From: Solibacillus sp. R5-41
GTDB taxonomy: Bacteria > Bacillota > Bacilli > Bacillales_A > Planococcaceae
Length of the DNA: 64,000 nucleotides
NCBI RefSeq assembly: GCF_002736105.1
Contig: NZ_CP024123.1
Coordinates: 2,844,001-2,908,000 of the forward strand
Direction of reading: 5' to 3'
Part shown: positions 1 to 64,000 of the stretch, one piece after another
How the letters are laid out: each line of letters starts with the position of its first letter
Numbering within the stretch: position 1 is the first letter of the stretch
Made by a program: the position numbers and the translations under genes
The notes under the pieces: generated by a model
The model's database searches: none
What the model was told of the DNA's origin: nothing
The model's input: only the letters and a program-made list of their open reading frames with translations

Positions 1-529
1 TGCTAAGGACATCATTTTTCGGAACAATTAAAAACAATTCCTCTTCCCATAATTTTTCCCAATAAATATACGATTTATATTCAAGAGGGGATATTAAACA
101 TACATCCAATTGACCATCCTCCAATTTTTCCAGTAAAACCCCCGAATTACTTTGCGTCAATTGAAATTTCATGTGTGGGTATACGGTCCGAATATCGTTC
201 ATTAAAGCAGGAATTACTTTTAGTCCAAGCGTATGCATAAAGCCGATTGCGACTTCACCAAACCCTGGTGAAATGATGTTTTGTAAATCTTCACGTGCCT
301 TATCATAATCGCGCAGTAATTGCTCCGTGCGTTCTAGAAAAAAACGACCGTATCGATTTAATCGGATTGCCCTACCATGCCGATCAAATAATTGAACACC
401 CAGACTTGCTTCTAATTGGGAAATCGATTTGCTTAAGGCTGGTTGTGTCATATGTAATTGTTCTGCTGCACGCGACATATTTTCATAATGCGCAACCGTT
501 TTAAAGTAGATTAACGGTAAAAGTTCCAC
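1..529 (-). CDS. LysR-family transcriptional regulator (3' end beyond window)
   Basis: The minus strand stays open from about 529 to the window edge. It encodes an N-terminal winged HTH typical of LysR regulators (MSRAAEQLHMTQPALSKSIS) followed by the start of the substrate-binding domain. I prefer the GTG at 529 (reading VELLPLIYF) because AAGGGG lies 9 nt upstream; the in-frame ATG at 538 touches that site. The gene is divergent from the MFS transporter at 659, the usual layout for a LysR protein controlling its neighbour. The C-terminal effector-binding part is outside the window, so the ligand cannot be guessed. The family call is firm; the target is inference. Confidence 0.88.
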   Translation of the reverse strand, partial: MELLPLIYFKTVAHYENMSRAAEQLHMTQPALSKSISQLEASLGVQLFDRHGRAIRLNRYGRFFLERTEQLLRDYDKAREDLQNIISPGFGEVAIGFMHTLGLKVIPALMNDIRTVYPHMKFQLTQSNSGVLLEKLEDGQLDVCLISPLEYKSYIYWEKLWEEELFLIVPKNDVLS

Positions 530-541
530 TTTGCACATCCC

Positions 542-562
542 CTTATAACTTTTTTTTATAAG
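542..562. promoter_or_regulatory. Palindrome in LysR/MFS divergent promoter region
   Basis: CTTATAA-N7-TTATAAG sits between the divergent LysR and MFS genes, 13 nt upstream of the LysR start. LysR proteins usually bind dyads of this kind near their own promoter, so this is a candidate operator. The role is inference from position and symmetry. Confidence 0.4.
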
Positions 563-658
563 CGACATAAAAACAATGAATTATCTTTATTATGGCACTT
601 TCCTTATACTGATGGAAATAGCATATCAAATTTAGTACGACTTGTGAGGTTTTCGTCG

Positions 659-1873
659 ATGAATTACATACAAAAAGGAACAAAACAATTTACACTTACG
701 AACTTAGCACTATTTGCTGCTGGATTTATTACATTCGCGAATCTTTATGTAACACAACCTTTAATGCCACAGTTTGCACATGATTACGGTGTCTCTCCTG
801 CTGTTGCAAGCTTATCTCTTTCTGTTGCTACATGTGTACTCTCCTTTAGTTTAATCCTTTTCGGGTCTCTATCAGAAGCATGGGGACGAAAAAAATTAAT
901 GACCATCTCAATCATCGCTGCCTCATTTTTAACAATTACACTCGCCTTTGCACCAACATTTGAAGTGTTATTAATGCTTCGAGTCGTGCAAGGTTTTGTA
1001 TTTGCAGGCGTTCCAGCTATTGCAATGGCCTATTTAGGTGAAGAAATGGAGCCGGCAAGCTTAGGGACCGCAATGGGTTTATACATTAGTGGAAATGCGA
1101 TTGGAGGACTTTCTGGGCGAGTCATTATGGGCATGATGACCGACTTCTTTAACTGGCGGATTGGGATGCTCGTTTTAGGATTATTAAGCTTAGTCATTTG
1201 CCTGTACTTCATTTGGGCTTTACCACCATCGAAACATTTTAAACCGCGTCCACTTCAATTGAAAGCAATGACCCAATCTTTATTCCAGCATTTAAAAGAT
1301 CCAGGGCTCGTTTGTTTATTCGGCATTGCTTTTACGCTTATGGGCAGCTTTGTCACGATGTTCAACTATATTGGATTTAAGCTTCTCGATGCACCGTACA
1401 ATTTAAGTGCAACCGTTGTTGGTTGGATTTTTGTCGTTTATTTAGTTGGATCCTGGAGTTCCACATGGTTTGGTAGCTTATCCGATCGCTTCGGTCGACA
1501 GCACGTGCTCTACATTGGCATTTTTATTATGATGACCGGTGGATTGCTTACATTACCAGAAAGCCTACTTGTAAAAATTATTGGGATCACTATGTTTACA
1601 TTTGGATTTTTTGGCTCGCACTCGATTGCCAGTGGTTGGGTAAGTCGACGCGCTTTAAAAAACAAAGCTCAAGCTTCATCACTCTACTTATTCGCCTATT
1701 ATTTCGGGTCGAGTGTTGGGGGAACTTTAGGTGGTGTATTCTGGGTACGCTACGGATGGACTGGCATTATTGTGTATATTACAAGCGCGTTAGCTATCAC
1801 CTTCACACTTGCCGCCGTCATCCATTTTATTAATCACTCCCATGCAACCATTGCTACAAAAGCTCAAGCCTAA
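659..1873 (+). CDS. MFS transporter, YnfM-like efflux protein
   Basis: About 404 residues with some twelve hydrophobic segments. The motif-A-like stretch GSLSEAWGRKK lies between helices 2 and 3, and its repeat GSLSDRFGRQ in the second half, both diagnostic of the major facilitator superfamily. A proton-driven exporter in the cytoplasmic membrane is most likely; the fold resembles YnfM/arabinose-efflux proteins, but the substrate cannot be read from sequence. I chose ATG 659 because GAGG sits about 10 nt upstream; an upstream GTG at 644 is in frame but lacks a site. Divergent from the LysR gene and probably controlled by it. Confidence 0.88.
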   Translation: MNYIQKGTKQFTLTNLALFAAGFITFANLYVTQPLMPQFAHDYGVSPAVASLSLSVATCVLSFSLILFGSLSEAWGRKKLMTISIIAASFLTITLAFAPTFEVLLMLRVVQGFVFAGVPAIAMAYLGEEMEPASLGTAMGLYISGNAIGGLSGRVIMGMMTDFFNWRIGMLVLGLLSLVICLYFIWALPPSKHFKPRPLQLKAMTQSLFQHLKDPGLVCLFGIAFTLMGSFVTMFNYIGFKLLDAPYNLSATVVGWIFVVYLVGSWSSTWFGSLSDRFGRQHVLYIGIFIMMTGGLLTLPESLLVKIIGITMFTFGFFGSHSIASGWVSRRALKNKAQASSLYLFAYYFGSSVGGTLGGVFWVRYGWTGIIVYITSALAITFTLAAVIHFINHSHATIATKAQA

Positions 1874-1880
1874 ACAAAAA

Positions 1881-1919
1881 AGCAGATTCATTCGACTAAT
1901 TCGAATGAGCCTGCTTTTA
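1881..1919. terminator. Bidirectional intrinsic terminator
   Basis: Inverted arms around AGCAGATTCATTCGA and its complement, flanked by an A-run on one side and a T-run on the other. It separates the convergent MFS and degV genes and can serve both. Confidence 0.75.
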
Positions 1920-1924
1920 TCTAA

Positions 1925-2776
1925 TTATTGTCGAACCCAAGTAAGTCCTAGCGTTCCTTCACCAGCATGTACGCCTACGCAAGCTGAAAGAGGTGTTGGG
2001 ATAAAGTTGATCGTTGGGAATTGAACTTCCAATTCCTCTTTCCACTCTACCGCACCTGCTTCATTGTTACAGTTAATAACTGCCACTTCTGTTACTGGCG
2101 ATTTTGCAATAGCTTCTTGTAAACGCTCGACTGCACATTTCTTTGCGCGTTTGTCTGCTCGAACTTTTTGTAACACTTCTGGACTGCCCAATTTATTGAA
2201 GCCAATGACTAATTTAATATTTAAAAGATTACTTAATAACATCGCGGTTCCAGATACCCGGCCACTTTTATGTAATTGCCCTAAGCTTGCTGGAATAAAC
2301 GTCAAATCAGCTTTATCACACATCGCTTCAATCTGTTGCACAATTTGCTCTGGTTCAAGGCCTTGCTTTTCAAGTTCCAGCCCTTTTTCCAACATTACCT
2401 GCATTGGATAAGAACCTATTTTTGAATCGATCGCGAAGTTTTTGAATCCTGCCTGCTCAGCCGCCATTGGAGAACTGACGACAGTGCCCGATAATTGTTC
2501 AGAAGTATGAATTGCGATTGCATAATCATAGCCCTCTTCTTTCAATCGTTCGTATAAAGCAACATGCTCACCAAATGTAGGCTGAGAAGTTTTTGGATGT
2601 TCTTTTGAATTGCGTAATTTATGATAAAATTCGTCATGTGTCATATCGATCGTTTCACGGAAAGCGCTTTCTTCAAAAACGACGTTCAATGCCAATACAT
2701 GGATATTATGTTTTCTTATAAACTCTTCTGTTAATAATGCCGCTGTGTCTGTAACCCAAGCTACCTTTTTACCCAT
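1925..2776 (-). CDS. DegV family fatty-acid-binding protein
   Basis: A 283-residue soluble protein that opens with VAWVTDTAALL and carries HTSEQLSGT about a third of the way in, both typical of DegV proteins. Members bind a fatty acid between two domains; the best studied deliver fatty acids to FakA kinase in Gram-positive bacteria (FakB). No FakA-like gene lies nearby, so a FakB role is only possible. Length is usual for the family. The gene stands alone, converging on the MFS gene, with a promoter region of about 250 nt upstream. Confidence 0.9.
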   Translation of the reverse strand: MGKKVAWVTDTAALLTEEFIRKHNIHVLALNVVFEESAFRETIDMTHDEFYHKLRNSKEHPKTSQPTFGEHVALYERLKEEGYDYAIAIHTSEQLSGTVVSSPMAAEQAGFKNFAIDSKIGSYPMQVMLEKGLELEKQGLEPEQIVQQIEAMCDKADLTFIPASLGQLHKSGRVSGTAMLLSNLLNIKLVIGFNKLGSPEVLQKVRADKRAKKCAVERLQEAIAKSPVTEVAVINCNNEAGAVEWKEELEVQFPTINFIPTPLSACVGVHAGEGTLGLTWVRQ

Positions 2777-3034
2777 TTAATAGTAAACCCCTTGAATAAA
2801 TATTTTTTATCTCCACAAAAATGTATAGGAAATCATTATTGTTCCATAGTGACATTTGTCATATCGTTAAAGATTTTTCCCTATCATTGTCTTTTTTTCG
2901 ACACGTTTCAACACTGACTCTATTTAATCGGTTTATACTTTTACAAATTATAGTAAGTTCATTACAATAGTAGATAATAGTTGAATTGCTATAGAAATTC
3001 AACCAATTAAAATGATAAAGGTGGAGCTGATGAC

Positions 3035-3505
3035 ATGAATCTTTATGAAATCGCCGTGCGCACGGAAAACAACGAGTCCTATTTATTAGAAAATTATAGA
3101 GGAAACGTACTTCTCATCGTTAATACCGCAAGTAAATGTGGTTTCACGAAGCAATTTACCCAACTAGAGGAACTGTTTCAAAAATATAAAGACAAAGGTT
3201 TCATCGTTTTAGGATTCCCCTCAGACCAATTTAAGCAGGAGTTCCAATCAAGTGAAGAAGCCGCACAGTTTTGCCGCCTTGATTACGGTGTAACATTCCC
3301 GATGCATGAACTCGTCAAGGTAAACGGTGAAAATGCCCATCCACTATTCCAGCACTTAACTTCGGAAAGTAAAGGATTTTTAGGTCAGGCGATTAAATGG
3401 AACTTCACAAAATTTTTAGTCGATCGTGAAGGGAATGTTATAAAACGTTATGCTCCTATCGATACTCCCTTTGTAGCTGAAAAAGAGATTGTCCAATTAT
3501 TATAA
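3035..3505 (+). CDS. Glutathione peroxidase family (thiol peroxidase type)
   Basis: A 156-residue GPx-fold protein. The peroxidatic Cys35 is in NTASKCGFT, and the Gln and Trp-Asn partners are present (the latter in KWNFTKF). The Cys in QFCRLDYGVTFP matches the resolving cysteine of thioredoxin-dependent GPx enzymes. The usual FPCNQF motif reads FPSDQF, so the middle cysteine is lost. It probably reduces peroxides in the cytoplasm using thioredoxin rather than glutathione. A good site (AAAGGTGGAG) precedes the ATG. A paralogue that keeps the FPC cysteine lies at 15830. Confidence 0.93.
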   Translation: MNLYEIAVRTENNESYLLENYRGNVLLIVNTASKCGFTKQFTQLEELFQKYKDKGFIVLGFPSDQFKQEFQSSEEAAQFCRLDYGVTFPMHELVKVNGENAHPLFQHLTSESKGFLGQAIKWNFTKFLVDREGNVIKRYAPIDTPFVAEKEIVQLL

Positions 3506-3546
3506 GACGAAAATTTAAAACCGCTTTCATTTTGTAAGCTCAATGT

Positions 3547-3575
3547 TTGACGATAGTTTACACGTATACTATAAT
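3547..3575 (+). promoter_or_regulatory. Sigma-A promoter of the SDR gene
   Basis: TTGACG at 3547-3552 and a perfect TATAAT at 3570-3575 are separated by 17 nt. The predicted start, near 3582, gives a leader of about 58 nt ahead of the SDR gene. Confidence 0.8.
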
Positions 3576-3639
3576 GAGCTTATCTTCTTTATTGGAGAGA
3601 AATTCATATACTAATATAGTAATTAGGGAGTGTTTATTA

Positions 3640-4374
3640 ATGAGTCGTTTAGAAAACAAAGTAGCTATTATTACAGGTTCAGCACAAGGTATGGGTGCTG
3701 CTCACGCAAAACTTTTCGTAGAACAAGGGGCAAAAGTAGTTTTAACAGACTTAAATGAAGAAAAAGGACAAGCATTTGCTGCTGAACTTGGCGAGAACGC
3801 AATCTTCGTTAAACAAAACGTTGCAAGTGAAGAAGATTGGGCGACAGTTGTTGCAAAAGCAGAAGAAGCATTCGGTCCAGTGAATGTTTTAGTAAACAAT
3901 GCTGGTATTACAATGGCTAAAAACATGTTAGAAGTTACGGTTGAAGAATACCGTCGCATCGTTGAAATTAACCAAGTTTCAGTATTTTTAGGCATGAAAA
4001 CAGTTGCAGCTTCAATGATGAAAGCTGGCGGTGGTTCAATCGTTAACATTTCTTCATTAAATGGTTTAGTAGCTGGTGCAATCGGTTACACAGATACAAA
4101 ATTCGCTGTTCGTGGTATGTCTAAAGCAGCTGCAATTAACTTAGCGCCAATGGGCATCCGCGTAAACTCTGTACACCCAGGTGTTATCGCTACACCAATG
4201 GTTGTTCAAGAAGATACTAAAGCAGCTGTTGAAGCATTCGCTAAACATATTCCATTAAAACGCGTTGCACAACCTGAAGAAGTTTCAAACATGGTATTAT
4301 TCTTAGCTTCTGATGATTCTAGCTACTCTACTGGTTCTGAGTTTATTATTGACGGCGGAATTTCAGCTCAATAA
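3640..4374 (+). CDS. Short-chain dehydrogenase/reductase (classical SDR)
   Basis: A 244-residue Rossmann oxidoreductase. GSAQGMG (13-19) binds the nucleotide and NNAG (86-89) is conserved. The catalytic set is complete: Asn111, Ser138/139, Tyr150 and Lys154 (YTDTK). Asp37 at the end of strand 2 favours NAD(H) over NADP(H). The C-terminus resembles hydroxysteroid/levodione-type dehydrogenases, but the substrate is not determined. I chose ATG 3640, with AGGGAG 9 nt upstream, over a longer reading from 3547 that would run through the promoter. Monocistronic, with its own promoter and a strong terminator. Confidence 0.92.
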   Translation: MSRLENKVAIITGSAQGMGAAHAKLFVEQGAKVVLTDLNEEKGQAFAAELGENAIFVKQNVASEEDWATVVAKAEEAFGPVNVLVNNAGITMAKNMLEVTVEEYRRIVEINQVSVFLGMKTVAASMMKAGGGSIVNISSLNGLVAGAIGYTDTKFAVRGMSKAAAINLAPMGIRVNSVHPGVIATPMVVQEDTKAAVEAFAKHIPLKRVAQPEEVSNMVLFLASDDSSYSTGSEFIIDGGISAQ

Positions 4375-4412
4375 TTGAAGTTGTAGGATATTAAAAATTT
4401 AGCTCATTTTCC

Positions 4413-4453
4413 AGCCAGTTATCGATTTATTTCGGTAACTGGCTGTTTTATTT
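4413..4453 (+). terminator. Intrinsic terminator after the SDR gene
   Basis: Nine-base arms AGCCAGTTA/TAACTGGCT with a 14-nt loop, followed by GTTTTATTTT. Confidence 0.85.
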
Positions 4454-4599
4454 TGCCTTTATAAAAATATCAATTCACAGTTTTTTCACTAAATCATCAT
4501 TACAAAAAAACGCTTATAGAAATCCATCGGCTATTTAATACCCAACGACTTCCTAACTGCGTATGTTAAAAAAATTTCATTACAATATGAGTATGTTTT

Positions 4600-5421
4600 T
4601 TAGATGATATGTGCAAGGCTTTGCCCGATTGAAGTTACACCAACAATAATTAATAAAACATAAACCAGTCTTTTAAAATTGCCTTCATTCACGAAATTTC
4701 GCAAATAATTCCCAATAAAATGGCCGATTACTAATGGTATTAATAATATTACTATCGTTTTTATTAAATCATACGTTAACCTCTGCTGTGAAATCCCTAT
4801 CGCCAAAACCAACGCTAAACAATAGTTGATAATAAAAAAATTCACAATTGTAGCTCGGAATATATCTTTAGGTAATAAATGAATTAATACCGCTATGACT
4901 GGTGGGCCAGGTATACCTGCTGCACCGGTTAGTATTCCCGACAAAACTCCAGCGAAGTAAAATGTAAATGGTAATTTCATTTTTTCAATTGGCAACGCTT
5001 CTAGGTCAACGGATGCTTGTTCCAAAGTAAAAGCATTTTGAGTATCTTCTTTTTTTCGTCTTGCTGACATCAATTGAAAAAAAACATAACTTAACACTGT
5101 AACCCCTACAATCCCTTTCAAATAAATAGCATTTATTTCACCACCAATTAGTATTCCTAACAGCAATCCAGGTAAACCGCTTGCGAGCAGTCGCCAAATT
5201 AAATCCCAACGAGCTAAATTTTTTGTTTTTCTAGCTCCCAGTAGAAGAGCAAATAACGATAATACCATGGTCATTAAAACGGCTACATAACTTGGATAGA
5301 TATAAAGTAATAACGGAATTGCAACAAGTGCGAAGCCAAAGCCAGTTAATGCTTGAACCCCAGTTGCACTAATTACAATAATGCTACTCAAAACGATATG
5401 GAAAACTCTTAAACCAAACAC
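4600..5421 (-). CDS. TSUP (TauE/SafE) family membrane permease
   Basis: 273 residues with about eight hydrophobic helices in two repeats. GxQALTGFGFAL near residue 25 and GILTGAAGIPGPPV near 160 are the paired TSUP motifs. Family members export sulfite or organosulfonates or move related anions across the cytoplasmic membrane; the substrate here is open. A charged loop lies in the middle (residues about 119-140). The gene stands alone with no sulfur genes beside it. Confidence 0.87.
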   Translation of the reverse strand: MFGLRVFHIVLSSIIVISATGVQALTGFGFALVAIPLLLYIYPSYVAVLMTMVLSLFALLLGARKTKNLARWDLIWRLLASGLPGLLLGILIGGEINAIYLKGIVGVTVLSYVFFQLMSARRKKEDTQNAFTLEQASVDLEALPIEKMKLPFTFYFAGVLSGILTGAAGIPGPPVIAVLIHLLPKDIFRATIVNFFIINYCLALVLAIGISQQRLTYDLIKTIVILLIPLVIGHFIGNYLRNFVNEGNFKRLVYVLLIIVGVTSIGQSLAHII

Positions 5422-5604
5422 AAAGCCCCTCCCTCATTAATAAATTCCCGTTTCTAAATTAAAAGATATTTGAATGTAATAAATCCAGCTGTACTTTGTT
5501 AATGTTCTACACCTTATTTTGACTTTTAGCGTAGTGTTAAAGAATACTATAAGTCAGAAGTTTTCTGAATCATCAATTTAAATCGTCCGTAAAGATAAAT
5601 AAAA

Positions 5605-5639
5605 AAATCGCTATCGTATAAGCAATACTTTAGCGATTT
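5605..5639 (-). terminator. Intrinsic terminator
   Basis: AAATCGCTA/TAGCGATTT arms followed by a T-run in the minus direction, just after the gene ending at 5666. Confidence 0.7.
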
Positions 5640-5665
5640 ATTGAACAATATAGAGTTACTATTTT

Positions 5666-5983
5666 TTACCAATCCCTATTTCGAATCGCTTCCTCAATAT
5701 CAATATCGATCTGATATGCCTTCAGCATTAAGAAGACCGTATCTGCTATTGACTCTCTCGCTACCGTTTCGATTTCACTACCATGCTCATCAAACACTTC
5801 TGCTAAATTATTAATTTCATCTGTCATCTCATCTAATTTTAGTTGCACGGTTTCATTTGTATAGGTTTCCGTTTCCAGAAAGTGTGCGACTCCTTCAATT
5901 GTTGCTTTGACCTTGTCTACTAAAAAATCTGGGAAGTATGAATCTCTATACATATCCACTAAATAACTAATATCTTTTGTCAA
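5666..5983 (-). CDS. DUF5713-type small acidic protein
   Basis: A 105-residue acidic, helical protein with the N-terminal pattern MYRDSYFPDFLVDKVK that I associate with DUF5713. No signal peptide, membrane segment or catalytic motif is visible. The function of the family is unknown to me. Monocistronic, with its own terminator. The reading frame is convincing from its composition and ribosome binding site; the family name is from memory. Confidence 0.72.
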   Translation of the reverse strand: MTKDISYLVDMYRDSYFPDFLVDKVKATIEGVAHFLETETYTNETVQLKLDEMTDEINNLAEVFDEHGSEIETVARESIADTVFLMLKAYQIDIDIEEAIRNRDW

Positions 5984-6206
5984 CGCAATCCCTCCAATAT
6001 ATTGTATCTATTATTATAATAACACAAGAATATTGCGAATTTACTGCAAATCCATTTTTATTACATCTTCACTTCCCCTCCAGCAAGTCACCCCCCTTTT
6101 ACTGCAAGTCACCCGTTAATCAATGCAAGTTACCGGAAATTGGCAGACTCCCCCGGGAAATCAGCATATACTTTGGTTACAAAGAACATTGGTTGGAGGG
6201 AATAAA

Positions 6207-6926
6207 ATGAATGTAATTGAAGTGAACAATTTAAAAAAGTCTTACGGGTCGAAAAATGTGCTGAAAGGGATAGACTTCCAAGCTGGCGAAGGGGAAGTGA
6301 TTGGCGTTATTGGGAAGAACGGCGCTGGAAAATCGACCTTTTTAGAAATTTTAATGACAATCAAGCAATATGATGCAGGACATGTTGTCGTGATGGAAGA
6401 GGATATTAAATCTCTTTCTCTTAACAAGCTTGAACAAGTACGAAAAAATATTTCCGTCGTTTTGCAGCCTACGCAGTTTTATGCAAATTTAAAAGTAGAA
6501 GAGTTGCTGAAATTATTCAAAGCTTATTACGAATCGCCAGTCGAAGTAAAAAAGATAATGGCTGATTTCAAATTAGAGCCGCATCGCAAAAAGTATTTTG
6601 ACAAGCTTTCTGGTGGATGGAAGCAAATCGTAAGCTTAGCGATTGCCTTTTTATCAGAACCTAAACTGCTCATTTTAGATGAACCGACTACCGGACTCGA
6701 TCCACATATGCGAAACATCCTTTGGTCATACATTACAAATTACAATAAACAAACGGGTGGTACTGTTATTTTAACGACACATAATATGGATGAAATCGAA
6801 TTATATTGCGATAAAGTTTTGCTTATCAATAACGGGGTGAATGAAGTTTTTGATACAACTGAGGGAATTTTAAAAGAAGGTTATAAATCTATACACGAAT
6901 TTTACCTTTCTAAAGTAACTATTTAA
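6207..6926 (+). CDS. ABC transporter ATP-binding protein
   Basis: 239 residues with all nucleotide-binding motifs: Walker A GKNGAGKST, Q-loop, a slightly unusual signature LSGGWKQ, Walker B LLILDEPTTGLDP and the H-loop (TTHNMDE). It belongs to the drug/antibiotic exporter class that pairs with ABC-2 permeases. I chose ATG 6207, which has TTGGAGGG 6 nt upstream, over an in-frame ATG at 6123. It is the first gene of a four-gene set with the permease, LytTR regulator and DUF3021 protein. Export of a peptide, lipid or drug is likely. Confidence 0.93.
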   Translation: MNVIEVNNLKKSYGSKNVLKGIDFQAGEGEVIGVIGKNGAGKSTFLEILMTIKQYDAGHVVVMEEDIKSLSLNKLEQVRKNISVVLQPTQFYANLKVEELLKLFKAYYESPVEVKKIMADFKLEPHRKKYFDKLSGGWKQIVSLAIAFLSEPKLLILDEPTTGLDPHMRNILWSYITNYNKQTGGTVILTTHNMDEIELYCDKVLLINNGVNEVFDTTEGILKEGYKSIHEFYLSKVTI

Positions 6927-6937
6927 GGGGGATTATG

Positions 6938-7681
6938 ATGTTAATCACACAATTAAAATATGATTTACTAATGTTTTCCAGGGAATTATTTTATTTAGTT
7001 TTCACTATCTTTGTACCACCTGTTACGTATATTTTTATGGGACAATTATTTGGAGATGCTACGTACGCTGGTAACTTAAGCTATGCTCAAACATATACCC
7101 CTTCATTTATTTTACTTATCACATTTACCGTTATCTTTTTCGCTTTTGGATTTGATCAAGTGACACATAGAACAACAGGGGTTGAAAAGAGAATCCGCCT
7201 TTCCCCTGTATCAAAAAATACACTTTTACTTTCCAGCATCATTCGTTCAATCATCATCACAAGTATTGGCTTCATCTTGATTTTTGTCATTGGTATGGCC
7301 ATGTACAATGTGACATTTAATGCCGTTGAACTTTTCACATCATATGGATTCTTCATTGTACTAAATGCACTTTTACTTGTTATTTCATCTGCTGTTTACT
7401 CATTTTTCAACAACATGAAAAGTGCGCTCGTTTTCTCTATCGTCATTTTGCAAGTAGTTATTTTAACAGGTGGCTTTGCAATGCCAATCAATTTGATGCC
7501 AGAATTTATTCAAACGATTGCGAGCTTTAATCCACTGTACCATATGAATAATTTATTTATTGCAGTTTGGAACGGACAGCTTGCATTGAATGAAAGCACA
7601 ATCCTTTCATTTGCATACATTTTAACGCTTGCTATTGTCTCGTTATTCATACTTGGATTTATGAATAAAAGAAAAATTTAA
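6938..7681 (+). CDS. ABC-2 type permease
   Basis: A membrane protein of about 247 residues with six predicted helices and the ABC-2 layout: N-terminal helix, long loop with VEKRIRLSP, then a helical bundle ending in FNPLYHMNN. It starts 9-12 nt after the ATPase gene, so the two are co-translated and form a 2+2 exporter in the membrane. Two adjacent ATGs (6935, 6938) follow AAGGGGGA; the second gives better spacing. The substrate is unknown. Confidence 0.9.
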   Translation: MLITQLKYDLLMFSRELFYLVFTIFVPPVTYIFMGQLFGDATYAGNLSYAQTYTPSFILLITFTVIFFAFGFDQVTHRTTGVEKRIRLSPVSKNTLLLSSIIRSIIITSIGFILIFVIGMAMYNVTFNAVELFTSYGFFIVLNALLLVISSAVYSFFNNMKSALVFSIVILQVVILTGGFAMPINLMPEFIQTIASFNPLYHMNNLFIAVWNGQLALNESTILSFAYILTLAIVSLFILGFMNKRKI

Positions 7682-7741
7682 CAAAATTGGAGACTTAACT
7701 CTAAGAAACAGATACAATATTCTCGAAAGAGGTGTTGTACA

Positions 7742-8191
7742 TTGAAAGTCTCATTGAATATTGACAGTGACTTTAAAGAAGCCAAAATCACGATTGAAAC
7801 GCCTGAATTAGACAATTCTGTTCAAGAAATTTTAGATTTTATTAAAGGGCGGGAAACCGAATTTTTGATTGGTAAAGATGGAGAAATGCAGCATATTTTA
7901 AAGCCCGATGACATTCACTATTTCCATACAGAAAATGAAAGTGTTGTAGCTGTTACAGCAACAGGCACCTACAAATTGAAAGAGAAACTATATGAATTAG
8001 AGGAAATTCTCCCTGCCAATAAATTTATTCGATTATCAAAATCAGTTATTGTTAATTTGCATGAACTGAGCCGTTTTGAAGCATCGTTTAACGGGACACT
8101 CTGTGTATATTTTAAATCCGGGGCAAAAGAATATGTCTCTCGAACATACGTCAATACAGTGAAAGAAGCTTTAAAAATGAATAGGAGATAA
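7742..8191 (+). CDS. LytTR-domain DNA-binding regulator
   Basis: A 149-residue protein whose C-terminal half (about 60-148) is a LytTR domain: DDIHYFHTEN, then LPANKFIRLSKSVIVNL and FKSGAKEYVSRTYV. There is no receiver domain, so it is the short, non-phosphorylated type that normally pairs with a small membrane partner. The TTG start is supported by AAAGAGGTG 6 nt upstream and by good coding sequence from that point. It precedes the DUF3021 gene by 5 nt. Such pairs usually control themselves and an adjacent transporter; here the ABC exporter lies directly upstream. Confidence 0.92.
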   Translation: MKVSLNIDSDFKEAKITIETPELDNSVQEILDFIKGRETEFLIGKDGEMQHILKPDDIHYFHTENESVVAVTATGTYKLKEKLYELEEILPANKFIRLSKSVIVNLHELSRFEASFNGTLCVYFKSGAKEYVSRTYVNTVKEALKMNRR

Positions 8192-8196
8192 AGCGT

Positions 8197-8607
8197 ATGA
8201 AAAACTTTTTATTTAGAAGTATGATTGGAATTTTCTTCGGCGCATTTCTCACCGTTATTTTGACAAATTCAATCGTACTTTTCAGTGATAAAAGTATGTT
8301 AGAAGGTGAACTTTACACGAAAAATTCGATTGGTTTTATGTTATGTGGTTGGCTATTCTCTGTTAGCTCACTCTATTTCGAAAATCAAAATTTGCGACTA
8401 ATTCAACAGACCGTATTTCACTTTGTAACTGTCATTATTTTGTATTTCATATTAGCATTTGGCATCGGTTGGATTCCATTTAACTTCACTAGCGTCTTAC
8501 TTGCGATTGCTATCTTTGTTTTAATATACTCGGTCAGCTGGACAGTCTGTTATTTATACTTTAAACATCAAATGAAAAAATTAAATGAAGAACTGAATTT
8601 ACTTTGA
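8197..8607 (+). CDS. DUF3021 four-helix membrane protein
   Basis: 136 residues with four hydrophobic segments and a short charged C-terminal tail, the DUF3021 pattern. DUF3021 genes sit next to LytTR regulators across Firmicutes; in streptococcal LytTR systems the membrane partner sequesters the regulator. Whether this one does so is inference by analogy. It follows the LytTR gene by 5 nt and is the last gene of the set. Confidence 0.85.
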   Translation: MKNFLFRSMIGIFFGAFLTVILTNSIVLFSDKSMLEGELYTKNSIGFMLCGWLFSVSSLYFENQNLRLIQQTVFHFVTVIILYFILAFGIGWIPFNFTSVLLAIAIFVLIYSVSWTVCYLYFKHQMKKLNEELNLL

Positions 8608-8630
8608 CTTTTGCTGAAATAAGTTTAAAA

Positions 8631-8675
8631 AATCCTGTATTGGGGTTTATATTTACAACCAACATACAGGATTTC
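8631..8675 (+). terminator. Terminator-like hairpin after DUF3021 gene
   Basis: AATCCTGTAT/ATACAGGATT arms with a long loop that itself contains a GGGTT/AACC pair. The T-run is weak. Confidence 0.55.
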
Positions 8676-8734
8676 TCCTCACTCATTCAAATTAATCGTC
8701 CAAGGAATAAAAAAAGCTGTGCCCTTCTTTACTA

Positions 8735-8869
8735 ATGCCTCCCACTTCTATTGCAAAAGTCGCAACCGCATCCGTGGAAACACTCGAGCTGTTTATCGAT
8801 CAAGCGATGCCTTACGGTGTATCTTCTACTAAAATTGTATTGTCAGGACAGAAGAATACAATATTTTAA
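8735..8869 (+). other. Short orphan ORF, possible gene fragment
   Basis: A 44-codon ORF (begins MPPTSIAKVATASVETLEL) within the 400-nt gap between the DUF3021 gene and the permease. Composition looks protein-like, but no ribosome binding site precedes it and I do not recognise it. It may be a remnant of a lost gene. A terminator hairpin follows at 8883-8920. Confidence 0.25.
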
Positions 8870-8882
8870 ATCTACAAAATAT

Positions 8883-8920
8883 AAAAAAGATGACTTCAGT
8901 GACTGAAATCATCTTTTTTT
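8883..8920. terminator. Intrinsic terminator hairpin
   Basis: A-rich GATGACTTCAG arm, TGA loop and complementary arm running into T7. Can act in both directions; it lies between the orphan ORF and the end of the permease gene. Confidence 0.7.
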
Positions 8921-9006
8921 ATAAATATGTGAATGTTCTTAGAGTCAGAAAAAAGCAATTAATTCATTTATGTGGAAACTAATACTAAAGAACAAAATAT
9001 TCTAAA

Positions 9007-10422
9007 TTAGGATGCTTCCCCATCTTCTACCTGGTCCTCTTTTTTCGTATTCACTTTCTTCCAAATAAAATAACAGATTGAGATGAATAGTAGCCACGGG
9101 AATCCGAGTGTTAATGTGGCTTTAAAATCAGGTGAAAACCACGTTGATAAAACAACAGAAGCTAGAAGAACAGCCCCTAATATCGTTAAATAAGGGAATC
9201 CCATCATTCTTACTGGTAATTGGCGTCCATTCGTTGCGTTCCATTTCCGTCTGAAAAATAAGTGTGTCACAAAAATCATAAACCAAGCAAACATTGCGCC
9301 AAAGCTAGAAAGTGAAATCATTAGGGTAAAAGCCGAATCTGGTTTTACCACAGTGAAAATTGTTGCAAAGACAATCCCAATAACGGAAACGAGTAATGCA
9401 ATGGAAGGAACGGATTTCTTGTTTAGTTTTCCAAGTACTTTAGGCGCAAAGCCACCACGAGATAATGAAAACATCATACGTGTTGAAATGTATAATTGAC
9501 TATTCATAGCAGAAAGTGCCGCTACAAGGACAACGAAATTCATAATTGCTGCTGCACCTGGAATATTTACAATTTCCATAACTTTTACAAATGGGCTTTT
9601 ATCAACCCCTGCAGCACCCCAAGGAACAATCATTAGCATAAGTGATAGTGTTAACAGGTAGAATAGCACAAGACGGACCACTGCTGAACGAAGTGCAATC
9701 GGAACGGCTTTTTCTGGATCCTTTGCTTCTCCAGCACTGACTGCAATCATTTCGATACTTAAGTAACTAAATAACGAAATAAATACTGCAATCCACATTC
9801 CCCAAAGTCCATTCGGGAAGAATCCTCCATTATTCGTATAATTTTGGATACCGATTGTTGATGAACTATCCGCACCAACTATTACATAAACGGCTAAGAT
9901 GATAAATCCAACAATCGCTGCAATTTTTACTACCGAAAACCAATATTCAACAACACCAAACATCTTAACAGAAGTCAAATTGACATACATAAGAATGGCT
10001 GCAAATAATACAATCCACACAATTGCCGGAACTGTTGGAAACCAATACTTCATATAAACCGCAACAGCCGTTACCTCTGTTCCAATGGCACAAACTAAAC
10101 CAAACCAATAAGAATAGCGAACGGTAAAACCTGCCCATGGGTTAATATAGCGTTCTGCATACGCCCCAAACGAACCTGTCACGGGATGGGCCACCGTCAT
10201 TTCTGCCAGACAACCCATTAACAGTAGCGCAATCAATGCACCGATGGCATAGCTGACTATGACACTCGGACCTGCCAAACCAATTGCCAAACCACTCCCT
10301 AAAAATAACCCTGTTCCGATTGCTCCACCAATGGCAATCATCGTCAGTTGACCAGTCGTCAAACTACGATTTAACCCTTTCTCCCTTTCGAAAATATCCT
10401 GAAAACCATTGTCATTTTTCAT
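9007..10422 (-). CDS. Amino-acid permease (APC superfamily)
   Basis: 471 residues and about twelve helices. The N-terminal GGAIGTGLFLGSG loop is the hallmark of the amino acid/polyamine/organocation superfamily; the length and FGVVEYWF region suit the AnsP/GabP/LysP-like proton symporters. Substrate not determinable, though a kynureninase-like remnant directly upstream hints at aromatic amino acids. ATG 10422 has a GGGGGAG site upstream. Transcribed alone on the minus strand. Confidence 0.9.
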   Translation of the reverse strand: MKNDNGFQDIFEREKGLNRSLTTGQLTMIAIGGAIGTGLFLGSGLAIGLAGPSVIVSYAIGALIALLLMGCLAEMTVAHPVTGSFGAYAERYINPWAGFTVRYSYWFGLVCAIGTEVTAVAVYMKYWFPTVPAIVWIVLFAAILMYVNLTSVKMFGVVEYWFSVVKIAAIVGFIILAVYVIVGADSSSTIGIQNYTNNGGFFPNGLWGMWIAVFISLFSYLSIEMIAVSAGEAKDPEKAVPIALRSAVVRLVLFYLLTLSLMLMIVPWGAAGVDKSPFVKVMEIVNIPGAAAIMNFVVLVAALSAMNSQLYISTRMMFSLSRGGFAPKVLGKLNKKSVPSIALLVSVIGIVFATIFTVVKPDSAFTLMISLSSFGAMFAWFMIFVTHLFFRRKWNATNGRQLPVRMMGFPYLTILGAVLLASVVLSTWFSPDFKATLTLGFPWLLFISICYFIWKKVNTKKEDQVEDGEAS

Positions 10423-10452
10423 AACTAACTACTCCCCCAGTTCTCAATTAGT

Positions 10453-10581
10453 TTACGAGACAACATTTCGTTTCTTATCAAATTTCTCATATTGCTTTTC
10501 TGTTACTATTTTCTTGATTGTTTGGATCGTTTGCCATACTTCTTCGTAGGAAGTGTAAAATGCGATAGGAGCTACTATTAG
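10453..10581 (-). pseudogene. Kynureninase-like C-terminal remnant
   Basis: About 42 codons on the minus strand read VAPIAFYTSYEEVWQTIQ and continue to a charged tail before a stop at 10453. This resembles the C-terminus of kynureninase (KynU) as I recall it. No start codon or upstream part remains; the frame breaks at about 10582. A deletion fusing this tail to unrelated sequence upstream of the TetR gene would explain it. The family assignment is from memory only. Confidence 0.4.
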
Positions 10582-10643
10582 TTAAAAGTGCCCGGTACGA
10601 GATTATCCATGGACCCGACACCCTATGAGGAGGTATTACTCAT

Positions 10644-11132
10644 ATGAAAGTTGACGAGAAAACAATTGACGGTAGAAGTTTACGTTCTATATTGACACGC
10701 CAGAAATTACTTTATGCAGCTCGTGAATTATTCTATGAAGTTGGATTTGAAAAAACAACAATCTCACAAATTATTAAAAGAGCAAAAACAGGTTACGGTA
10801 CTGCCTATGTACACTTCAAGGGCAAAGATGATATTTTAATTATGTTAATGGAAAATGTTTTGCAAGAGTTTTTAGAAATAGCTGATACTCCTTTTTTACC
10901 AAAATCAAAAGAGGAAGCTAAGCAGCTGATTTTAAAACAGGTTACCGCTTTCCTAAATATGGCGAAAACGAATGAAAAAATATTAAAAGCTGAATTAGTG
11001 GCTAGATCATGGTTCTTTACAAATGAAAATTATCAATGGGACATCATTCAAAATGTAGAAACATCTCCACTAGAGGAAATTGCTCTTCCATTTATCACCG
11101 TTGAAATGGAGTTTCATAGAATATTCGTTTAA
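10644..11132 (+). CDS. TetR-family regulator, short C-terminus
   Basis: 162 residues. Residues about 12-60 form a TetR HTH (AARELFYEVGFEKTTISQII, then GTAYVHFKGKDDIL). The ligand-binding half is shorter than the usual 190-210 total, and ends in a weakly TetR-like segment, so the 3' end may be truncated. AGGAGGT lies 9 nt before the ATG. It diverges from the permease across the kynureninase-like remnant and may once have controlled that lost gene; this is inference. Confidence 0.82.
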   Translation: MKVDEKTIDGRSLRSILTRQKLLYAARELFYEVGFEKTTISQIIKRAKTGYGTAYVHFKGKDDILIMLMENVLQEFLEIADTPFLPKSKEEAKQLILKQVTAFLNMAKTNEKILKAELVARSWFFTNENYQWDIIQNVETSPLEEIALPFITVEMEFHRIFV

Positions 11133-11160
11133 TTGTGCATTTACCTGGAAGTATTATTAA

Positions 11161-11200
11161 AACCCCTGCATGAAATAATACTCATGCAAGGGTTATTTTT
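11161..11200. terminator. Bidirectional terminator
   Basis: AACCCCTGCATGA/TCATGCAAGGGTT arms with a T-run, between the convergent TetR gene and the YdjM-like gene. Confidence 0.75.
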
Positions 11201-11688
11201 TACGTCTTGTTCACGGTATCCATAATCATTTCAAAGCCAAAATACAACGACAGCATGCATAGCCCTGCAAAAATGAATTTCTCCACTTTGCCACCTGTTT
11301 TAATTGTGAGGGGGAATCGTATTTTAATTTTAATTGGGAAAAATAACTTAATTCCCTGCCTTGTCCCCATATCGAGGATCAAATGGCTGACCATTCCTAA
11401 TAGCAGACCGATTGTAATTGGCTTGTATGGTACAAAAGCATTCATGAGCATCGCTACACAAAATAAAAAGAGCAAGCTATGTGTGAACGACCGATGCCCA
11501 AACAGCTTATTGACGATTTTTGAACTGATGGGAAATGTCCGCCCAATTTTACTCCCGCCGTGGCAAATATCCGGCAACAATGCACCGATAATGCCTGCTC
11601 CTACCAATAAAAGTGGATTTTCATTTGAAATTTGTGCAAAAGCAAGACTTGCTGTGATGCCTCCTACGATGTGTGTGTTCCCTAGCAT
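11200..11688 (-). CDS. YdjM/DUF457 membrane-bound metal-dependent hydrolase
   Basis: A 162-residue membrane protein with conserved acidic and histidine motifs: the N-terminal HIVGG, ALLPDICH near 40, FGHRSFTHS near 65 and SHLILDMGT near 105. These are the metal-ligand motifs of the YdjM (DUF457) family, named after an SOS-induced E. coli inner membrane protein. About four hydrophobic segments. The substrate is unknown. Monocistronic; its 3' end meets the TetR gene at a shared terminator. Confidence 0.85.
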   Translation of the reverse strand: MLGNTHIVGGITASLAFAQISNENPLLLVGAGIIGALLPDICHGGSKIGRTFPISSKIVNKLFGHRSFTHSLLFLFCVAMLMNAFVPYKPITIGLLLGMVSHLILDMGTRQGIKLFFPIKIKIRFPLTIKTGGKVEKFIFAGLCMLSLYFGFEMIMDTVNKT

Positions 11689-11757
11689 AAGTCCATAATT
11701 CTCCTTGCCTGTTGATAAATTCTACACTCTAAATTTAACACACTTCCGACAAAAAGA

Positions 11758-11792
11758 GAACATACATTCCGAATGTACGTTCATGTTCTGTT
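11758..11792 (-). terminator. Hairpin, probable terminator after dinB-like gene
   Basis: ACATTC/GAATGT core with extended flanking pairing (AGAACAT/ATGTTCT), followed by a short T-run in the minus direction. The rest of the 11700-12014 gap has no convincing gene. Confidence 0.45.
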
Positions 11793-12014
11793 AGATTTAT
11801 TTATACAAGGCCCCTTCCTCGCTCACTTTTTAAGACGATAACCAAAAAATACAACATACCTGTATAAATGTATTCCCTTCGTTTTATGGGAAATTGACAC
11901 TTAATAAAAGTAATGTTGTATATATTAATGTATGAAACTTGGAAAATGTATGTTGCGAAAATTATTGTTATGCATGCGCTCTCTATACTATGAATAAGTT
12001 TCATACATAATTCT

Positions 12015-12518
12015 TCATAAAAGGCCCTTTATCTCCTTTATTTGCTCGATGTGTCGCTTCTCATGCAAATAGATTTGTTCAATCCATTGATCTAGTGGTA
12101 ATTCCCCAAGAGAAGGGTGCTTCACTGATTTTTTCGCCAATATGGATTTATCATCTACTGAGCTAAGTAACGTCATTAATTTTTTTCGCGAATCATTTAG
12201 CAACGTGAATATTTGCTGCATTTCAAATGATTTCACATCAGGCTCAACGATTTTTGGGGCTATCAACTTCTTCGTTCTATCCAATATGAGTAGCTCTACA
12301 TTTATACGCTCTGTTTGCGTAGGTTCACCCGCTTTTAATCCCCAGGTAATCGCTTTTATCGTCGCTTCTTCTACCAAAACTAGGTGATGGCAAACTTGGG
12401 CGATACTCCAGCTCTCCCGATCAGGTTGCCAATTAAATTGAGCATCACTTAATAAAGTAATCTCGTTTATTAGATGATTTCTCGTTTCAGTCAGTGTGTC
12501 ATTTCCTAATTTACTCAT
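12015..12518 (-). CDS. DinB-family four-helix protein
   Basis: 167 residues with the DinB_2 pattern: SWSIAQVCHHLVLVE near 36-50 and HEKRHIEQIKEI at the C-terminus, supplying the three metal-ligand histidines. These proteins are bacillithiol-transferase-like or damage-inducible four-helix metal enzymes. The particular reaction is unknown. It is a single gene with no LexA box that I can see upstream. Confidence 0.87.
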   Translation of the reverse strand: MSKLGNDTLTETRNHLINEITLLSDAQFNWQPDRESWSIAQVCHHLVLVEEATIKAITWGLKAGEPTQTERINVELLILDRTKKLIAPKIVEPDVKSFEMQQIFTLLNDSRKKLMTLLSSVDDKSILAKKSVKHPSLGELPLDQWIEQIYLHEKRHIEQIKEIKGLL

Positions 12519-12726
12519 GATAATTCCCCCATCCCATCTTTAAAAAGAGTACTCAAAGATTACTCTACTCAATATATTCTTTACAATGAAAATTATTCTA
12601 TTGAGCTTTTTTTCAACTTAGTAGATTATTGATTTTCTCTATACTAAGCAAACTTTGACGGAAGATTAATAATAACCTATTCTATTTAGTAAAGGTTTAC
12701 TAGCATAATATAGAAGGAGTTTGACC

Positions 12727-13239
12727 ATGAATCAATTTTCTCAAGCATTCACCTACATAAATGAAGTTTTTTATGAGCCCAATCACCTTACTGTAACTGA
12801 TGTTCGGGAAGAAACGCAGAATTCAGAATATGGCGCTGGGGTATTTCAGTTGAATTGTACATCTGTTCGATTTAGAGTGGCCAAAATAACGCCTACCAAA
12901 ATTGGGCAATTTGTTGCCTTTTGGGAGAAAGATGGGACGAATAAAAACCAAGCCTTTTCAGCAGAAAACGCTCCGGATTTATTAGTAATCAATACATTTT
13001 CCCATGATCAGCAATCTTTTGGGCAATTCGTTTTTCCTAAAGAAGTGCTTGTAAAACACAAAATTTTAAAGTCAGCTACTACTAAAGGGAAAATGGCCAT
13101 AAGAGTTTACCCGAGTTGGGATACGCCTACTAGTAAACAAGCAACCGCGACTCAAAAATGGCAGCTGCCTTATTTTGTCGTGGTGGATCCCCAAAACAGC
13201 TTTAATGTACAAGAGCTGATTAGTCTTTACACGAATTAA
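12727..13239 (+). CDS. mepB: MepB family protein
   Basis: 170 residues matching the MepB family by overall pattern: an N-terminal helical part, YGAGVFQL, RFRVAKITPTKIGQFVAFW and a C-terminal WQLPYFVVVD. In Staphylococcus aureus mepB belongs to mepRAB; its function is unknown. No MepR/MepA genes lie here. ATG 12727 has GAAGGAG at 8 nt; an in-frame TTG at 12721 overlaps the site. Upstream, 180 nt of AT-rich sequence probably holds the promoter. Confidence 0.8.
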   Translation: MNQFSQAFTYINEVFYEPNHLTVTDVREETQNSEYGAGVFQLNCTSVRFRVAKITPTKIGQFVAFWEKDGTNKNQAFSAENAPDLLVINTFSHDQQSFGQFVFPKEVLVKHKILKSATTKGKMAIRVYPSWDTPTSKQATATQKWQLPYFVVVDPQNSFNVQELISLYTN

Positions 13240-13347
13240 TAGTAATTGAAAGTACACTATGTGCCAAGCATGGGTAAATTACCCCGTATACTTATTTTGG
13301 GATTGTATTGTGTGCCAGCATGAACCATTCAAAGTAAGTGATAAGAT

Positions 13348-14658
13348 TTATAATTCAGAAAGTTCTTTTTGGACTTTCTGACGGTAATCTTTATCCCCAA
13401 GTAATTTTGATTCAAAAGAATTCATATTATATCGGAGCATTTGTGCTTGCCAGAAGTTCAGATTATCTGTCAAAATAACGAATTCGATTTTATTCCCAAT
13501 GTGATCCTCTGCATACATAGCGTCGTTCAATACAAATACGGTCGAGCCACCTTTAGCACCAAGGTGGGCAAAGCGCTCATGATTCCCTTTGTTATGTTGC
13601 ATTGGCCACTCGAGTAAATCTCTCACGATGCCTGCTGCCGCACCCGGAAGTTCGTCATTCGAAATGATTGCTAGCAACTTACCGTAATTATTGGCGGATG
13701 CACCTATTAAGCGATCCGACCATACTCTTTGTAGTTTCAAAGATATATCAGAAGAAATTTCTTCAACCTTGATTGTTCCTTCCCTCATTTGTTCACTTAT
13801 TGCTATCGCTGTAGAACGATACGTTTCCATTGGCATTTCTTCGAGCTTTTGGATTAACTGTTTTTCACTTATCGAAGTATTATCTAATTGTTTCGGAATT
13901 AATTGTGCACTGACAATCGGATAGACTTCCTCATGTTGTGTAAGACCTAGAGACTTTGCTTGCGCATTAATGTTAGCTATCCCAAGTAAATCAATGAGGT
14001 AATCAGTATTGGCGTTTGAGCTGTATGTGATCATTCCTATTGCAACATCATGTAACGTAACGACATTATTTTTAATTTTGTCTTCGCTTTCCATCCTTTT
14101 CAACCATGACTCATGTCCATTGCCATCCGTATTCTTATAATAAAAACGTTCTAAATCGTCTAGCGACACGGTGTTGTCTTTAGAAAGAATGCCTGCATCA
14201 ATTTGCATTGCATATTCAACGGCAATGAGCATCTTCACTGTGCTTGCTAACGGTCTCACTACATCTGATTGATAAGTCATCAATTCCATTCCATTTTCCG
14301 CTACATAAAGGGAAGTTGTTTGTGGATTTTCCTTCAAATGGTTCAAAACATAATCAGGATTATCTCGAAAAACGGAAAAAGCTGCAATACCAATAATGAC
14401 AAGTATCGAACTATAAATGAGCAAACGTTTCTTCGTGTATGTTTTTTTATTGAATAGGATCATAGCTACGAAACCAGCAATGAGCGCAAGTGGATAGTTG
14501 ACATTAAAAACTAACACTGCAACGATGATCCCAAGTACAATGACTACCGTGATGATAGCCTTTCTAATTTCTCCTTTAGACCTGTTCTCCTTTTTAATGA
14601 ACGGCAGGAGTGTAAGAAAAATAATTCCCAACATCCCTACCCACGCGTAAATATTCAT
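13348..14658 (-). CDS. Membrane-anchored class A beta-lactamase-like serine hydrolase
   Basis: 436 residues. Three to four N-terminal helices (to about residue 112) anchor an extracellular domain. STVK near 139 is the SxxK nucleophile motif, YSSNAN near 210 is the SxN motif, and GAKGGST near 370 replaces the usual KTG. The fold is that of penicillin-binding proteins and class A beta-lactamases. It may process cell-wall peptides or esters; antibiotic resistance is not implied. Single gene; upstream lies repeat copy A. Confidence 0.83.
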   Translation of the reverse strand: MNIYAWVGMLGIIFLTLLPFIKKENRSKGEIRKAIITVVIVLGIIVAVLVFNVNYPLALIAGFVAMILFNKKTYTKKRLLIYSSILVIIGIAAFSVFRDNPDYVLNHLKENPQTTSLYVAENGMELMTYQSDVVRPLASTVKMLIAVEYAMQIDAGILSKDNTVSLDDLERFYYKNTDGNGHESWLKRMESEDKIKNNVVTLHDVAIGMITYSSNANTDYLIDLLGIANINAQAKSLGLTQHEEVYPIVSAQLIPKQLDNTSISEKQLIQKLEEMPMETYRSTAIAISEQMREGTIKVEEISSDISLKLQRVWSDRLIGASANNYGKLLAIISNDELPGAAAGIVRDLLEWPMQHNKGNHERFAHLGAKGGSTVFVLNDAMYAEDHIGNKIEFVILTDNLNFWQAQMLRYNMNSFESKLLGDKDYRQKVQKELSEL

Positions 14659-14712
14659 ACAGCAGCTCCTTCAGTTATTTATTTCACCCTATGAAGACAA
14701 ACTGTTATTATC

Positions 14713-14857
14713 AATTACACCTCGGCTAACTTTTGTCCAGTTTTTTTCGAGCTCGCTCGAAAAGCTCCCCTTAAAAATCTGTGATATCCGCCGAGGCATT
14801 GAGCCAACACGATGTTGGTCACTCAGGCGGTGCTGCACGATGCGGTGTTCTTAGCTT
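14713..14857. repeat. Dispersed modular repeat, copy A (family-1 core plus family-2 tail)
   Basis: 14713-14796 carries the degenerate AATTACACC end, then CAG-T7-CGAGCTCGCTCGA, a deleted middle, and TTAAAAATCTGTGATATCCGCCG. From 14797 it continues as the second module, AACACGATGTTGGTCACTCA through a GC-rich hairpin to about 14857. Compared by eye with copies near 28.3, 31.2, 37.8, 52.6 and 60.6 kb. It fills most of the gap between the serine hydrolase and the small membrane protein. Confidence 0.75.
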
Positions 14858-14957
14858 GAATACCCTATTCAGCTAGATTATTAATCTCCACTGAATAAAA
14901 TTGCATATTTGACATTCATCCCCACTTCTAGAAGGATGGGACACCTGCTGAAACAAG

Positions 14958-15260
14958 TTAATATCTCCTTTTTAAAACGCTTAAGATGATGGCTTGAAGA
15001 ATCATTAATCCTGTGAGTAAATACCAAATGGCTAACTTGTATGCATCATAACTTAGCGTGCCAATATAACTGTCATATAACTCAATTAAAAACCATCCAA
15101 AAGGCATTAAAGGAAATACGATACCGTACGATTTACTTGAAATGCTTTTTCCGCGCTCATCTTTATTCTCCTCACCCCATTCAAATTTTAATGAAATAAA
15201 CACGGCAATAAAAAATATTAATACATAAATAAGAGACAAACTCGTTGTAATAATCGCCAT
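14958..15260 (-). CDS. Small membrane protein, partner of an XRE regulator
   Basis: 100 residues with three hydrophobic segments (about 4-25, 45-65, 74-94) and a charged first loop containing EWGEENKDERGKSI. The pattern of a three-helix protein directly after a short XRE regulator is common in Firmicutes, but I cannot name the family. Two nt separate it from the upstream regulator gene, so the pair is one transcript. Function unknown. Confidence 0.72.
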   Translation of the reverse strand: MAIITTSLSLIYVLIFFIAVFISLKFEWGEENKDERGKSISSKSYGIVFPLMPFGWFLIELYDSYIGTLSYDAYKLAIWYLLTGLMILQAIILSVLKRRY

Positions 15261-15262
15261 AC

Positions 15263-15493
15263 TTACTTTTCCTCCTCTACTTCATATTGAAAAACTTCGT
15301 GTAAATCCACTCCAAACATGAGCGAGATTTCAAATGCTAATTTTAACGACGGATTGTATCTGTTTTTTTCAAGAGAAATAATTGTTTGTCTACTCACCCC
15401 CAATTTATCAGCCATCTCTTTTTGGGATAAGCCCCTTTCAGCCCTTAACACAACAATTCTATTTTGAATTTTTCTCTCGCCATTTATTAGCAT
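15263..15493 (-). CDS. Short XRE-family HTH regulator
   Basis: 76 residues, nearly all HTH: LRAERGLSQKEMADKLGVSR followed by QTIISLEKNRYNPSLKLA. These 65-80-residue Cro/CI-type proteins usually repress their own operon and act with the adjacent membrane protein gene. AGGAGG lies 8 nt before the ATG at 15493. The next gene starts 2 nt after its stop. Confidence 0.9.
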   Translation of the reverse strand: MLINGERKIQNRIVVLRAERGLSQKEMADKLGVSRQTIISLEKNRYNPSLKLAFEISLMFGVDLHEVFQYEVEEEK

Positions 15494-15646
15494 GCTCGAT
15501 TCCTCCTGACAAATTAAATGTAATATATTTTTTACCTTATGTAAAGAATATATTACCTAATAATTTGAAAATTCTAATTTTCCGACTTCGTCAATCAAAG
15601 TTCACAAACCCTGTCCAATAAATAACCAGAAAAAAGCCTCATGCGA

Positions 15647-15726
15647 AATTTCTCACATGAGACAACCTTTCATCAAACACTACTCTGTGAATACCAACGA
15701 ATTATAGTCAATCTTCACTATAATTC
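15647..15726. other. Two inverted repeats in an otherwise empty intergenic region
   Basis: The 336-nt gap 15494-15829 holds a hairpin CTCATG/CATGAG near 15650 and a perfect GAATTATAGT/ACTATAATTC dyad with 8-nt spacer at 15699-15726. The second is well placed to be an operator or attenuator upstream of the peroxidase gene. No gene is visible here. Confidence 0.4.
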
Positions 15727-15829
15727 AGTCACCTGAGGCATTAGGAAATCCTAATTTAAAAACAGACTTTTAGACTTCCAATATTCTTTTCGCTATAATA
15801 GAATATTATTACTTATACAGAGGTGTTTT

Positions 15830-16378
15830 ATGAGTGTTTATAATTATTTAGCGAAAAAGGCAAACGGTGACATTTTATCTATGCAGACGTATCGTGGAAA
15901 AGTTATGTTAATCACGAACACAGCGAGCCAATGTCAATTTACATACCAATATGAAGATTTGCAAAAGCTTTATGCAAAATACGCAGCACATGATTTTGAG
16001 ATATTGTCCTTCCCTTGCGATCAGTTTGGCAATCAAAATCCCGAAAGCGGTGCACAATCCGCAGCACAATGCATGGGTCAATTCGGAGTAACTTACCCGA
16101 TTTTTGACAAAGTGCAAGTGAATGGTGAAATGACGCATCCATTATTTAATTACTTAAAGCATGAAGTGGACGCACAACCAATGTCAAAAGACACGATGCA
16201 GCAAAAATTGCTGTACCACCGAATTGAAGAACAGTACCCTGATTATTTACTAGGACATAATATTCGTTGGAATTTCACAAAGTTTTTAGTAGATCAACAT
16301 GGCAAAGTGATTGCTCGATTTGAGCCAGATGCATCCATGCTTGATATTGAAAATGCGATTCAACAATTATTCGCTTGA
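15830..16378 (+). CDS. Glutathione peroxidase family, second copy
   Basis: 182 residues. Peroxidatic Cys35 in NTASQCQFT, FPCDQFGNQNP with the cysteine retained, Cys in AAQCMGQFGVTYP as candidate resolving residue, and RWNFTKF. An insertion of about 25 residues (near 118-148) before the RWNFTKF segment makes it longer than the 3035 paralogue. Likely a thioredoxin-dependent peroxidase in the cytoplasm. AGAGGTG lies upstream of the ATG. Single gene. Confidence 0.93.
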   Translation: MSVYNYLAKKANGDILSMQTYRGKVMLITNTASQCQFTYQYEDLQKLYAKYAAHDFEILSFPCDQFGNQNPESGAQSAAQCMGQFGVTYPIFDKVQVNGEMTHPLFNYLKHEVDAQPMSKDTMQQKLLYHRIEEQYPDYLLGHNIRWNFTKFLVDQHGKVIARFEPDASMLDIENAIQQLFA

Positions 16379-16504
16379 TTTGCAAAAAAGGAGCTGCCCA
16401 TATACGGAGTAGCTCACTTTTTCAATGTCATCATTTACACCGTAGGGTAATTCATAGTAAAGATCCAATAAAAAATAGCTTTACAATGGTCGTTTTTTCT
16501 CTAA

Positions 16505-16924
16505 CTATTTAGGTGTAAATTCTAATTCTTTCGGTGGCTCGCCTTTCTTATTCATCAATCGCATGCGAATCGGTTCAATTTTCAGCGTTAACATTTCGTC
16601 TTTAGTGCCGATAAAAATGCCTGAAAATAATTCTGCGAGCTTGTTTTTTATGCTCTCATCTTCAAACTCTGTCACTTTTCCTTCAATTTCTACATATGCA
16701 TCACCAAATCCGTTATTTTCATAGCCATATAAAATATGTGTATACGGATTTTTTTGCAGCTCTTCTACTTTTTCAGAATGTTTACTTGTGACCGTATATA
16801 ATACGAAGTCTTCATGCTGAAATGTCATATAGCGAGAATAAGGTTTACCATTCCTTACAGTAGCCATCGTCCCTATTTTTTCACGATTTAATACCTCTAG
16901 TATTTCATCACGTACAGAAGCCAT
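16505..16924 (-). CDS. Pyridoxamine 5'-phosphate oxidase-like flavin protein
   Basis: A split-barrel protein of about 139 residues resembling general stress protein 26: IGTMATVRNGKPYSRYMTF at the N-terminus (FMN-binding edge), a middle DAYVEIEGKV, and a terminal EPIRMRLM. Such proteins bind FMN or F420/heme and act as small oxidoreductases. I chose ATG 16924, with AAAGGA about 9 nt upstream, over the ATG 18 nt earlier. Stands alone. Confidence 0.85.
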   Translation of the reverse strand: MASVRDEILEVLNREKIGTMATVRNGKPYSRYMTFQHEDFVLYTVTSKHSEKVEELQKNPYTHILYGYENNGFGDAYVEIEGKVTEFEDESIKNKLAELFSGIFIGTKDEMLTLKIEPIRMRLMNKKGEPPKELEFTPK

Positions 16925-17105
16925 TTCATCCCATCCTTTCATGTTTCAATATTAACTTGCCCTTCCTTTCCTATATTAAACGGTTTTGTTTGAAAAATAA
17001 GAAATGAATGTAAGGATAGTGAAGCGAGCATTTTTATAATGAAAAAGATGAAAAATGGCGTAAAATGGCGCATTTCTATGATTCAAAAAGGATGGGAATG
17101 CACAT

Positions 17106-17147
17106 ATGATTGTTTGCGCATTAGGTGCAGAAGGCGTTCGATACTAA
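17106..17147 (+). other. Tiny ORF with ribosome binding site, probable remnant
   Basis: AAGGATGGG lies upstream of an ATG opening only 13 codons (ending GAEGVRY then TAA). A good start with so short a product suggests a deletion scar or a leader peptide. It is followed directly by the terminator at 17150. Confidence 0.2.
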
Positions 17148-17149
17148 AT

Positions 17150-17213
17150 AAAAGGCACTACACATCCATCGGTTCATCATCACTGTGAGAGCCGTCGACA
17201 TGTAGTGCCTTTT
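17150..17213. terminator. Terminator after chemoreceptor gene
   Basis: AAAAGGCACTACA...TGTAGTGCCTTTT arms with a 35-nt loop; functions in either direction. Confidence 0.7.
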
Positions 17214-17227
17214 ACAATGGATTTAAT

Positions 17228-18928
17228 TTACAGTCTAAATTGTTGCACCATTTCTTGTAGCTCCGAAGATAACTGACCTAGTGCATAGGCAGATTTCGTA
17301 ATTTCATCCATCGTTGCATTTTGCTCTTCTGCAGCAGCCGCAACCGTTTGTGCCTGATCAGACGAACGCTCAGATAAAGTAGAGACCTCGTTTAATTGTC
17401 CTTTTATACTTATTGTATTCGCACTTAGCTGTTCAATAATAGCCGAAATATTTTCTGTTTGTGTGGATACATTGCCAATCATCGAAGAAATACCTTGGAA
17501 ATTATCTTCTGATTTTTTCACAAGTACAATCCCTTCATTGACATTATTCGTCGATTTCTCCATCGCATTGACCGCTTCCATGACTTCTTTTTGAACCGAT
17601 ACAATGACCTCACGAATTTGATTGGCCGCAATTGAAGAATCTTCAGCTAATTTTCGAACCTCATCTGCTACTACCGCAAATCCTTTTCCGTATTCCCCAG
17701 CCCTTGCTGCCTCAATCGCTGCGTTTAATGCCAGTAAGTTTGTTTGATCTGCAATTGTTGTAATAAGACCTACAATTTGACTAATTTCTGTTGATTTCTC
17801 TCCTAATGATTGGATAATCTTCGATGTTGCATCAGAAGTGTTTTGGATAGTCTTCATTTGTTCCATTGCTTGATCCATCATAGATGCCCCAACAGATGTA
17901 TATTCTTTTGTAGAAACTGCTAAATCAAATACTGACTGAACAGACGAAGTAGCATGATCCATCCCTGTCACCATTTCTGAAATCGCATCGTTGCTCGTTC
18001 TTGCGCCCAGTACTTGTTGATCTGCCCCTTCCGAAACATTTACCATAGCAGCAGTAATTTGATCGGTTGCTTTACTTGTTTCTTCCGCACTCGCAGATAG
18101 CTCTTCAGAAGTTGCAGCAACCGTTTGTATATGGGTTTGTAATCCACCAATCAAGCCCTTCAGATTGGCTAGCATACTATTAAAATCCGTCCCTAATTGA
18201 CCGATTTCATCTTGATTTTTGATTGTTACTTGTTCAATCGTTAAATTACCATCCGCTAATTGCTTTACTTGATTTGAAAGCAATTCAACTGGTTTTTTAA
18301 TTACGCGAATAAAGAAAATAACAATGCTAATTATTAATAATAAGGCTAAAACACTTCCTACAACTAATATAATAACTGTAGTCTTAAATTCAGACATTCC
18401 TTCTTTGTGAATGTTTTCTGATTGTTTATCTAGTAAAGTGAGTAAGCCATTGATATTTTCTTGTACTGTTTCATAAAAAGTCATGGCTTCATAAGTTTTC
18501 TGTGTAGCTTGTTTTATTTGACCAGTATTGTTTAAACGAATGACCTCATTACTTAGCTCAACTACATTCATCCAGTTCGATTTAAACGTTTCATAATTGG
18601 CTTTTCCCTGTTCTGATACCACATAAACCTCATATGATTGCAAAGATTCGTCAACTTGCTTTTTTATCGCCTCGTACTCTTTAGTATATTTTTCTTTACT
18701 GGATTGATTTTTAGATAATAGATGCTGCTGAGTAATAATGTACATGCGGTCCGTTTCAGCATTTATTTTATTGAGTAAGTTTATTTCTGGTATAACATCA
18801 CTATTTAATGTTTTTGTATTTGAATTCAACGTAATGGCACTTCTAATTGATAGTACACTCATCAAAATTATTACTAGCATAATAATCGAAAACGATACCC
18901 CTAATTTTCTACCTATTGTCCACTTCAT
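17228..18928 (-). CDS. Methyl-accepting chemotaxis protein
   Basis: 566 residues. TM1 at about 10-31, a four-helix-bundle sensor (about 35-185), TM2 at about 185-208, HAMP to about 262, then a long coiled-coil signalling domain. Its hairpin tip includes [19 protein letters not shown], and [10 protein letters not shown] lies near the end. It senses outside and modulates CheA/CheW. No chemotaxis operon is adjacent, so the ligand is unknown. ATG 18928 has AGGAGGAAC upstream. Confidence 0.95.
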
Positions 18929-18953
18929 GACCTGTTCCTCCTAAGTATATTGA

Positions 18954-18983
18954 AAAGTAATAAAATTTTTTTATTATTACTTT
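18954..18983. promoter_or_regulatory. Inverted repeat upstream of chemoreceptor
   Basis: AAAAGTAATAA/TTATTACTTTT arms of 11 bp close to the start of the chemoreceptor gene. Either an operator or a terminator for upstream transcription; no evidence separates these. Confidence 0.35.
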
Positions 18984-19191
18984 TGATACATCGACAAAAA
19001 ATGTTGAATGTTTACCATTTAAAAAGAACTATTTAACAACCAAATTTTTCATAAAGGGCTTCTGAATAACTGAATTGTTTATTGCTTTATTTAAACTGAT
19101 ATGTACATCCAGTTTTGCCCCCACTCATCAATACACCACAAATCATAATAATTCATAAGATAGGATATTAGCTTGAATAGGAGGAATTCCA

Positions 19192-19593
19192 TTGTATTAT
19201 AATTATCATCCTTATTATGTAAATGCACAACATTATCCAATGTGGATGGCGGTAAACCAACCTTCTCCCTCGCCATTACCTCAGCATACAGCTATGCCGA
19301 CAACGAATAGCCCATATCCACCTGTCGATACACATAAGCTGAAAACTTCAGTTAAAAGCATGCAATCAATTATGCAACAGGCTCAATTGCTTACTACTAA
19401 AATTGCTGCTTCCGAACAATTTTCACATGACCTTATGAATGCTGCCCAACTTTCAAATAAAAAAGAAGTAGATCGTTTAATCACCTCGATCGGCGTTACA
19501 ATTCAATTCGAAACAAAATTCACACCCAGCGGCATTGAAGTTCGTTTCTTTGAAATTGCATGCTGTGGATTGACTGTCAATTTAGGATGGTAA
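19192..19593 (+). CDS. Unrecognised Tyr/Pro-rich protein
   Basis: 133 residues starting at TTG with AGGAGG 7-8 nt upstream. The first 50 residues are rich in Tyr, His, Pro and Met (MYYNYHPYYVNAQHYP), like many spore-coat or spore-surface proteins. The rest is a helical stretch and a terminal beta-like segment with CCGLTVNLGW. I do not recognise the family. A spore-associated role is a guess from composition. It has its own terminator and no operon partners. Confidence 0.65.
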   Translation: MYYNYHPYYVNAQHYPMWMAVNQPSPSPLPQHTAMPTTNSPYPPVDTHKLKTSVKSMQSIMQQAQLLTTKIAASEQFSHDLMNAAQLSNKKEVDRLITSIGVTIQFETKFTPSGIEVRFFEIACCGLTVNLGW

Positions 19594-19643
19594 GAGCTAA
19601 TGACATCTTGATAAATTGCGATTCTGCTTTTCCTAGTGAACGA

Positions 19644-19697
19644 AAAAGATTCCCCTCATCCATGGATAGGAATGGACGAGGGAAATCTTTTCTTTTA
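19644..19697 (+). terminator. Intrinsic terminator
   Basis: AAAAGATTCCCCTC with a near-complementary arm and TTTTCTTTT tail, 50 nt after the Tyr/Pro-rich gene. Confidence 0.75.
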
Positions 19698-20195
19698 TAC
19701 GTTTTGATAAGGTAGATTGTTTATTGGTGGACATTTACTTGTTTCTAACCAATTAATAATTTCTTTTATTTCTTCAAGCGAATAGCCTGTTAATAATGCT
19801 AACGCTTCTAAATCGAATCCATTTCTCAAACCATTTCGAATCGTTTCTATTTTCCCTTCCTCAACCCCTTCTTTTTTCCCTTCTTCTCTACCAATTTCAA
19901 TGCCCTATGTAATACCTTCATTCTTCCCCAAGTGTATCGGCGATTTTTGCTTCTTCATCTAACATATATTTTATCGGTATTGGTAGGCAAATATCGTTTC
20001 AGGGGTTTGACTCATGTTTTCCCACACAGTGAACGCTTCTGATAGATTTTCATCCTACATCTCGAGTCCCTCCAACTCTTTATAAATTCCTTCATAACCC
20101 CTTTTCTTGCGGGCATCGACCATACCGAGCAACAATAGCCAGCCTGCTAAAATATCATTTAATGGTTCTAGTAAAGAATGTAAAATCACCAATAT
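19698..20195 (-). pseudogene. Decayed Rpn/PD-(D/E)XK transposase-type gene
   Basis: On the minus strand, pieces in several frames read LEPLNDILAGWLLLLGMVDA, RKKRGYEGIYKELEGLEM, AFTVWENMSQTPETIFAYQY and, after breaks, REEGKKEGVEEGKIETIRNG. These match the middle and C-terminal parts of Rpn-family recombination-promoting nucleases (YhgA-like transposase_31). In-frame stops and frame changes occur near 20060, 19990 and 19905, and the N-terminal nuclease part is absent. Non-functional. Confidence 0.75.
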
Positions 20196-20200
20196 AAAAA

Positions 20201-20233
20201 CGTCTAATCAAATGTTAATACATTGATTAGACG
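20201..20233 (-). terminator. Terminator of the Ytr-like operon
   Basis: CGTCTAATCAA...TTGATTAGACG arms followed by T5 in the minus direction, 25 nt after the last gene of the operon. Confidence 0.8.
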
Positions 20234-20257
20234 CCAAGTTATCTAGTTGAAATCTTC

Positions 20258-21448
20258 TTAATTATTTTTAAGTACACTTGCAATATGAAGTTTACCATTT
20301 GAACTGAGCTCATTATGTTCTGCAGTAATTTTACCTTCATATAATGATTCCCCTGTACGTAAATCACCGATATACAATAAATGCTCCCCTGCAACACGGT
20401 TCACTATATAAAGCTTCTCATCCATTAGCTGTACTAAAGGGGGTTCTTCCTTATTAACGGTAATTGTATAATCATAATGTAAAGGTTCCTCCCATTGTTG
20501 CGTTTCAATACTATAATGATTTAGTTCAATGCCATCTGCTGAATAAGTCGGCATGAATACTTGTGCGCCATAAAGGAAAGTCATTTTCGGTTTTATTTCT
20601 GCAGGAATAACGATTTCCTCTACTTCATTTTTCAACTTATTATACACATACAATTGATGAGAAAGATATTCGTTTGAAGGACCACCGTACTCCATCTTTT
20701 TATATTTCTTTATCTCATACAAATAATAGTTGTCATTTAGTGATTCATTGGAATTAGTATGCAAATAAAGATTTGTAACAATCCCTGCTTCCGACGCTAC
20801 TTTTACAATTAGCTTATCCTCTTGCAATACTTTACTCTTTTCATCAACCGTAAATATGCGCAATTCTTCCCCGCTATTTACGAGAGAACCAGTTGCTACA
20901 ATTTTTATTTTTCCATCTTGCATAAAGACATCTCTTACACCCATCCAATTATAGCTTTCTTGTGCCGGTGTTTGGATTTCAAATGATGAACGCTCATTTG
21001 TTTTTAGTTCGAGAACATCAACTTCTACCGTTAAAAGATCCCCAGGGCGTACTTGATCAAAATCTTGAATCGCCGCGTAAACTAAATAATCCTCATCTTT
21101 AAAATAGTTCTCTTCATAATATTGTTTTCCACGCATAAATTGGCGGTGTTCTTCTATATATTCTTTCACGATTTTAGGAAGCTCTTGACCGAACATATAG
21201 TCTATCTGAGACCTATTCACATTAATAGAATTCGAACCATCCTTTGAAATGTTTAACTGACGCTGATAAAAAGCTCGTTGATAATATGCTGCAAGACTAA
21301 TATTATCAATTTCAGCCTCATTTCCGCTCGTAGTTTCAATTTTAAAAGTAAAATCTCCTTTTGCCGCTATTGCTACTTGGATATAGTAAAATCCAATTAC
21401 CATTACGCTGACAAAACTGATCAGTAGCGTTTTCCAATATCGTTTCAT
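20258..21448 (-). CDS. Exported protein of an ABC operon, GDYxxLxY-like
   Basis: About 396 residues. One N-terminal hydrophobic segment (about 5-27, ending VAIAAKG) acts as a signal or anchor. A region near 125-150 (RPGDLLTVEVDVLEL) suggests a GDYxxLxY-type domain, and the second half has repeating beta-strand segments like a small propeller. Function unknown. ATG 21448 has AGGAGG 7 nt upstream, overlapping the end of the permease gene, so it is the last member of the GntR-ATPase-permease operon. Confidence 0.7.
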   Translation of the reverse strand: MKRYWKTLLISFVSVMVIGFYYIQVAIAAKGDFTFKIETTSGNEAEIDNISLAAYYQRAFYQRQLNISKDGSNSINVNRSQIDYMFGQELPKIVKEYIEEHRQFMRGKQYYEENYFKDEDYLVYAAIQDFDQVRPGDLLTVEVDVLELKTNERSSFEIQTPAQESYNWMGVRDVFMQDGKIKIVATGSLVNSGEELRIFTVDEKSKVLQEDKLIVKVASEAGIVTNLYLHTNSNESLNDNYYLYEIKKYKKMEYGGPSNEYLSHQLYVYNKLKNEVEEIVIPAEIKPKMTFLYGAQVFMPTYSADGIELNHYSIETQQWEEPLHYDYTITVNKEEPPLVQLMDEKLYIVNRVAGEHLLYIGDLRTGESLYEGKITAEHNELSSNGKLHIASVLKNN

Positions 21449-21462
21449 TGTCATTCCTCCTA

Positions 21463-22293
21463 TCAAACTGTAATTTTATATTTTAGCAAATAGGACGCTA
21501 GCCAAATGGCAATTCCTAAAACGATGCTGCTTATTATGAATGCAATGGTCAATAGTTCAAGTGGATAAAAATAGTTCGGATAAAGGCTCATTAGAAATAT
21601 CGGAACAATCAAGACGAAAAATGACAACACCCCATAAACAATTGCAAAGAAAATACCTTTTAACCGAAAACTACGCTCTATTAAAATAGATGTAAAGAGC
21701 ACGGCTACACAGATTAAGCCGACTCCATAACTTAGGATGAACTTCATAAATGTTGTCGGATACAGCATTGTCCATAAATCAAAATAAAATAGCTCATAAA
21801 TCGAAAAGTTCGTTCGGTAATCTACTGGTATAATGCCATTCATAATTTGAAGTTCTATTGGGATTAAGATAAGTTGTAAAGCAATTAAGCCAAATACAAA
21901 CAGCAAAATTGTCGTCATTTTCGCAAAATAAATAGTCAACCGGTTTGTCGGCAATAGTAATAATCGATAAATAAATGTATTTTTTGCAAACCAATCCCGA
22001 TACCAAATGAAAAATACATACAGCATGAGAATGACGATGCACATGAATACTGGAAGCAAAGCCCATCCAGAATTCACAAATTGATCAAATGGAGAACCTC
22101 TATATCCCTCACCTATAAATTCACTAAAGGATAATTGATTTTCAAACATGATCCGCTTCGTATTTTCTAAATATGCTTTCGATTCAAAAATAACCCCAAT
22201 AATTTGGCTGACAATCGTCAATCCCATTATGATGACGTACAGTTTAAAAAATCGGTTCACCTCAAAATGAACAAGTTTCAAATAATTTTTCAT
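21463..22293 (-). CDS. ABC transporter permease, Ytr-like
   Basis: A membrane protein of 276 residues with about six helices. It overlaps the ATPase gene by four bases (ATGA), so synthesis is coupled. With the single ATPase it would form an exporter or a bacitracin/cell-wall-stress type ABC complex. It resembles permeases of ytr operons in position and topology, but sequence similarity is not something I can verify. Confidence 0.82.
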   Translation of the reverse strand: MKNYLKLVHFEVNRFFKLYVIIMGLTIVSQIIGVIFESKAYLENTKRIMFENQLSFSEFIGEGYRGSPFDQFVNSGWALLPVFMCIVILMLYVFFIWYRDWFAKNTFIYRLLLLPTNRLTIYFAKMTTILLFVFGLIALQLILIPIELQIMNGIIPVDYRTNFSIYELFYFDLWTMLYPTTFMKFILSYGVGLICVAVLFTSILIERSFRLKGIFFAIVYGVLSFFVLIVPIFLMSLYPNYFYPLELLTIAFIISSIVLGIAIWLASYLLKYKITV

Positions 22294-22979
22294 CGGCGAT
22301 ACACCTCCCGCATCACATCAACTACTGATTTCCCTTCATACTCGCGTACTTCTTCTACGTAAAATTCTCTCAAAACTTCACCGTCATCAATTAACACTAC
22401 TTTATCAATTAAGTGCTCAATATCATTAATTTCATGGGTTGTAATAATGACACCACGATCTTCAATTAAATGACTTGTAAATACTTCCGCAATTTGTTCA
22501 CGAGAAAAAATATCAATACCGGAGAATGGCTCATCCAACAGCAAGTAATCTACATCCAGCGCCAAGCCTAGCAACATATTCACTTTCGCCGTGTTTCCCT
22601 TTGATAAATTGGCAATCCGGTCATTCGCATCGAGCTTAAAAAATTGCAGTAACTCCTGTGCCCTTTGTGGATTCCAACTTTTATAATAATCCGCCATAAA
22701 TCGGAAAGCTTCGCTAATTTTCATTTGTGGCAACATCGTAATTGTATCGGGAATAAACGTAATTTTTTCAAAGCTTTCTTTCCGTATTTTTTCTCCATCA
22801 ATTAAAATTTCACCGCTATTGATTGGAGTGAGCGCCATAATCGACTTCATAATGGTCGTCTTTCCTACGCCGTTTATACCGATTAAGCATGTAATTTCAC
22901 CTTTGTTTGCGGTAAAGGAAAGCCCTTTTAAAATTTGCTTCCTGCCGTATTTTTTTTTGACATTTTTTACTTCGATCAT
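22290..22979 (-). CDS. ABC transporter ATP-binding protein, YtrB-like
   Basis: 229 residues. Walker A GINGVGKTT near 36, signature NLSKGNTAKV (a degenerate LSGGQ typical of the YtrB/BcrA-like class), Walker B YLLLDEPFSGID and TTHEINDIE. It overlaps both neighbours by ATGA junctions. It probably energises the downstream permease. Confidence 0.92.
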   Translation of the reverse strand: MIEVKNVKKKYGRKQILKGLSFTANKGEITCLIGINGVGKTTIMKSIMALTPINSGEILIDGEKIRKESFEKITFIPDTITMLPQMKISEAFRFMADYYKSWNPQRAQELLQFFKLDANDRIANLSKGNTAKVNMLLGLALDVDYLLLDEPFSGIDIFSREQIAEVFTSHLIEDRGVIITTHEINDIEHLIDKVVLIDDGEVLREFYVEEVREYEGKSVVDVMREVYRR

Positions 22980-23365
22980 TTGGATTCCTCCGCTTCTCCG
23001 CTTTCGGCATCATGCGTTTTCTTCACAAGTTCTAAAACTTCGGATAACGGCACATTGATCGATTTAATAGAGCTGACAAATAAGTCAACAGCTTCAATAA
23101 TTAATTCCTCACGAACATTTTTAAGCACTTTTTTATCTTTCGTAATGCAGCTCGGTAAATTTCCCTCAGTATAAATCAATCGTTGTTCCTCCATTTCCTT
23201 ATAAGCTCGTTGTGCAGTATTTGGATTAATTTTTAACTGATTAGCTAGTTCCCTTCTTGATGGAATTTCCTGACCAGCCTCATAATACCCCTTGGCAATT
23301 TGCTCTTTAAAATGCCGGATCACCTGTACATAAACAGGATCCCGATTATTAAACTTTACATCCAA
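22976..23365 (-). CDS. GntR-family repressor, YtrA subfamily
   Basis: About 129 residues. GntR winged helix: PVYVQVIRHFKEQIAKGYY, IPSRRELANQL and INPNTAQRAYKEME, followed by a short 35-50-residue helical tail, as in YtrA-type regulators of ABC operons. I prefer TTG 23365, with AAGGAG 9 nt upstream, over ATG 23389, which would put the ribosome site inside the gene. The stop overlaps the ATPase start. It probably represses this operon through the TGTATTAA dyads upstream. Confidence 0.9.
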   Translation of the reverse strand: MDVKFNNRDPVYVQVIRHFKEQIAKGYYEAGQEIPSRRELANQLKINPNTAQRAYKEMEEQRLIYTEGNLPSCITKDKKVLKNVREELIIEAVDLFVSSIKSINVPLSEVLELVKKTHDAESGEAEESK

Positions 23366-23392
23366 TACACTCAACTCCTTGAAATTCATTTT

Positions 23393-23515
23393 TGTGTATT
23401 AATCACTTAATACACATTAGACATAAAAATAGGTGATCCCTTTTAGAGAGAATAAATATACGTATCAACCACTTAATACACTCCCCTCAAAAAAATGTAT
23501 TAATGGCGTAATACA
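23393..23515 (-). promoter_or_regulatory. YtrA-type operator cluster and promoter
   Basis: A perfect dyad TGTGTATTAA-N4-TTAATACACA at 23393-23416, a half-site ACTTAATACACT at 23471-23482, and a second dyad TGTATTA-N6-TAATACA at 23496-23515. Between them a minus-strand promoter candidate reads TTGATA, 17 nt, TAAAAG. The layout fits a dimeric GntR repressor flanking its own promoter. Confidence 0.7.
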
Positions 23516-23614
23516 CTCCTTGAAAGTATTATATGCTTGGTACACATTTCATGTCAACCAAAATTATGGAAATAATTATGTAAATTTCCAGTTATTTGAG
23601 AGGTAAAATATCCT

Positions 23615-24024
23615 GTGAATAGGGAAGAAAACTTAGAAAAAGAGAAACGAATTTCGGAGATTTTAGAGCTTTTCCCAGAAAAGGACAAAGTGGATATATT
23701 AGATGAGAGCGAATCTGATAAGATTGAAAGTAAAGTGACAGATTGTTTTCCGATTGAATTTTGGGGAAGAATTGATTGGGAAAAGGTAAATAAAAAATTA
23801 TTCTTACTAAAGAAGGCATATTGAATATCCCTACCGTCCTATCTAATCAATCTTTGGACACTTCAGTTCCTGTTTACCTTATTGTTGGGATATATAAATA
23901 CCCATTGGTAAAGACATCCTTGTTTACAATACTAGAAAGCATTGAGGATATTATGGATATGGGACCAGACCAATGGATTTATAGTCCATCGTTGAGATTA
24001 TTTGTACTGAATGTGGATTTATAA
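23615..24024 (+). pseudogene. Immunity-like protein gene split by a frameshift
   Basis: A 69-codon ORF (GTG 23615, AGAGGT upstream) ends IDWEKVNKKLFLLKKAY, and a second ORF in the next frame (from 23821) continues as VYLIVGIYKYPLVKTS to DQWIYSPSLRLFVLNVDL. Read together after a one-base shift near 23818 they resemble CDI-toxin immunity-like proteins. No toxin gene lies near. Either a broken gene, a sequencing error or, less likely, two overlapping genes. The family link is by eye. Confidence 0.5.
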
Positions 24025-24134
24025 TCGAAAGCTATGTAAAAAATCCAAAGAAATTTAAGGGGACACTATAAGTGCTATTCAAGTAATGGGTGCTTTAATT
24101 GAAGATTTGCTTCACGAAATAATCAAATCAAAGC

Positions 24135-24174
24135 AGCGATGATTCCACAAGCTTTTAGCATCATCGCTGTTTTT
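24135..24174 (+). terminator. Intrinsic terminator
   Basis: AGCGATGAT/ATCATCGCT arms and T6, downstream of the split immunity-like gene. The rest of the 24025-24409 gap shows nothing that I can assign, and no toxin gene next to the antitoxin. Confidence 0.8.
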
Positions 24175-24409
24175 TATCACAAACCGTAAAAGCAATAATA
24201 TAAGTGATGTATAAATCTAAAGTGTTAAAAAACTTTGTATTTCATAATTTTTGCATGACCAGTACCCAAGAACTCATTGCTTAAAGGGTTAGGGTTTCAC
24301 ATACTACAGTTATCTTTTAGTAATAAATGTATTACTGCTCTGTTGGAATCTCTTATCATCTTCTCCAGATGTATACTCTGAGCAAACCTATAAATTATAT
24401 GATTTTTAT

Positions 24410-24673
24410 TTAATCAACCTCAATATCAAGTACAGGTTGATTAACCAAACGCCCTTGTTCCAATTGCTTCATTGATTTCATTAATACAGCATGGTTAACT
24501 TCATTACCTATCAGGTGTAAATTTTCCATTAAATTGTTGTATTGATCTAGTGACATCATTACAACATTTTTATTATTGTTACGTGTAATTATTAGTGTTT
24601 CATAATCATCCGTTACACGATTCATGTAGCTTTTTAAGTTATCTCGTAGAACAGAATAATGTACTGCATCCAT
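24410..24673 (-). CDS. Phd/YefM-type antitoxin, apparently orphan
   Basis: 87 residues. The N-terminal VHYSVLRDNLKSYMNRVTDD and LIITRNNNKNVVMMSLDQYN are the Phd/YefM DNA-binding fold; the C-terminal helix would bind a RelE/YoeB toxin. No such toxin ORF is found downstream to 24030 or upstream. An antitoxin left after toxin loss, or one that acts in trans, are both possible. A good site (AGGAGTG) precedes the ATG. Confidence 0.88.
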   Translation of the reverse strand: MDAVHYSVLRDNLKSYMNRVTDDYETLIITRNNNKNVVMMSLDQYNNLMENLHLIGNEVNHAVLMKSMKQLEQGRLVNQPVLDIEVD

Positions 24674-24720
24674 AACGCTAACACTCCTTTTTTTACCTTA
24701 CAATATAATCTAAGCTTAAA

Positions 24721-25095
24721 TCAAAAGTGACAGCTTTGAAGGGCTTCTTTTGCTGTTTCTACAATATCCTCATTAAATGGCGTGATTTTTTGCATTGCTA
24801 ATTGTTCCACCGCATTGACAAGTACCTGCTTCGAGAAATCTGGAAGTGCTGGGAAGACTTTTACTAAGCACCAATAAATCCACATGTCATCGTTTCCGAG
24901 TAGCACCTCTTCTACATGCGGTATGAGTTTGGTCGGATATTGTAACAAAACTTCTAGCACCGGCTCTGCTACTGGCCAATTCATATCTTGAATCCATTCG
25001 AGCAGCTGTGGCAGTAATGGGATCACCTCACTTGCACACATTTGCTATAATCCCTTCACTGCCTCTAAATCAAATTTGTCTTTTGGAACCATCAT
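24721..25095 (-). pseudogene. DUF5071-type gene interrupted by an in-frame TAG
   Basis: From ATG 25095 the frame reads MMVPKDKFDLEAVKGL, meets TAG at 25047-25045, and continues in the same frame with VIPLLPQLLEWIQDMNWPVA to a stop at 24721. The pattern is that of DUF5071 (HEAT-like immunity/regulatory) proteins. The ATG overlaps the trpG stop (TAATG), implying coupling. The 106-codon remainder could start internally at ATG 25041, but no ribosome site supports this. Confidence 0.6.
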
Positions 25096-25670
25096 TACAC
25101 CTCTAACTTTTTAATAAAAGCTTGAATCATTTCGTGACCGTTCTCCGTCCCAATCGATTCCGGATGAAACTGTACACCATACAACGGATAAGTTTTATGC
25201 TGAATTGCCATTATTTCTCCGTCATCTTTGGCGGTTGCGAAGACTTCAAAATCTTTCGGCAATGTCTCTTTTTCTATAATAAGTGAATGATAGCGCATCA
25301 CTTCTATCGCCCCTGTCAATTGTGCAAATAAGCTTTGATTTACATAATTTAGTTCACTCGTTTTTCCGTGCATAATTTGATTGGCGCGACTTACGGTTGC
25401 CCCGAATGCTTGCCCAATTGCTTGATGACCTAAACAAATACCAAGTATCGGAATTTCTTTATACAAGGATTGAATCATTTCGATTACAATTCCCGCCTCT
25501 ACTGGTGTTCCAGGTCCCGGGGAAATAATAATTGCCTTTGGACTGAGTGCCTGTATTTCTGGAATCGTAATTTTATCATTTCGTACCACTTTCACTTCTT
25601 CTCCAGTTGCGGCAATTTGATGGTATAAATTATACGTAAATGAATCATAATTATCGATTAATAAAATCAT
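25095..25670 (-). CDS. trpG: Anthranilate synthase component II (glutamine amidotransferase)
   Basis: 191 residues of class I glutamine amidotransferase. IDNYDSFTYNL at the N-terminus, nucleophile Cys in GICLGHQAIGQAFG near 79, and the His-Glu pair in VQFHPESIGTENG near 168-173. It hydrolyses glutamine and passes ammonia to TrpE; in Bacillus subtilis a single subunit (PabA/TrpG) also serves PabB. It overlaps trpE by 4 bases. Tryptophan T-box control from upstream covers both genes. Confidence 0.92.
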   Translation of the reverse strand: MILLIDNYDSFTYNLYHQIAATGEEVKVVRNDKITIPEIQALSPKAIIISPGPGTPVEAGIVIEMIQSLYKEIPILGICLGHQAIGQAFGATVSRANQIMHGKTSELNYVNQSLFAQLTGAIEVMRYHSLIIEKETLPKDFEVFATAKDDGEIMAIQHKTYPLYGVQFHPESIGTENGHEMIQAFIKKLEV

Positions 25671-27061
25671 ACGCGCACCTCCAATAACGCACGAGCTTTG
25701 TTCAGCGTTTCCTCATATTCAAGTTCTGGAACAGAATCAAATACAATGCCTGCACCCGCTTGCACATAAGCTTTTTTGTCCTTTACAAGCATCGTGCGTA
25801 TTGCCAAAGCTAAATCCATATTTCCCGTTGTTGAAATATATCCAATTGCACCCGCATAAATGCCGCGCTTCCGCTGTTCTAATTGATTAATAATTTGCAT
25901 CGCGCGAATTTTCGGCGCACCAGATACCGTTCCAGCAGGTAAACTTGCGGCTAATACATCCATCACATGCGCTTCCTCTCGCAGATTCCCTGTCACCTCC
26001 GACACTATATGCATGACATATTTATAGCGCTCAATTTGCATGTATTTTGTCACTTGAACAGAACCAATATGCGCAACACGTCCCACATCATTGCGCCCTA
26101 AATCAACGAGCATCTTATGTTCCGCAATTTCTTTTTCATCTGATAATAAGGAAGCCGCGATTTCCGCATCCTCTTGCTCCGTTTTTCCACGCGGCTTTGT
26201 GCCTGCAATTGGATTTGTTGTTACGAGTCCATTTTGTACTTTTACTAAGCTTTCAGGAGATGTCCCTAAAATCGTATACGCTCCGAAATCTAAAAAATAC
26301 ATATATGGGGATGCATTGGACGTGCGCAACTTGCGGTAAAGCGCGAGAGGCTGTTCATCAAAATTCGCTTCAAATGTTTGTGATAATACGACTTGAAAAA
26401 TATCCCCGTTGCGAATATGTTCCTTTGCCGTTTCGACCATATCTATAAAATGTGCTTTTGAAAGCGTCGGTGTAAAATGGACATTTGTCGACTCGGGCGG
26501 CCTTACCATCATCGGTTGTTGAATTGCTTTTTCAATCGCATCAATTGCCTGCTGCATCTCTTCTTGCGTCCGCCCATCTTGAAATAAATCAATCGCCGCA
26601 ATCGTCACTTGTTGAAGCAAATGATCGATTACAATAAACGTATCATAAAAAAAGACATGCACATCTGGCATATTATAAACATCATTGACAATGTCGCCGA
26701 TTGCTTCAAAATGATAGGCCGTTTCATAACCAAAATAGCCAATTGCCCCTCCGAAAAAGGCAAAAGGATAAGTTTCATTATCGCGAATCGGTAACAGGTT
26801 TTTTAATGTTTGAAGGACTGGCTGTTCAAACACTTGCTCGCTGCTGTTTTTATCAAAAAAAGTACTTTGATGTTGATCTCCTTTTAGCTCCCCAACCGGA
26901 TCGACTGCAATAAAGGAATATCGACCACTCTCACTAAATTTTGCATTCGATTCAAACAGCACTTTATTTTTTCCATTCAAAGCGGTATATACGGAAATCG
27001 GTGTGAGCGTATCTCCCATAATTTGTTTCATAATAAAATATTGTTGCTTCTCTACTACCAT
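25667..27061 (-). CDS. trpE: Anthranilate synthase component I
   Basis: 464 residues, a chorismate-binding enzyme. The N-terminal half has GRYSFIAVDP and the PFAFFGGAIGYFGYE region; the C-terminal half has FQVVLSQTFEA, PESLVKVQNG, PIAGTKPRG, DLGRNDVGRV and LPAGTVSGAPKIRAM. It converts chorismate to anthranilate with TrpG-supplied ammonia. A PabB identity is possible on sequence alone, but the T-box with a UGG-containing specifier region argues for TrpE. No trpDCFBA genes follow. GAGGAGA precedes the ATG. Confidence 0.9.
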   Translation of the reverse strand: MVVEKQQYFIMKQIMGDTLTPISVYTALNGKNKVLFESNAKFSESGRYSFIAVDPVGELKGDQHQSTFFDKNSSEQVFEQPVLQTLKNLLPIRDNETYPFAFFGGAIGYFGYETAYHFEAIGDIVNDVYNMPDVHVFFYDTFIVIDHLLQQVTIAAIDLFQDGRTQEEMQQAIDAIEKAIQQPMMVRPPESTNVHFTPTLSKAHFIDMVETAKEHIRNGDIFQVVLSQTFEANFDEQPLALYRKLRTSNASPYMYFLDFGAYTILGTSPESLVKVQNGLVTTNPIAGTKPRGKTEQEDAEIAASLLSDEKEIAEHKMLVDLGRNDVGRVAHIGSVQVTKYMQIERYKYVMHIVSEVTGNLREEAHVMDVLAASLPAGTVSGAPKIRAMQIINQLEQRKRGIYAGAIGYISTTGNMDLALAIRTMLVKDKKAYVQAGAGIVFDSVPELEYEETLNKARALLEVRV

Positions 27062-27175
27062 AAAAATCTCTCCTCAGCTCGACTGTTTTTCCACATTTGC
27101 AAACAAATTTTACGCCATATTCGGCAAAGGAATGCATATTCATTGTGGATGTTCTAATTCTCAACTTTTCTAAAC

Positions 27176-27404
27176 GCAAAAAGGCCATCCGCTACTAAAG
27201 GACGGAGAGCCGTGGTGCCACCTTCATTGACTACTGATTGTAACAATAGTCCACTTCATTACTCGTAACGTGAGTGCTACGGCACAGCATTTCCTCTGTG
27301 CAGCTAGAAAGTCCATTCATAAGCATTGTTTACTAACTTTCACCAACCGTTAGCTCTCTAAAAAATCAATGACTTACTACTCTTTTTCATCGTCGCTTTT
27401 ACTA
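27176..27404 (-). promoter_or_regulatory. T-box riboswitch, tryptophan type, upstream of trpE
   Basis: The minus-strand leader holds the T-box sequence AAGGTGGCACCACGG (27210-27224) followed by a terminator hairpin at 27183-27211 with a T5 run. Upstream, GAGAGCTAACGG and AAAGTTAG are stem-I features, and GAATGGAC near 27330 contains a UGG triplet followed by A that suits a Trp specifier. Uncharged tRNA-Trp would pair with the antiterminator and let trpEG be transcribed. Confidence 0.88.
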
Positions 27405-27411
27405 TAAGACC

Positions 27412-27440
27412 ATTTTACGTTAAGAAGGTTAATTTTTCAA
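27412..27440 (-). promoter_or_regulatory. Sigma-A promoter of the trpE leader
   Basis: TTGAAA (27440-27435) and TAAAAT (27417-27412) on the minus strand with 17-nt spacing; start near 27404. Confidence 0.75.
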
Positions 27441-27494
27441 ATTATTCTTTTACTTCCAACTAAATCGTACTTTTATTAGCTGTTGAAAAATAAA

Positions 27495-27521
27495 AATCCA
27501 TCCTTTCTGAAAGGATGGATT
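27495..27521 (-). terminator. Terminator after TPR gene
   Basis: A 13-bp perfect inverted repeat (AATCCATCCTTTC and complement) with almost no loop, followed by T5 in the minus direction. Confidence 0.8.
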
Positions 27522-27537
27522 ATTGATAAATATTCAA

Positions 27538-28203
27538 TTAATTTAATCGTTGGCTAATCATGTCATAAATATATCGTGCTTGATCAAATTCAGGCTGTAG
27601 TGTAAAAGCCTGCTTTAAATGATATTGTGCTTTTTCTGTATCTTGTGTCGAAACGGCATAAAGGACACCTAAGTTATAATGTGCATCCGCATTATTCCAG
27701 TCTTCTTCAATGACAAATTCAAGCTCTGGCTTTGCAAAATCAAACATTTCTAATGTACATAGCAAAATACCATACGCTAAACGAATTTGAATATCTTTCG
27801 GTGCCAATTCAGCTGCTCGTTGCATAAATGGTAGGGCTAATTTGTATTGCTCTTCACGCTCCAAAGATTTCGCCAACATATAGTAAGCATCTGCGCCTTC
27901 GATCCCAGTATCAATTGCTTTTTGATATAATTTGGCTGCCTCTATAAAGCGCTCCGCTTCGTAATAAAGGTTGGCCAATCCGTAAAAAGCAGTTGCAGCC
28001 TTTTCATCGACCGTAATCGCTTTTTGGAAAAATCGCTCCGCACGCTCTACATCATTCATGGCCGCTAATAATGTACCAAAGTTAATATAGCCGACTGCTT
28101 CGTCTGGGTTTTCTTCAATTGCCTTTGTAAATGCTTGCGCTGCATCCTCATAGCTTTTTTCTTGGATTGCTTTAATCCCAATTTCGTTGTAATCTAATTT
28201 CAT
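27538..28203 (-). CDS. TPR-repeat protein (YrrB-like)
   Basis: 221 residues made of about six tetratricopeptide repeats (for example AIEENPDEAVGYINFGTLL and AAKLYQKAIDTGIEGADAYY). The position downstream of cymR-iscS-mnmA matches yrrB of Bacillus subtilis. TPR proteins are scaffolds; YrrB has no assigned reaction. A hairpin at 28226-28253 separates it from mnmA, so it may have its own promoter. Confidence 0.9.
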   Translation of the reverse strand: MKLDYNEIGIKAIQEKSYEDAAQAFTKAIEENPDEAVGYINFGTLLAAMNDVERAERFFQKAITVDEKAATAFYGLANLYYEAERFIEAAKLYQKAIDTGIEGADAYYMLAKSLEREEQYKLALPFMQRAAELAPKDIQIRLAYGILLCTLEMFDFAKPELEFVIEEDWNNADAHYNLGVLYAVSTQDTEKAQYHLKQAFTLQPEFDQARYIYDMISQRLN

Positions 28204-28217
28204 ACTGTCACCTCAAA

Positions 28218-28253
28218 CAAAAATTTAGACGTTCTTATGGGTAAGAACGTCTA
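28218..28253 (-). terminator. Perfect hairpin terminator after mnmA
   Basis: Twelve-base perfect arms TAGACGTTCTTA/TAAGAACGTCTA with a 4-nt loop and AAATTTTTG tail on the minus strand. Repeat copy B lies between it and the mnmA stop. Confidence 0.75.
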
Positions 28254-28264
28254 TCTACCTATCA

Positions 28265-28343
28265 TTTACGCCTCGGCTAAATTGCGTAAAAACGCAACGT
28301 CGTGCGTCAACGCGTGAGTGACCAACTTTGTGTTGGCACTAAG
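28265..28343. repeat. Dispersed modular repeat, copy B
   Basis: Starts with the family-1 end TTTACGCCTCGGCTAAATTGCGT, then goes directly into the family-2 module, whose complement reads AACACAAAGTTGGTCACTCA followed by a GC-rich hairpin. It begins one base after the mnmA stop codon and would form part of its 3' untranslated region. Confidence 0.7.
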
Positions 28344-29465
<1,122 letters not shown>

Positions 29466-29522
29466 TTACTATTCACCTTTTCTTAGACAAATTCGCGTAA
29501 AAGGCGCGAAGTCTTTACTTTA

Positions 29523-30665
29523 TTAAACTAGTCGATTCACAATGGCTGCTGTACGCTTGCCTGCTTCACGAACGAGTTCATCTGTTAAGCCTAACCCAAA
29601 ACTGAAGCGAATGGAACTACGAAGTTCTGGCGCATCATTGCCAAACATCGCTACCAATACATGTGATGGGTCAATGGCACCTGCTGTACAAGCCGAACCA
29701 CTTGATACAAGCACACCATCCATGTCTAGATTGATTAAAAAAGATTCAACATCTGTTCCTTGAAAGGTCACATTGAATACATGCGATAATGCTTCCGTGG
29801 GATGACCATTCACTTGAAAAGAAATGCCTGCCGTTTGAAATTCTTCGATTAAAATCGCTTTAAATTGCTTGTATTGCTCGTTCCGTATTGCTGCTTTTTG
29901 ACTAGCGAGCTCTGCTGCCTTCGCAAATGCGACTGCAGCTGGGACGTTTTCTGTACCCGCACGACGTTTTTTCTCCTGTGAGCCGCCATGCATAAAGCTT
30001 GCGAACTTCACATCTTGCTTTACATATAAAAAGCCAATGCCTTTTGGTCCATTCATTTTATGGGCAGATACACTTAATAAATCAATATGCATCGCTTGTA
30101 CATCAATCGCTTCTAAACCGAATGCTTGTACGGCATCCGTATGGAATGTTGCGGGATGCTCGTGTAGCAGTGCCCCAATTTCTGCGATAGGTTGAATAGT
30201 TCCGACTTCGTTATTACCAAACATGATTGTGACTAAAATCGTATCTTCGCGGAGAGCCTGCCTAACATCCTCGATACGTACTCGACCTGTTGCATCAACT
30301 GGTAAATACGTCACGTCAAACCCTTCACGCTCTAGCTTTTCACACGCATGTAATACGGCATGATGTTCAATTTGCGTCGTAATAATATGTTTGCCTTCCG
30401 TAGCACGAGCATATGCTGTTCCAAAAATAGCTGTGTTATCTGCTTCCGTACCACCACTTGTGAAAATAATTTCCGTCATGTTAGCATTAATTTTTTTAGC
30501 TAATGATGTGCGTGCCTCATCTAATACTTTCCGTGCATTGCGCCCGTCTGTATGGATACTTGATGCATTTCCGTGTATGTCCGCCATCGCAGCTGTAAAT
30601 GCTTCAATTACTTCTGGTGCAACTGGAGATGTGGCGGCATGATCAAGATAAATTGTGTTCATCAA
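29523..30665 (-). CDS. iscS: Cysteine desulfurase
   Basis: 380 residues, PLP-dependent class V aminotransferase fold. YLDHAATSPV at the N-terminus, SAHKMNGPKGIG with the PLP lysine near 205, and the flexible loop SSGSACTAGAIDPSH with the persulfide cysteine near 328. It supplies sulfur to MnmA. TTG 30665 and ATG 30662 are both possible starts; AAGGAG is 9 and 12 nt upstream. Position matches B. subtilis yrvO/iscS. Confidence 0.96.
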   Translation of the reverse strand: MMNTIYLDHAATSPVAPEVIEAFTAAMADIHGNASSIHTDGRNARKVLDEARTSLAKKINANMTEIIFTSGGTEADNTAIFGTAYARATEGKHIITTQIEHHAVLHACEKLEREGFDVTYLPVDATGRVRIEDVRQALREDTILVTIMFGNNEVGTIQPIAEIGALLHEHPATFHTDAVQAFGLEAIDVQAMHIDLLSVSAHKMNGPKGIGFLYVKQDVKFASFMHGGSQEKKRRAGTENVPAAVAFAKAAELASQKAAIRNEQYKQFKAILIEEFQTAGISFQVNGHPTEALSHVFNVTFQGTDVESFLINLDMDGVLVSSGSACTAGAIDPSHVLVAMFGNDAPELRSSIRFSFGLGLTDELVREAGKRTAAIVNRLV

Positions 30666-30695
30666 ACGTGAAAACTCCTTCAGTGCTGATTTCTT

Positions 30696-31115
30696 TTAAA
30701 TGTAGAACATATAGCCATCCATTACATCGGAATCGCTATATTTTGCTAAATCTTCAATAGATGTCGTATCTAATACATGTTTCACAGCATCACGAATTCG
30801 ACCTCACAACTCACGCTGAGGCGCTTCTTCATTTTCAATTCCCTCAACGGGTTGAATCGGTCCTTCCAATACGCGAATCACGTCTGCGGCAGAAATATCG
30901 GTAGGTTTATGCGCTAACATATAGCCCCCGTAAGCACCACGAACACTTTTAACAAGTCCCGCATTTCTTAATGGCGACACAAGTTGTTCTAAATAAGCTT
31001 CTGATAAATCTTTATCAGCGGCAATTTGACGTAGTGGAATCGGTCCTTCTCCATAATGCTTTGCTAATTCAATCATAATTGTTAAACCATAACGGCCTTT
31101 TGTCGAAATTTTCAT
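30696..31115 (-). pseudogene. cymR: CymR (Rrf2) cysteine-metabolism repressor, interrupted by TGA
   Basis: From ATG 31115 (MKISTKGRYGLTIMIELAKH) the Rrf2 winged helix is intact: DLSEAYLEQLVSPLRNAGLV and SVRGAYGGYMLA. At 30806-30804 a TGA follows PQREL, and the same frame continues with GRIRDAVKHVLDTTSIEDLA to MDGYMFYI and a TAA at 30696. Full length would be 139 codons, like B. subtilis CymR (138). The stop sits where CymR proteins carry Trp (REL-W), so TGG to TGA is the simplest cause. The 103-residue product keeps the DNA-binding domain but loses the C-terminal dimer/CysK-interacting region. Confidence 0.8.
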
Positions 31116-31140
31116 GGAAACACCTCTATTTTTTCTAGTC

Positions 31141-31195
31141 CCTTTATCTTCATTCATCTCACCACTATAGTTGGTGAGATGAATGAAGATAAAGG
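31141..31195. repeat. 24-bp perfect inverted repeat between cymR and rarA
   Basis: CCTTTATCTTCATTCATCTCACCA at 31141-31164 is exactly complementary to 31172-31195, with a 7-nt loop. It lies in the cymR leader, between divergent genes where a terminator is not expected, and abuts repeat copy C. It could be transcribed as a very stable hairpin. Confidence 0.85.
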
Positions 31196-31280
31196 CTCCG
31201 GCGGATGTCACAGATTTTGAAGGGAGTTAATTGCGCTAGCGCAATTCAAAATCTGGACGCAATTACGCCAAGGCGTAATT
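31196..31280. repeat. Dispersed modular repeat, copy C
   Basis: Reads CTCCGGCGGATGTCACAGATTT, GAAGGGAG, then a perfect 18-bp palindrome AATTGCGCTAGCGCAATT (31229-31246), CAAAATCTGGACGC and AATTACGCCAAGGCGTAATT (31261-31280). Ends match copies D and E; the middle is replaced. Confidence 0.8.
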
Positions 31281-31369
31281 GATTTGCTTTATTATAGCAC
31301 AACTCCTTTTATTCCACTCGGAAATACTTTATGATTAATGCAAGAAATCACAAAAAGGGGCGAAAAGCA

Positions 31370-32650
31370 ATGCAAAATGAGCCACTCGCATACAAAATGA
31401 GACCGCGCAATTTACGGGAAATCGTAGGACAGCAGCAAATTATCGGTCCTTTGACCCCACTTTTTAAAATGATTGAAAAAGGACATGTTCCTTCTATGCT
31501 ATTATATGGTCCTCCCGGAGTCGGAAAAACGTCGATTGCCAATGCCATTGCAGGAAGCTCCCATTTGCCCTTCTTTTCATTGAACGCGACACATGCTGGT
31601 AAAAAAGATATCGAGCAAATTGTGATGGATGCACGAATGAGCGGCAAAGTCATTTTATTTTTAGATGAAATCCATCGTTTCAATAAACTTCAGCAAGATA
31701 CGTTACTTCCCCATGTGGAAAATGGTTCGATCGTGCTCATCGGCGCGACGACAGAAAATCCTTTTCACGATGTCAATCCTGCCATTCGATCAAGATGTGG
31801 TGAGATTTTACAGCTTGAACGTTTAACGACGGTAGATGTACTTGATTTATTAAAATTAGCGCTTGAAGATAATAAACGCGGGCTTGGTGAAATCGCGATT
31901 GACGTAACAGACGAGCAGCTCGAACGAATTTCCAATGCTTCCAATGGCGATGCAAGAAAAGCGTTAACTTTACTAGAATCCGTCTATTATGCGTCCGATG
32001 AAGTGGACGGCGTAACACGATTAAACGATAATGCAATCGATGCATTAGCAAAACGAATCGGTGTTTTCGGGGATAAAGGTGGCTCCCATTTTTACAATTT
32101 ATTATCAGCGTTACAAAAATCAGTCCGTGGCAGTGATGTCAATGCCGCGCTTTATTATTTAGCCCATCTATTAGAAAATGGCGATTTAATAGCCGTTTGC
32201 AGACGTTTACTCGTCATGGCGTATGAAGATATTGGACTAGCCAACCCAGCCATCGGTACAAATGTTCAAGCAGCAACGGAAGCAGCGGTCAAACTCGGCC
32301 TTCCAGAGGCACGAATCCCATTGGCAACTGCGGTTGTTGAAATGTGCTTGTCCGACAAATCCAACTCGGCCTATAAAGCGTTAGATGCAGCCATTTCAGC
32401 GATTCATGAGGGCAAAACAGGCACAATCCCAAACCATTTGAAGGATGCACATTACGCTGGGGCAACGGAACTAGGACATGTCGGCTATCAGTATCCGCAT
32501 AATACCCCAATCGGGACATTCGGTGGCTGGGTCAATCAACAGTATTTACCTGATGATCTTGTAGGTATGGAGTTTTATAAACCGGTCATTGCAGGAGAAG
32601 AAAAGCGAATGGCTGCCATTTATGAAAAATTGAAAGCCTTCAAAAAGTAG
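31370..32650 (+). CDS. rarA: Replication-associated recombination ATPase RarA/MgsA
   Basis: About 426 residues, AAA+ clamp-loader family. N-terminal LAYKMRPRNLREIVGQQ, Walker A LYGPPGVGKTSIA, Walker B ILFLDEIHRFN, sensor-1 GATTENP, then the C-terminal tetramerisation part with GSDVNAALYYLAHLLENGDL and GHVGYQYPHN. Acts at stalled replication forks. ATG 31370 has AAAGGGG 9 nt upstream; an earlier ATG at 31331 is less likely. Divergent from cymR, as in B. subtilis (yrvN). Confidence 0.96.
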   Translation: MQNEPLAYKMRPRNLREIVGQQQIIGPLTPLFKMIEKGHVPSMLLYGPPGVGKTSIANAIAGSSHLPFFSLNATHAGKKDIEQIVMDARMSGKVILFLDEIHRFNKLQQDTLLPHVENGSIVLIGATTENPFHDVNPAIRSRCGEILQLERLTTVDVLDLLKLALEDNKRGLGEIAIDVTDEQLERISNASNGDARKALTLLESVYYASDEVDGVTRLNDNAIDALAKRIGVFGDKGGSHFYNLLSALQKSVRGSDVNAALYYLAHLLENGDLIAVCRRLLVMAYEDIGLANPAIGTNVQAATEAAVKLGLPEARIPLATAVVEMCLSDKSNSAYKALDAAISAIHEGKTGTIPNHLKDAHYAGATELGHVGYQYPHNTPIGTFGGWVNQQYLPDDLVGMEFYKPVIAGEEKRMAAIYEKLKAFKK

Positions 32651-32670
32651 GAAAAGATTAAGAGAAGTTT

Positions 32671-32708
32671 AAAACCCATTTTCCAGCAAACGGAAAATGG
32701 GTTTTTTA
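32671..32708 (+). terminator. Terminator after rarA
   Basis: AAAACCCATTTTCC/GGAAAATGGGTTTT arms with 7-nt loop and T-run; may serve the convergent gene too. Confidence 0.85.
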
Positions 32709-33209
32709 TTATTCGTATGTTTTTGTTAATGTATAAAATTCAGATAAACACTCTTCAATCGAGTGATTTGTAGTAATTTCAGATGTCACATCATTTTGAG
32801 GGCAAATTTGTTCGATGCTTTTTAGTAGTTCTTCAACAAACTCCTCATTCATTTCTAATGAAGCATTTGGTAAACAAGCCGCACTTTTTTGATACAATTT
32901 GATAATTTGCATTTTCGCTTCAACATCATGTTCATCAATTAAATGAGCTTGTGATAAGCCTGTAAAATAAATAAGCTTTGCCGCAACATCCATATATAGC
33001 ACCCAATAAGTAGAGCTTTTAGGAATTTCGCCATTATTTCTGTGAATAGTCACATTATAGTTGTTTGCCATTTTTCGTAAGATTTCATCTAACATCTCGT
33101 ATGCTTTTGACCAATTTGGTTTTGTGTCAATATGATCAAATACAATTTCATCAATCGTAAATTTCAAGCTTGGCAAATTAAGTAATTCATTTTTCATTTC
33201 AACGTTCAT
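32709..33209 (-). CDS. Unrecognised soluble protein
   Basis: About 166 residues from ATG 33209 (GGGGGAA 8 nt upstream); a 42-residue upstream extension is basic and aromatic, unlike the rest, so I exclude it. Acidic and helical, with four Cys, no signal peptide and no membrane segment. I do not recognise a domain. Probably linked to the next upstream gene (33378-33788), which has similar style, but 169 nt separate them. Confidence 0.6.
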   Translation of the reverse strand: MNVEMKNELLNLPSLKFTIDEIVFDHIDTKPNWSKAYEMLDEILRKMANNYNVTIHRNNGEIPKSSTYWVLYMDVAAKLIYFTGLSQAHLIDEHDVEAKMQIIKLYQKSAACLPNASLEMNEEFVEELLKSIEQICPQNDVTSEITTNHSIEECLSEFYTLTKTYE

Positions 33210-33377
33210 CCATCGATTCCCCCTATATCTACATCCCCTACGTATCATTACGAAACGTATCTTTACTATATCAAAAAAAAAACGACTTTCTAAAAAAACG
33301 GGCAATTCATTAAAATACAGTATTTTTCTTACCATTTTTCACCTTATAATAGAAATTTCATGCATTTCAATCTTTCA

Positions 33378-33788
33378 TTATTCTGACAATAAACGAGATA
33401 CATATTTTGGATAATAACTTTTATCAATTAATTGCTGCTCATTTAAATGTGTAAACTCACTGAATGGCACAACAAGCATTACTTTATTTTTATATGCTTT
33501 GACGGCATTTTTAGAACCATAAAAAAACCATGTAATCGAATCCACCCATGAATGTAGCGGTTCTTCAATACTTTTTTCCAAAAATGATTTTTGCATTAAA
33601 ACATGTGCCATTTTGAAAAAACCATCACTTAATCGGTAATTTTTCGTTTGGAAATCGTATTCTGGGTCAACGATTTGCTGCGTATCAAACACATGAATCA
33701 CTTTTAAATCTGCATTGATTGCAAGTTCCACAGTGCCTACTTTATCCATTAAGTTCAAACCTTTATATTCTAATTCGTTATAATTCAT
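33378..33788 (-). CDS. Unrecognised soluble protein
   Basis: 136 residues; aromatic-rich alpha/beta composition, with SWVDSITWFFYGSKN near 85-99 and KVMLVVPFSEFTHL near 102-115. No motif that I can name. A GGAGAAAT site precedes the ATG. It lies between rarA and a chemoreceptor, in a stretch that is absent from the B. subtilis gene order (rarA next to tcdA). Confidence 0.62.
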   Translation of the reverse strand: MNYNELEYKGLNLMDKVGTVELAINADLKVIHVFDTQQIVDPEYDFQTKNYRLSDGFFKMAHVLMQKSFLEKSIEEPLHSWVDSITWFFYGSKNAVKAYKNKVMLVVPFSEFTHLNEQQLIDKSYYPKYVSRLLSE

Positions 33789-33987
33789 TGATTATTTCTC
33801 CTTAACTTATGAATAATATATTTTACCACAATAATAAATAACTAACATACGCAAAAAATGAATGACCATTCAAAAACACGTGACAAAACAATGATTTTAC
33901 TGTATAAATTAATAAAATGGAAAATTTAAATAATTAAATTTATTCGAGTAAATGTCCGTAGTAATATTTGAAAAAGGAGCGATTAAC

Positions 33988-35445
33988 GTGATTGATGAAC
34001 TTAAGAAAAAAGACTTATACGAAAAAAACACTATTCTAATGATTGTCTATGGGATTGCTGCAAATTTAGGAGGTCTCGCACAATTTATTCTCGGTCGTCC
34101 AATCGGCGTGACACTCTTCCTATTTATTCCCGTTTTTATTGCGTTCATCTGTTTTGTATTACAGCGAAAGTTCTATTTATTACGACCGTATTTCCCATAC
34201 GTTGTTTTGCTTGCTGGGATTGTCACGATTTATGGTACGATTGTCACAAATAAAGTGACGCTCGCTACTATTATCTTAAGCTTTTTTGTCCTTATTTTAG
34301 GCAGCATTCATAACAAATTGACCGTTTTAGCATTTGGCTATATTGGCTCGACAATCGGTTTAATTTTTAATTTCACACTGGATACAGGCAGTTTTGCCGC
34401 CGATTTTGCAAATGTTTTTGTTACACAAACATTAATGGCGGTTGCTCTTCTTTTACAAGTTCGCCAAAACAAGAAAATGCTTGTCAATGTAGAGGGGCTC
34501 ATGGAAAATGCGAATGAGCGCGCTGTTCATGAACTTGCATTACATCAGCGGCTAGAAGCTTCCGTACAAGGGATTACATCAAAATTAGCGCTGATTACAG
34601 ATAGTTCGAATAACTCCAGCGCTTCACATCAACAAATGATGGCATCCATTAAAGAAGTGAGTGTCGGCTCTCATAAACAATCAGATTATGTTGGATCTAT
34701 CGTTCAAAATACAGCGGCCACTACATCCGAAATTGAATCTATTGTAGAAGAGCTTCGTGGCATTATTAATGATGCTGAACATGCAAGTAAAAGGGCTATG
34801 GACGGTACAGATGTCATGCACCGATTAAAAAATGAAATCGATTTATTTACCGACTTTTTTGGCGAGTTAAATACGTCATTCCAGTCCCTCTCAGAAAAAA
34901 TTACGGAAACAAATAATTTTGCCACGTCCATTCAAAAAATTACTGAGCAAACGAATTTGCTTGCATTAAATGCATCAATTGAAGCGGCTAGAGCTGGAGA
35001 ACATGGGAAAGGATTTGCTGTCGTGGCTGAAGAAATTCGAAAACTCGCGGGTATTACAGATGAAACTGTCAGCAAAATTGACCAAAACTTAGCGCAAGTA
35101 AATTTATTCAATGAAGAAACTTTGCATCGTCTACAAAAGGGAATCTCGCATATAACCAACCAGGTGCAAATGGTAACTCATTCGAATACAACGTTTACCG
35201 ATTTGTTTAGTGCTATGGAAAATTTACAACAAAGACTTGAGCAATTTTCAAGCGGTACCCACTCAATTGAAATGAATAGTAAATCCATTGAAATGGCAAC
35301 GAATGATTTTGCTGCGATTATTGAACAAAGCTCAGTTTCGATTGATGAGCTTAATATCGTGTTAGAAAAAATCAATCAGGATCAACATATGATTACACAA
35401 AATATCGAGGACACTTATCAGCAAGCACTTAAAATCATTGCTTAA
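33988..35445 (+). CDS. Membrane chemoreceptor-like protein without an outer sensor
   Basis: About 485 residues. Five to six closely spaced helices in the first 160 residues replace the usual TM-sensor-TM-HAMP part; then a coiled-coil MCP signalling domain with [20 protein letters not shown] and [12 protein letters not shown]. Such receptors sense within or near the membrane. I favour GTG 33988 (AAAGGAG at 8 nt) over ATG 33952, which would overlap that site. Single gene with terminator at 35477. Confidence 0.9.
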
Positions 35446-35476
35446 TATAATACTTCCGCAATAATTTGTATGCAAA

Positions 35477-35515
35477 AGGCAGAAATGTTGGTTTAATCAC
35501 ATTTCTGCCTTTCCT
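35477..35515. terminator. Bidirectional terminator between chemoreceptor and tcdA
   Basis: AAGGCAGAAATG/CATTTCTGCCTT arms with 12-nt loop. Confidence 0.75.
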
Positions 35516-35529
35516 ATTTCACTATCTAG

Positions 35530-36291
35530 TTAATCTTGTACGCGTGTTATTTTGACTTCTTTTAAAATGGTGTTAATTACCCAGCTCGCCGCAAATAGTC
35601 CTACTACGGACGGAACAAATGCGTTTGATGATGGTGGCATTTGCGCTTTACGAATTTGTGCATCCGGCTTTCCTACTTGCTCTACAACGTCTGGACGAAC
35701 GACAATCGGTGACTCATCTGAAAAGATAACAGGAACGCCTTTTGGAATGCCTTCTTTACGAAGCTTTGTACGAATAACCTTCGCAAGTGGATCAGTATGC
35801 GTTTTCGAAATATCCGCAATTTTAAAGCGTGTCGGATCCATTTTATTTGCTGCACCCATGCTTGAGATAATTGGAATTTGACGTTTTAAGCATTCTTTAA
35901 TCACGTGTATTTTATACATAACCGTATCAGAAGCATCAATTACATAGTCAATGCCTAGCTCAAAAAATTGCTCATACGTTTCATCTGTATAAAACATATG
36001 CATGTCAATCACTTCACAAGCTGGATTAATATCCGCGATACGTTCCTTCATAATTCCCGATTTTGATTTACCTACTGTCGATAAATAAGCAACAAGTTGA
36101 CGGTTGACATTCGTAATATCGACATTATCCTTATCGACCAATACGATACGCCCCACACCACTACGTGCACAAGCCTCCGCCGCAAAAGATCCTACGCCGC
36201 CTATCCCTAAAATCGCTACTGTTGTATTTTGTAATTGCGCTAAACCTTCTTTACCAATCGCAAGTTCATTACGCGAAAATTGATGTAACAT
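35530..36291 (-). CDS. tcdA: tRNA threonylcarbamoyladenosine dehydratase
   Basis: 253 residues, E1-like ATP-dependent enzyme. The N-terminal GIGGVGSFAAEACARSGVGR nucleotide loop, VDKDNVDITNVNRQ and YVIDASDTVMYK are typical of TcdA (CsdL/YgdL, B. subtilis YrvM). It cyclises t6A to ct6A at position 37 of ANN-decoding tRNAs. The catalytic Cys of ubiquitin E1 is not needed. Single gene here, with its 5' neighbour region occupied by a large non-core block. Confidence 0.95.
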   Translation of the reverse strand: MLHQFSRNELAIGKEGLAQLQNTTVAILGIGGVGSFAAEACARSGVGRIVLVDKDNVDITNVNRQLVAYLSTVGKSKSGIMKERIADINPACEVIDMHMFYTDETYEQFFELGIDYVIDASDTVMYKIHVIKECLKRQIPIISSMGAANKMDPTRFKIADISKTHTDPLAKVIRTKLRKEGIPKGVPVIFSDESPIVVRPDVVEQVGKPDAQIRKAQMPPSSNAFVPSVVGLFAASWVINTILKEVKITRVQD

Positions 36292-36430
36292 CCTTTAACC
36301 CCTCAATCTATATCATACTACTAGGAATTATAACGATATCGATTCTTGGTTGCAAGTAAAGATTAACTAGCCCTAGGGTTTTGAAAAATTCAACATTCCT
36401 GAACAACAGTAAATCCAACTAACGAAAAAA

Positions 36431-36463
36431 GCGATTAGAGTAAGCCGCGTGCTTCGTCTAATC
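36431..36463 (-). terminator. Minus-strand terminator in the asparaginase-tcdA gap
   Basis: GCGATTAGA/TCTAATCGC arms followed by T6 on the minus strand, 220 nt beyond the asparaginase stop. The 36292-36686 gap also has a plus-strand promoter look-alike (TTGACA 36516, N16, TAAAAT 36538) but no gene. Confidence 0.7.
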
Positions 36464-36686
36464 GCAAAAATTAGGGGGAAAAAACATAACTATGGATCAT
36501 CTCCATAAGTTGAGGTTGACAAATTGATTGGAGCAGATAAAATAAGGCTCTCGCAAGCATAACGCATTAGAACTATTCTCGCGAAAAGTGTCCGTACTAA
36601 AATGAATAGCAACCCCAAATTACAGTGAAGAACTACCTATAGCCGTATTATTCGATTAAAATCACTAAAATATACATGCAATCCCC

Positions 36687-37691
36687 CTACGTAACGAGCT
36701 GGATGGATGATACGATTTCCCCGACAACATCACCTGCATCATTTTTAATGTGAGTTGAATGAATTGCTTTCACATTTTCGATTGTCTCTTTATTCGCATA
36801 ATCAATTTGCTCTAATAAATTCGCAATCACAAGCGGCCACGGTGATTCAGAGCCATTCATAATTTTAAATACAAAGCTCAATTTCTCCTTTTTTAATGAA
36901 AAGCAATATACACCTTGCGCGCCACCTTTTGCAACAATATTTGGATCCATAAGCAATGCACTGCATATAAAGTTTTCAGACGCAATCATATTTGGATAGC
37001 TATTCATCACATCTACAATTTGAATAACCGCGCTTCTCAGCTTTTCATTTTCTATTAAATTGGGGGTTGCTAGCTTTAAATAGGCAATGGCCATATTTCG
37101 CAGTGGGATAGCGAAATTCGGTGCCCCGCAACCATCCACGCCTATAATTAACTGCTCTTCCACTACTTCGCTCAGTTCCATGATGCAGTTTTTTATTTGT
37201 TGCTGTAATGGATGTTCGATATCACAATAATTATCTAATGGATAACCATTTGCTAAGCAGGCCGTTAAAAAACCTAAATGTTTCCCTGCACAATTATGAT
37301 ATAGCTTCCTTTTTTGGTGTCCTTCATGTATATACTGTTCTTTTGCGCCTTCATTCAATGGATAAGAAGCTGCGCAAATTAACTGTTCTTCTTTAAATGG
37401 TAGTTTTTCCAACAATGATTGTAATCGTTCTTGATGATATATCTCGCCTCGCTGTGAAGCCATAATAAGTGCACTTTCCTCTGACGTAATGCCCCACTTC
37501 TGAATCGCTCCAGTTAAAAAAATGGGAATCGCTTGAAATGGTTTGGCTGCAGAACGAAAATAAACGGGTTCATGATTTTGCCCAATTGAGTAAATTTCTA
37601 CTTTCGCTTCATTAATACAGCTAAGCTGACCAATGTGAATATTTTCTAAAACACCACCGCGATATTCTTTTAAAAAAGTTTGGAAACTCAC
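36687..37691 (-). CDS. Asparaginase, Asparaginase_II (Rhizobium etli class 3) type
   Basis: 334 residues. SAAKPFQAIP near 47-56 and MASQRGE near 84 carry the Ser/Lys pairs, HNCAGKHLGFL near 132 and GVDGCGAPNF near 184 the zinc-binding Cys/Lys set of ReAII/ReAV-type enzymes. It would hydrolyse L-asparagine to aspartate and ammonia in the cytoplasm; no signal peptide. It is the last gene of the ROK/oxidoreductase/Opp cluster in the same direction, separated from the ROK gene by repeat copy D. Confidence 0.85.
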   Translation of the reverse strand: MSFQTFLKEYRGGVLENIHIGQLSCINEAKVEIYSIGQNHEPVYFRSAAKPFQAIPIFLTGAIQKWGITSEESALIMASQRGEIYHQERLQSLLEKLPFKEEQLICAASYPLNEGAKEQYIHEGHQKRKLYHNCAGKHLGFLTACLANGYPLDNYCDIEHPLQQQIKNCIMELSEVVEEQLIIGVDGCGAPNFAIPLRNMAIAYLKLATPNLIENEKLRSAVIQIVDVMNSYPNMIASENFICSALLMDPNIVAKGGAQGVYCFSLKKEKLSFVFKIMNGSESPWPLVIANLLEQIDYANKETIENVKAIHSTHIKNDAGDVVGEIVSSIQLVT

Positions 37692-37717
37692 TTTACATCA
37701 CAACCCTCTATTCAATA

Positions 37718-37747
37718 GTTAACTTGCTTCAGCAGAAGTAAGTTAAC
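37718..37747. terminator. Hairpin between ROK and asparaginase genes
   Basis: 13-base arms GTTAACTTGCTTC/GAAGTAAGTTAAC with one G-T pair and 4-nt loop, abutting repeat copy D. The T-run is poor, so termination is uncertain. Confidence 0.5.
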
Positions 37748-37895
37748 GCCCCGGCGGATGTCACAGATTTTTAAGGGAGGCCTGCGTGATGAAGGTCAGT
37801 TAGCCGTTGTCGCATGGACGCGACGAATTTAGGGCTAACATCCCCGACGAGCGAGCTCGAAAAAAATCTGGACGTAATTACGCTGAGGCGTAATT
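37748..37895. repeat. Dispersed modular repeat, copy D (full length)
   Basis: The complement reads AATTACGCCTCAGCGTAATT, CCAGATTTTTTTCGAGCTCG, GGGGATGTTAGCC, GTCGCGTCCATGCGAC, GGCTAACTGACC, TCACGCAGGCC, TTAAAAATCTGTGACATCCG and CCGGGG. Copy E matches it nearly base for base in the opposite orientation. Internal stems GTCGC/GCGAC, TTAGCC/GGCTAA and the CAGATTTTT/AAAATCTG arms predict a branched fold. It overlaps the last codons of the ROK gene. Confidence 0.88.
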
Positions 37896-39038
37896 AATTA
37901 CTTGCTTTTGAATTTGTAGTGCTGCCCCTTTCACAACACCAACTTTCGATTGGTTAGAAAATTGCAAATCAAAATGTTGATGAATTTCTGACCAAATATA
38001 CTGTGAGCACATGTCGCGAAGTTCTTGCTGGAAAAGTTCGTTATGTTCTACCATTTCACCGCTCACAATAATGGCTTCCGGCTCATACAAGCACGCCAAA
38101 TTATTAATAGCTGCCGCTAAGTACTTCGCCACATCCTGCTGAATTTTAAGCGCCCATTGTTCTTTCGAGATCATACTCATCGCTAATTGTTCGATTGAAT
38201 CGATATTTTCAGGCGCCCTTTTTAAGAGGGATCTTTCAGAAATATATAAGGATAAACAGCCTCGCTTGCCACAATGACACTGCTCACCTTCTCCATCTAA
38301 ATTGACGGTTATATGACTAATTTCACCTGCGCGATTATGCGTCCCCCGATAAAGTTCTCCATCTAATAAAATCGATGCCCCAATACCAGTACCTATGCCA
38401 ACTAAAATACAATTGGTAAACGTAGGGGCATACACATCGCCGATTTCAGCCAAAATTTGCATTTTTAATTCATTATCCACGACTATATCACAATCAAATC
38501 TTTCCTTTAAATCACTAGCAATTTTGCAATTTTTCCAAAGCAATTGCTCAGAGGAAAGAACGATCCCTTCGTCATGATTAATGACCCCCGGAATACCAAT
38601 CCCTATTCCTTGAAGTTTTTCTTTGGAAATGGCGTTCGCTTCTAGCAATTCATTGACACAATGCTGAATAATATCAAGCGCATCTTCATACCGATTTTTT
38701 ACGTTACATTTAACTTCTGTAAAGTCAATTAATTCACCGATAAAATCGACAATTCCTATTTTAATGACAAAGCTATCAATTTCGATGCCAATTGTAAATA
38801 AGGCATCGCCACGAAGATGAATGAGTGTTGGTCTTCTTCCGATTAACGTTTCTTCTGTTTGCCCCTCATACAAGAACCCCTCTAGTTCTAATTCTTGTAC
38901 AATTCTCGTTATTGTTGTTGGGCTCATTTTTGTATATTTGGATAATTGAATTCTGGAAACGGGTGCCATTTGGCGAATCGCATCTAAAACTATATATTTA
39001 TTTTGTTTTTTCATTTGCATTTGATCTTGCTTCTTCAA
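37878..39038 (-). CDS. ROK-family transcriptional repressor
   Basis: 386 residues. Winged helix at 15-70 (PVSRIQLSKYTKMSPTTITR), then a ROK sugar-kinase-like domain with GIGTGIGASILLDGELYRG, the GEISHITV loop and the zinc motif CHCGKRGCLSLY near 255. NagC/XylR-type: it represses until a sugar derivative binds. The TTG start has AGGGG upstream. The final residues INYASA and the stop come from the end palindrome of repeat copy D. It heads toward asparaginase and follows the oxidoreductase gene. Confidence 0.92.
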   Translation of the reverse strand: MKKQDQMQMKKQNKYIVLDAIRQMAPVSRIQLSKYTKMSPTTITRIVQELELEGFLYEGQTEETLIGRRPTLIHLRGDALFTIGIEIDSFVIKIGIVDFIGELIDFTEVKCNVKNRYEDALDIIQHCVNELLEANAISKEKLQGIGIGIPGVINHDEGIVLSSEQLLWKNCKIASDLKERFDCDIVVDNELKMQILAEIGDVYAPTFTNCILVGIGTGIGASILLDGELYRGTHNRAGEISHITVNLDGEGEQCHCGKRGCLSLYISERSLLKRAPENIDSIEQLAMSMISKEQWALKIQQDVAKYLAAAINNLACLYEPEAIIVSGEMVEHNELFQQELRDMCSQYIWSEIHQHFDLQFSNQSKVGVVKGAALQIQKQVINYASA

Positions 39039-39211
39039 ATTGATTCACCCCTATAAAGTCGCTTAGTAATTAGGTTGAAAGTGGAATGTTGCTAACAAAT
39101 AAACCATTCTCAACCATTTCCGCTATTTTATCATGGGTGGTACGTTTCTCACAGCTTTGTTGCAATTGCAAATGATTCTCTCGCAGTTGTTGTCTATTGA
39201 CGCACATTCCA

Positions 39212-40273
39212 TTATTCGTAAACAATTTCTTTCCCAAGGCGTGCAGATTCATAAATACCTTCCAAAATTTTCATGATTTCCACACCATCTTCAACAGGGG
39301 CTTCTGACGTTTTTCCATTTAGACAGCAATTAACAAAGGCATTTACTTCGGTTTCAAAGGCATGCTCAAAATTAAAGGATAAATGGTCCACCTGCGGATG
39401 CATATTGACAATCGTTTGATTTGCTTCACTTACAATTTTGAGTTCAGGCTCTAGCTCTGCCCCACCATTCGTTCCATATAGTTTAACAGCCAGTTCATCC
39501 TTAGCTGCATGGAGCGTATAAGATACATCTACAAGTAATGACGCGCCATTTTCAAAGGTAATGAGTGCATTAGCCATATCTTCTACTGAATTTTTGGTAG
39601 CATCATAGTCTGCTGTTTTATAAAACGACAAGTTTTCAATATGGCTTCGATTCCCTAAATGATGATACGTATGACCTACAATACGCTTCACTTTCGGTCT
39701 CCCCATTAAGTACCAGCAAATATCAATAATATGCACACCGAGGTCGATTAATGGCCCGCCTCCTGATTTTTCTTTATCCGAAAACCAGCCGCCTGGATTC
39801 CCTATGCGGCGAAGACATGTTGCCTTTGCAAAATAAATCGTGCCGAGCGTATCATTGTCAATAAACTTTTTTAAAATGGTTGTATTCGTTGCAAATCGGC
39901 GAACAAATCCGACCTGAAACACTTTGTTGCTTTTTTGAGCTACTTTTTGAATTTCTAATGCTTCTTCATATGTCATGGATAATGGTTTTTCTACTAATAC
40001 ATGCTTGTTGTTTTCGAGCGCTGCCATCGCGTATTTTGCATGGGTATTATTCCATGTACAAATGCTGACCGCATCAACTTTAGGATCTGATAAAAATTCC
40101 TCAATCGAATTGAATACTTTCTCAATGCCATACTGATTTGCCTTTTCCTGTGCACGGGCTAGAGAGAAATCGTAAACACCATATAAATGAACTGATTCAT
40201 TTTTTTTATACGACTTTAGATGGAAATCTGAAATCGAGCCTACACCAATTACGCATACATTTAATCGATTCAT
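39212..40273 (-). CDS. Gfo/Idh/MocA-family oxidoreductase
   Basis: About 353 residues. Rossmann fold with GVGSISDFHLKSYKK near 9-23, NNTHAKYAMAALENNKHVLVEKP with the EKP motif near 95, then the C-terminal domain with GGGPLIDLGVHIID near 175. It oxidises a sugar or cyclitol with NAD(P). Start ATG 40273 overlaps the upstream stop by ATGA, so it is coupled to the isomerase. MocA-type enzymes act in inositol, rhizopine and opine breakdown; the actual substrate here is open. Confidence 0.93.
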   Translation of the reverse strand: MNRLNVCVIGVGSISDFHLKSYKKNESVHLYGVYDFSLARAQEKANQYGIEKVFNSIEEFLSDPKVDAVSICTWNNTHAKYAMAALENNKHVLVEKPLSMTYEEALEIQKVAQKSNKVFQVGFVRRFATNTTILKKFIDNDTLGTIYFAKATCLRRIGNPGGWFSDKEKSGGGPLIDLGVHIIDICWYLMGRPKVKRIVGHTYHHLGNRSHIENLSFYKTADYDATKNSVEDMANALITFENGASLLVDVSYTLHAAKDELAVKLYGTNGGAELEPELKIVSEANQTIVNMHPQVDHLSFNFEHAFETEVNAFVNCCLNGKTSEAPVEDGVEIMKILEGIYESARLGKEIVYE

Positions 40274-41157
40274 GAATTCACGCCCTCGCATTCTTCCCAA
40301 AATCTACGAACATTGTCCATCCCAATTTTTGAACCAGTTTGGCAATCTTCCATTCCTTCAAACTCAATTGTCAAATAGCCGTCATAGCCCGATTCTTTTA
40401 CTAGCCTAACAATTTGGCGAATATTCAAATCACCATGACCTACAATTGCACCACGAATAAAATTGTCATGGACCGTTGTAAACCATTCACCACCACCTGG
40501 ATGCTCGTAAAAAGGACGGATATAAAAATCTTTAAAATGAACCGTTGCTGCGTAAGGTAAGTTTTTCTTTACCCCAACTAATGGATCCTCATCAATACAT
40601 AAAAAGTTGCCTATATCCAGCGTCGTTTTAAAATTATCGCGGTTTACTGCATGAATAAGTTGTTGTACTCGGTCACTCGTTTGGACATTAAATCCATGAT
40701 TTTCAATCGTCGTCGTAATCCCAAATTGCTTGGCATAATCCGCTAATAGCTGACTTCCGCGCACCATTTTATCAAAATGCTCTACGTAGTAATGGATGGT
40801 CATATTTTCTTTTGGCATTGTAAATAAAGTGACATCATGGCGCATGATTTTAATGCCCATATGATGCACGACATCCACATGCTTTTTCAGTCTTTCCACT
40901 TCAGCAAGTAATTCCTCTTCTGTTTCCTGTATAAAATTGGCAGGTAACGAATACGCCGAAAGCTCAAGTCCTAACTCATTTGCTTTGTCGCGAATGGCAG
41001 TAGCGAGTTCATAATTATCGACAACAGAAAATTCGTAAGGGACTAATTCAACATGCTCCCCTCCATTTTCCGCAACCCAATCTAATACATCCAATACAGA
41101 CATTTCATTTGTTTTCATTTTTTTAACCATGCTATACGAACTTAATCCAATTTTCAT
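40270..41157 (-). CDS. Sugar phosphate isomerase/epimerase (AP endonuclease family 2 fold)
   Basis: 295 residues of xylose-isomerase-like TIM barrel. Metal-ligand Glu/His/Asp motifs: TTIENHGF near 150, TLDIGNFLCID near 187, VHFKDFYIRPF near 209, GHGDLNI near 243 and LTIEFEG near 263. IolE/IolI-type enzymes isomerise or dehydrate keto sugars, often together with Gfo/Idh dehydrogenases. Here it lies between the ABC importer and such a dehydrogenase, with ATGA coupling, which supports a catabolic pathway for an imported compound. Confidence 0.9.
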   Translation of the reverse strand: MKIGLSSYSMVKKMKTNEMSVLDVLDWVAENGGEHVELVPYEFSVVDNYELATAIRDKANELGLELSAYSLPANFIQETEEELLAEVERLKKHVDVVHHMGIKIMRHDVTLFTMPKENMTIHYYVEHFDKMVRGSQLLADYAKQFGITTTIENHGFNVQTSDRVQQLIHAVNRDNFKTTLDIGNFLCIDEDPLVGVKKNLPYAATVHFKDFYIRPFYEHPGGGEWFTTVHDNFIRGAIVGHGDLNIRQIVRLVKESGYDGYLTIEFEGMEDCQTGSKIGMDNVRRFWEECEGVNS

Positions 41158-41160
41158 TAT

Positions 41161-42141
41161 CTACACCTCTTCTATTTTTTCTACATAGTGACAAGCAACC
41201 GATTGCTGTTCCGTAATTTCTCTCATTTTTGGAACCTCTAATTTACATAGCTCCTGTGCGAATGGACATCTTGTATGAAATGTACATCCAGTCGGAGGGT
41301 TTTTTGGATTCGGAATATCGCCCTTTAACGTATTCTTTTTTCGGCGTAATAAAGGATTCGCCACAGGAACAGAAGCAATTAACGCCTTCGTGTAAGGATG
41401 TAATGGATTTGCAAATAAAGCTTCCTTCGTTCCGATTTCAACGATTGAACCAAGATACATCACACCAATTTCATTGCTTATATGTTCCACGACGCTCAAA
41501 TCATGTGAAATAAATAAATAGGATAGCTGATATTCCTGTTGCAGCTTTTTTAATAAGTTTAATATTTGAGATTGAATCGATACATCGAGTGCTGAAACGG
41601 GCTCATCGGCAATAATTAACTTTGGTTTTGTAATTAACGCCCGTGCAATTCCAATTCGCTGTCGCTGTCCGCCGCTAAATTCATGCGCATAACGATTCGC
41701 ATATTCCGGATTCAACCCAACGATATTTAACATCTCGAAAACGAGTTTCTCACGTTCCCATTTAGAAAGTTTCGTATGAATAATTAATGGCTCTTCAATA
41801 ATCTCTTTTACTTTCATTCTAGGGTTTAATGAAGCATATGGATCTTGGAAAATCATTTGCACGTTTTCACGTAAATTTCCTAATTCCGATTGCTTTAAAT
41901 TGGCCACCTCATGACCATTTAACTCAATACTTCCAGAAGTCGGATCGATTAATCGTGTTATAAGTCTTCCTGTCGTTGATTTACCGCAACCACTTTCCCC
42001 AACTAAACTAAATGTCGTTCCTTCTCTAATTTCAAAGGATACATCAATTACCGCATTCACATATTCTTTCTTTTCAAACATTCCACCAGCAATTTGAAAC
42101 GATTTCTTTAAGTTTTTTACTTCTAAAAGTTTATTTGACAT
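41161..42141 (-). CDS. Oligopeptide-type ABC importer ATP-binding protein (OppF/DppF)
   Basis: About 326 residues. Walker A GESGCGKST, signature FSGGQRQRIG, Walker B IIADEPVSALD, and the C-terminal oligo_HPY segment with the Fe-S-type CTFHTRCPFAQELC cysteines. I chose ATG 42141 (MSNKLLEVKN) because sequence ahead of it is the tail of OppD in another frame. It overlaps oppD by 11 nt. It pairs with OppD to drive peptide-class import. Confidence 0.92.
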   Translation of the reverse strand: MSNKLLEVKNLKKSFQIAGGMFEKKEYVNAVIDVSFEIREGTTFSLVGESGCGKSTTGRLITRLIDPTSGSIELNGHEVANLKQSELGNLRENVQMIFQDPYASLNPRMKVKEIIEEPLIIHTKLSKWEREKLVFEMLNIVGLNPEYANRYAHEFSGGQRQRIGIARALITKPKLIIADEPVSALDVSIQSQILNLLKKLQQEYQLSYLFISHDLSVVEHISNEIGVMYLGSIVEIGTKEALFANPLHPYTKALIASVPVANPLLRRKKNTLKGDIPNPKNPPTGCTFHTRCPFAQELCKLEVPKMREITEQQSVACHYVEKIEEV

Positions 42142-43126
42142 GAACGGCCACATCCTTATTTGCATATAACCAGCAACTACAAATATGGGAATCTGTAATC
42201 TTCTCGATTTGGGGTTCATTTTCTTGACATACTCCCATCACATTCGAACATCTTGGTGCAAATTTGCAACCTTTTGGCATATTTTGCGGGGATGGGACAT
42301 TTCCGGGAATCGATTCTAATACTTCTTTTCGATCACCGATTTTAGGAACCGAATTGATCAAGCCCCTCGTATACGGATGTTTCGGATTGGCAAATAACTC
42401 AAACACATCTGCCTCCTCTACGACTTGCCCGGCATACATGACAACAACTCGGTCACACATTTCGGCTACAACCCCTAGATCATGTGTAATTAACAAAATC
42501 GCCGTGTCATTCTTTTCTTTTAATTGTTTCATAAGCTCTAATATTTGCGCTTGAATGGTCACGTCGAGTGCTGTTGTTGGTTCATCTGCAATTAATAATT
42601 CCGGCTCGCATGCCATCGCCATCGCAATCATGACTCTTTGACGCATTCCACCAGATAACTGATGGGGGTATTCATTCATCAACTCTTCTGCCCGACCAAT
42701 TCCAACACTTTTCAATATTTTTACCGCATGCTCTATACTTTGTTTTCGTGTATATTTCATATGCATTTCTATGGATTCTGTTAATTGCTTGCCAATTTTT
42801 AAGACGGGATTTAATGAAGTCATTGGCTCTTGAAAAATCATGCTCATTTTTTTCCCACGCAACTGACGCAACTCTGCTTCATCCAACTTCGTTAAATCGG
42901 TTCCTTGAAATAAAATGGAACCCTTTTTTATTTCTCCTGTCGTTCCATGAAATAATTTCATGATGGATAACGATGTAATACTTTTCCCACTACCTGACTC
43001 TCCAACTAGTCCTAGTACTTCACCTTTTTGTATCGAAAAATTGACACCGCGCAATATTTTGATTTCCTGTTGATCCCTTTTAAAAATAGTTTCTAAATCT
43101 GTCACTTCTAAAACGTTATCGCTCAT
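42131..43126 (-). CDS. Oligopeptide-type ABC importer ATP-binding protein (OppD/DppD)
   Basis: About 331 residues. Walker A GESGSGKSI, signature LSGGMRQRV, Walker B LIADEPTTALD, and C-terminal GCKFAPRCSNVMGVC. GGAGGTG lies 8 nt before ATG 43126; the ATG 21 nt earlier would overlap it. Gene order substrate-binding protein, B, C, D, F is the classical opp/dpp order. Confidence 0.93.
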   Translation of the reverse strand: MSDNVLEVTDLETIFKRDQQEIKILRGVNFSIQKGEVLGLVGESGSGKSITSLSIMKLFHGTTGEIKKGSILFQGTDLTKLDEAELRQLRGKKMSMIFQEPMTSLNPVLKIGKQLTESIEMHMKYTRKQSIEHAVKILKSVGIGRAEELMNEYPHQLSGGMRQRVMIAMAMACEPELLIADEPTTALDVTIQAQILELMKQLKEKNDTAILLITHDLGVVAEMCDRVVVMYAGQVVEEADVFELFANPKHPYTRGLINSVPKIGDRKEVLESIPGNVPSPQNMPKGCKFAPRCSNVMGVCQENEPQIEKITDSHICSCWLYANKDVAVHVK

Positions 43127-43148
43127 TTGTCCCACCTCCCGACTCATT

Positions 43149-44045
43149 TTAATTATTTTTTATTTTTGGATCTAATACGTCTCGTAAACCATCGCCAATT
43201 AAATTAAAAGCAAGCACGGTTAAAAAAATAGCAATACCAGGCATTAATACAACATGAGTTGCAGTGCCTAAATAATCTCTTCCGCTACTTAACATTACGC
43301 CCCACTCTGGCATTTCAGGACTTGCTCCTAATCCTAAAAAGCTTAAGCCTGAAGCAGCAAGAATAGCTGTACCAACACGCATTGTGACAAAAATAATTAA
43401 CTCATTCATCGTTTCTGGGAAAATATGTTTATATATAATTCGACTATGGGAAGCGCCCATCGATTTAGCTGCTTCTACATACACATTTTCTTTCGCATTT
43501 AATGTCGCTCCTCGAACTAGGCGCGCGAACGAAGGGATACTAAAAATCATAACAGCAATAATTACGTTATTAATTCCTGGTCCTAATATCGCTACAATCG
43601 CAATGGCTAATAACAAGTCTGGGAATGAAAATAAAACATCACACGTTCGCATAATGATTTTGTCAATCCAGCCCCCGAAATACCCACTAATTAGACCTAT
43701 AATAGTACCGGCTATCAAACCTAAACTAACCGCACTAAAACTAACCATTAAGGAAATTTTTGCTCCTACGATTAAGCGACTGAAAATATCCCGTCCATAT
43801 TCATCTGTACCTGCTAAATGCTTGGCACTTGGTGTTTCTAGTATTGCATTATAATCAGGCTCAAAAGGATCATACGGTGCTATGTATGGTCCGATAAATG
43901 CAATAATAATTAAAAGTAAAATGAAAATACTTGCAACTAAAGCTGCCTTTTGTTTTTTAAACGCTTTCCAAAATTCTCTCATCGGAGAGTATTTTGCATT
44001 TTTCACGTGATTTGTGTCCTGTTTTACAAGTGATGAAGATTGCAT
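43149..44045 (-). CDS. Oligopeptide-type ABC importer permease (OppC/DppC)
   Basis: 298 residues, six helices, with the EAA loop EAAKSMGASHSRIIYKHIFP for ATPase contact and the N-terminal OppC extension (AFKKQKAALVASIFILL). GTDEYGRDIFSRLI and GLSFLGLGASPEMPEWG are conserved in the family. Starts 12 nt after oppB. Confidence 0.94.
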   Translation of the reverse strand: MQSSSLVKQDTNHVKNAKYSPMREFWKAFKKQKAALVASIFILLLIIIAFIGPYIAPYDPFEPDYNAILETPSAKHLAGTDEYGRDIFSRLIVGAKISLMVSFSAVSLGLIAGTIIGLISGYFGGWIDKIIMRTCDVLFSFPDLLLAIAIVAILGPGINNVIIAVMIFSIPSFARLVRGATLNAKENVYVEAAKSMGASHSRIIYKHIFPETMNELIIFVTMRVGTAILAASGLSFLGLGASPEMPEWGVMLSSGRDYLGTATHVVLMPGIAIFLTVLAFNLIGDGLRDVLDPKIKNN

Positions 44046-44056
44046 ATTCTCTCCTC

Positions 44057-44980
44057 CTATGTGTTAAGTTGAATTTTTGGATTCAAGACAGTGTATAAAA
44101 TATCCACAATGAGACTTACAAGTATAAATTCAACGGCAAATAGTAAAATGGATGATTGAATAACTGGATAATCTCGGAATGAAATTGAATCAATTAATAA
44201 CCTACCCATTCCAGGAAAACTAAACACTGTTTCTACCACAACGGAGCCCCCTAGTAAAAAGCCAAACTGAAGTCCCGCTACGGTAACAACGGAAATGAGC
44301 GAATTCCTTAATGCATGTTGAAGAATTACTGTTCGTTCCTTTAACCCTTTTGCGCGGCCAGTACGAACATAATCAGATTGCATCGTTTCTAACATCGAAG
44401 ACCTTGTAAACCGGGCAATCATCGACATAATCCCAGCACCTAACGTGATAGAAGGTAAAATATAGCTACTTAAACCATCTAATCCACCTGTAGGTAAAAT
44501 ACCTAAAGAGACAGAAAAAACTTGTATTAAGATTAATCCTAACCAAAAACCAGGAAGCGAAATGCCCGATACTGCCGTTATCATTCCTAAATAATCTGGC
44601 CATTTATTTTTATTAATGGCTGAAAATATGCCGATGAAAAGTCCCATAATTGTGGCCCAAAACATCGATAAAAATGTTAAATAAATCGATGGCATAAATC
44701 GCGTTTTAAACATATCAATTACTGGTAATCCTGTCGTTAAAGAAGTTCCTAAATCCCCGGTCACTAGATTTTTCATAAAGTTGAAATACTGTACAACAAC
44801 CGGCTTATCTAGACCTAGGCTTTTTCGAACGTTGTCAACTTCCTCTAAAGTGGCATCTTTTCCCGCAACTAATCGAGCAGGATCCCCAGGAATGAGATGA
44901 ATGAATAAAAATGTCAATATGGAGACAACGATTAATATCGGAATTATTTCAACAATTCTTTTCACAATGTATTTCAGCAT
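44057..44980 (-). CDS. Oligopeptide-type ABC importer permease (OppB/DppB)
   Basis: About 307 residues, six helices. FIHLIPGDPARL near 25-36, the EAA-type loop VRTGRAKGLKERTVILQHAL and VVETVFSFPGMGRLLIDSI are typical of OppB. ATG 44980 is preceded by AAAGGGGAG. An attenuator-like hairpin precedes the gene (45011-45048). Confidence 0.94.
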   Translation of the reverse strand: MLKYIVKRIVEIIPILIVVSILTFLFIHLIPGDPARLVAGKDATLEEVDNVRKSLGLDKPVVVQYFNFMKNLVTGDLGTSLTTGLPVIDMFKTRFMPSIYLTFLSMFWATIMGLFIGIFSAINKNKWPDYLGMITAVSGISLPGFWLGLILIQVFSVSLGILPTGGLDGLSSYILPSITLGAGIMSMIARFTRSSMLETMQSDYVRTGRAKGLKERTVILQHALRNSLISVVTVAGLQFGFLLGGSVVVETVFSFPGMGRLLIDSISFRDYPVIQSSILLFAVEFILVSLIVDILYTVLNPKIQLNT

Positions 44981-45010
44981 CTTTTCTCCCCTTTCCAACT
45001 AAAAAAATAT

Positions 45011-45048
45011 GGTGGCATTACTACTTAGTTAAGCCACCTATTTTTCTA
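45011..45048 (-). terminator. Attenuating hairpin between binding-protein and permease genes
   Basis: GGTGGC/GCCACC arms with T-rich tail on the minus strand inside the operon. Partial termination here would give excess binding protein over permeases, a common arrangement. Confidence 0.65.
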
Positions 45049-46656
45049 TTAGTTGATTTTGGCGTTTGCTACGTCCAACCCTCCACCTGGATTTACAATA
45101 ACACCGCTTACATTCGAACGAACGCCATATAATATTTCATCAACACCTAAGAAAATCCATGGCGCGTCTTTATAAATAACATCTTGTAAGTTTGCATAAA
45201 GCTCTGTTTTTCTTGCTTCATCCGAAATGGAGTTTGCCTCATCCATCATTTTGTCTGTTTCTGGATTATTATAATAAGCTGTATTTGCACTATTTGGTGG
45301 GAAAGATACACTATGGAATAATGGTTTCGTTGCATTTGTTACGTCAGATGCATACGCCGACCAACTTACATACCACATTTTTAATTTGGCTTCTTCTGGT
45401 GTTTGGGCACCATAAATTTCATCTGAAAGTGTTGCTTCTTCCATTGATTTAATCTCAACTTTGACACCAATTTGCTTTAATTGTTGTTGGATAAATTGCA
45501 TACCCTTCATTGTATCGGAGTTTGTATTTCCCCAAATTTCAATTTCCAGTCCATCCGCGTACCCTGCATCGGCTAATAATGCTTTCGCTTTTTCAATATC
45601 TTGGTTATATAATTGTTGTTTTTTATAGTAAATCGTTTTAGATGTAATGATTGAATCAAGTGGTTCCCCTAATCCAGAGTTAACTACTTTTAAAAATGCA
45701 TCTTTATCTACCGCATAGTTGAATGCTTGTCGAACTCGTATATCATCAAGTGGCTTTTTAAACGTGTTTAATGATACATAACGTGCAATTGTTGATGGAA
45801 CAGAATTAACCGTTACATCTTTTGCTTTTGAAAGTTCTTCCTGATTTTGCGCTGGTACAGGATAAATGGCATGGGCTTCTCCTGTTTTTAACATCGCTAC
45901 ACGAGATCCATTTTCAGATACTGGTTTAAACGTAATTTTTTCAACACGGTCGTTGCCACCCCAGTAACCATCAAAACGCTCAATTGATAAATAATCCCCT
46001 TGTACCCATTTTGAAAATTTGTATGGTCCAGTTCCAACTGGACTTTTTGGAATTTGATCACTACTTTCTTTAATAACTTTTGGACTAATCATTTTCGCCG
46101 AGGCAAAACGAGTTACCATTGGACCATATGGCTCAGATATCGTCACTTTTATCTCGTAATCTCCTAGTATTTCAATGCTATTAACTAAGTTAAATCCACG
46201 TGAATATAAACGAAGACTTTTATCATTTGTAATTCGTTCAATATTCGTTTTAACAGCTTCCGCATTAAATGCTGCCCCATCATGGAATGTAACCCCTTGC
46301 TTTAACTTAAATACATAAGTCAATGTATCTTCACTAATTGTATAGTCCTCGGCTAACACTTTAATAATTTGACCTTCTGCATCAAAACCTAATAAGCCTT
46401 CCATCATTGCTGATTGAACGGAGTTTGAATTCGTATCCCCTGTATTATGAGGATCCATTGAAATAAAGTTCTCATTTACGGCAATTACTAATTCTTGAGC
46501 TTTCTCACTAGTTGATTTGTTATTATCTCCAGCCGTACTAGAATTGGTTGGCTCTTTTGTTGGTTCATTCACTGGGTCTGTTGAATCATCATTTGTACAT
46601 GCTGCTAACACAAAAATCATCGCAAAAAGAAATATAAAATTTTTTATTCCCTTCAT
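45049..46656 (-). CDS. Oligopeptide-type solute-binding lipoprotein
   Basis: About 535 residues. ATG 46656 has AAAGGGAG 8 nt upstream and opens a lipoprotein signal: hydrophobic segment, then lipobox LAAC near 17-20. A Ser/Thr/Asn-rich linker (to about 50) leads to an SBP_bac_5 domain with DPHNTGDTNS, FKLKQGVTFHDGAAFNAEAV and PVGTGPYKFSKW. It binds peptides or peptide-like conjugates, nickel or opines outside the membrane. First gene of the importer operon. Confidence 0.94.
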   Translation of the reverse strand: MKGIKNFIFLFAMIFVLAACTNDDSTDPVNEPTKEPTNSSTAGDNNKSTSEKAQELVIAVNENFISMDPHNTGDTNSNSVQSAMMEGLLGFDAEGQIIKVLAEDYTISEDTLTYVFKLKQGVTFHDGAAFNAEAVKTNIERITNDKSLRLYSRGFNLVNSIEILGDYEIKVTISEPYGPMVTRFASAKMISPKVIKESSDQIPKSPVGTGPYKFSKWVQGDYLSIERFDGYWGGNDRVEKITFKPVSENGSRVAMLKTGEAHAIYPVPAQNQEELSKAKDVTVNSVPSTIARYVSLNTFKKPLDDIRVRQAFNYAVDKDAFLKVVNSGLGEPLDSIITSKTIYYKKQQLYNQDIEKAKALLADAGYADGLEIEIWGNTNSDTMKGMQFIQQQLKQIGVKVEIKSMEEATLSDEIYGAQTPEEAKLKMWYVSWSAYASDVTNATKPLFHSVSFPPNSANTAYYNNPETDKMMDEANSISDEARKTELYANLQDVIYKDAPWIFLGVDEILYGVRSNVSGVIVNPGGGLDVANAKIN

Positions 46657-46997
46657 TCGTTTCGCTCCCTTTGTAAAATTTATAAAAATATTTCCTTTTT
46701 GATGAAAGAAAATAGTTCTATCTTTTATTTTCTCCAATGGTGAAAATAAGTAGTTAAAAAATATATCTCCCATTGAAAAATTTGAACTGCATGATCATGT
46801 ACTTCCCGTAAATGCCCGATTCGAAAAGGCTAACAAACAACTGGTATATCCTTCGCTATATTGAAAATTCACTTTATTTTTTAAAATGTAATCCTTTTTT
46901 CTGAATATTGCAACATTATTCTGCTATTACATTTAAACTTCTCTATAATTATCAATTCATCTATAATATTTTGTAGTAATTTTCCGACATCAAAAAT

Positions 46998-47036
46998 AGG
47001 CTAATCAACTTTGTTTATGTTGATCAGCCTCTTTTA
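46998..47036 (-). terminator. Terminator after the response regulator gene
   Basis: AGGCTAATCAAC/GTTGATCAGCCT arms, 9-nt loop, T-rich tail in the minus direction. Confidence 0.8.
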
Positions 47037-47039
47037 AAG

Positions 47040-47723
47040 TTAGTCATTTACATATTTGTAACCAATGCCGCGAACGGTTTGTATGCGTGTTGGCTTGCTC
47101 GGGTTATCTTCAATTTTTGCGCGAATTTTTTTTATGTGGACATCAATTGTTCGATCTAGGACATCTTTTTCGTGGTTATCATATAAATAATTAATTAAAT
47201 CTTGTCTACTAAAAATCATATTCGGATGTTCCATAAAATGATACAACAACAAAAATTCATGCTTCGTAAAATGGATTACCTCGTCGTGTAAAATGACCTC
47301 ACCTTTCCTCGGTTTAATACATAAACCTCGGTCCACGATTTTTTGACAGTATAAGCCTGTCCGACGCAAAACCGCTTCCATTTTAGCGATTAACTCAATC
47401 ATTTCAAAAGGCTTCGTAATATAAGCATCTGCGCCAATCTTTAATCCGTTCACTTTGTCGGCTATTTTATTTTTGGACGAAACTATAATGATAGATACTT
47501 CATTTCTCCCCTGCTCGCGTACCCACTCACAAAACTTTTCACCTGACATCCCCGGGAGAATTAAATCCAATATAATCAAACATGGGTACTCCATTAAGAA
47601 TAAATCCATCGCATTTTCAGCATCATTAGCCGTTATAACATCAAAACCAGCCAGTGTTAATTCATCTTGAATCATTTTTTGTAATAATAAATCATCTTCT
47701 ACAACTAAAACTCTTTGCCGCAT
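47040..47723 (-). CDS. OmpR/PhoP-family response regulator, orphan
   Basis: About 227 residues. Receiver domain with DD pair (VVEDDLLL), phosphorylatable Asp in LIILDLILPGMSG near 52, Ser in VSS, and Lys in YITKPFE; then a winged-helix effector with DRTIDVHIKKIRAKI and TVRGIGYKY. No histidine kinase gene is adjacent on either side. ATG 47723 has AAAGGTG 6 nt upstream; GTG 47732 is alternative. Divergent from the di-heme cytochrome gene. Confidence 0.93.
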   Translation of the reverse strand: MRQRVLVVEDDLLLQKMIQDELTLAGFDVITANDAENAMDLFLMEYPCLIILDLILPGMSGEKFCEWVREQGRNEVSIIIVSSKNKIADKVNGLKIGADAYITKPFEMIELIAKMEAVLRRTGLYCQKIVDRGLCIKPRKGEVILHDEVIHFTKHEFLLLYHFMEHPNMIFSRQDLINYLYDNHEKDVLDRTIDVHIKKIRAKIEDNPSKPTRIQTVRGIGYKYVND

Positions 47724-47953
47724 TCTATTCACCTTTTAATAGTTATTTGATATTTTCACTTTTTTATTTTTCGTTTATCTTTCATTATAACAAATGAATG
47801 TTAAGTTTTTATGAAAATATATCAGTATATTAAATTCATCCCTTTTCTATTATTCTAACGTCTTTTTTATAATATAAAAATAATTACCTACTCATTCCTA
47901 ATTGTGTATATTTTGTATCAACTTCATTTTTCTACCCTAAATAAACGTCGGAG

Positions 47954-47969
47954 TGTGATTTTTATCACA
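47954..47969 (+). promoter_or_regulatory. FNR/CRP-type palindrome with -10 at class II spacing
   Basis: TGTGATTTTTATCACA is a perfect TGTGA-N6-TCACA dyad, matching Bacillus Fnr and CRP-family sites. A TAATAT -10 lies at 47991-47996, so the predicted start (about 48003) is 41.5 nt from the dyad centre, the class II activator position. No good -35 hexamer is present, as expected for an activated promoter. Confidence 0.75.
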
Positions 47970-48023
47970 GCAAATATTTAGCATAAAACATAATATTAGG
48001 GTAACAAGAAGGGAGTGAGTCAC

Positions 48024-48983
48024 ATGAATATCAAATCATTATTCATGTCAATCATTGGAATCATTATATCAATAAGTTGTGGCATTTTCGTCTACAATCA
48101 ATTTGTTTCCTCTACTACAGATCAAGAAGCAGCTAATTTAGAAGCCACCGAGGTCACTAATGAACAGGTTAACGCCGGAGCTCCATCAAATAATACGGCA
48201 TTTAACCCTCCTAGTATGGACGATGTTCCAGATGGGCCTATGAAAGAAGCAATATTATACGGGTATGATTTAGTAAATGAAACGCATAACACGGCTTCCG
48301 ATAAAGTTGGAGCAAATTTATCTTGTACGAGCTGTCACGCTGGCGCAGGATTAACAGAAGTCGCTACTCTTGTAGGGGTAATGGCAGACTATCCAAAATA
48401 TTTACCACGACCAGATGACATTGTAACAATCGAAGAACGCATTAATGGCTGTATGGTTCGCAGTATGAACGGTGAAAAGTTTGAAGCGAACAGTAAAGAA
48501 TTAGAATCTATGGTCGCTTATTTTAAATATATTTCTGAAGGCGTCGAAATTGGTAGCGAGCGTCCGTATGCAAAATCAGTGGATATGAAAGTTATTCCTA
48601 CCCCTAGCATTTCAGATGGTGAAGCACTTTACCAAAAATCTTGTATCGCCTGTCACGCAGCGGACGGTTCAGGTAACGGTCCAAACGTAGGTCCTGCTTT
48701 ATGGGGAGAAACTTCATTTAATGATGGGGCAGGCATCGCGCGTATGTCGAAAATGGCTGGTTATATCCAAGCTTACATGCCAATCGGCAATGAAAAGTCG
48801 TTATCTGATCAAGAGGCAGCGAATTTAGCAGCTTACATTTTAACGCAGGATCGACCAGTATGGAAAAACCATCATAAAGATTGGGCAAACGGTGCTCCTT
48901 CCGATATTATGACAGAAGAACGTCGTAAGCAAGCGCAAAATGGCACGCTTAATTGGGATGAAGTTTTAGCAGATTATAAATAA
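48024..48983 (+). CDS. Di-heme cytochrome c, TsdA/SoxA-like
   Basis: About 319 residues. N-terminal membrane anchor/signal (about 5-25), a Thr/Glu/Asn-rich linker, then two c-type domains: CTSCH at 101-105 and CIACH at 207-211. The first domain contains INGCMVRSMNG (about 140-150), as in thiosulfate dehydrogenases (TsdA) and SoxA-type cytochromes where nearby Cys or Met ligates heme. It acts on the outer face of the membrane, perhaps in thiosulfate/tetrathionate redox. ATG 48024 has GAAGGGAG about 8 nt upstream. Confidence 0.82.
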   Translation: MNIKSLFMSIIGIIISISCGIFVYNQFVSSTTDQEAANLEATEVTNEQVNAGAPSNNTAFNPPSMDDVPDGPMKEAILYGYDLVNETHNTASDKVGANLSCTSCHAGAGLTEVATLVGVMADYPKYLPRPDDIVTIEERINGCMVRSMNGEKFEANSKELESMVAYFKYISEGVEIGSERPYAKSVDMKVIPTPSISDGEALYQKSCIACHAADGSGNGPNVGPALWGETSFNDGAGIARMSKMAGYIQAYMPIGNEKSLSDQEAANLAAYILTQDRPVWKNHHKDWANGAPSDIMTEERRKQAQNGTLNWDEVLADYK

Positions 48984-48990
48984 CCACATC

Positions 48991-49030
48991 AAAAAGTCAC
49001 AGCTCTGTATTTGGAGCTGTGACTTTTCCT
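48991..49030. terminator. Bidirectional terminator
   Basis: AAAAGTCACAGCTC/GAGCTGTGACTTTT perfect 14-bp arms; between cytochrome gene and the convergent DUF1805 gene. Confidence 0.85.
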
Positions 49031-49050
49031 TATTCATTCAGTGAAAAATA

Positions 49051-49353
49051 TTATTTCATTTTTAACAGTGCTTCGACACCGCGCATACCCGCGACAATAC
49101 CGAGTGATACTGCTTCTGTTGTAACGGATTCTAATGGGGCTTCCAGCAGTTCTTCAATTGTTTTTACACCGACTGCTCTCCCAGCGATAATTTTACGATC
49201 CGACAATTTTTCATTTAACAGGTTAACATCTAAAGCGCCGCACATAATATAACCAACATGATTCGAAACGGTAAGTAATGTCGTTTTCGGAAGTCTCACT
49301 GTAACAGCCGAAAATTTACGCCCTTGCACTTCAATATTTTCCCACGAAATCAT
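49051..49353 (-). CDS. DUF1805 (YunC-like) protein
   Basis: About 100 residues. NHVGYIMCGALDVNLLNEKL and GRAVGVKTIEELL are typical of DUF1805/YunC. A small cytoplasmic protein of unknown role. ATG 49353 has AAGGAG 8 nt upstream. Confidence 0.85.
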   Translation of the reverse strand: MISWENIEVQGRKFSAVTVRLPKTTLLTVSNHVGYIMCGALDVNLLNEKLSDRKIIAGRAVGVKTIEELLEAPLESVTTEAVSLGIVAGMRGVEALLKMK

Positions 49354-49408
49354 CCACTTCACTCCTTCTCTCTATACATATGACAAAGTGTGAGTGGATG
49401 ACTCTAAA

Positions 49409-49648
49409 TTACCTTAACCCATCTTTTTTTAAATGGATACTGCCAGTCGCTTGATTTAATCTATAGTTGTTACTTTCCGCTGCCGCATTCGCTTTTAATT
49501 CTTCAAGTGGAATTTCATCTGCTGTTTCTACTTGTGATGCCTGTGCCAACATTGCCTTCACATCATTATAGGAAAGACCTGACGCAGCATTCAGTTTCTT
49601 GACCGCATCAATATTTGTACCTGCTTTCGTGACATTCGGCTCGTTCAT
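49409..49648 (-). CDS. Possible gamma-type small acid-soluble spore protein
   Basis: About 79 residues from ATG 49648 (GAGGAGGTG upstream). KAGTNIDAVKKLNAASG resembles the T-N/D-x3-V-R/K-x2-N-A repeat of gamma SASPs, but the Gln-rich second repeat is missing and the C-terminus (NQATGSIHLKKDGLR) is unusual. If right, it supports a sporulating host. A forespore-type promoter upstream was not verified. Confidence 0.5.
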   Translation of the reverse strand: MNEPNVTKAGTNIDAVKKLNAASGLSYNDVKAMLAQASQVETADEIPLEELKANAAAESNNYRLNQATGSIHLKKDGLR

Positions 49649-49765
49649 CAAAAACACCTCCTCGAAACATAGGATGTACGGATTCAGTAGGAGTTATGTA
49701 TCATTTAAAACTTCAATAAGTTGCTACAAATTATTAACATTTGCTAATCATACTTTTACTAACTA

Positions 49766-49966
49766 TTGATTTCGCTAAGGGACGCTGTTGGAAATAAAAA
49801 AGCTTATATTGAATCAAATGGTATTAAAAAAACAATCGATCTAACACATGCTGCTGAAATTTATTCAGGAACAACGATGGTGCCCTTACGTTTTGTAAGC
49901 CAATCACTCGGTTCAACGATTACGTTTGATGAAGCATTATCGATTGTATATATTACAAAAAATTAA
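49766..49966 (+). pseudogene. Copper amine oxidase N-terminal-like domain fragment
   Basis: 66 codons ending in TMVPLRFVSQSLGSTITFDE and IVYITKN, the pattern of the Cu_amine_oxidN1 (stalk) repeat found in Bacilli surface proteins. No signal peptide, partner domain or ribosome site is present; the frame opens only at a TTG. Probably the 3' remnant of a larger exported protein. A terminator hairpin (GCAGCA/TGCTGC) follows at 49986-50012. Confidence 0.55.
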
Positions 49967-50130
49967 TTATCAGGCATTCAACCGGGCAGCATCATTTTTG
50001 GGTGCTGCTTTTGCTATCTAAATTTTATAGTTTTCATTTACAGCTTTTTTATGACCATTGCCTTTAAGCGTGTTGTCTCACATTTTTTTATCTAGCTTAA
50101 CTTATCTAAACCTCATCGTTAATTCAAACA

Positions 50131-50160
50131 AAAAAACCCTTCTATTTTTAGAAAGGTTTA
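50131..50160 (-). terminator. Terminator of the 6S RNA gene
   Basis: AAACCTTTCT/AGAAGGGTTT arms, A-rich loop and T7 on the minus strand. Confidence 0.8.
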
Positions 50161-50164
50161 GACA

Positions 50165-50381
50165 AGGAAATTGACGAATCCCAATTATGCCGTTATGTTA
50201 CCAACATCGTTTTGATCCCACATTCTTGTAGGTGGGTGCCCTAGTCACTGCGTTAAACTTCCCGCTCCGTAAAAACTAATGGGGCATGTTTGCTACAGCG
50301 GTAATAAGAAGCTCCCAACGATATATTGTTCGGTCAAAAGCGTAAAATAACATTTCAATCGAACATCTTAGGATTCGTGTT
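50165..50381 (-). ncRNA. ssrS: 6S RNA
   Basis: On the minus strand the transcript contains CTTTTGACCGAAC (complement of 50328-50340). Copying it yields a product RNA starting GUUCGGUCAAAA, the pRNA start known for Bacillus subtilis 6S-1 RNA. The 5' segment CGAATCC pairs with GGATTCG near 50174-50182 to close a long helix, and CACCC...GGGTG-type pairing caps the far end. Length about 200-215 nt. A sigma-A promoter and a terminator frame it. It binds RNA polymerase and modulates growth-phase transcription. In B. subtilis the gene lies between aspS and yrvM, the same interval as here. Confidence 0.88.
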
Positions 50382-50387
50382 AAAAAT

Positions 50388-50416
50388 ATAATAGCACTCT
50401 TATTCAGAAAATTCAA
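50388..50416 (-). promoter_or_regulatory. Sigma-A promoter of 6S RNA
   Basis: TTGAAT (50416-50411) and TATTAT (50393-50388) on the minus strand with exactly 17-nt spacing; start near 50381. The AT-rich remainder, 50417-50728, has no gene that I can see. Confidence 0.8.
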
Positions 50417-50728
50417 TCTTAAAATATGTTACTTTTAAAAATATTATTTTTTTACTAGTTAAAACATATTTCTTGTTAAAAAGGACATTCCTGCATTATT
50501 TAGAAAGTAGATAATTTTACCCAATTGCACATAATTATGTCCTTTTCCCCTCATTTGTTTCAAAAATACAATTTTTTTCCACAATAAAATTTACAGTCAA
50601 TTTTTATTTTATCAACTAAAAAGTAAATTCGTCGTGGTAAAACTTCACGTTAATAGCCTTGTCTCTTATTCCTTTTGTAAAATCTTTATTTAGTTTATGT
50701 GCACTGTACACACTATCCATTAACAGCA

Positions 50729-51910
50729 CTATTGTGCAAGGAGATGGTCTTTTCGTCCGTGTAAAAAATAATATAAGAACACAAAGAAGAAAATAAAAAT
50801 GCCGAGCGCAAAGTACAATTTACCGTAACCGAATATAGGCTCTAAATAGCCAAGAAAATAAGGTCCGAAGCCTAACCCGATATCAAGACCAATAAAATAC
50901 GTAGATGTTGCGAGCCCCATCTTCTCGGGTGATGTCACTTTAATGGCAAGTGCTTGGAACGAAGAAGCAACATTTCCGTAACCGATCCCAATAATAGCCC
51001 CAGCAAGTAAAAGCGTAAATGAAGACTGTGTCGTACTTAATAAAACAAGTCCAATCGCAAATAAAATAATGCCGGGATACATCACAATATTCGCACCTTT
51101 TTCATCCATTAAACGACCCGTGAACGGACGTGTAAGTAAAAGTGAAATCGCATAAACTAGAAAGAACATACTAGAGGCCGAAACGACGTCACGTTCCTCT
51201 GCAAAAAAGTTAATAAACGATAAAATTCCTGAGTAACCAAGTGCGAACAGCATAATTAAAATACCTATCGGCAACGCTTTTAAATCGATAAATTGTGAAA
51301 TATGGAAGCCTTTTTGTGCAGGAGCTGTCAATTTAGCTATCAGTGGCATATTCGTTGTAAGTGCGGCAAATAGAGAAATACCTGCAAGTGCAACACACAT
51401 TGCAAAAATAACAAAATAGGTTGTGTGCTGAATAAGTAACAATCCGATTAATGGTCCAATAGCTGTCCCAAGCGTCGAGCTCATACTGTAATAGCCAATT
51501 CCTTCACCTTTACGCTCGATCGGTAAAATTTGCGCAATAATCGTCCCTGTTGCAGTAGATGCAACCCCTACCGCAATTCCATTTAACAAGCGAATCCCCA
51601 TTAATACTGTAATGCCTGCTGGTATAAAGTATAGAAGTAGTGTAAGGACAAATAAAGCTAGCCCGATTAATAATATTTTTTTCGATCCAACACTTTGAAT
51701 AATACGGCCTGTAATGAGTCGACCAAAAAGTGCCCCAACTATATAAATGCCGGATACAAGACCTGCCTGTGCAGTTGTCGCATTAAATTCATTCACAGCA
51801 TACGCTGCAATCGTTACCATTAATAAATAAAAAATAACGATAATGATGAAATTAATGAGCGCAACCGTGATGAAATTTTTAGTCCACAATTTTTCTTTTT
51901 CATGACTCAT
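50729..51910 (-). CDS. MFS transporter
   Basis: 393 residues, about twelve helices. Motif-A-like GALFGRLITGRIIQSVGSKK between helices 2 and 3 and a second TRPFTGRLMDEKG mark the superfamily; probable drug or metabolite efflux. It lies 11 nt after a MarR-type gene in the same direction, typical of a MarR-controlled pump. The pair sits between 6S RNA and aspS, which are adjacent in B. subtilis. Confidence 0.9.
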   Translation of the reverse strand: MSHEKEKLWTKNFITVALINFIIIVIFYLLMVTIAAYAVNEFNATTAQAGLVSGIYIVGALFGRLITGRIIQSVGSKKILLIGLALFVLTLLLYFIPAGITVLMGIRLLNGIAVGVASTATGTIIAQILPIERKGEGIGYYSMSSTLGTAIGPLIGLLLIQHTTYFVIFAMCVALAGISLFAALTTNMPLIAKLTAPAQKGFHISQFIDLKALPIGILIMLFALGYSGILSFINFFAEERDVVSASSMFFLVYAISLLLTRPFTGRLMDEKGANIVMYPGIILFAIGLVLLSTTQSSFTLLLAGAIIGIGYGNVASSFQALAIKVTSPEKMGLATSTYFIGLDIGLGFGPYFLGYLEPIFGYGKLYFALGIFIFFFVFLYYFLHGRKDHLLAQ

Positions 51911-51921
51911 GATTGGAACAC

Positions 51922-52350
51922 CTACTCTTTCTCTAGTAATCGATGGCGAATGGTTTCAAGCGTTCGATGCGTAATTTCTAATTCCTCCTGTGAAAAACCG
52001 CTGACTAATTCTTCTTCAAATTGACTGATTTTTTGTTGTAGCACCTCAAAAGTTTGCTGTCCAATTGTAGTAATTTGAATCTCTTTTTTTCGACGATCAC
52101 TGGAGGATGGTTGAATTTCGATTAAGTTGATTTTCGTTAAATATTTGATGGCGCGTGTTACGTTTGCAGGATCAAAATTTAATATTTGCCCAATTTCAGA
52201 GAGCATTAATTGTGGTTCGGAATTTAAGTAATAAAAAATTGCCCACTCTGGTCTGCGTAATTCATATTCCTCTAAAAATTGATTCAACTGCTTACCAAAA
52301 GGATGGAAGGTTAACATAATATCAAAGAATACTTTCTTTCTAATATTCAA
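51922..52350 (-). CDS. MarR-family regulator
   Basis: About 142 residues. Winged helix: MLSEIGQILNFDPANVTRAI, then the wing PSSSDRRKKEIQIT with the conserved DRR. TTG 52350 has GTGAGG about 9 nt upstream; longer readings lack a ribosome site. It probably represses itself and the MFS gene. Confidence 0.9.
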   Translation of the reverse strand: MNIRKKVFFDIMLTFHPFGKQLNQFLEEYELRRPEWAIFYYLNSEPQLMLSEIGQILNFDPANVTRAIKYLTKINLIEIQPSSSDRRKKEIQITTIGQQTFEVLQQKISQFEEELVSGFSQEELEITHRTLETIRHRLLEKE

Positions 52351-52510
52351 GAAAAACGCCTCACTTTTTAAAAAGATTGTCACTGACAAATAAATGTTAT
52401 GTGGAAATTATAGACCTATTTTATTGCTAAGGCAACACTTTTTCAAAACATGAGCATGATTATATCAAATGAAATAAAGGATTCTTATAAAGTATTAGGC
52501 TGGTTATTCT

Positions 52511-52643
52511 GACTCAAGGACTTGAGGGACACAGCTTTGTTGTACAAGTTGTACTACCATCCGTGTCCTTGTACAAGCGCAAGGATAACACGACACTGGT
52601 CACTCATGCGTTGCCGCAGTACGTGGCGATATTATCCTAAGTT
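52511..52643. repeat. Dispersed modular repeat, copy G (family-2 module with local hairpins)
   Basis: 52586-52643 reads AACACGACACTGGTCACTCA, TGCGTTGCCGCAGTACG, then TATTATCCTAAGTT, aligning with copies A and B. The preceding 75 nt contain GGACAC/GTGTCC arms and two TTGTACAA palindromes. Lies between MarR and aspS; the rest of the 52351-52810 gap is empty. Confidence 0.7.
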
Positions 52644-52810
52644 CCACTAATATAATTCGGAATTCCGGTGCTTTCTGTAAAAAGTACGTCGCTACTATGG
52701 TAGGCAATACTTTCTAATTGAGATTTCCTATCTGAATAGCAAGAGTGAAATTTATTTTGGTTAATCGGTATGTTACAGGTTTTAGTTTGTGTACCCGGTG
52801 CAGAAAAAAA

Positions 52811-52846
52811 AAAGCGCAAAATCAACAATGTGATTTTGCGCTTTGT
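52811..52846 (-). terminator. Terminator of the hisS-aspS operon
   Basis: AAAGCGCAAAATCA/TGATTTTGCGCTTT arms and T10 on the minus strand. Confidence 0.88.
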
Positions 52847-52851
52847 ATAAA

Positions 52852-54627
52852 TTATTTCTCTGCTTTTACAGCTGTTACTGCTAAGCTTAATTCTTCTAAT
52901 TGTGCATCTGAAACACCTGATGGCGCAGCTGTTAGTAAGCAGCTTGCAGACGCTGTTTTCGGGAAGGCAATTGTGTCACGTAAATTTGTACGTCCTGTTA
53001 ATAGCATTACTAAGCGGTCAAGACCCATTGCTAAACCACCATGTGGAGGAACGCCGTATTCGAATGCTTCTAATAAGAAACCGAATTGTGATTTCGCTTC
53101 TTCCTCAGAGAATCCAAGTAATTCAAACATTTTCGCTTGTAAATCTGGTTCATAAATACGTAATGATCCACCGCCAAGCTCATAACCGTTTAACACGATA
53201 TCATACGCTTGAGCACGTACTGCTTGTGGGTTTGTGTTCATTAATTCAAGGTCTTCATCGAATGGACGAGTAAATGGATGATGTGCTGCATAATAGCGGC
53301 CTTCTGTTTCATCGTATTCGAATAATGGCCAGTCTACAATCCATAAAAATTCGAATTTTGATTCATCAATTAACTCTAATTCTTTACCAAGTTTTAATCG
53401 CAATGCACCTAATGCATCCGCCACGACAGAAGATTTATCTGCTACGAATAATAATAAGTCACCCGCTGTTGCTTCTGTTGCTTCCACGATTGCAGTCGCT
53501 GCTTCCCCTTCAAAGAATTTCGCGATTGGACCATTTAATCCTTCTTCAGTCACTTTCAACCAAGCTAAGCCTTTTGCTCCATAAACCGCTGCAAACTCAC
53601 CTAACGCATCGATGTCTTTACGAGAATAGTTCGCCGCCGCACCTTTTACGTTAATCGCTTTTACTTCGCCGCCATTTGCTACTGCATTTGCAAATACACC
53701 AAATGCACTTTCTTTGACGATATCCGATAGTTGCTTTAATTCTAAGCCAAAGCGCACATCTGGTTTATCCGATCCAAAACGGTCCATTGCCTCTGTGTAG
53801 CTCATGCGCTGGAATGGTGTTTGCACCTCGATACCTTTTACATCTTGCATCACTTGCTTCAGTAAACGCTCATTCATTTCGATAATTTCATCCATTGATA
53901 AGAACGATGTTTCAATATCAACTTGTGTAAATTCAGGTTGACGGTCTGCACGTAAATCTTCATCACGGAAGCAGCGTGCGATTTGGAAGTACTTTTCAAA
54001 TCCGCCGACCATTAATAATTGTTTAAATAATTGTGGAGATTGTGGTAATGCATAAAATTCGCCATTATGAACACGTGATGGAACTAAATAGTCGCGCGCT
54101 CCTTCAGGTGTTGATTTCGTTAAAATCGGTGTTTCCACTTCTAGGAAACCTTCATTTTGTAAGAAGTTACGCATTGTACGCGTAACATCTGAACGCATTT
54201 TAAATGTGTCATACATAACTGGACGACGTAAGTCTAAATAACGGTATTTTAAACGTAAATCTTCCGATACTTCCACATTATTATCAATCGCAAAGGGAGG
54301 ATTTTTCGCTTCATTAATAATCGTTAATGAAGTCGCCGAAATTTCAATCTCACCTGTTTTGATATTTTGGTTTACTTGAGATGCATCACGTAATACAACT
54401 TTACCAGTCACTTCAATTACGTATTCATTACGAATTTTATTCGCTACTTCTAATGCGTCTTTTGCTTGGTCGCCAAATACGATTTGAACAATCCCTTCAC
54501 GGTCACGCATATCTACGAAAATTAATCCACCTAGGTCACGGCGTTTTTGCACCCAACCTTTTAATACTACTTCTTGCCCTTCATGTGCAGCCGTTACTTC
54601 GCCACACGCATGTGTTCTTTGTGCCAT
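52852..54627 (-). CDS. aspS: Aspartyl-tRNA synthetase
   Basis: 591 residues, class IIb. OB-fold anticodon domain at the N-terminus ([20 protein letters not shown]), motif 2 [20 protein letters not shown], the bacterial GAD insertion domain and motif 3 [13 protein letters not shown]. The insertion shows the usual bacterial type, which may be Asp-specific or Asp/Asn-nondiscriminating. 18 nt after hisS in one operon. Confidence 0.97.
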
Positions 54628-54645
54628 TTTTTATTCCTCCGCTTA

Positions 54646-55914
54646 CTATTTGTTTTCTAAAATATATTGAACAAGGTGACCAAACTCAATTTTTTGTTGA
54701 TCTCCAGTTGCCATTGCTTTCACATTCACTGCTTGCTCTTCAATCTCTGACTCACCCAGCACAATAACAAATTTTGCATTGGCACGATCGGCTGCTTTCA
54801 TTTGCGCCTTCATTTTGCGGTCTAAATAATCCATATCCGCTGAAATCCCTTTTGCACGGAATGAACTCACTAACTCTACTGCTTTTGTTTTCGCTTCTTC
54901 GCCCATTGCGACAACATACATATCTAAACCAGCTTGAATATCTAATGTCACACCTTCTGCTTCAAGTGCTAATAATAAACGTTCAATGGATAATGCGAAG
55001 CCAATACCCGGCATATCCGGACCACCAACTTCTTCCACTAAACCATTATAGCGACCACCACCACAGAGCGTCGTAATCGCACCGAAACCAGATGAAGTCG
55101 ACATAATTTCAAAAGCCGTGTGGTTATAATAATCTAATCCGCGCACTAAGTTTGGATCCACCTCATAAGAAATACCTAAAACGTCTAAATAACTTTTTAC
55201 TTGCTCAAAGTATTGTGCTGATTCCCCTGTTAAATAGTCCGTTAATGCAGGTGCTGTTGACATTAAGCTATGATCACGGTCCACTTTACAATCTAAAATA
55301 CGCAGTGGATTTTTCGCTAGGCGATTTTGGCAATCTGAACAAAATTCTCCGATAGACGGCTCAAAATGCTTAATCAATGCTGTACGGTGTGCATCGCGTG
55401 TTTCCTTATCACCTAATGAATTAATAACAAGCTTTAAATCTTTTAGCCCGACTGAACTGTACACATCCATTGCTAATGCAACCACTTCTGCATCAATCGC
55501 TGGATCCGCTGAACCAATCGCCTCTACACCGAACTGAACGAATTGACGATAGCGACCTGCTTGTTGACGCTCATAACGGAACATTGGACCTGAATAATAA
55601 AGCTTCACAGGTTGATCCGCTTGCCCATACATTTTATGTTCGACATAAGAGCGTACTGCCGAAGCCGTTCCCTCTGGACGTAATGTTAATGAACGTCCAC
55701 CACGGTCCTCAAACGTGTACATTTCTTTTTGAACTACATCTGTCGTTTCTCCAACGCTGCGCTGGAAAAGCTCTGTCGACTCAAAAATTGGTGTGCGCAG
55801 TTCGTTATATCGATATACATGACATAACTGTCGAATTTTCTCTTCAACTAATTGCCACTTTTCTGATTGTCCCGGTAAAATATCTTGCGTTCCTCTAGGT
55901 ACTTTAAAGCTCAT
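54646..55914 (-). CDS. hisS: Histidyl-tRNA synthetase
   Basis: About 422 residues, class IIa. Motif 1 region [15 protein letters not shown], motif 2 [14 protein letters not shown] and [15 protein letters not shown], histidine motifs [15 protein letters not shown] and [14 protein letters not shown], motif 3 [13 protein letters not shown] and a C-terminal anticodon domain. ATG 55914 has AAAGGGGAG upstream; the ORF opens 18 nt earlier. Confidence 0.97.
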
Positions 55915-55959
55915 TGCAAGCTCCCCTTTCATCTATGCCTCATGATTTTATCCATTAAA

Positions 55960-56244
55960 AAAAGCTCTCGCCCCTTGCAAAATAATTGCAAGGGACGAAA
56001 GCTCAATGATAACTTCCGCGGTTCCACCCTAATTGATGTATTGCTACATCCTCTCGAATTCGGATAACGGCCGATTCCGTCTTTCCCTACGATTTCAAAG
56101 TTGAAATTTCGGGAAAACGCCTCTCAAGTGTTGTTCACATGTTACATTCTGTAGGAAAGATTTCAGCCTGTGTCTTTCCCTCTCTTGTCAGCTTTGGTAA
56201 CTGCTACTTTTTTGGTCATTGGCATTGTTTCATTTGTTAAATTA
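55960..56244 (-). promoter_or_regulatory. T-box riboswitch upstream of hisS
   Basis: The T-box AGGGTGGAACCGCGG lies at 56016-56030 (minus). A terminator with 18-base near-perfect arms follows at 55963-56004, ending in T7. Upstream are stem-I features GAGAGGG and AAAGACACAGG. The specifier region has AACAACACTT with a CAC (His) triplet, though the exact codon is not certain. It controls hisS and aspS. Confidence 0.9.
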
Positions 56245-56250
56245 ACACTA

Positions 56251-56279
56251 ATCTTAATGATGTCCGCACCAGTTGTCAA
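56251..56279 (-). promoter_or_regulatory. Sigma-A promoter of the hisS T-box
   Basis: Consensus TTGACA (56279-56274) and TAAGAT (56256-56251) with 17-nt spacing. Confidence 0.8.
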
Positions 56280-56383
56280 CCATTTTAAAAAAACTATATA
56301 TTTTCTAGTACTTTTGATTTTATAATAGAGAGACCATATAAGTAAAATTGATGATAAAAAAATTATATTCTAGGAGAATAAAA

Positions 56384-58000
56384 ATGCGTAAAAGAAAATT
56401 AATGATAAGTCTCATCTTTCTACTTTTATTGACAACACTCTTCCCAAGCATGCCGACGATACATAATGTATTCGCAAATGACGAGGATCTCATTGTCAAT
56501 GCTGAGATTTTGTATTTACGTGAGGGACCTGGTTTATCTTATCCGATTATTGAGACGTTGCAAGATGGACAACCATTAACAGCGCTTTCTAAACAAGATG
56601 ACTGGATTCAAGTACGGGCTGGCGAGCTGGAAGGTTGGGTCGCTTCATGGCTTGTGAAATCATCCGAAAAACCTACCGCGGCATCTATTCAAAAAACGGT
56701 CATAGCGCAGGTGGATTCGTTAAATTTACGTGCAGAGCCTTCCCTTTCTGCTGCTATCTTAACAAAATTAGCGTCTGGAACAGAAGCACAATTTTTGAAA
56801 GAACAGCAAGATTGGGTTCAAATTCAGTACGGTGAGTATACCGGCTGGGTTTCGGCCAATTATGTGACGATCAATGATGCCACGGTGTTAGAAATGCCTG
56901 CTTCAAAAACGGAACAAAAAGAAGAGCCTAAAAATGCCTCAACAACATCAACATTGACTGAAAATGATCCGAATACGTTTACGATTACGGTCAATGAAGT
57001 AAATGTTCGAAAAAAAGCGGATTTAACGTCCAAAAAATTAGGAACTGCAAAAATTGGTCAGCAATTTAAAGTGATTAGCCGCGATCATAATTGGGTTCAA
57101 ATTGAGTATGAAAATAAGAAGAAAGGCTGGGTTTACAGCTTTTACGGCACGTTTACAAAGCAAGATTTGCAACAAGATTTGGAGAGCACAACGAAAGAAG
57201 CCGAGAAAGTTACGATTATTTATAATGGTACCAATTTACGCGAAGCAACCTCTACTGCGTCCAATGTCGTGGCTCGTGTAGATGCAGGGCAAACGTACCC
57301 CATTATCGAAACACAAGATGATTGGTACAAAATTGCACTAGAAGATGGACAAGAAGCGTACGTTGCCAATTGGGTTGTCACGACGAATACAGAGGTCATT
57401 CAAACTTCACGCGATAAGGAAAAAGATAAAGCAAAGCGTAAAAAGGGTTCACTAAAAGGGTTAACTATTGTTCTTGATGCAGGACATGGTGGCAATGACC
57501 GCGGGACAACAGGCGCAAGAGGCACCGATGAAAAGGATATTACGATCAAGACAGCCGAACTTTTGAAATCTAAGCTGCAAGCTGCTGGTGCAGACGTCAT
57601 TATGACACGTGAATCAGATGTTTTCATTGACCTTAGAAAGCGTGTTGCCGTTTCTCATCAAGCAGACGCCGATGCTTTTATTAGTATTCATTATGATGCG
57701 TTGGAAGATAGCTCTGTACACGGATTTACAACGTATTACACAAATGGCTATCAAAAAGAATTAGCTGAATATGTGCATGCGGGTATTGCCTCAAAAGTCA
57801 CTTTAAAGGATCGAGGCGCACGCTTTGGCGATTATTTAGTGCTACGAGAAAACCGACAAAATGCGATTTTACTAGAGCTTGGTTATTTAAGTAATCCTAC
57901 AGAGGAACGTGCGATTACGACGGATTATTATCGTGAACAAGCGACACTCGGAATTTATCAAGGATTACTGAACTACTTTGATGCACAATTAGATGAATAA
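56384..58000 (+). CDS. N-acetylmuramoyl-L-alanine amidase with four SH3b domains (YrvJ-like)
   Basis: About 538 residues. Signal peptide (about 1-32), then four bacterial SH3 repeats with YLREGPGLSYP, NLRAEPSLSA, NVRKKADLTSK and NLREATSTASN motifs, a charged linker, and an Amidase_3 domain with zinc ligands in LDAGHGGNDRGT, the Glu in DEKDITIK, SIHYDA and the catalytic ELGYLSNPTE. It cleaves muramoyl-alanine bonds at the wall. ATG 56384 has TAGGAG upstream. Divergent from hisS, as in B. subtilis. Confidence 0.94.
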   Translation: MRKRKLMISLIFLLLLTTLFPSMPTIHNVFANDEDLIVNAEILYLREGPGLSYPIIETLQDGQPLTALSKQDDWIQVRAGELEGWVASWLVKSSEKPTAASIQKTVIAQVDSLNLRAEPSLSAAILTKLASGTEAQFLKEQQDWVQIQYGEYTGWVSANYVTINDATVLEMPASKTEQKEEPKNASTTSTLTENDPNTFTITVNEVNVRKKADLTSKKLGTAKIGQQFKVISRDHNWVQIEYENKKKGWVYSFYGTFTKQDLQQDLESTTKEAEKVTIIYNGTNLREATSTASNVVARVDAGQTYPIIETQDDWYKIALEDGQEAYVANWVVTTNTEVIQTSRDKEKDKAKRKKGSLKGLTIVLDAGHGGNDRGTTGARGTDEKDITIKTAELLKSKLQAAGADVIMTRESDVFIDLRKRVAVSHQADADAFISIHYDALEDSSVHGFTTYYTNGYQKELAEYVHAGIASKVTLKDRGARFGDYLVLRENRQNAILLELGYLSNPTEERAITTDYYREQATLGIYQGLLNYFDAQLDE

Positions 58001-58002
58001 GC

Positions 58003-58039
58003 AAAAAGCCCCTTTTTATTAATTAAAAGGGGCTTTTTT
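58003..58039. terminator. Bidirectional terminator
   Basis: AAAAAGCCCCTTTT/AAAAGGGGCTTTTTT arms; between amidase and the convergent alcohol dehydrogenase. Confidence 0.85.
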
Positions 58040-58041
58040 CG

Positions 58042-59241
58042 TTACGCTTGAATCGTTTGATAAATATAAAACATTTCATCTTTATTCATAATTTTCGGTA
58101 CAGGATATAACGGATTCGCTTCATTCAATGCACGTTCAACCATTAAAGGGACATCGCGATTCACAATGCCTTCAATTTTCGTTGGAATGCCCATTCGTTC
58201 ATTTAATTGCTCAATTGCCTCGATGAAAAGACTAGCCTTTTTCTCTTCGCTGTCGCCAAATTGCCCTATGCCTACTATATTGGCTAACTCCGCTAATGGC
58301 TTCGCTGCTGAATCACCATAAAATTTTAGAACATGCGGTAAGATGACGGCATTCGCAAGTCCATGTGGCACATTATAAAAACCGCCTAATGTATGCGCAA
58401 TTGCATGTACATTGCCAACATAAGCACGCGTAAAGGCCAACCCCGCTAAATACGATGCCCGCTGCATTTGAGTTCGAGCAATTAAATCACTCCCATCTTC
58501 GTAAGCCTTATATAAATAGTTAAATATTATTTTGACCGCTTCTCGTGAAAATTTTCTCGTTTCTTCTGTATTGCTACGTCCTATATATGCTTCCACGGCG
58601 TGTGTCAAGGCGTCCATCCCCGTTGTCGATGTAATGCCTTTTGGTAAATTAATCGTTAATAATGGATCTAACACAGCATAATGAGGGATGAGTACCGGAT
58701 CCATAATGGCGAATTTTTCATATGTTTCACTATTTGATATGACTGAAGCAATCGTTCCTTCACTTCCAGTTCCCGCTGTTGTTGGTACGGCAATTAACGT
58801 TGGCATGTCTTTTCGAACTTTGAATAAGCCTTTCAATTGTGAGAGCTCTTTATCTGGTCGCGCAACTCTCGCTGCAATCGCTTTCGCACAGTCTATCGGT
58901 GAACCTCCGCCAAATGCAATAATCGCTTCACATTGCTCAACGTGATACAGCATCAATGCCTCTTCCACATTATGAATCGTTGGGTTTTGTACCGTTTCAT
59001 CGTATATCGTATAGTGAATTCCATCTGCATTGAATGCTTCTAGAAGTGGGTCCATTAGCTGTAATTTCGTAATTCCTTTATCCGTTACAATCAATACACG
59101 GTTATACTCGAGACCTTTTACTAATTCTGGTAGTTTTAACAGGCTATCTGGACCTTCTAACAGTACGGGCTTGCGCCAATTTAATAATTTCATCCCTACT
59201 TTCATGGAGCTTTGAAAAGTTCTACAATACGTTTGATACAT
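58042..59241 (-). CDS. Iron-containing alcohol dehydrogenase
   Basis: About 399 residues of the Fe-ADH (group III) family. GGGSPIDCAKAIAA near 111 binds NAD(P); PTTAGTGSE near 155; metal ligands Asp/His in TTGMDALTHAVEAYIG, FTRAYVGNVHAIAHTLGG and VPHGLANAVILPHV. It oxidises a primary alcohol or reduces an aldehyde. I chose ATG 59241, with AAAGGTG 9 nt upstream, over the ORF start 75 nt earlier. Confidence 0.93.
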   Translation of the reverse strand: MYQTYCRTFQSSMKVGMKLLNWRKPVLLEGPDSLLKLPELVKGLEYNRVLIVTDKGITKLQLMDPLLEAFNADGIHYTIYDETVQNPTIHNVEEALMLYHVEQCEAIIAFGGGSPIDCAKAIAARVARPDKELSQLKGLFKVRKDMPTLIAVPTTAGTGSEGTIASVISNSETYEKFAIMDPVLIPHYAVLDPLLTINLPKGITSTTGMDALTHAVEAYIGRSNTEETRKFSREAVKIIFNYLYKAYEDGSDLIARTQMQRASYLAGLAFTRAYVGNVHAIAHTLGGFYNVPHGLANAVILPHVLKFYGDSAAKPLAELANIVGIGQFGDSEEKKASLFIEAIEQLNERMGIPTKIEGIVNRDVPLMVERALNEANPLYPVPKIMNKDEMFYIYQTIQA

Positions 59242-59393
59242 ATAATCCGCACCTTTCCAAAAATTAGTATTTACTTTTTTATATACTAATTCCTCACTAT
59301 TATCAATACTTTCCATTCGCTAAATTTAGACATAAACGCTCATTACTTGGTTAATCGTCCTCATCAGAATTGGGCATTTTGGACGTAAAAAAA

Positions 59394-59420
59394 CGAATCC
59401 ACGTAAATGATGGATTCGCT
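59394..59420 (-). terminator. Terminator of the VWA-like gene
   Basis: CGAATCCA/TGGATTCG arms with T7 on the minus strand. Confidence 0.75.
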
Positions 59421-59424
59421 TAGT

Positions 59425-60210
59425 TTATTGTTCTGCAAATAATACTTTATCGGCAAATGAGATGGGCTGGTCTTCGAAGTCTTTTTCACTCATTGCAATG
59501 ACCGATACATCGATACGTAATTGTTTGAGTGTTTTTCCGATGTCGTTTTTAGAAAGGGCTGCCACATCTGTATAATGATTATCCGTAATAATGATGAGTT
59601 CTGCGTCGTTTTGAATTGGGCATTTCTGCAATAATTCCCGTGCTTTCATTAATGCAGGTAAAATTTGCGCCTCTCCTCCCTTATTCCCATCAATAAAATC
59701 GGAAAAAAGTTGCGGTTGTAAGTGGGCATGGTGGAAATAGAGCGGCTTTCCAACGGTTTGACCAAATGGAATAACCACTAAATCACGCTGTTGACGTGCA
59801 CACAAATTAAATATCGGCAAAATTGTCGCTTTACAAAAGGCTTGCATAGTTTTCATCGCATCCGATTGCTGGAGCGCAATGACGATGGGCGAATACATTT
59901 TTCCTTTTTGCCCAAACGGTACATAATAAATATTATCAGATACAATTGTTTGCTCTTTCATCAATTGACTATAGGTTTCCGGTGGTAATAAAACGTCCTT
60001 ATCTTGGATTTTAGGCATCATTGCTTCGAGTTCAACAATCGATTCTTGTAACGTACTGGCAATTACTACGATTTCTTTAAATTGCGCATTGTGTTGAAAA
60101 TGGGCGATAAATTGTTGCTGTTCCTGCTCATGTAAGGCCTGAAATGCGAAATGGCTATATAAAAAATGAAGAATCTCATCGGTTAATTGTGTATTCATAT
60201 TCTCTGTCAT
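59425..60210 (-). CDS. Von Willebrand factor A-like protein
   Basis: About 261 residues. Helical N-terminal 90 residues, then an alpha/beta domain: MYSPIVIALQQSDAMK near 110-125 takes the place of the MIDAS DxSxS strand, DLVVIPFGQTV is the next strand, and ELIIITDNHYTD the fourth. The DxSxS serines are not fully kept (QQSDAMK), so metal binding may be altered. AGGAGGG lies 7 nt before ATG 60210. Role unknown. Confidence 0.65.
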   Translation of the reverse strand: MTENMNTQLTDEILHFLYSHFAFQALHEQEQQQFIAHFQHNAQFKEIVVIASTLQESIVELEAMMPKIQDKDVLLPPETYSQLMKEQTIVSDNIYYVPFGQKGKMYSPIVIALQQSDAMKTMQAFCKATILPIFNLCARQQRDLVVIPFGQTVGKPLYFHHAHLQPQLFSDFIDGNKGGEAQILPALMKARELLQKCPIQNDAELIIITDNHYTDVAALSKNDIGKTLKQLRIDVSVIAMSEKDFEDQPISFADKVLFAEQ

Positions 60211-60372
60211 GCGAAACCCTCCTACAGTTTTTAATGAAACAAAATTAGTATACCGAAGTAATGCGCCGAAAAATAGCAATTCAAACCGAAAGTGAGCGAA
60301 AATAAGCGAATTACATCAAAAATGTGAAATGTCCCACTCAGGTATCCGTGTAATTTGATCACATGCAAAAAA

Positions 60373-60398
60373 ACGGCACCCAAAATTCAGATGCCGTT
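60373..60398 (-). terminator. Terminator downstream of repeat copy E
   Basis: AACGGCA/TGCCGTT arms and T7 on the minus strand. Transcripts from the 60705 gene that pass the first hairpin and copy E would end here. Confidence 0.7.
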
Positions 60399-60515
60399 CC
60401 ATACAAATTGCGTGTATGTAATTACGTTTCGGATTGAATCCCGCTGAATTCAATCCCTATTTGCCACTCACCCTAAAACTTATAGAAATAGGGATTTTTC
60501 GCTGATGCAAAAATC

Positions 60516-60662
60516 AATTACGCCAAGGCGTAATTGCGTCCAGATTTTTTTCGAGCTCGCTCATTGGGGATGTTAGCCTAAGTTCGTCGCGTCCATGCGA
60601 CAACGGCTAACTGACCTGCATCACGCAGGCCTCTCTTAAAAATCTGTGACATCCGCTGGGGG
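60516..60662. repeat. Dispersed modular repeat, copy E (full length)
   Basis: Starts with AATTACGCCAAGGCGTAATT (60516-60535), then CCAGATTTTTTTCGAGCTCG, GGGGATGTTAGCC, GTCGCGTCCATGCGAC, GGCTAACTGACC, CATCACGCAGGCC, TTAAAAATCTGTGACATCCG. Near-identical to the complement of copy D over about 145 nt. It abuts the hairpin at 60664-60710. Confidence 0.88.
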
Positions 60663-60663
60663 C

Positions 60664-60710
60664 ATTAATTTAATTCATCAGGGGTTAGCCCCTAATGCAT
60701 TAAATTAAAG
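60664..60710 (-). terminator. Hairpin at the end of the 73-residue gene
   Basis: AGGGG-TTAG-CCCCT core extended by AT-rich arms with two mismatches. It includes the stop codon of the 60705 gene and abuts copy E. The T-run is weak. Confidence 0.55.
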
Positions 60711-60926
60711 TTTCTTTGTTAAACCGTGTAATGTATCTTTTAATTCACGATCGTGCCCAGAAAGCTCGATTAAGTTTTGTAAACGCTCATGTAAAACTGG
60801 GCGCTCAATTACTAATTGCTCATCTAATACTTGCACTAATAATTCAATAACCATACGGTCACGAACGTTTAACGCTTCTTCTACACGCTCAGGTGCGATT
60901 GCATATTCTTTTACTTTTTTCGCCAT
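60705..60926 (-). CDS. Small charged protein, unrecognised
   Basis: 73 residues, strongly helical, rich in Glu, Leu and Val (VRDRMVIELLVQVLDEQLV). GGGAGGC precedes the ATG. No motif, signal or membrane segment. I cannot name a family. Single gene ending in a hairpin. Confidence 0.65.
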   Translation of the reverse strand: MAKKVKEYAIAPERVEEALNVRDRMVIELLVQVLDEQLVIERPVLHERLQNLIELSGHDRELKDTLHGLTKKL

Positions 60927-61081
60927 TTAAAAACAGCCTCCCTTTTGTTTATACAACGTTATTTTAGCACAGGCATATGAAGTTTTGTAAAAATAATTTT
61001 AATTTCAATTTAACCTTTATCCTATTTATGCAAATAACCTAGTAGCAAGAGAAAATCAAATCTTTTTCGAGCAATTCAGGA

Positions 61082-61702
61082 TCATTCAATAAATGATACA
61101 AATTCTTCTGTTGGCTTGCGATAACCTCGGAAATTTCTGCTGCTCTCTTTTTCTTTACCAATCGTAACCATTAAAGCAATTTCATGCGTATCTGGAATTT
61201 CTAATATTTCACGAACTTTGTCCTTGTCAAAGCCAATCATCGGACATGTATCTAAGCCGCGATTTTTTGCAGCCAACATGAACATCATGGCAGAAAGTGA
61301 CGCATTTCGAATCGCTTCCTCTTTCATAAATTCTTCGCCGCGCCCTTCATAAAACGCTGTATTTTCTTCGATCATTTGTTGTAACTGTGTTTCATTTATA
61401 ATACCTAAATCTACCATACCTTGATTAATGCAAGCGGTTTGTTTATAAGCATAACGATCCGCTATTACTATAATAACTCCAGAAGCGGAATGTACTTTAT
61501 ATTGCCCATAAGCTGCTTCACGAATTTTTTCTTTTGTTTCCTCATCCAAAATAACTACATATTCTGTATGCTGAAGATTGAATGCTGATGGCGCGAGTTT
61601 GACTTCATCAAAGACTGGCTTTAAATCTGCTGCTGTAAGCTTGACCCCTTTTATATAATTATTTGCCGAACGTCGTTTATCGATTAATTTTGAAAATTCC
61701 AT
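61082..61702 (-). CDS. Nitroreductase-family flavoprotein
   Basis: 206 residues. KRRSANNYIKG near 9-19 (FMN phosphate contact), LAPSAFNLQHTEYVV near 36-50 and the C-terminal GLDTCPMIGFDKDKVREIL with MVTIGK are typical of NfsB/YdgI-like enzymes. It is a homodimeric NAD(P)H oxidoreductase; the physiological substrate is unknown. Confidence 0.9.
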   Translation of the reverse strand: MEFSKLIDKRRSANNYIKGVKLTAADLKPVFDEVKLAPSAFNLQHTEYVVILDEETKEKIREAAYGQYKVHSASGVIIVIADRYAYKQTACINQGMVDLGIINETQLQQMIEENTAFYEGRGEEFMKEEAIRNASLSAMMFMLAAKNRGLDTCPMIGFDKDKVREILEIPDTHEIALMVTIGKEKESSRNFRGYRKPTEEFVSFIE

Positions 61703-61915
61703 AACTCCATCCCTACTTTCATTTATCTCGATACTATTTATCTTTAATTAAAGATAATTTTACCATAGAAGTTAAACCCTTTCAACAGGATGATGAATGA
61801 ATGCCAGTTATACACCTCTTATTTATCATGAACTTTATGCTTTTGTGAGACGCTTTCATGATTAAAAGCGCATTCGTGATGTTTATTTTGAAGAGTAAAT
61901 ACATACATAAAACTA

Positions 61916-61935
61916 TTATGCCGAGGCGTAATTAA
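61916..61935. repeat. Fragment of the dispersed repeat (copy F, end only)
   Basis: TATGCCGAGGCGTAATTAAA is the end palindrome alone; neighbouring sequence does not continue the element. The rest of 61703-62008 holds nothing that I can assign. Confidence 0.45.
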
Positions 61936-62008
61936 AGCCTGAATCAGCTTTAAGCGTGTATTTAGCTCATAGTAAATAAAAATGAGAGTTTTCTTCTTAA
62001 CAATGTAA

Positions 62009-62045
62009 AAAAGGTATTTTGATTTTGAGTCAAAATACCTTTTTT
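62009..62045 (-). terminator. Terminator after the NUDIX gene
   Basis: A-run, GGTATTTTGA/TCAAAATACC arms and T7. Confidence 0.85.
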
Positions 62046-62048
62046 TGT

Positions 62049-62612
62049 TTAAAGCTCGTATTTCTTTACTTTTTCAATGATTTTTTCATACACTGGCACC
62101 ATATGCTGCTCAGCGCATTTTTCGGCTAAGTCGTCAATTCGAATCCAACCGACTGCGCTATTTTCATCAAGCTTTGCGTGTAAACTTTCCTCATCTGATA
62201 CTTCAAATACGTATGTCGCATTGAAATGTAAATGAGGTGATACATAACTTCCATTTTTCATATGGCCTATAACTGTCAAAATATCTAAAGCAATCATATT
62301 TTCTGTAATCACATGGACTTTTGAAACACCCGTTTCTTCCATCACTTCTTTTTGCGCAACTTTTAGTAAATCAGGCTCGCCATCCGCATGCCCGCCTGCC
62401 CAGCTCCATGATTGATAAATATTATGATACACCATGAGTACATGCGTACGTGCAGGGTTGAATACGAGCGCAGATGCCGTAAAATGGAGAATTTCATTAT
62501 TGCGCGTTAACACATCGGATAATGTAGTCATTACACGTAAAATTATGTCACGATCCTTTTGCTCCTGCTCATTATACGGCTCATATAATTCAATTTGGTC
62601 ATGTAAATTCAT
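62049..62612 (-). CDS. NUDIX hydrolase
   Basis: 187 residues with the Nudix box GGHADGEPDLLKVAQKEV followed by MEETGV near 75-97 (pattern Gx5Ex7REUxEExGU, with K for R). It hydrolyses a nucleoside diphosphate linked to another group; the substrate is unknown. AAGGGGGG precedes the ATG. Confidence 0.9.
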   Translation of the reverse strand: MNLHDQIELYEPYNEQEQKDRDIILRVMTTLSDVLTRNNEILHFTASALVFNPARTHVLMVYHNIYQSWSWAGGHADGEPDLLKVAQKEVMEETGVSKVHVITENMIALDILTVIGHMKNGSYVSPHLHFNATYVFEVSDEESLHAKLDENSAVGWIRIDDLAEKCAEQHMVPVYEKIIEKVKKYEL

Positions 62613-62675
62613 AAGGAACCCCCCTTGTATGAATGATCATTACGATTCAGAAAGTTATGCCCACCTTCGTTCTAA

Positions 62676-63104
62676 TTAAGAAATTAAAGTTTTGACTGCT
62701 TTTGAAATCGCGGCACCATCTGCTTTTCCAACTAATAATGGCTTGGCAATTTTCATTGCATCGCCCATATTCATGCCCGCTGAAACGCCTGCTTCTTGTA
62801 GTGCAGAACGGATTTCCTCTTCAGAAAATTGCTTCGGTAAGAAACTTTTTAAAATCGTTAATTTCGCTTCTTCTTTTTCAATTAAATCTGCACGCTCTGC
62901 TTTTTGTGCGCCTTCAAGTGATTGATTTGTTTGCTTAATTTCACGATTAATAATAGCGATTTCTTCTTCCGGAGAAAGCACGGCACCCTTTTCCTTTTCC
63001 GCTAAATCTAATGCCGATTTTACTAATGTTAAAACACCTTTTGCTAAGACATCCTTATCTCTCATCGCTTGCTTTAATTGTTCAAATACTACTGTTTTCA
63101 TCAT
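62676..63104 (-). CDS. yqeY: GatB/YqeY domain protein
   Basis: 142 residues matching YqeY: LKQAMRDKDVLAKGVLTLVKS, EEEIAIINREIKQ, FLPKQFSEEEI and GDAMKIAKPLL. The domain is shared with the tail of GatB and helps tRNA-dependent amidation; YqeY itself has no proven role. In Bacilli it usually follows rpsU (S21); here rpsU is not present in the window. Confidence 0.93.
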   Translation of the reverse strand: MMKTVVFEQLKQAMRDKDVLAKGVLTLVKSALDLAEKEKGAVLSPEEEIAIINREIKQTNQSLEGAQKAERADLIEKEEAKLTILKSFLPKQFSEEEIRSALQEAGVSAGMNMGDAMKIAKPLLVGKADGAAISKAVKTLIS

Positions 63105-63199
63105 GTTTAACTGCTCCTTTACTTATGGATTTTGAATAATCATAATCAGTTTTTACTTTACTCATTCACATTGTATCACGGAAGTAAACATGGAATAAA

Positions 63200-64000
63200 T
63201 TACTTTGTGACATTTTCTTCGATTAATGCTTTCAATTGTTTACTACTCCTTTGATACATTATCCAAACTTCAGGCTGACCAAATGGCATAATGATTAATT
63301 GTTTCCTTGTATTTTCCCAAATCGTATAGGAAGTATCATTGACGTGGACAATGTATAATGGTTTGTCATAATTTATATTGATAAACATATTGGCTTCCCA
63401 CGCTGCATTTTCAAGTAAGTGCTCCATTTGTTGGCGTGCATCATCCGCAAATGTCACTTCTTGAATTTCACTCGCCCGCTCATTCGGTAAAAGTACTTCA
63501 ATGTCTTCAGATAATGAAATTGCCTGCTCATTTAATTCATCAACAACACTCGTACCTAAATTTTTCAACTTAATATAATCGCCTACTTGTACAGGTACTT
63601 CGTCACCATTAAGTATCCATGAGGCGTATTTTTCTTCTGGTTGATTAAAAATTTGTTCATCTGTAAGTGTCGTTAGTTCCTGCGCTGTCATATTTTCAAT
63701 AAAATAAAACATGCTTCCATTCACCGATGCGACGACACCAGTTGTTGGCATTTGACTTGAATCATTCATTACTTTAATTTGATGCTTCTGCTGAAACTGT
63801 TCGATTTCTTTTGCAAAATGCTGTTCCATATAACGTGTTGCTTGCTGATTTGTGTATTCGCTTGCAATAATATCGTTCATGACCGGAAATTTTTTATACC
63901 ATTCATCATTTAATTTTGTTCGATAAATTTGTAGTTCAATAATCGTTAATAATAGCTGCTCATTAAATTGTTTTTGACTAATATTGCCCTTCTCTAATGT
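63200..64000 (-). CDS. Unrecognised protein (5' end beyond window)
   Basis: The frame remains open from the stop at 63200 to the window edge (267 codons seen), so ATG 63880 is probably internal. Helical N-terminal part with KQFNEQLLLTIIELQIYRTK, a middle beta-rich part with VPVQVGDYIKLKN and a terminal segment with LIIMPFGQPEVWIMY. No motif that I can name. Confidence 0.6.
   Translation of the reverse strand, partial: TLEKGNISQKQFNEQLLLTIIELQIYRTKLNDEWYKKFPVMNDIIASEYTNQQATRYMEQHFAKEIEQFQQKHQIKVMNDSSQMPTTGVVASVNGSMFYFIENMTAQELTTLTDEQIFNQPEEKYASWILNGDEVPVQVGDYIKLKNLGTSVVDELNEQAISLSEDIEVLLPNERASEIQEVTFADDARQQMEHLLENAAWEANMFININYDKPLYIVHVNDTSYTIWENTRKQLIIMPFGQPEVWIMYQRSSKQLKALIEENVTK

Follow-up and report, generated by a model that had tools for sequence, protein, structure and literature searches.

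The repeats spread over the analysed window, a stretch of 64,000 nucleotides from the chromosome of Solibacillus sp. R5-41 (NZ_CP024123.1), are a combination of two separate structured repeats, an inner module and an outer hairpin element. The inner module is the Rfam family RF01690 (Bacillaceae-1), already catalogued as an RNA of unknown function, and in a search with the Rfam model copies A, D and E exceed the gathering score of 35 bits. The outer part is undescribed within Rfam 15, where it has no match, and within the literature searched, which yielded no description of this element, nor of Bacillaceae-1 as mobile. An earlier note on this DNA had called the whole family apparently undescribed; that judgement holds for the outer element and fails for the inner module, whose membership of a known Rfam family had been overlooked. 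We propose that these repeats are non-autonomous, modular, BOX-like mobile hairpins forming a two-level system, an explanation that we regard, inferred steps included, as probable.

The copies in the window (Table 1) were located with two covariance models and with the Rfam model, which is independent of both. The model of the outer right-end module (R2), built from 57 sequences with C and A included and D and E left out, finds C, A, D and E at E 5e-18 to 2e-12, while that of the inner module (R1), built from 51 sequences with E, A and D included and 52579-52656 and B left out, recovers these five at E values between 3e-18 and 4e-6. The copies named in the earlier note are thus real, though the boundaries it gave for A, C, D and E fell short of the true extents. 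Its description of D and E as nearly identical in opposite orientation is confirmed (90% match over 164 nt); B, which it had taken for a composite, is a short outer element whose inner module is degraded, and its fragment at 61916 is a lone right-end palindrome. Compared with C, which has the outer ends without an inner module, A carries an extra left hairpin and the inner module. Together with D, E and the orthologous pairs described below, these copies bear out the idea of a modular structured family whose interiors are exchanged between fixed ends; further copies exist in the genome, the ends are common to the copies, and the pairs covary.

Table 1. Copies and parts of the two repeats in the window (positions counted from its first nucleotide)
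Feature	Position	Strand	Basis or remark
Copy A: complete outer element with left hairpins, inner module and right-end module	14710-14957	-	Ends CTTGTTTCAGC...GTAATTGAT; left flank TTAA
Right-end module of A	14712-14794		R2 E 1.1e-13 (A part of model)
Inner module RF01690 in A	14798-14875	-	Rfam 48.0 bits at 14804-14870; R1 E 9.6e-16
Copy B: short outer element with degraded inner module	28261-28343	-	Empty site in relatives
Inner module of B	28266-28342	+	R1 E 4e-6
Copy C: outer element, no inner module	31148-31283	+	R2 98.4 bits (C part of model)
Left hairpin of C	~31148-31195
Right-end module of C	31198-31281
Copy D: outer element, inner module reversed	37723-37898	+	R2 37751-37896, E 2.9e-13
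Inner module RF01690 in D	37775-37854	-	Rfam 45.2 bits; R1 E 8.3e-15
Diverged inner module in an apparent third kind of host (type III, by eye)	52511-52656	-	R1 52579-52656, E 6e-11; Rfam 29.6 bits at 52590-52651, under gathering score
Copy E: outer element, inner module reversed; left boundary approximate	60513-~60705	-	R2 60515-60659, E 1.6e-12
Inner module RF01690 in E	60557-60635	+	Rfam 59.4 bits; R1 E 3e-18
Lone right-end palindrome (fragment)	61915-61932	.	Direct sequence reading

The outer element, about 80-300 nt long, is a chain of hairpins that runs from a fixed left end (CTTG.TTCAGC) to the right-end module, with its fixed end GGACGCAATTACGCCGAGGCGTAATTGAT. Pairs of occupied and empty sites place its insertion point directly 3' of TTTAA; the left flank is TAA in 46 of 60 copies and TTAA in 33 of 60, against a TTAA background of 0.9%. 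Neither inverted ends nor a target duplication were seen in the junctions, which were read by eye, in agreement with the earlier opinion that this is not a simple MITE. Both outer ends are present in 29 of 53 clean indels, by a loose test, several of whose end calls look doubtful on inspection. A loose version of the right-end pattern, itself a palindrome, gives matches on either strand. With a 27-nt pattern for the right end, allowing at most 3 mismatches, the genome gave 141 matches and the reversed control 0, so the matches are not due to chance. When copy E was used as a blastn query, no match appeared in the plasmid collection or in the phage collection.

Bacillaceae-1 forms a closed unit, some 70 nt in length, with a closing stem, a two-helix arm and a second hairpin; the closing stem (helix 1) is an addition of this study to the Rfam structure. 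The family has two hairpins with RUCCU loops. The hairpins covary here, and RUCCU is often missing; many loops in this genome read GTCGTG or ATCGTG, by which GGA is lost on the reverse strand. The chromosome of R5-41 contains at least 103 copies, and the module occurs in all 16 genomes of the genus. Among 299 genomes from across the class Bacilli it was found in 67; the range of the outer element within the same set is narrow (14 genomes, two families). The module resides in the outer element (in both orientations), in other hairpin repeats of the class and in itself, and a tandem array with conserved loops was also found. It also sits ahead of 16S rRNA in either orientation (in one other genus, 5 of the 16 rrn leaders read carry it, 3 sense and 2 antisense) and in tRNA spacers, where its hosts have no common ends. 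Hosts with and without the guest show that it lies within loops, or replaces part of a hairpin arm, of hosts unrelated to one another.

When 464 kb were set against the nearest relative, all 23 inner copies that could be assessed lacked an orthologous counterpart there, and the reverse comparison gave the same result for the 9 inner copies of the relative. At 15 of the 23 sites the relative has at most 40 nt; at the remaining 8 it has over 40 nt of sequence that is different or unaligned or, for the weakest match (2960536, E 0.037, probably a chance match but counted among the 23), an aligned block. The sites of B and C are empty in all 15 relatives, i.e. the nearest one and 14 of 14 other Solibacillus genomes. 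In the nearest relative A is absent (269 nt versus 16 nt), as is E along with about 90 adjoining nt (274 nt versus 1 nt), while at D the outer element is present and the inner module is missing (70 nt versus 8 nt), a difference that, in this two-genome comparison, may reflect gain, loss or conversion. Orthologous outer elements with differing interiors were found at D, 2960698 and 3279841; at 3279841 the copy of the relative may simply be truncated. Of 23 assessable right ends, 7 lie inside blocks aligned with the relative, which indicates that the turnover of outer elements is not fast and counts against the explanation proposed here.

The three orthologous pairs, and the fact that 40 of the 103 Bacillaceae-1 copies fall into the largest host class, are also compatible with inner modules that are swapped between outer elements solely through homologous recombination or gene conversion and are not independently mobile. 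We consider this possible, with the balance tilted against it by hosts without common ends, such as rrn leaders, tRNA spacers and several other repeats, in which the same module is found, and by its wider range among the 299 genomes.

Transposable elements of the IS200/IS605 type lack inverted ends, produce no target duplication, carry subterminal palindromes and use a fixed 5' target. The outer element has the same structural features (ends, absence of duplication, 5' target, subterminal hairpins): its junctions lie 3' of TTTAA, hairpins occur close to both ends, and there is a strand bias (68 of 98). Outer elements might be miniature IS200/IS605-type (Y1 HUH) elements, which we judge unlikely in view of the search for a driving enzyme, where Y1 transposases and reverse transcriptases were examined and none emerged as a candidate. 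This Solibacillus genome contains no Y1_Tnp and hence no RAYT. Y1_Tnp is found in 9 of the 16 genus genomes, and outer ends were present near none of the 18 Y1 loci of relatives scanned for about 1.5 kb on each side (18 of 20 loci; the remaining pair overlaps one of those scanned). Three of the four most element-rich genomes lack Y1_Tnp and one has a copy interrupted by a stop, and across the 16 genomes the number of Y1 transposases shows no relation to copy number (Spearman -0.08). A RAYT (tyrosine transposase) was rejected as the driver on the grounds of its absence here and of the 18 loci without shared ends; the tyrosine-transposase substrate and the REP/BIME-like element suggested by the earlier note were likewise not borne out.

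Paired positions covary in the alignments of both modules, the structures scored having been chosen by us (for the inner module that of Rfam plus the closing stem, for the outer one a structure drawn by eye); on the inner alignment RNAalifold predicted the last hairpin alone (6 pairs). The strong covariation of the inner module, like the conserved loops of the tandem array, speaks for a trans-acting small RNA, e.g. a CsrA sponge on the reverse strand, whose copies would form a functional gene family. The table in which its discoverers rate Bacillaceae-1 as 'certainly' RNA (PMC2864571, Table 1) points the same way and counts against mobile hairpins, and the passage cited from PMC4333381 proposes a CsrA sponge, the reverse strand fitting the CsrA motif. 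We nevertheless hold such a gene family to be improbable: all 23 assessable copies are without a counterpart at the orthologous site, both orientations occur at one rRNA site, and many loops in this genome have lost the reverse-strand GGA. A structured RNA in the general sense of the earlier note is possible, given the covarying pairs. G-T exceptions to pairing are not in excess of A-C (34 versus 49 in the inner module, 40 versus 40 in the outer one), which means that no RNA strand is favoured; the control of 100 tRNAs (G-T 151, A-C 0) is an unfair one, as the program apparently brackets permitted pairs alone.

Spread via RNA, in which modules would be ligated or reverse-spliced into structured transcripts and then reverse-transcribed, could account for insertions at rRNA and tRNA edges and for the 28 of 37 head-to-tail cases oriented with the genes, and yet appears very unlikely, given that 16S insertions are antisense too and that RVT_1 is matched in just two of the four richest genomes, once and weakly in each. 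RVT_1 occurs in 12 of the 16 genus genomes with no relation to copy number (Spearman -0.23), and a reverse transcriptase was thus rejected as the driver. Although palindromic, numerous and intergenic (50 of 52 copies by our crude gene calls), the repeats can hardly be REP/BIME elements or simple inverted-repeat MITEs, as no Y1_Tnp (hence no RAYT) is encoded in this genome, terminal inverted repeats and target duplication were not seen, and the modules are longer and nested.

According to the two-level explanation that we favour, the outer element, which inserts just 3' of TTTAA and leaves no visible target duplication, would be moved in trans by an enzyme recognising folded single-stranded DNA, which may by now be lost. 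Template switching or gene conversion at hairpins would be the way in which inner modules are gained or swapped, since the fold of the host stays intact when the unit it takes up is a closed one. The modules are probably for the most part selfish, and effects on neighbouring genes would arise from stable hairpins added to transcripts. A bolder proposal, put forward tentatively, would make Bacillaceae-1 a self-contained parasite, a hairpin unit of some 70 nt able to copy itself across Bacilli into whatever hairpins it meets, be they other repeats, its own copies or rRNA and tRNA spacers. It would enter either way round, with no repeats at its ends or at the target, its target being structure rather than sequence; on entry it would replace part of one host arm, with both folds surviving.

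If the two-level explanation is correct, a family catalogued among bacterial RNAs, its function unknown, would be reclassified as a mobile module. RNA predictions based on covariation alone would then be read differently, since a structure may owe its conservation to being the unit of mobility. Nested hosts, for which close relatives and, within a single genome, sister rRNA operons supply clear empty sites, offer a directly testable hairpin-into-hairpin system, and the copies ahead of 16S rRNA raise the question of possible effects on rRNA processing.

Bacillaceae-1 RNA (RF01690, Weinberg 2010), the same family as the inner module, was described as a noncoding RNA; here it appears to behave as a mobile guest, with a closing stem added and the RUCCU loops often absent. 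CGTC-tagged REPs are described, in the passage cited, with a stem of 8-9 bp and a loop of 4-5 nt and from five phyla, Bacillota not being among those given there (PMC3733652). The outer right-end palindrome likewise has CGTC on one side, but its stem is 10 bp and its loop 2 nt. Repeated stem-loop sequences of Bacillus, according to the part cited, include bcr1, Bhal-1 and Bant-1 (PMC2267715). They resemble the Solibacillus repeats as repeated stem-loops, by description only. The 190-bp repeat of Bacillus subtilis (Kunst 1997) may, we presume, belong to the same family, a link on which the literature search gave nothing. Yeast mitochondrial GC clusters are portrayed in the cited section as short mobile hairpins that merge and shuffle, with short putative target duplications (PMC4478555); the likeness, again one of description, lies in the short mobile hairpins, and the organelle and the target duplications set them apart. 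BOX elements of Streptococcus are modular (boxA/boxB/boxC) and structured, are held to be parasitic and insert into each other, and the text cited says of their inverted ends that they resemble an IS (PMC3049150). The likeness to BOX, which is one of description, consists of fixed ends and variable interiors, as seen in A, C, D, E and the orthologous pairs; unlike BOX, the Solibacillus elements have no visible inverted ends, and their guest ranges past one host family.

The repeats of this window are built of two structured modules: an outer element, i.e. a chain of hairpins between a fixed left end (CTTG.TTCAGC) and a right-end module, and an inner module of approximately 70 nt, Bacillaceae-1 (RF01690). 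In a blastn search with copy E, both of its outer parts were found elsewhere without its middle, and the middle recurred in both orientations. RF01690 (Rfam 15) scored above the gathering score in copies A, D and E, and under it at 52590-52651. In 57 copies of the right-end module, 91.3% of cells were paired (structure drawn by eye), with 58 double changes versus 12.7 after shuffling and no more than 19 when slid; the corresponding values for 51 copies of the inner module (Rfam structure plus closing stem) were 89.7%, 117, 39.6 and at most 23. A right-end variant, GGACAAGAGTTAGCC...GGCGTAATTG, in which a bulge interrupts a perfect palindrome, occurs in copy A and many others.

The genome is a single contig of 4.28 Mb; the nearest named relative found is Solibacillus merdavium (87% amino-acid identity in the conserved 439-aa protein compared, records very close to the window's own possibly being absent). 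A 27-nt pattern from the end of the right-end module gave 141 genome matches (up to 3 mismatches; a few near-palindromic places counted on both strands) versus 0 for the reversed control. RF01690 has at least 103 matches (E <=1e-3), at least 99 above the cut-off, these being lower bounds from 150 of 532 candidates scored. It occurs in all 16 genus genomes (3 to 107 matches each) and in at least 67 of 299 class genomes; a model of the outer module matched at least 14 of the same 299, in two families (present genome included, both counts lower bounds under stricter filters and a limit on the number of candidates scored). Separately, a stretch at ~34935-35050, part of a 497-aa reading frame, is repeated at ~75-85% at many sites across the genus genomes; it is presumably a domain conserved among the members of one paralogous family.

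Features of the window and of related loci
Feature	Position	Here (nt)	G011 (nt)	Remark
Right-end module (outer part)				GGCGGATGTCACAGATTTTT ... AAAAATCTGGACGCAATTACGCCGAGGCGTAATTG
Copy A	14710-14957	269	16	
Copy B	28261-28343	92	9	
Copy C	31148-31283	124	-12	
Copy E	60513-~60705	274	1	
Segment adjoining E	~60425-60512	~90		own hairpin; missing from G011 too
T-box leaders	27195-27402, 55988-56228			(-); Rfam 15; ordinary
6S RNA	50174-50377			(-); Rfam 15; ordinary
473-aa frame	G000:C1:3572044-3572892			one weak RVT_1 match
Lysinibacillus Bacillaceae-1 with extra hairpin	L146 19599-19710; L148 3934-4013, 15342-15419			
Hairpin tandem array	L289 ~1501-1568			loops CGTCCTG and CATCCTG

Sites differ between relatives. 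Alignment with G011, the closest relative (~83% DNA identity), leaves A, B, C and E as clean additional stretches of this genome; B and C are also missing from all 14 other genus genomes compared, two of which (G001, G002) carry another hairpin near B and one (G015) another insert near C. Comparison of 464 kb of this genome with 476 kb of G011 (colinear chain of 364 kb) gave 53 indels, 50-500 nt long, that face little sequence in the other genome; 29 contain both element ends by a loose test, several of them doubtful by eye. None of 23 assessable inner modules (25 matches) has a counterpart in G011, which holds 40 nt or less at 15 of these sites; conversely, 0 of 9 G011 inner copies were matched here. 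Of 25 right-end modules, 23 were assessable and 7 lie inside aligned blocks, which suggests that outer elements outlast inner modules.

The outer boundaries are fixed. In the orientation of the element, an empty site reads ...TTTAA followed directly by the right flank, and an occupied one TTTAA-CTTG...GTAATTGAT-flank. Where the left end could be recognised (60 copies of a sparse map), the left flank is TAA in 46 and TTAA in 33, against a TTAA background of 0.9% in the same DNA. By eye, the junctions bear no inverted ends or target duplication; these features resemble those of single-strand transposition, but no Y1 transposase was found in the present genome, and none of 18 Y1 loci scanned in relatives had outer-element ends. 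The outer element may be moved by a trans-acting enzyme.

Orthologous hosts have different interiors: in D, a 70-nt inner module stands opposite 8 nt within the orthologous outer element of G011, and two further pairs (2960698 and 3279841, G011 possibly being truncated at the latter) are also unlike inside. The guest is found in unrelated hosts as well. In a second host repeat, comparison of occupied with unoccupied copies shows it standing instead of ~6 nt of one hairpin arm, and in several copies one Bacillaceae-1 is nested in another (by eye). Outside the genus it occupies the same outer element (L150, L291) and at least three other repeat types (L275/L276, common to two families; L272/L273/L287; L277). 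It also forms a tandem array there and adjoins genes that by eye are those of tRNA, 5S and 23S. In one other genus, a sense inner module replaces a leader hairpin in 3 of 8 rrn leaders of G029, and an antisense one adjoins 16S in 1 of 7 leaders of G177 and in the single leader read in G253. Some Lysinibacillus and Paenisporosarcina inner copies bear an extra insert (by eye); in Lysinibacillus this is a small hairpin of the GAAAGCGAAGCGGCAG type, placed at a loop or junction of Bacillaceae-1. The guest could be gained at hairpins via template switching or conversion.

A dnaA-like frame starts near base 1 (by eye) and GC skew flips near 2.0-2.2 Mb (fetched parts of the genome). Co-directional with replication are 71 of 103 inner modules (p 1.5e-4; no difference from a 75% gene bias, p 0.17) and, among the matches listed (100 of 141, one overlapping pair removed), 68 of 98 right ends (p 1.6e-4). 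Outer modules lie outside genes in 50 of 52 cases (genes called by a simple reading-frame script) and, between head-to-tail genes, run with them in 28 of 37 (p 0.0026; both genomes). Transcription and insertion bias are therefore not separable.

Bacillaceae-1 has been classed as a certain RNA (PMC2864571); another account treats its strand as uncertain and proposes a CsrA link (PMC4333381), and 8 of 17 new Bacillus subtilis annotations in a third are Bacillaceae-1 structures (PMC8208703). Our literature search found no published description of the outer element. The role of the repeats is probably mainly selfish, and the closest described analogue, as presented in PMC3049150, is the BOX elements.
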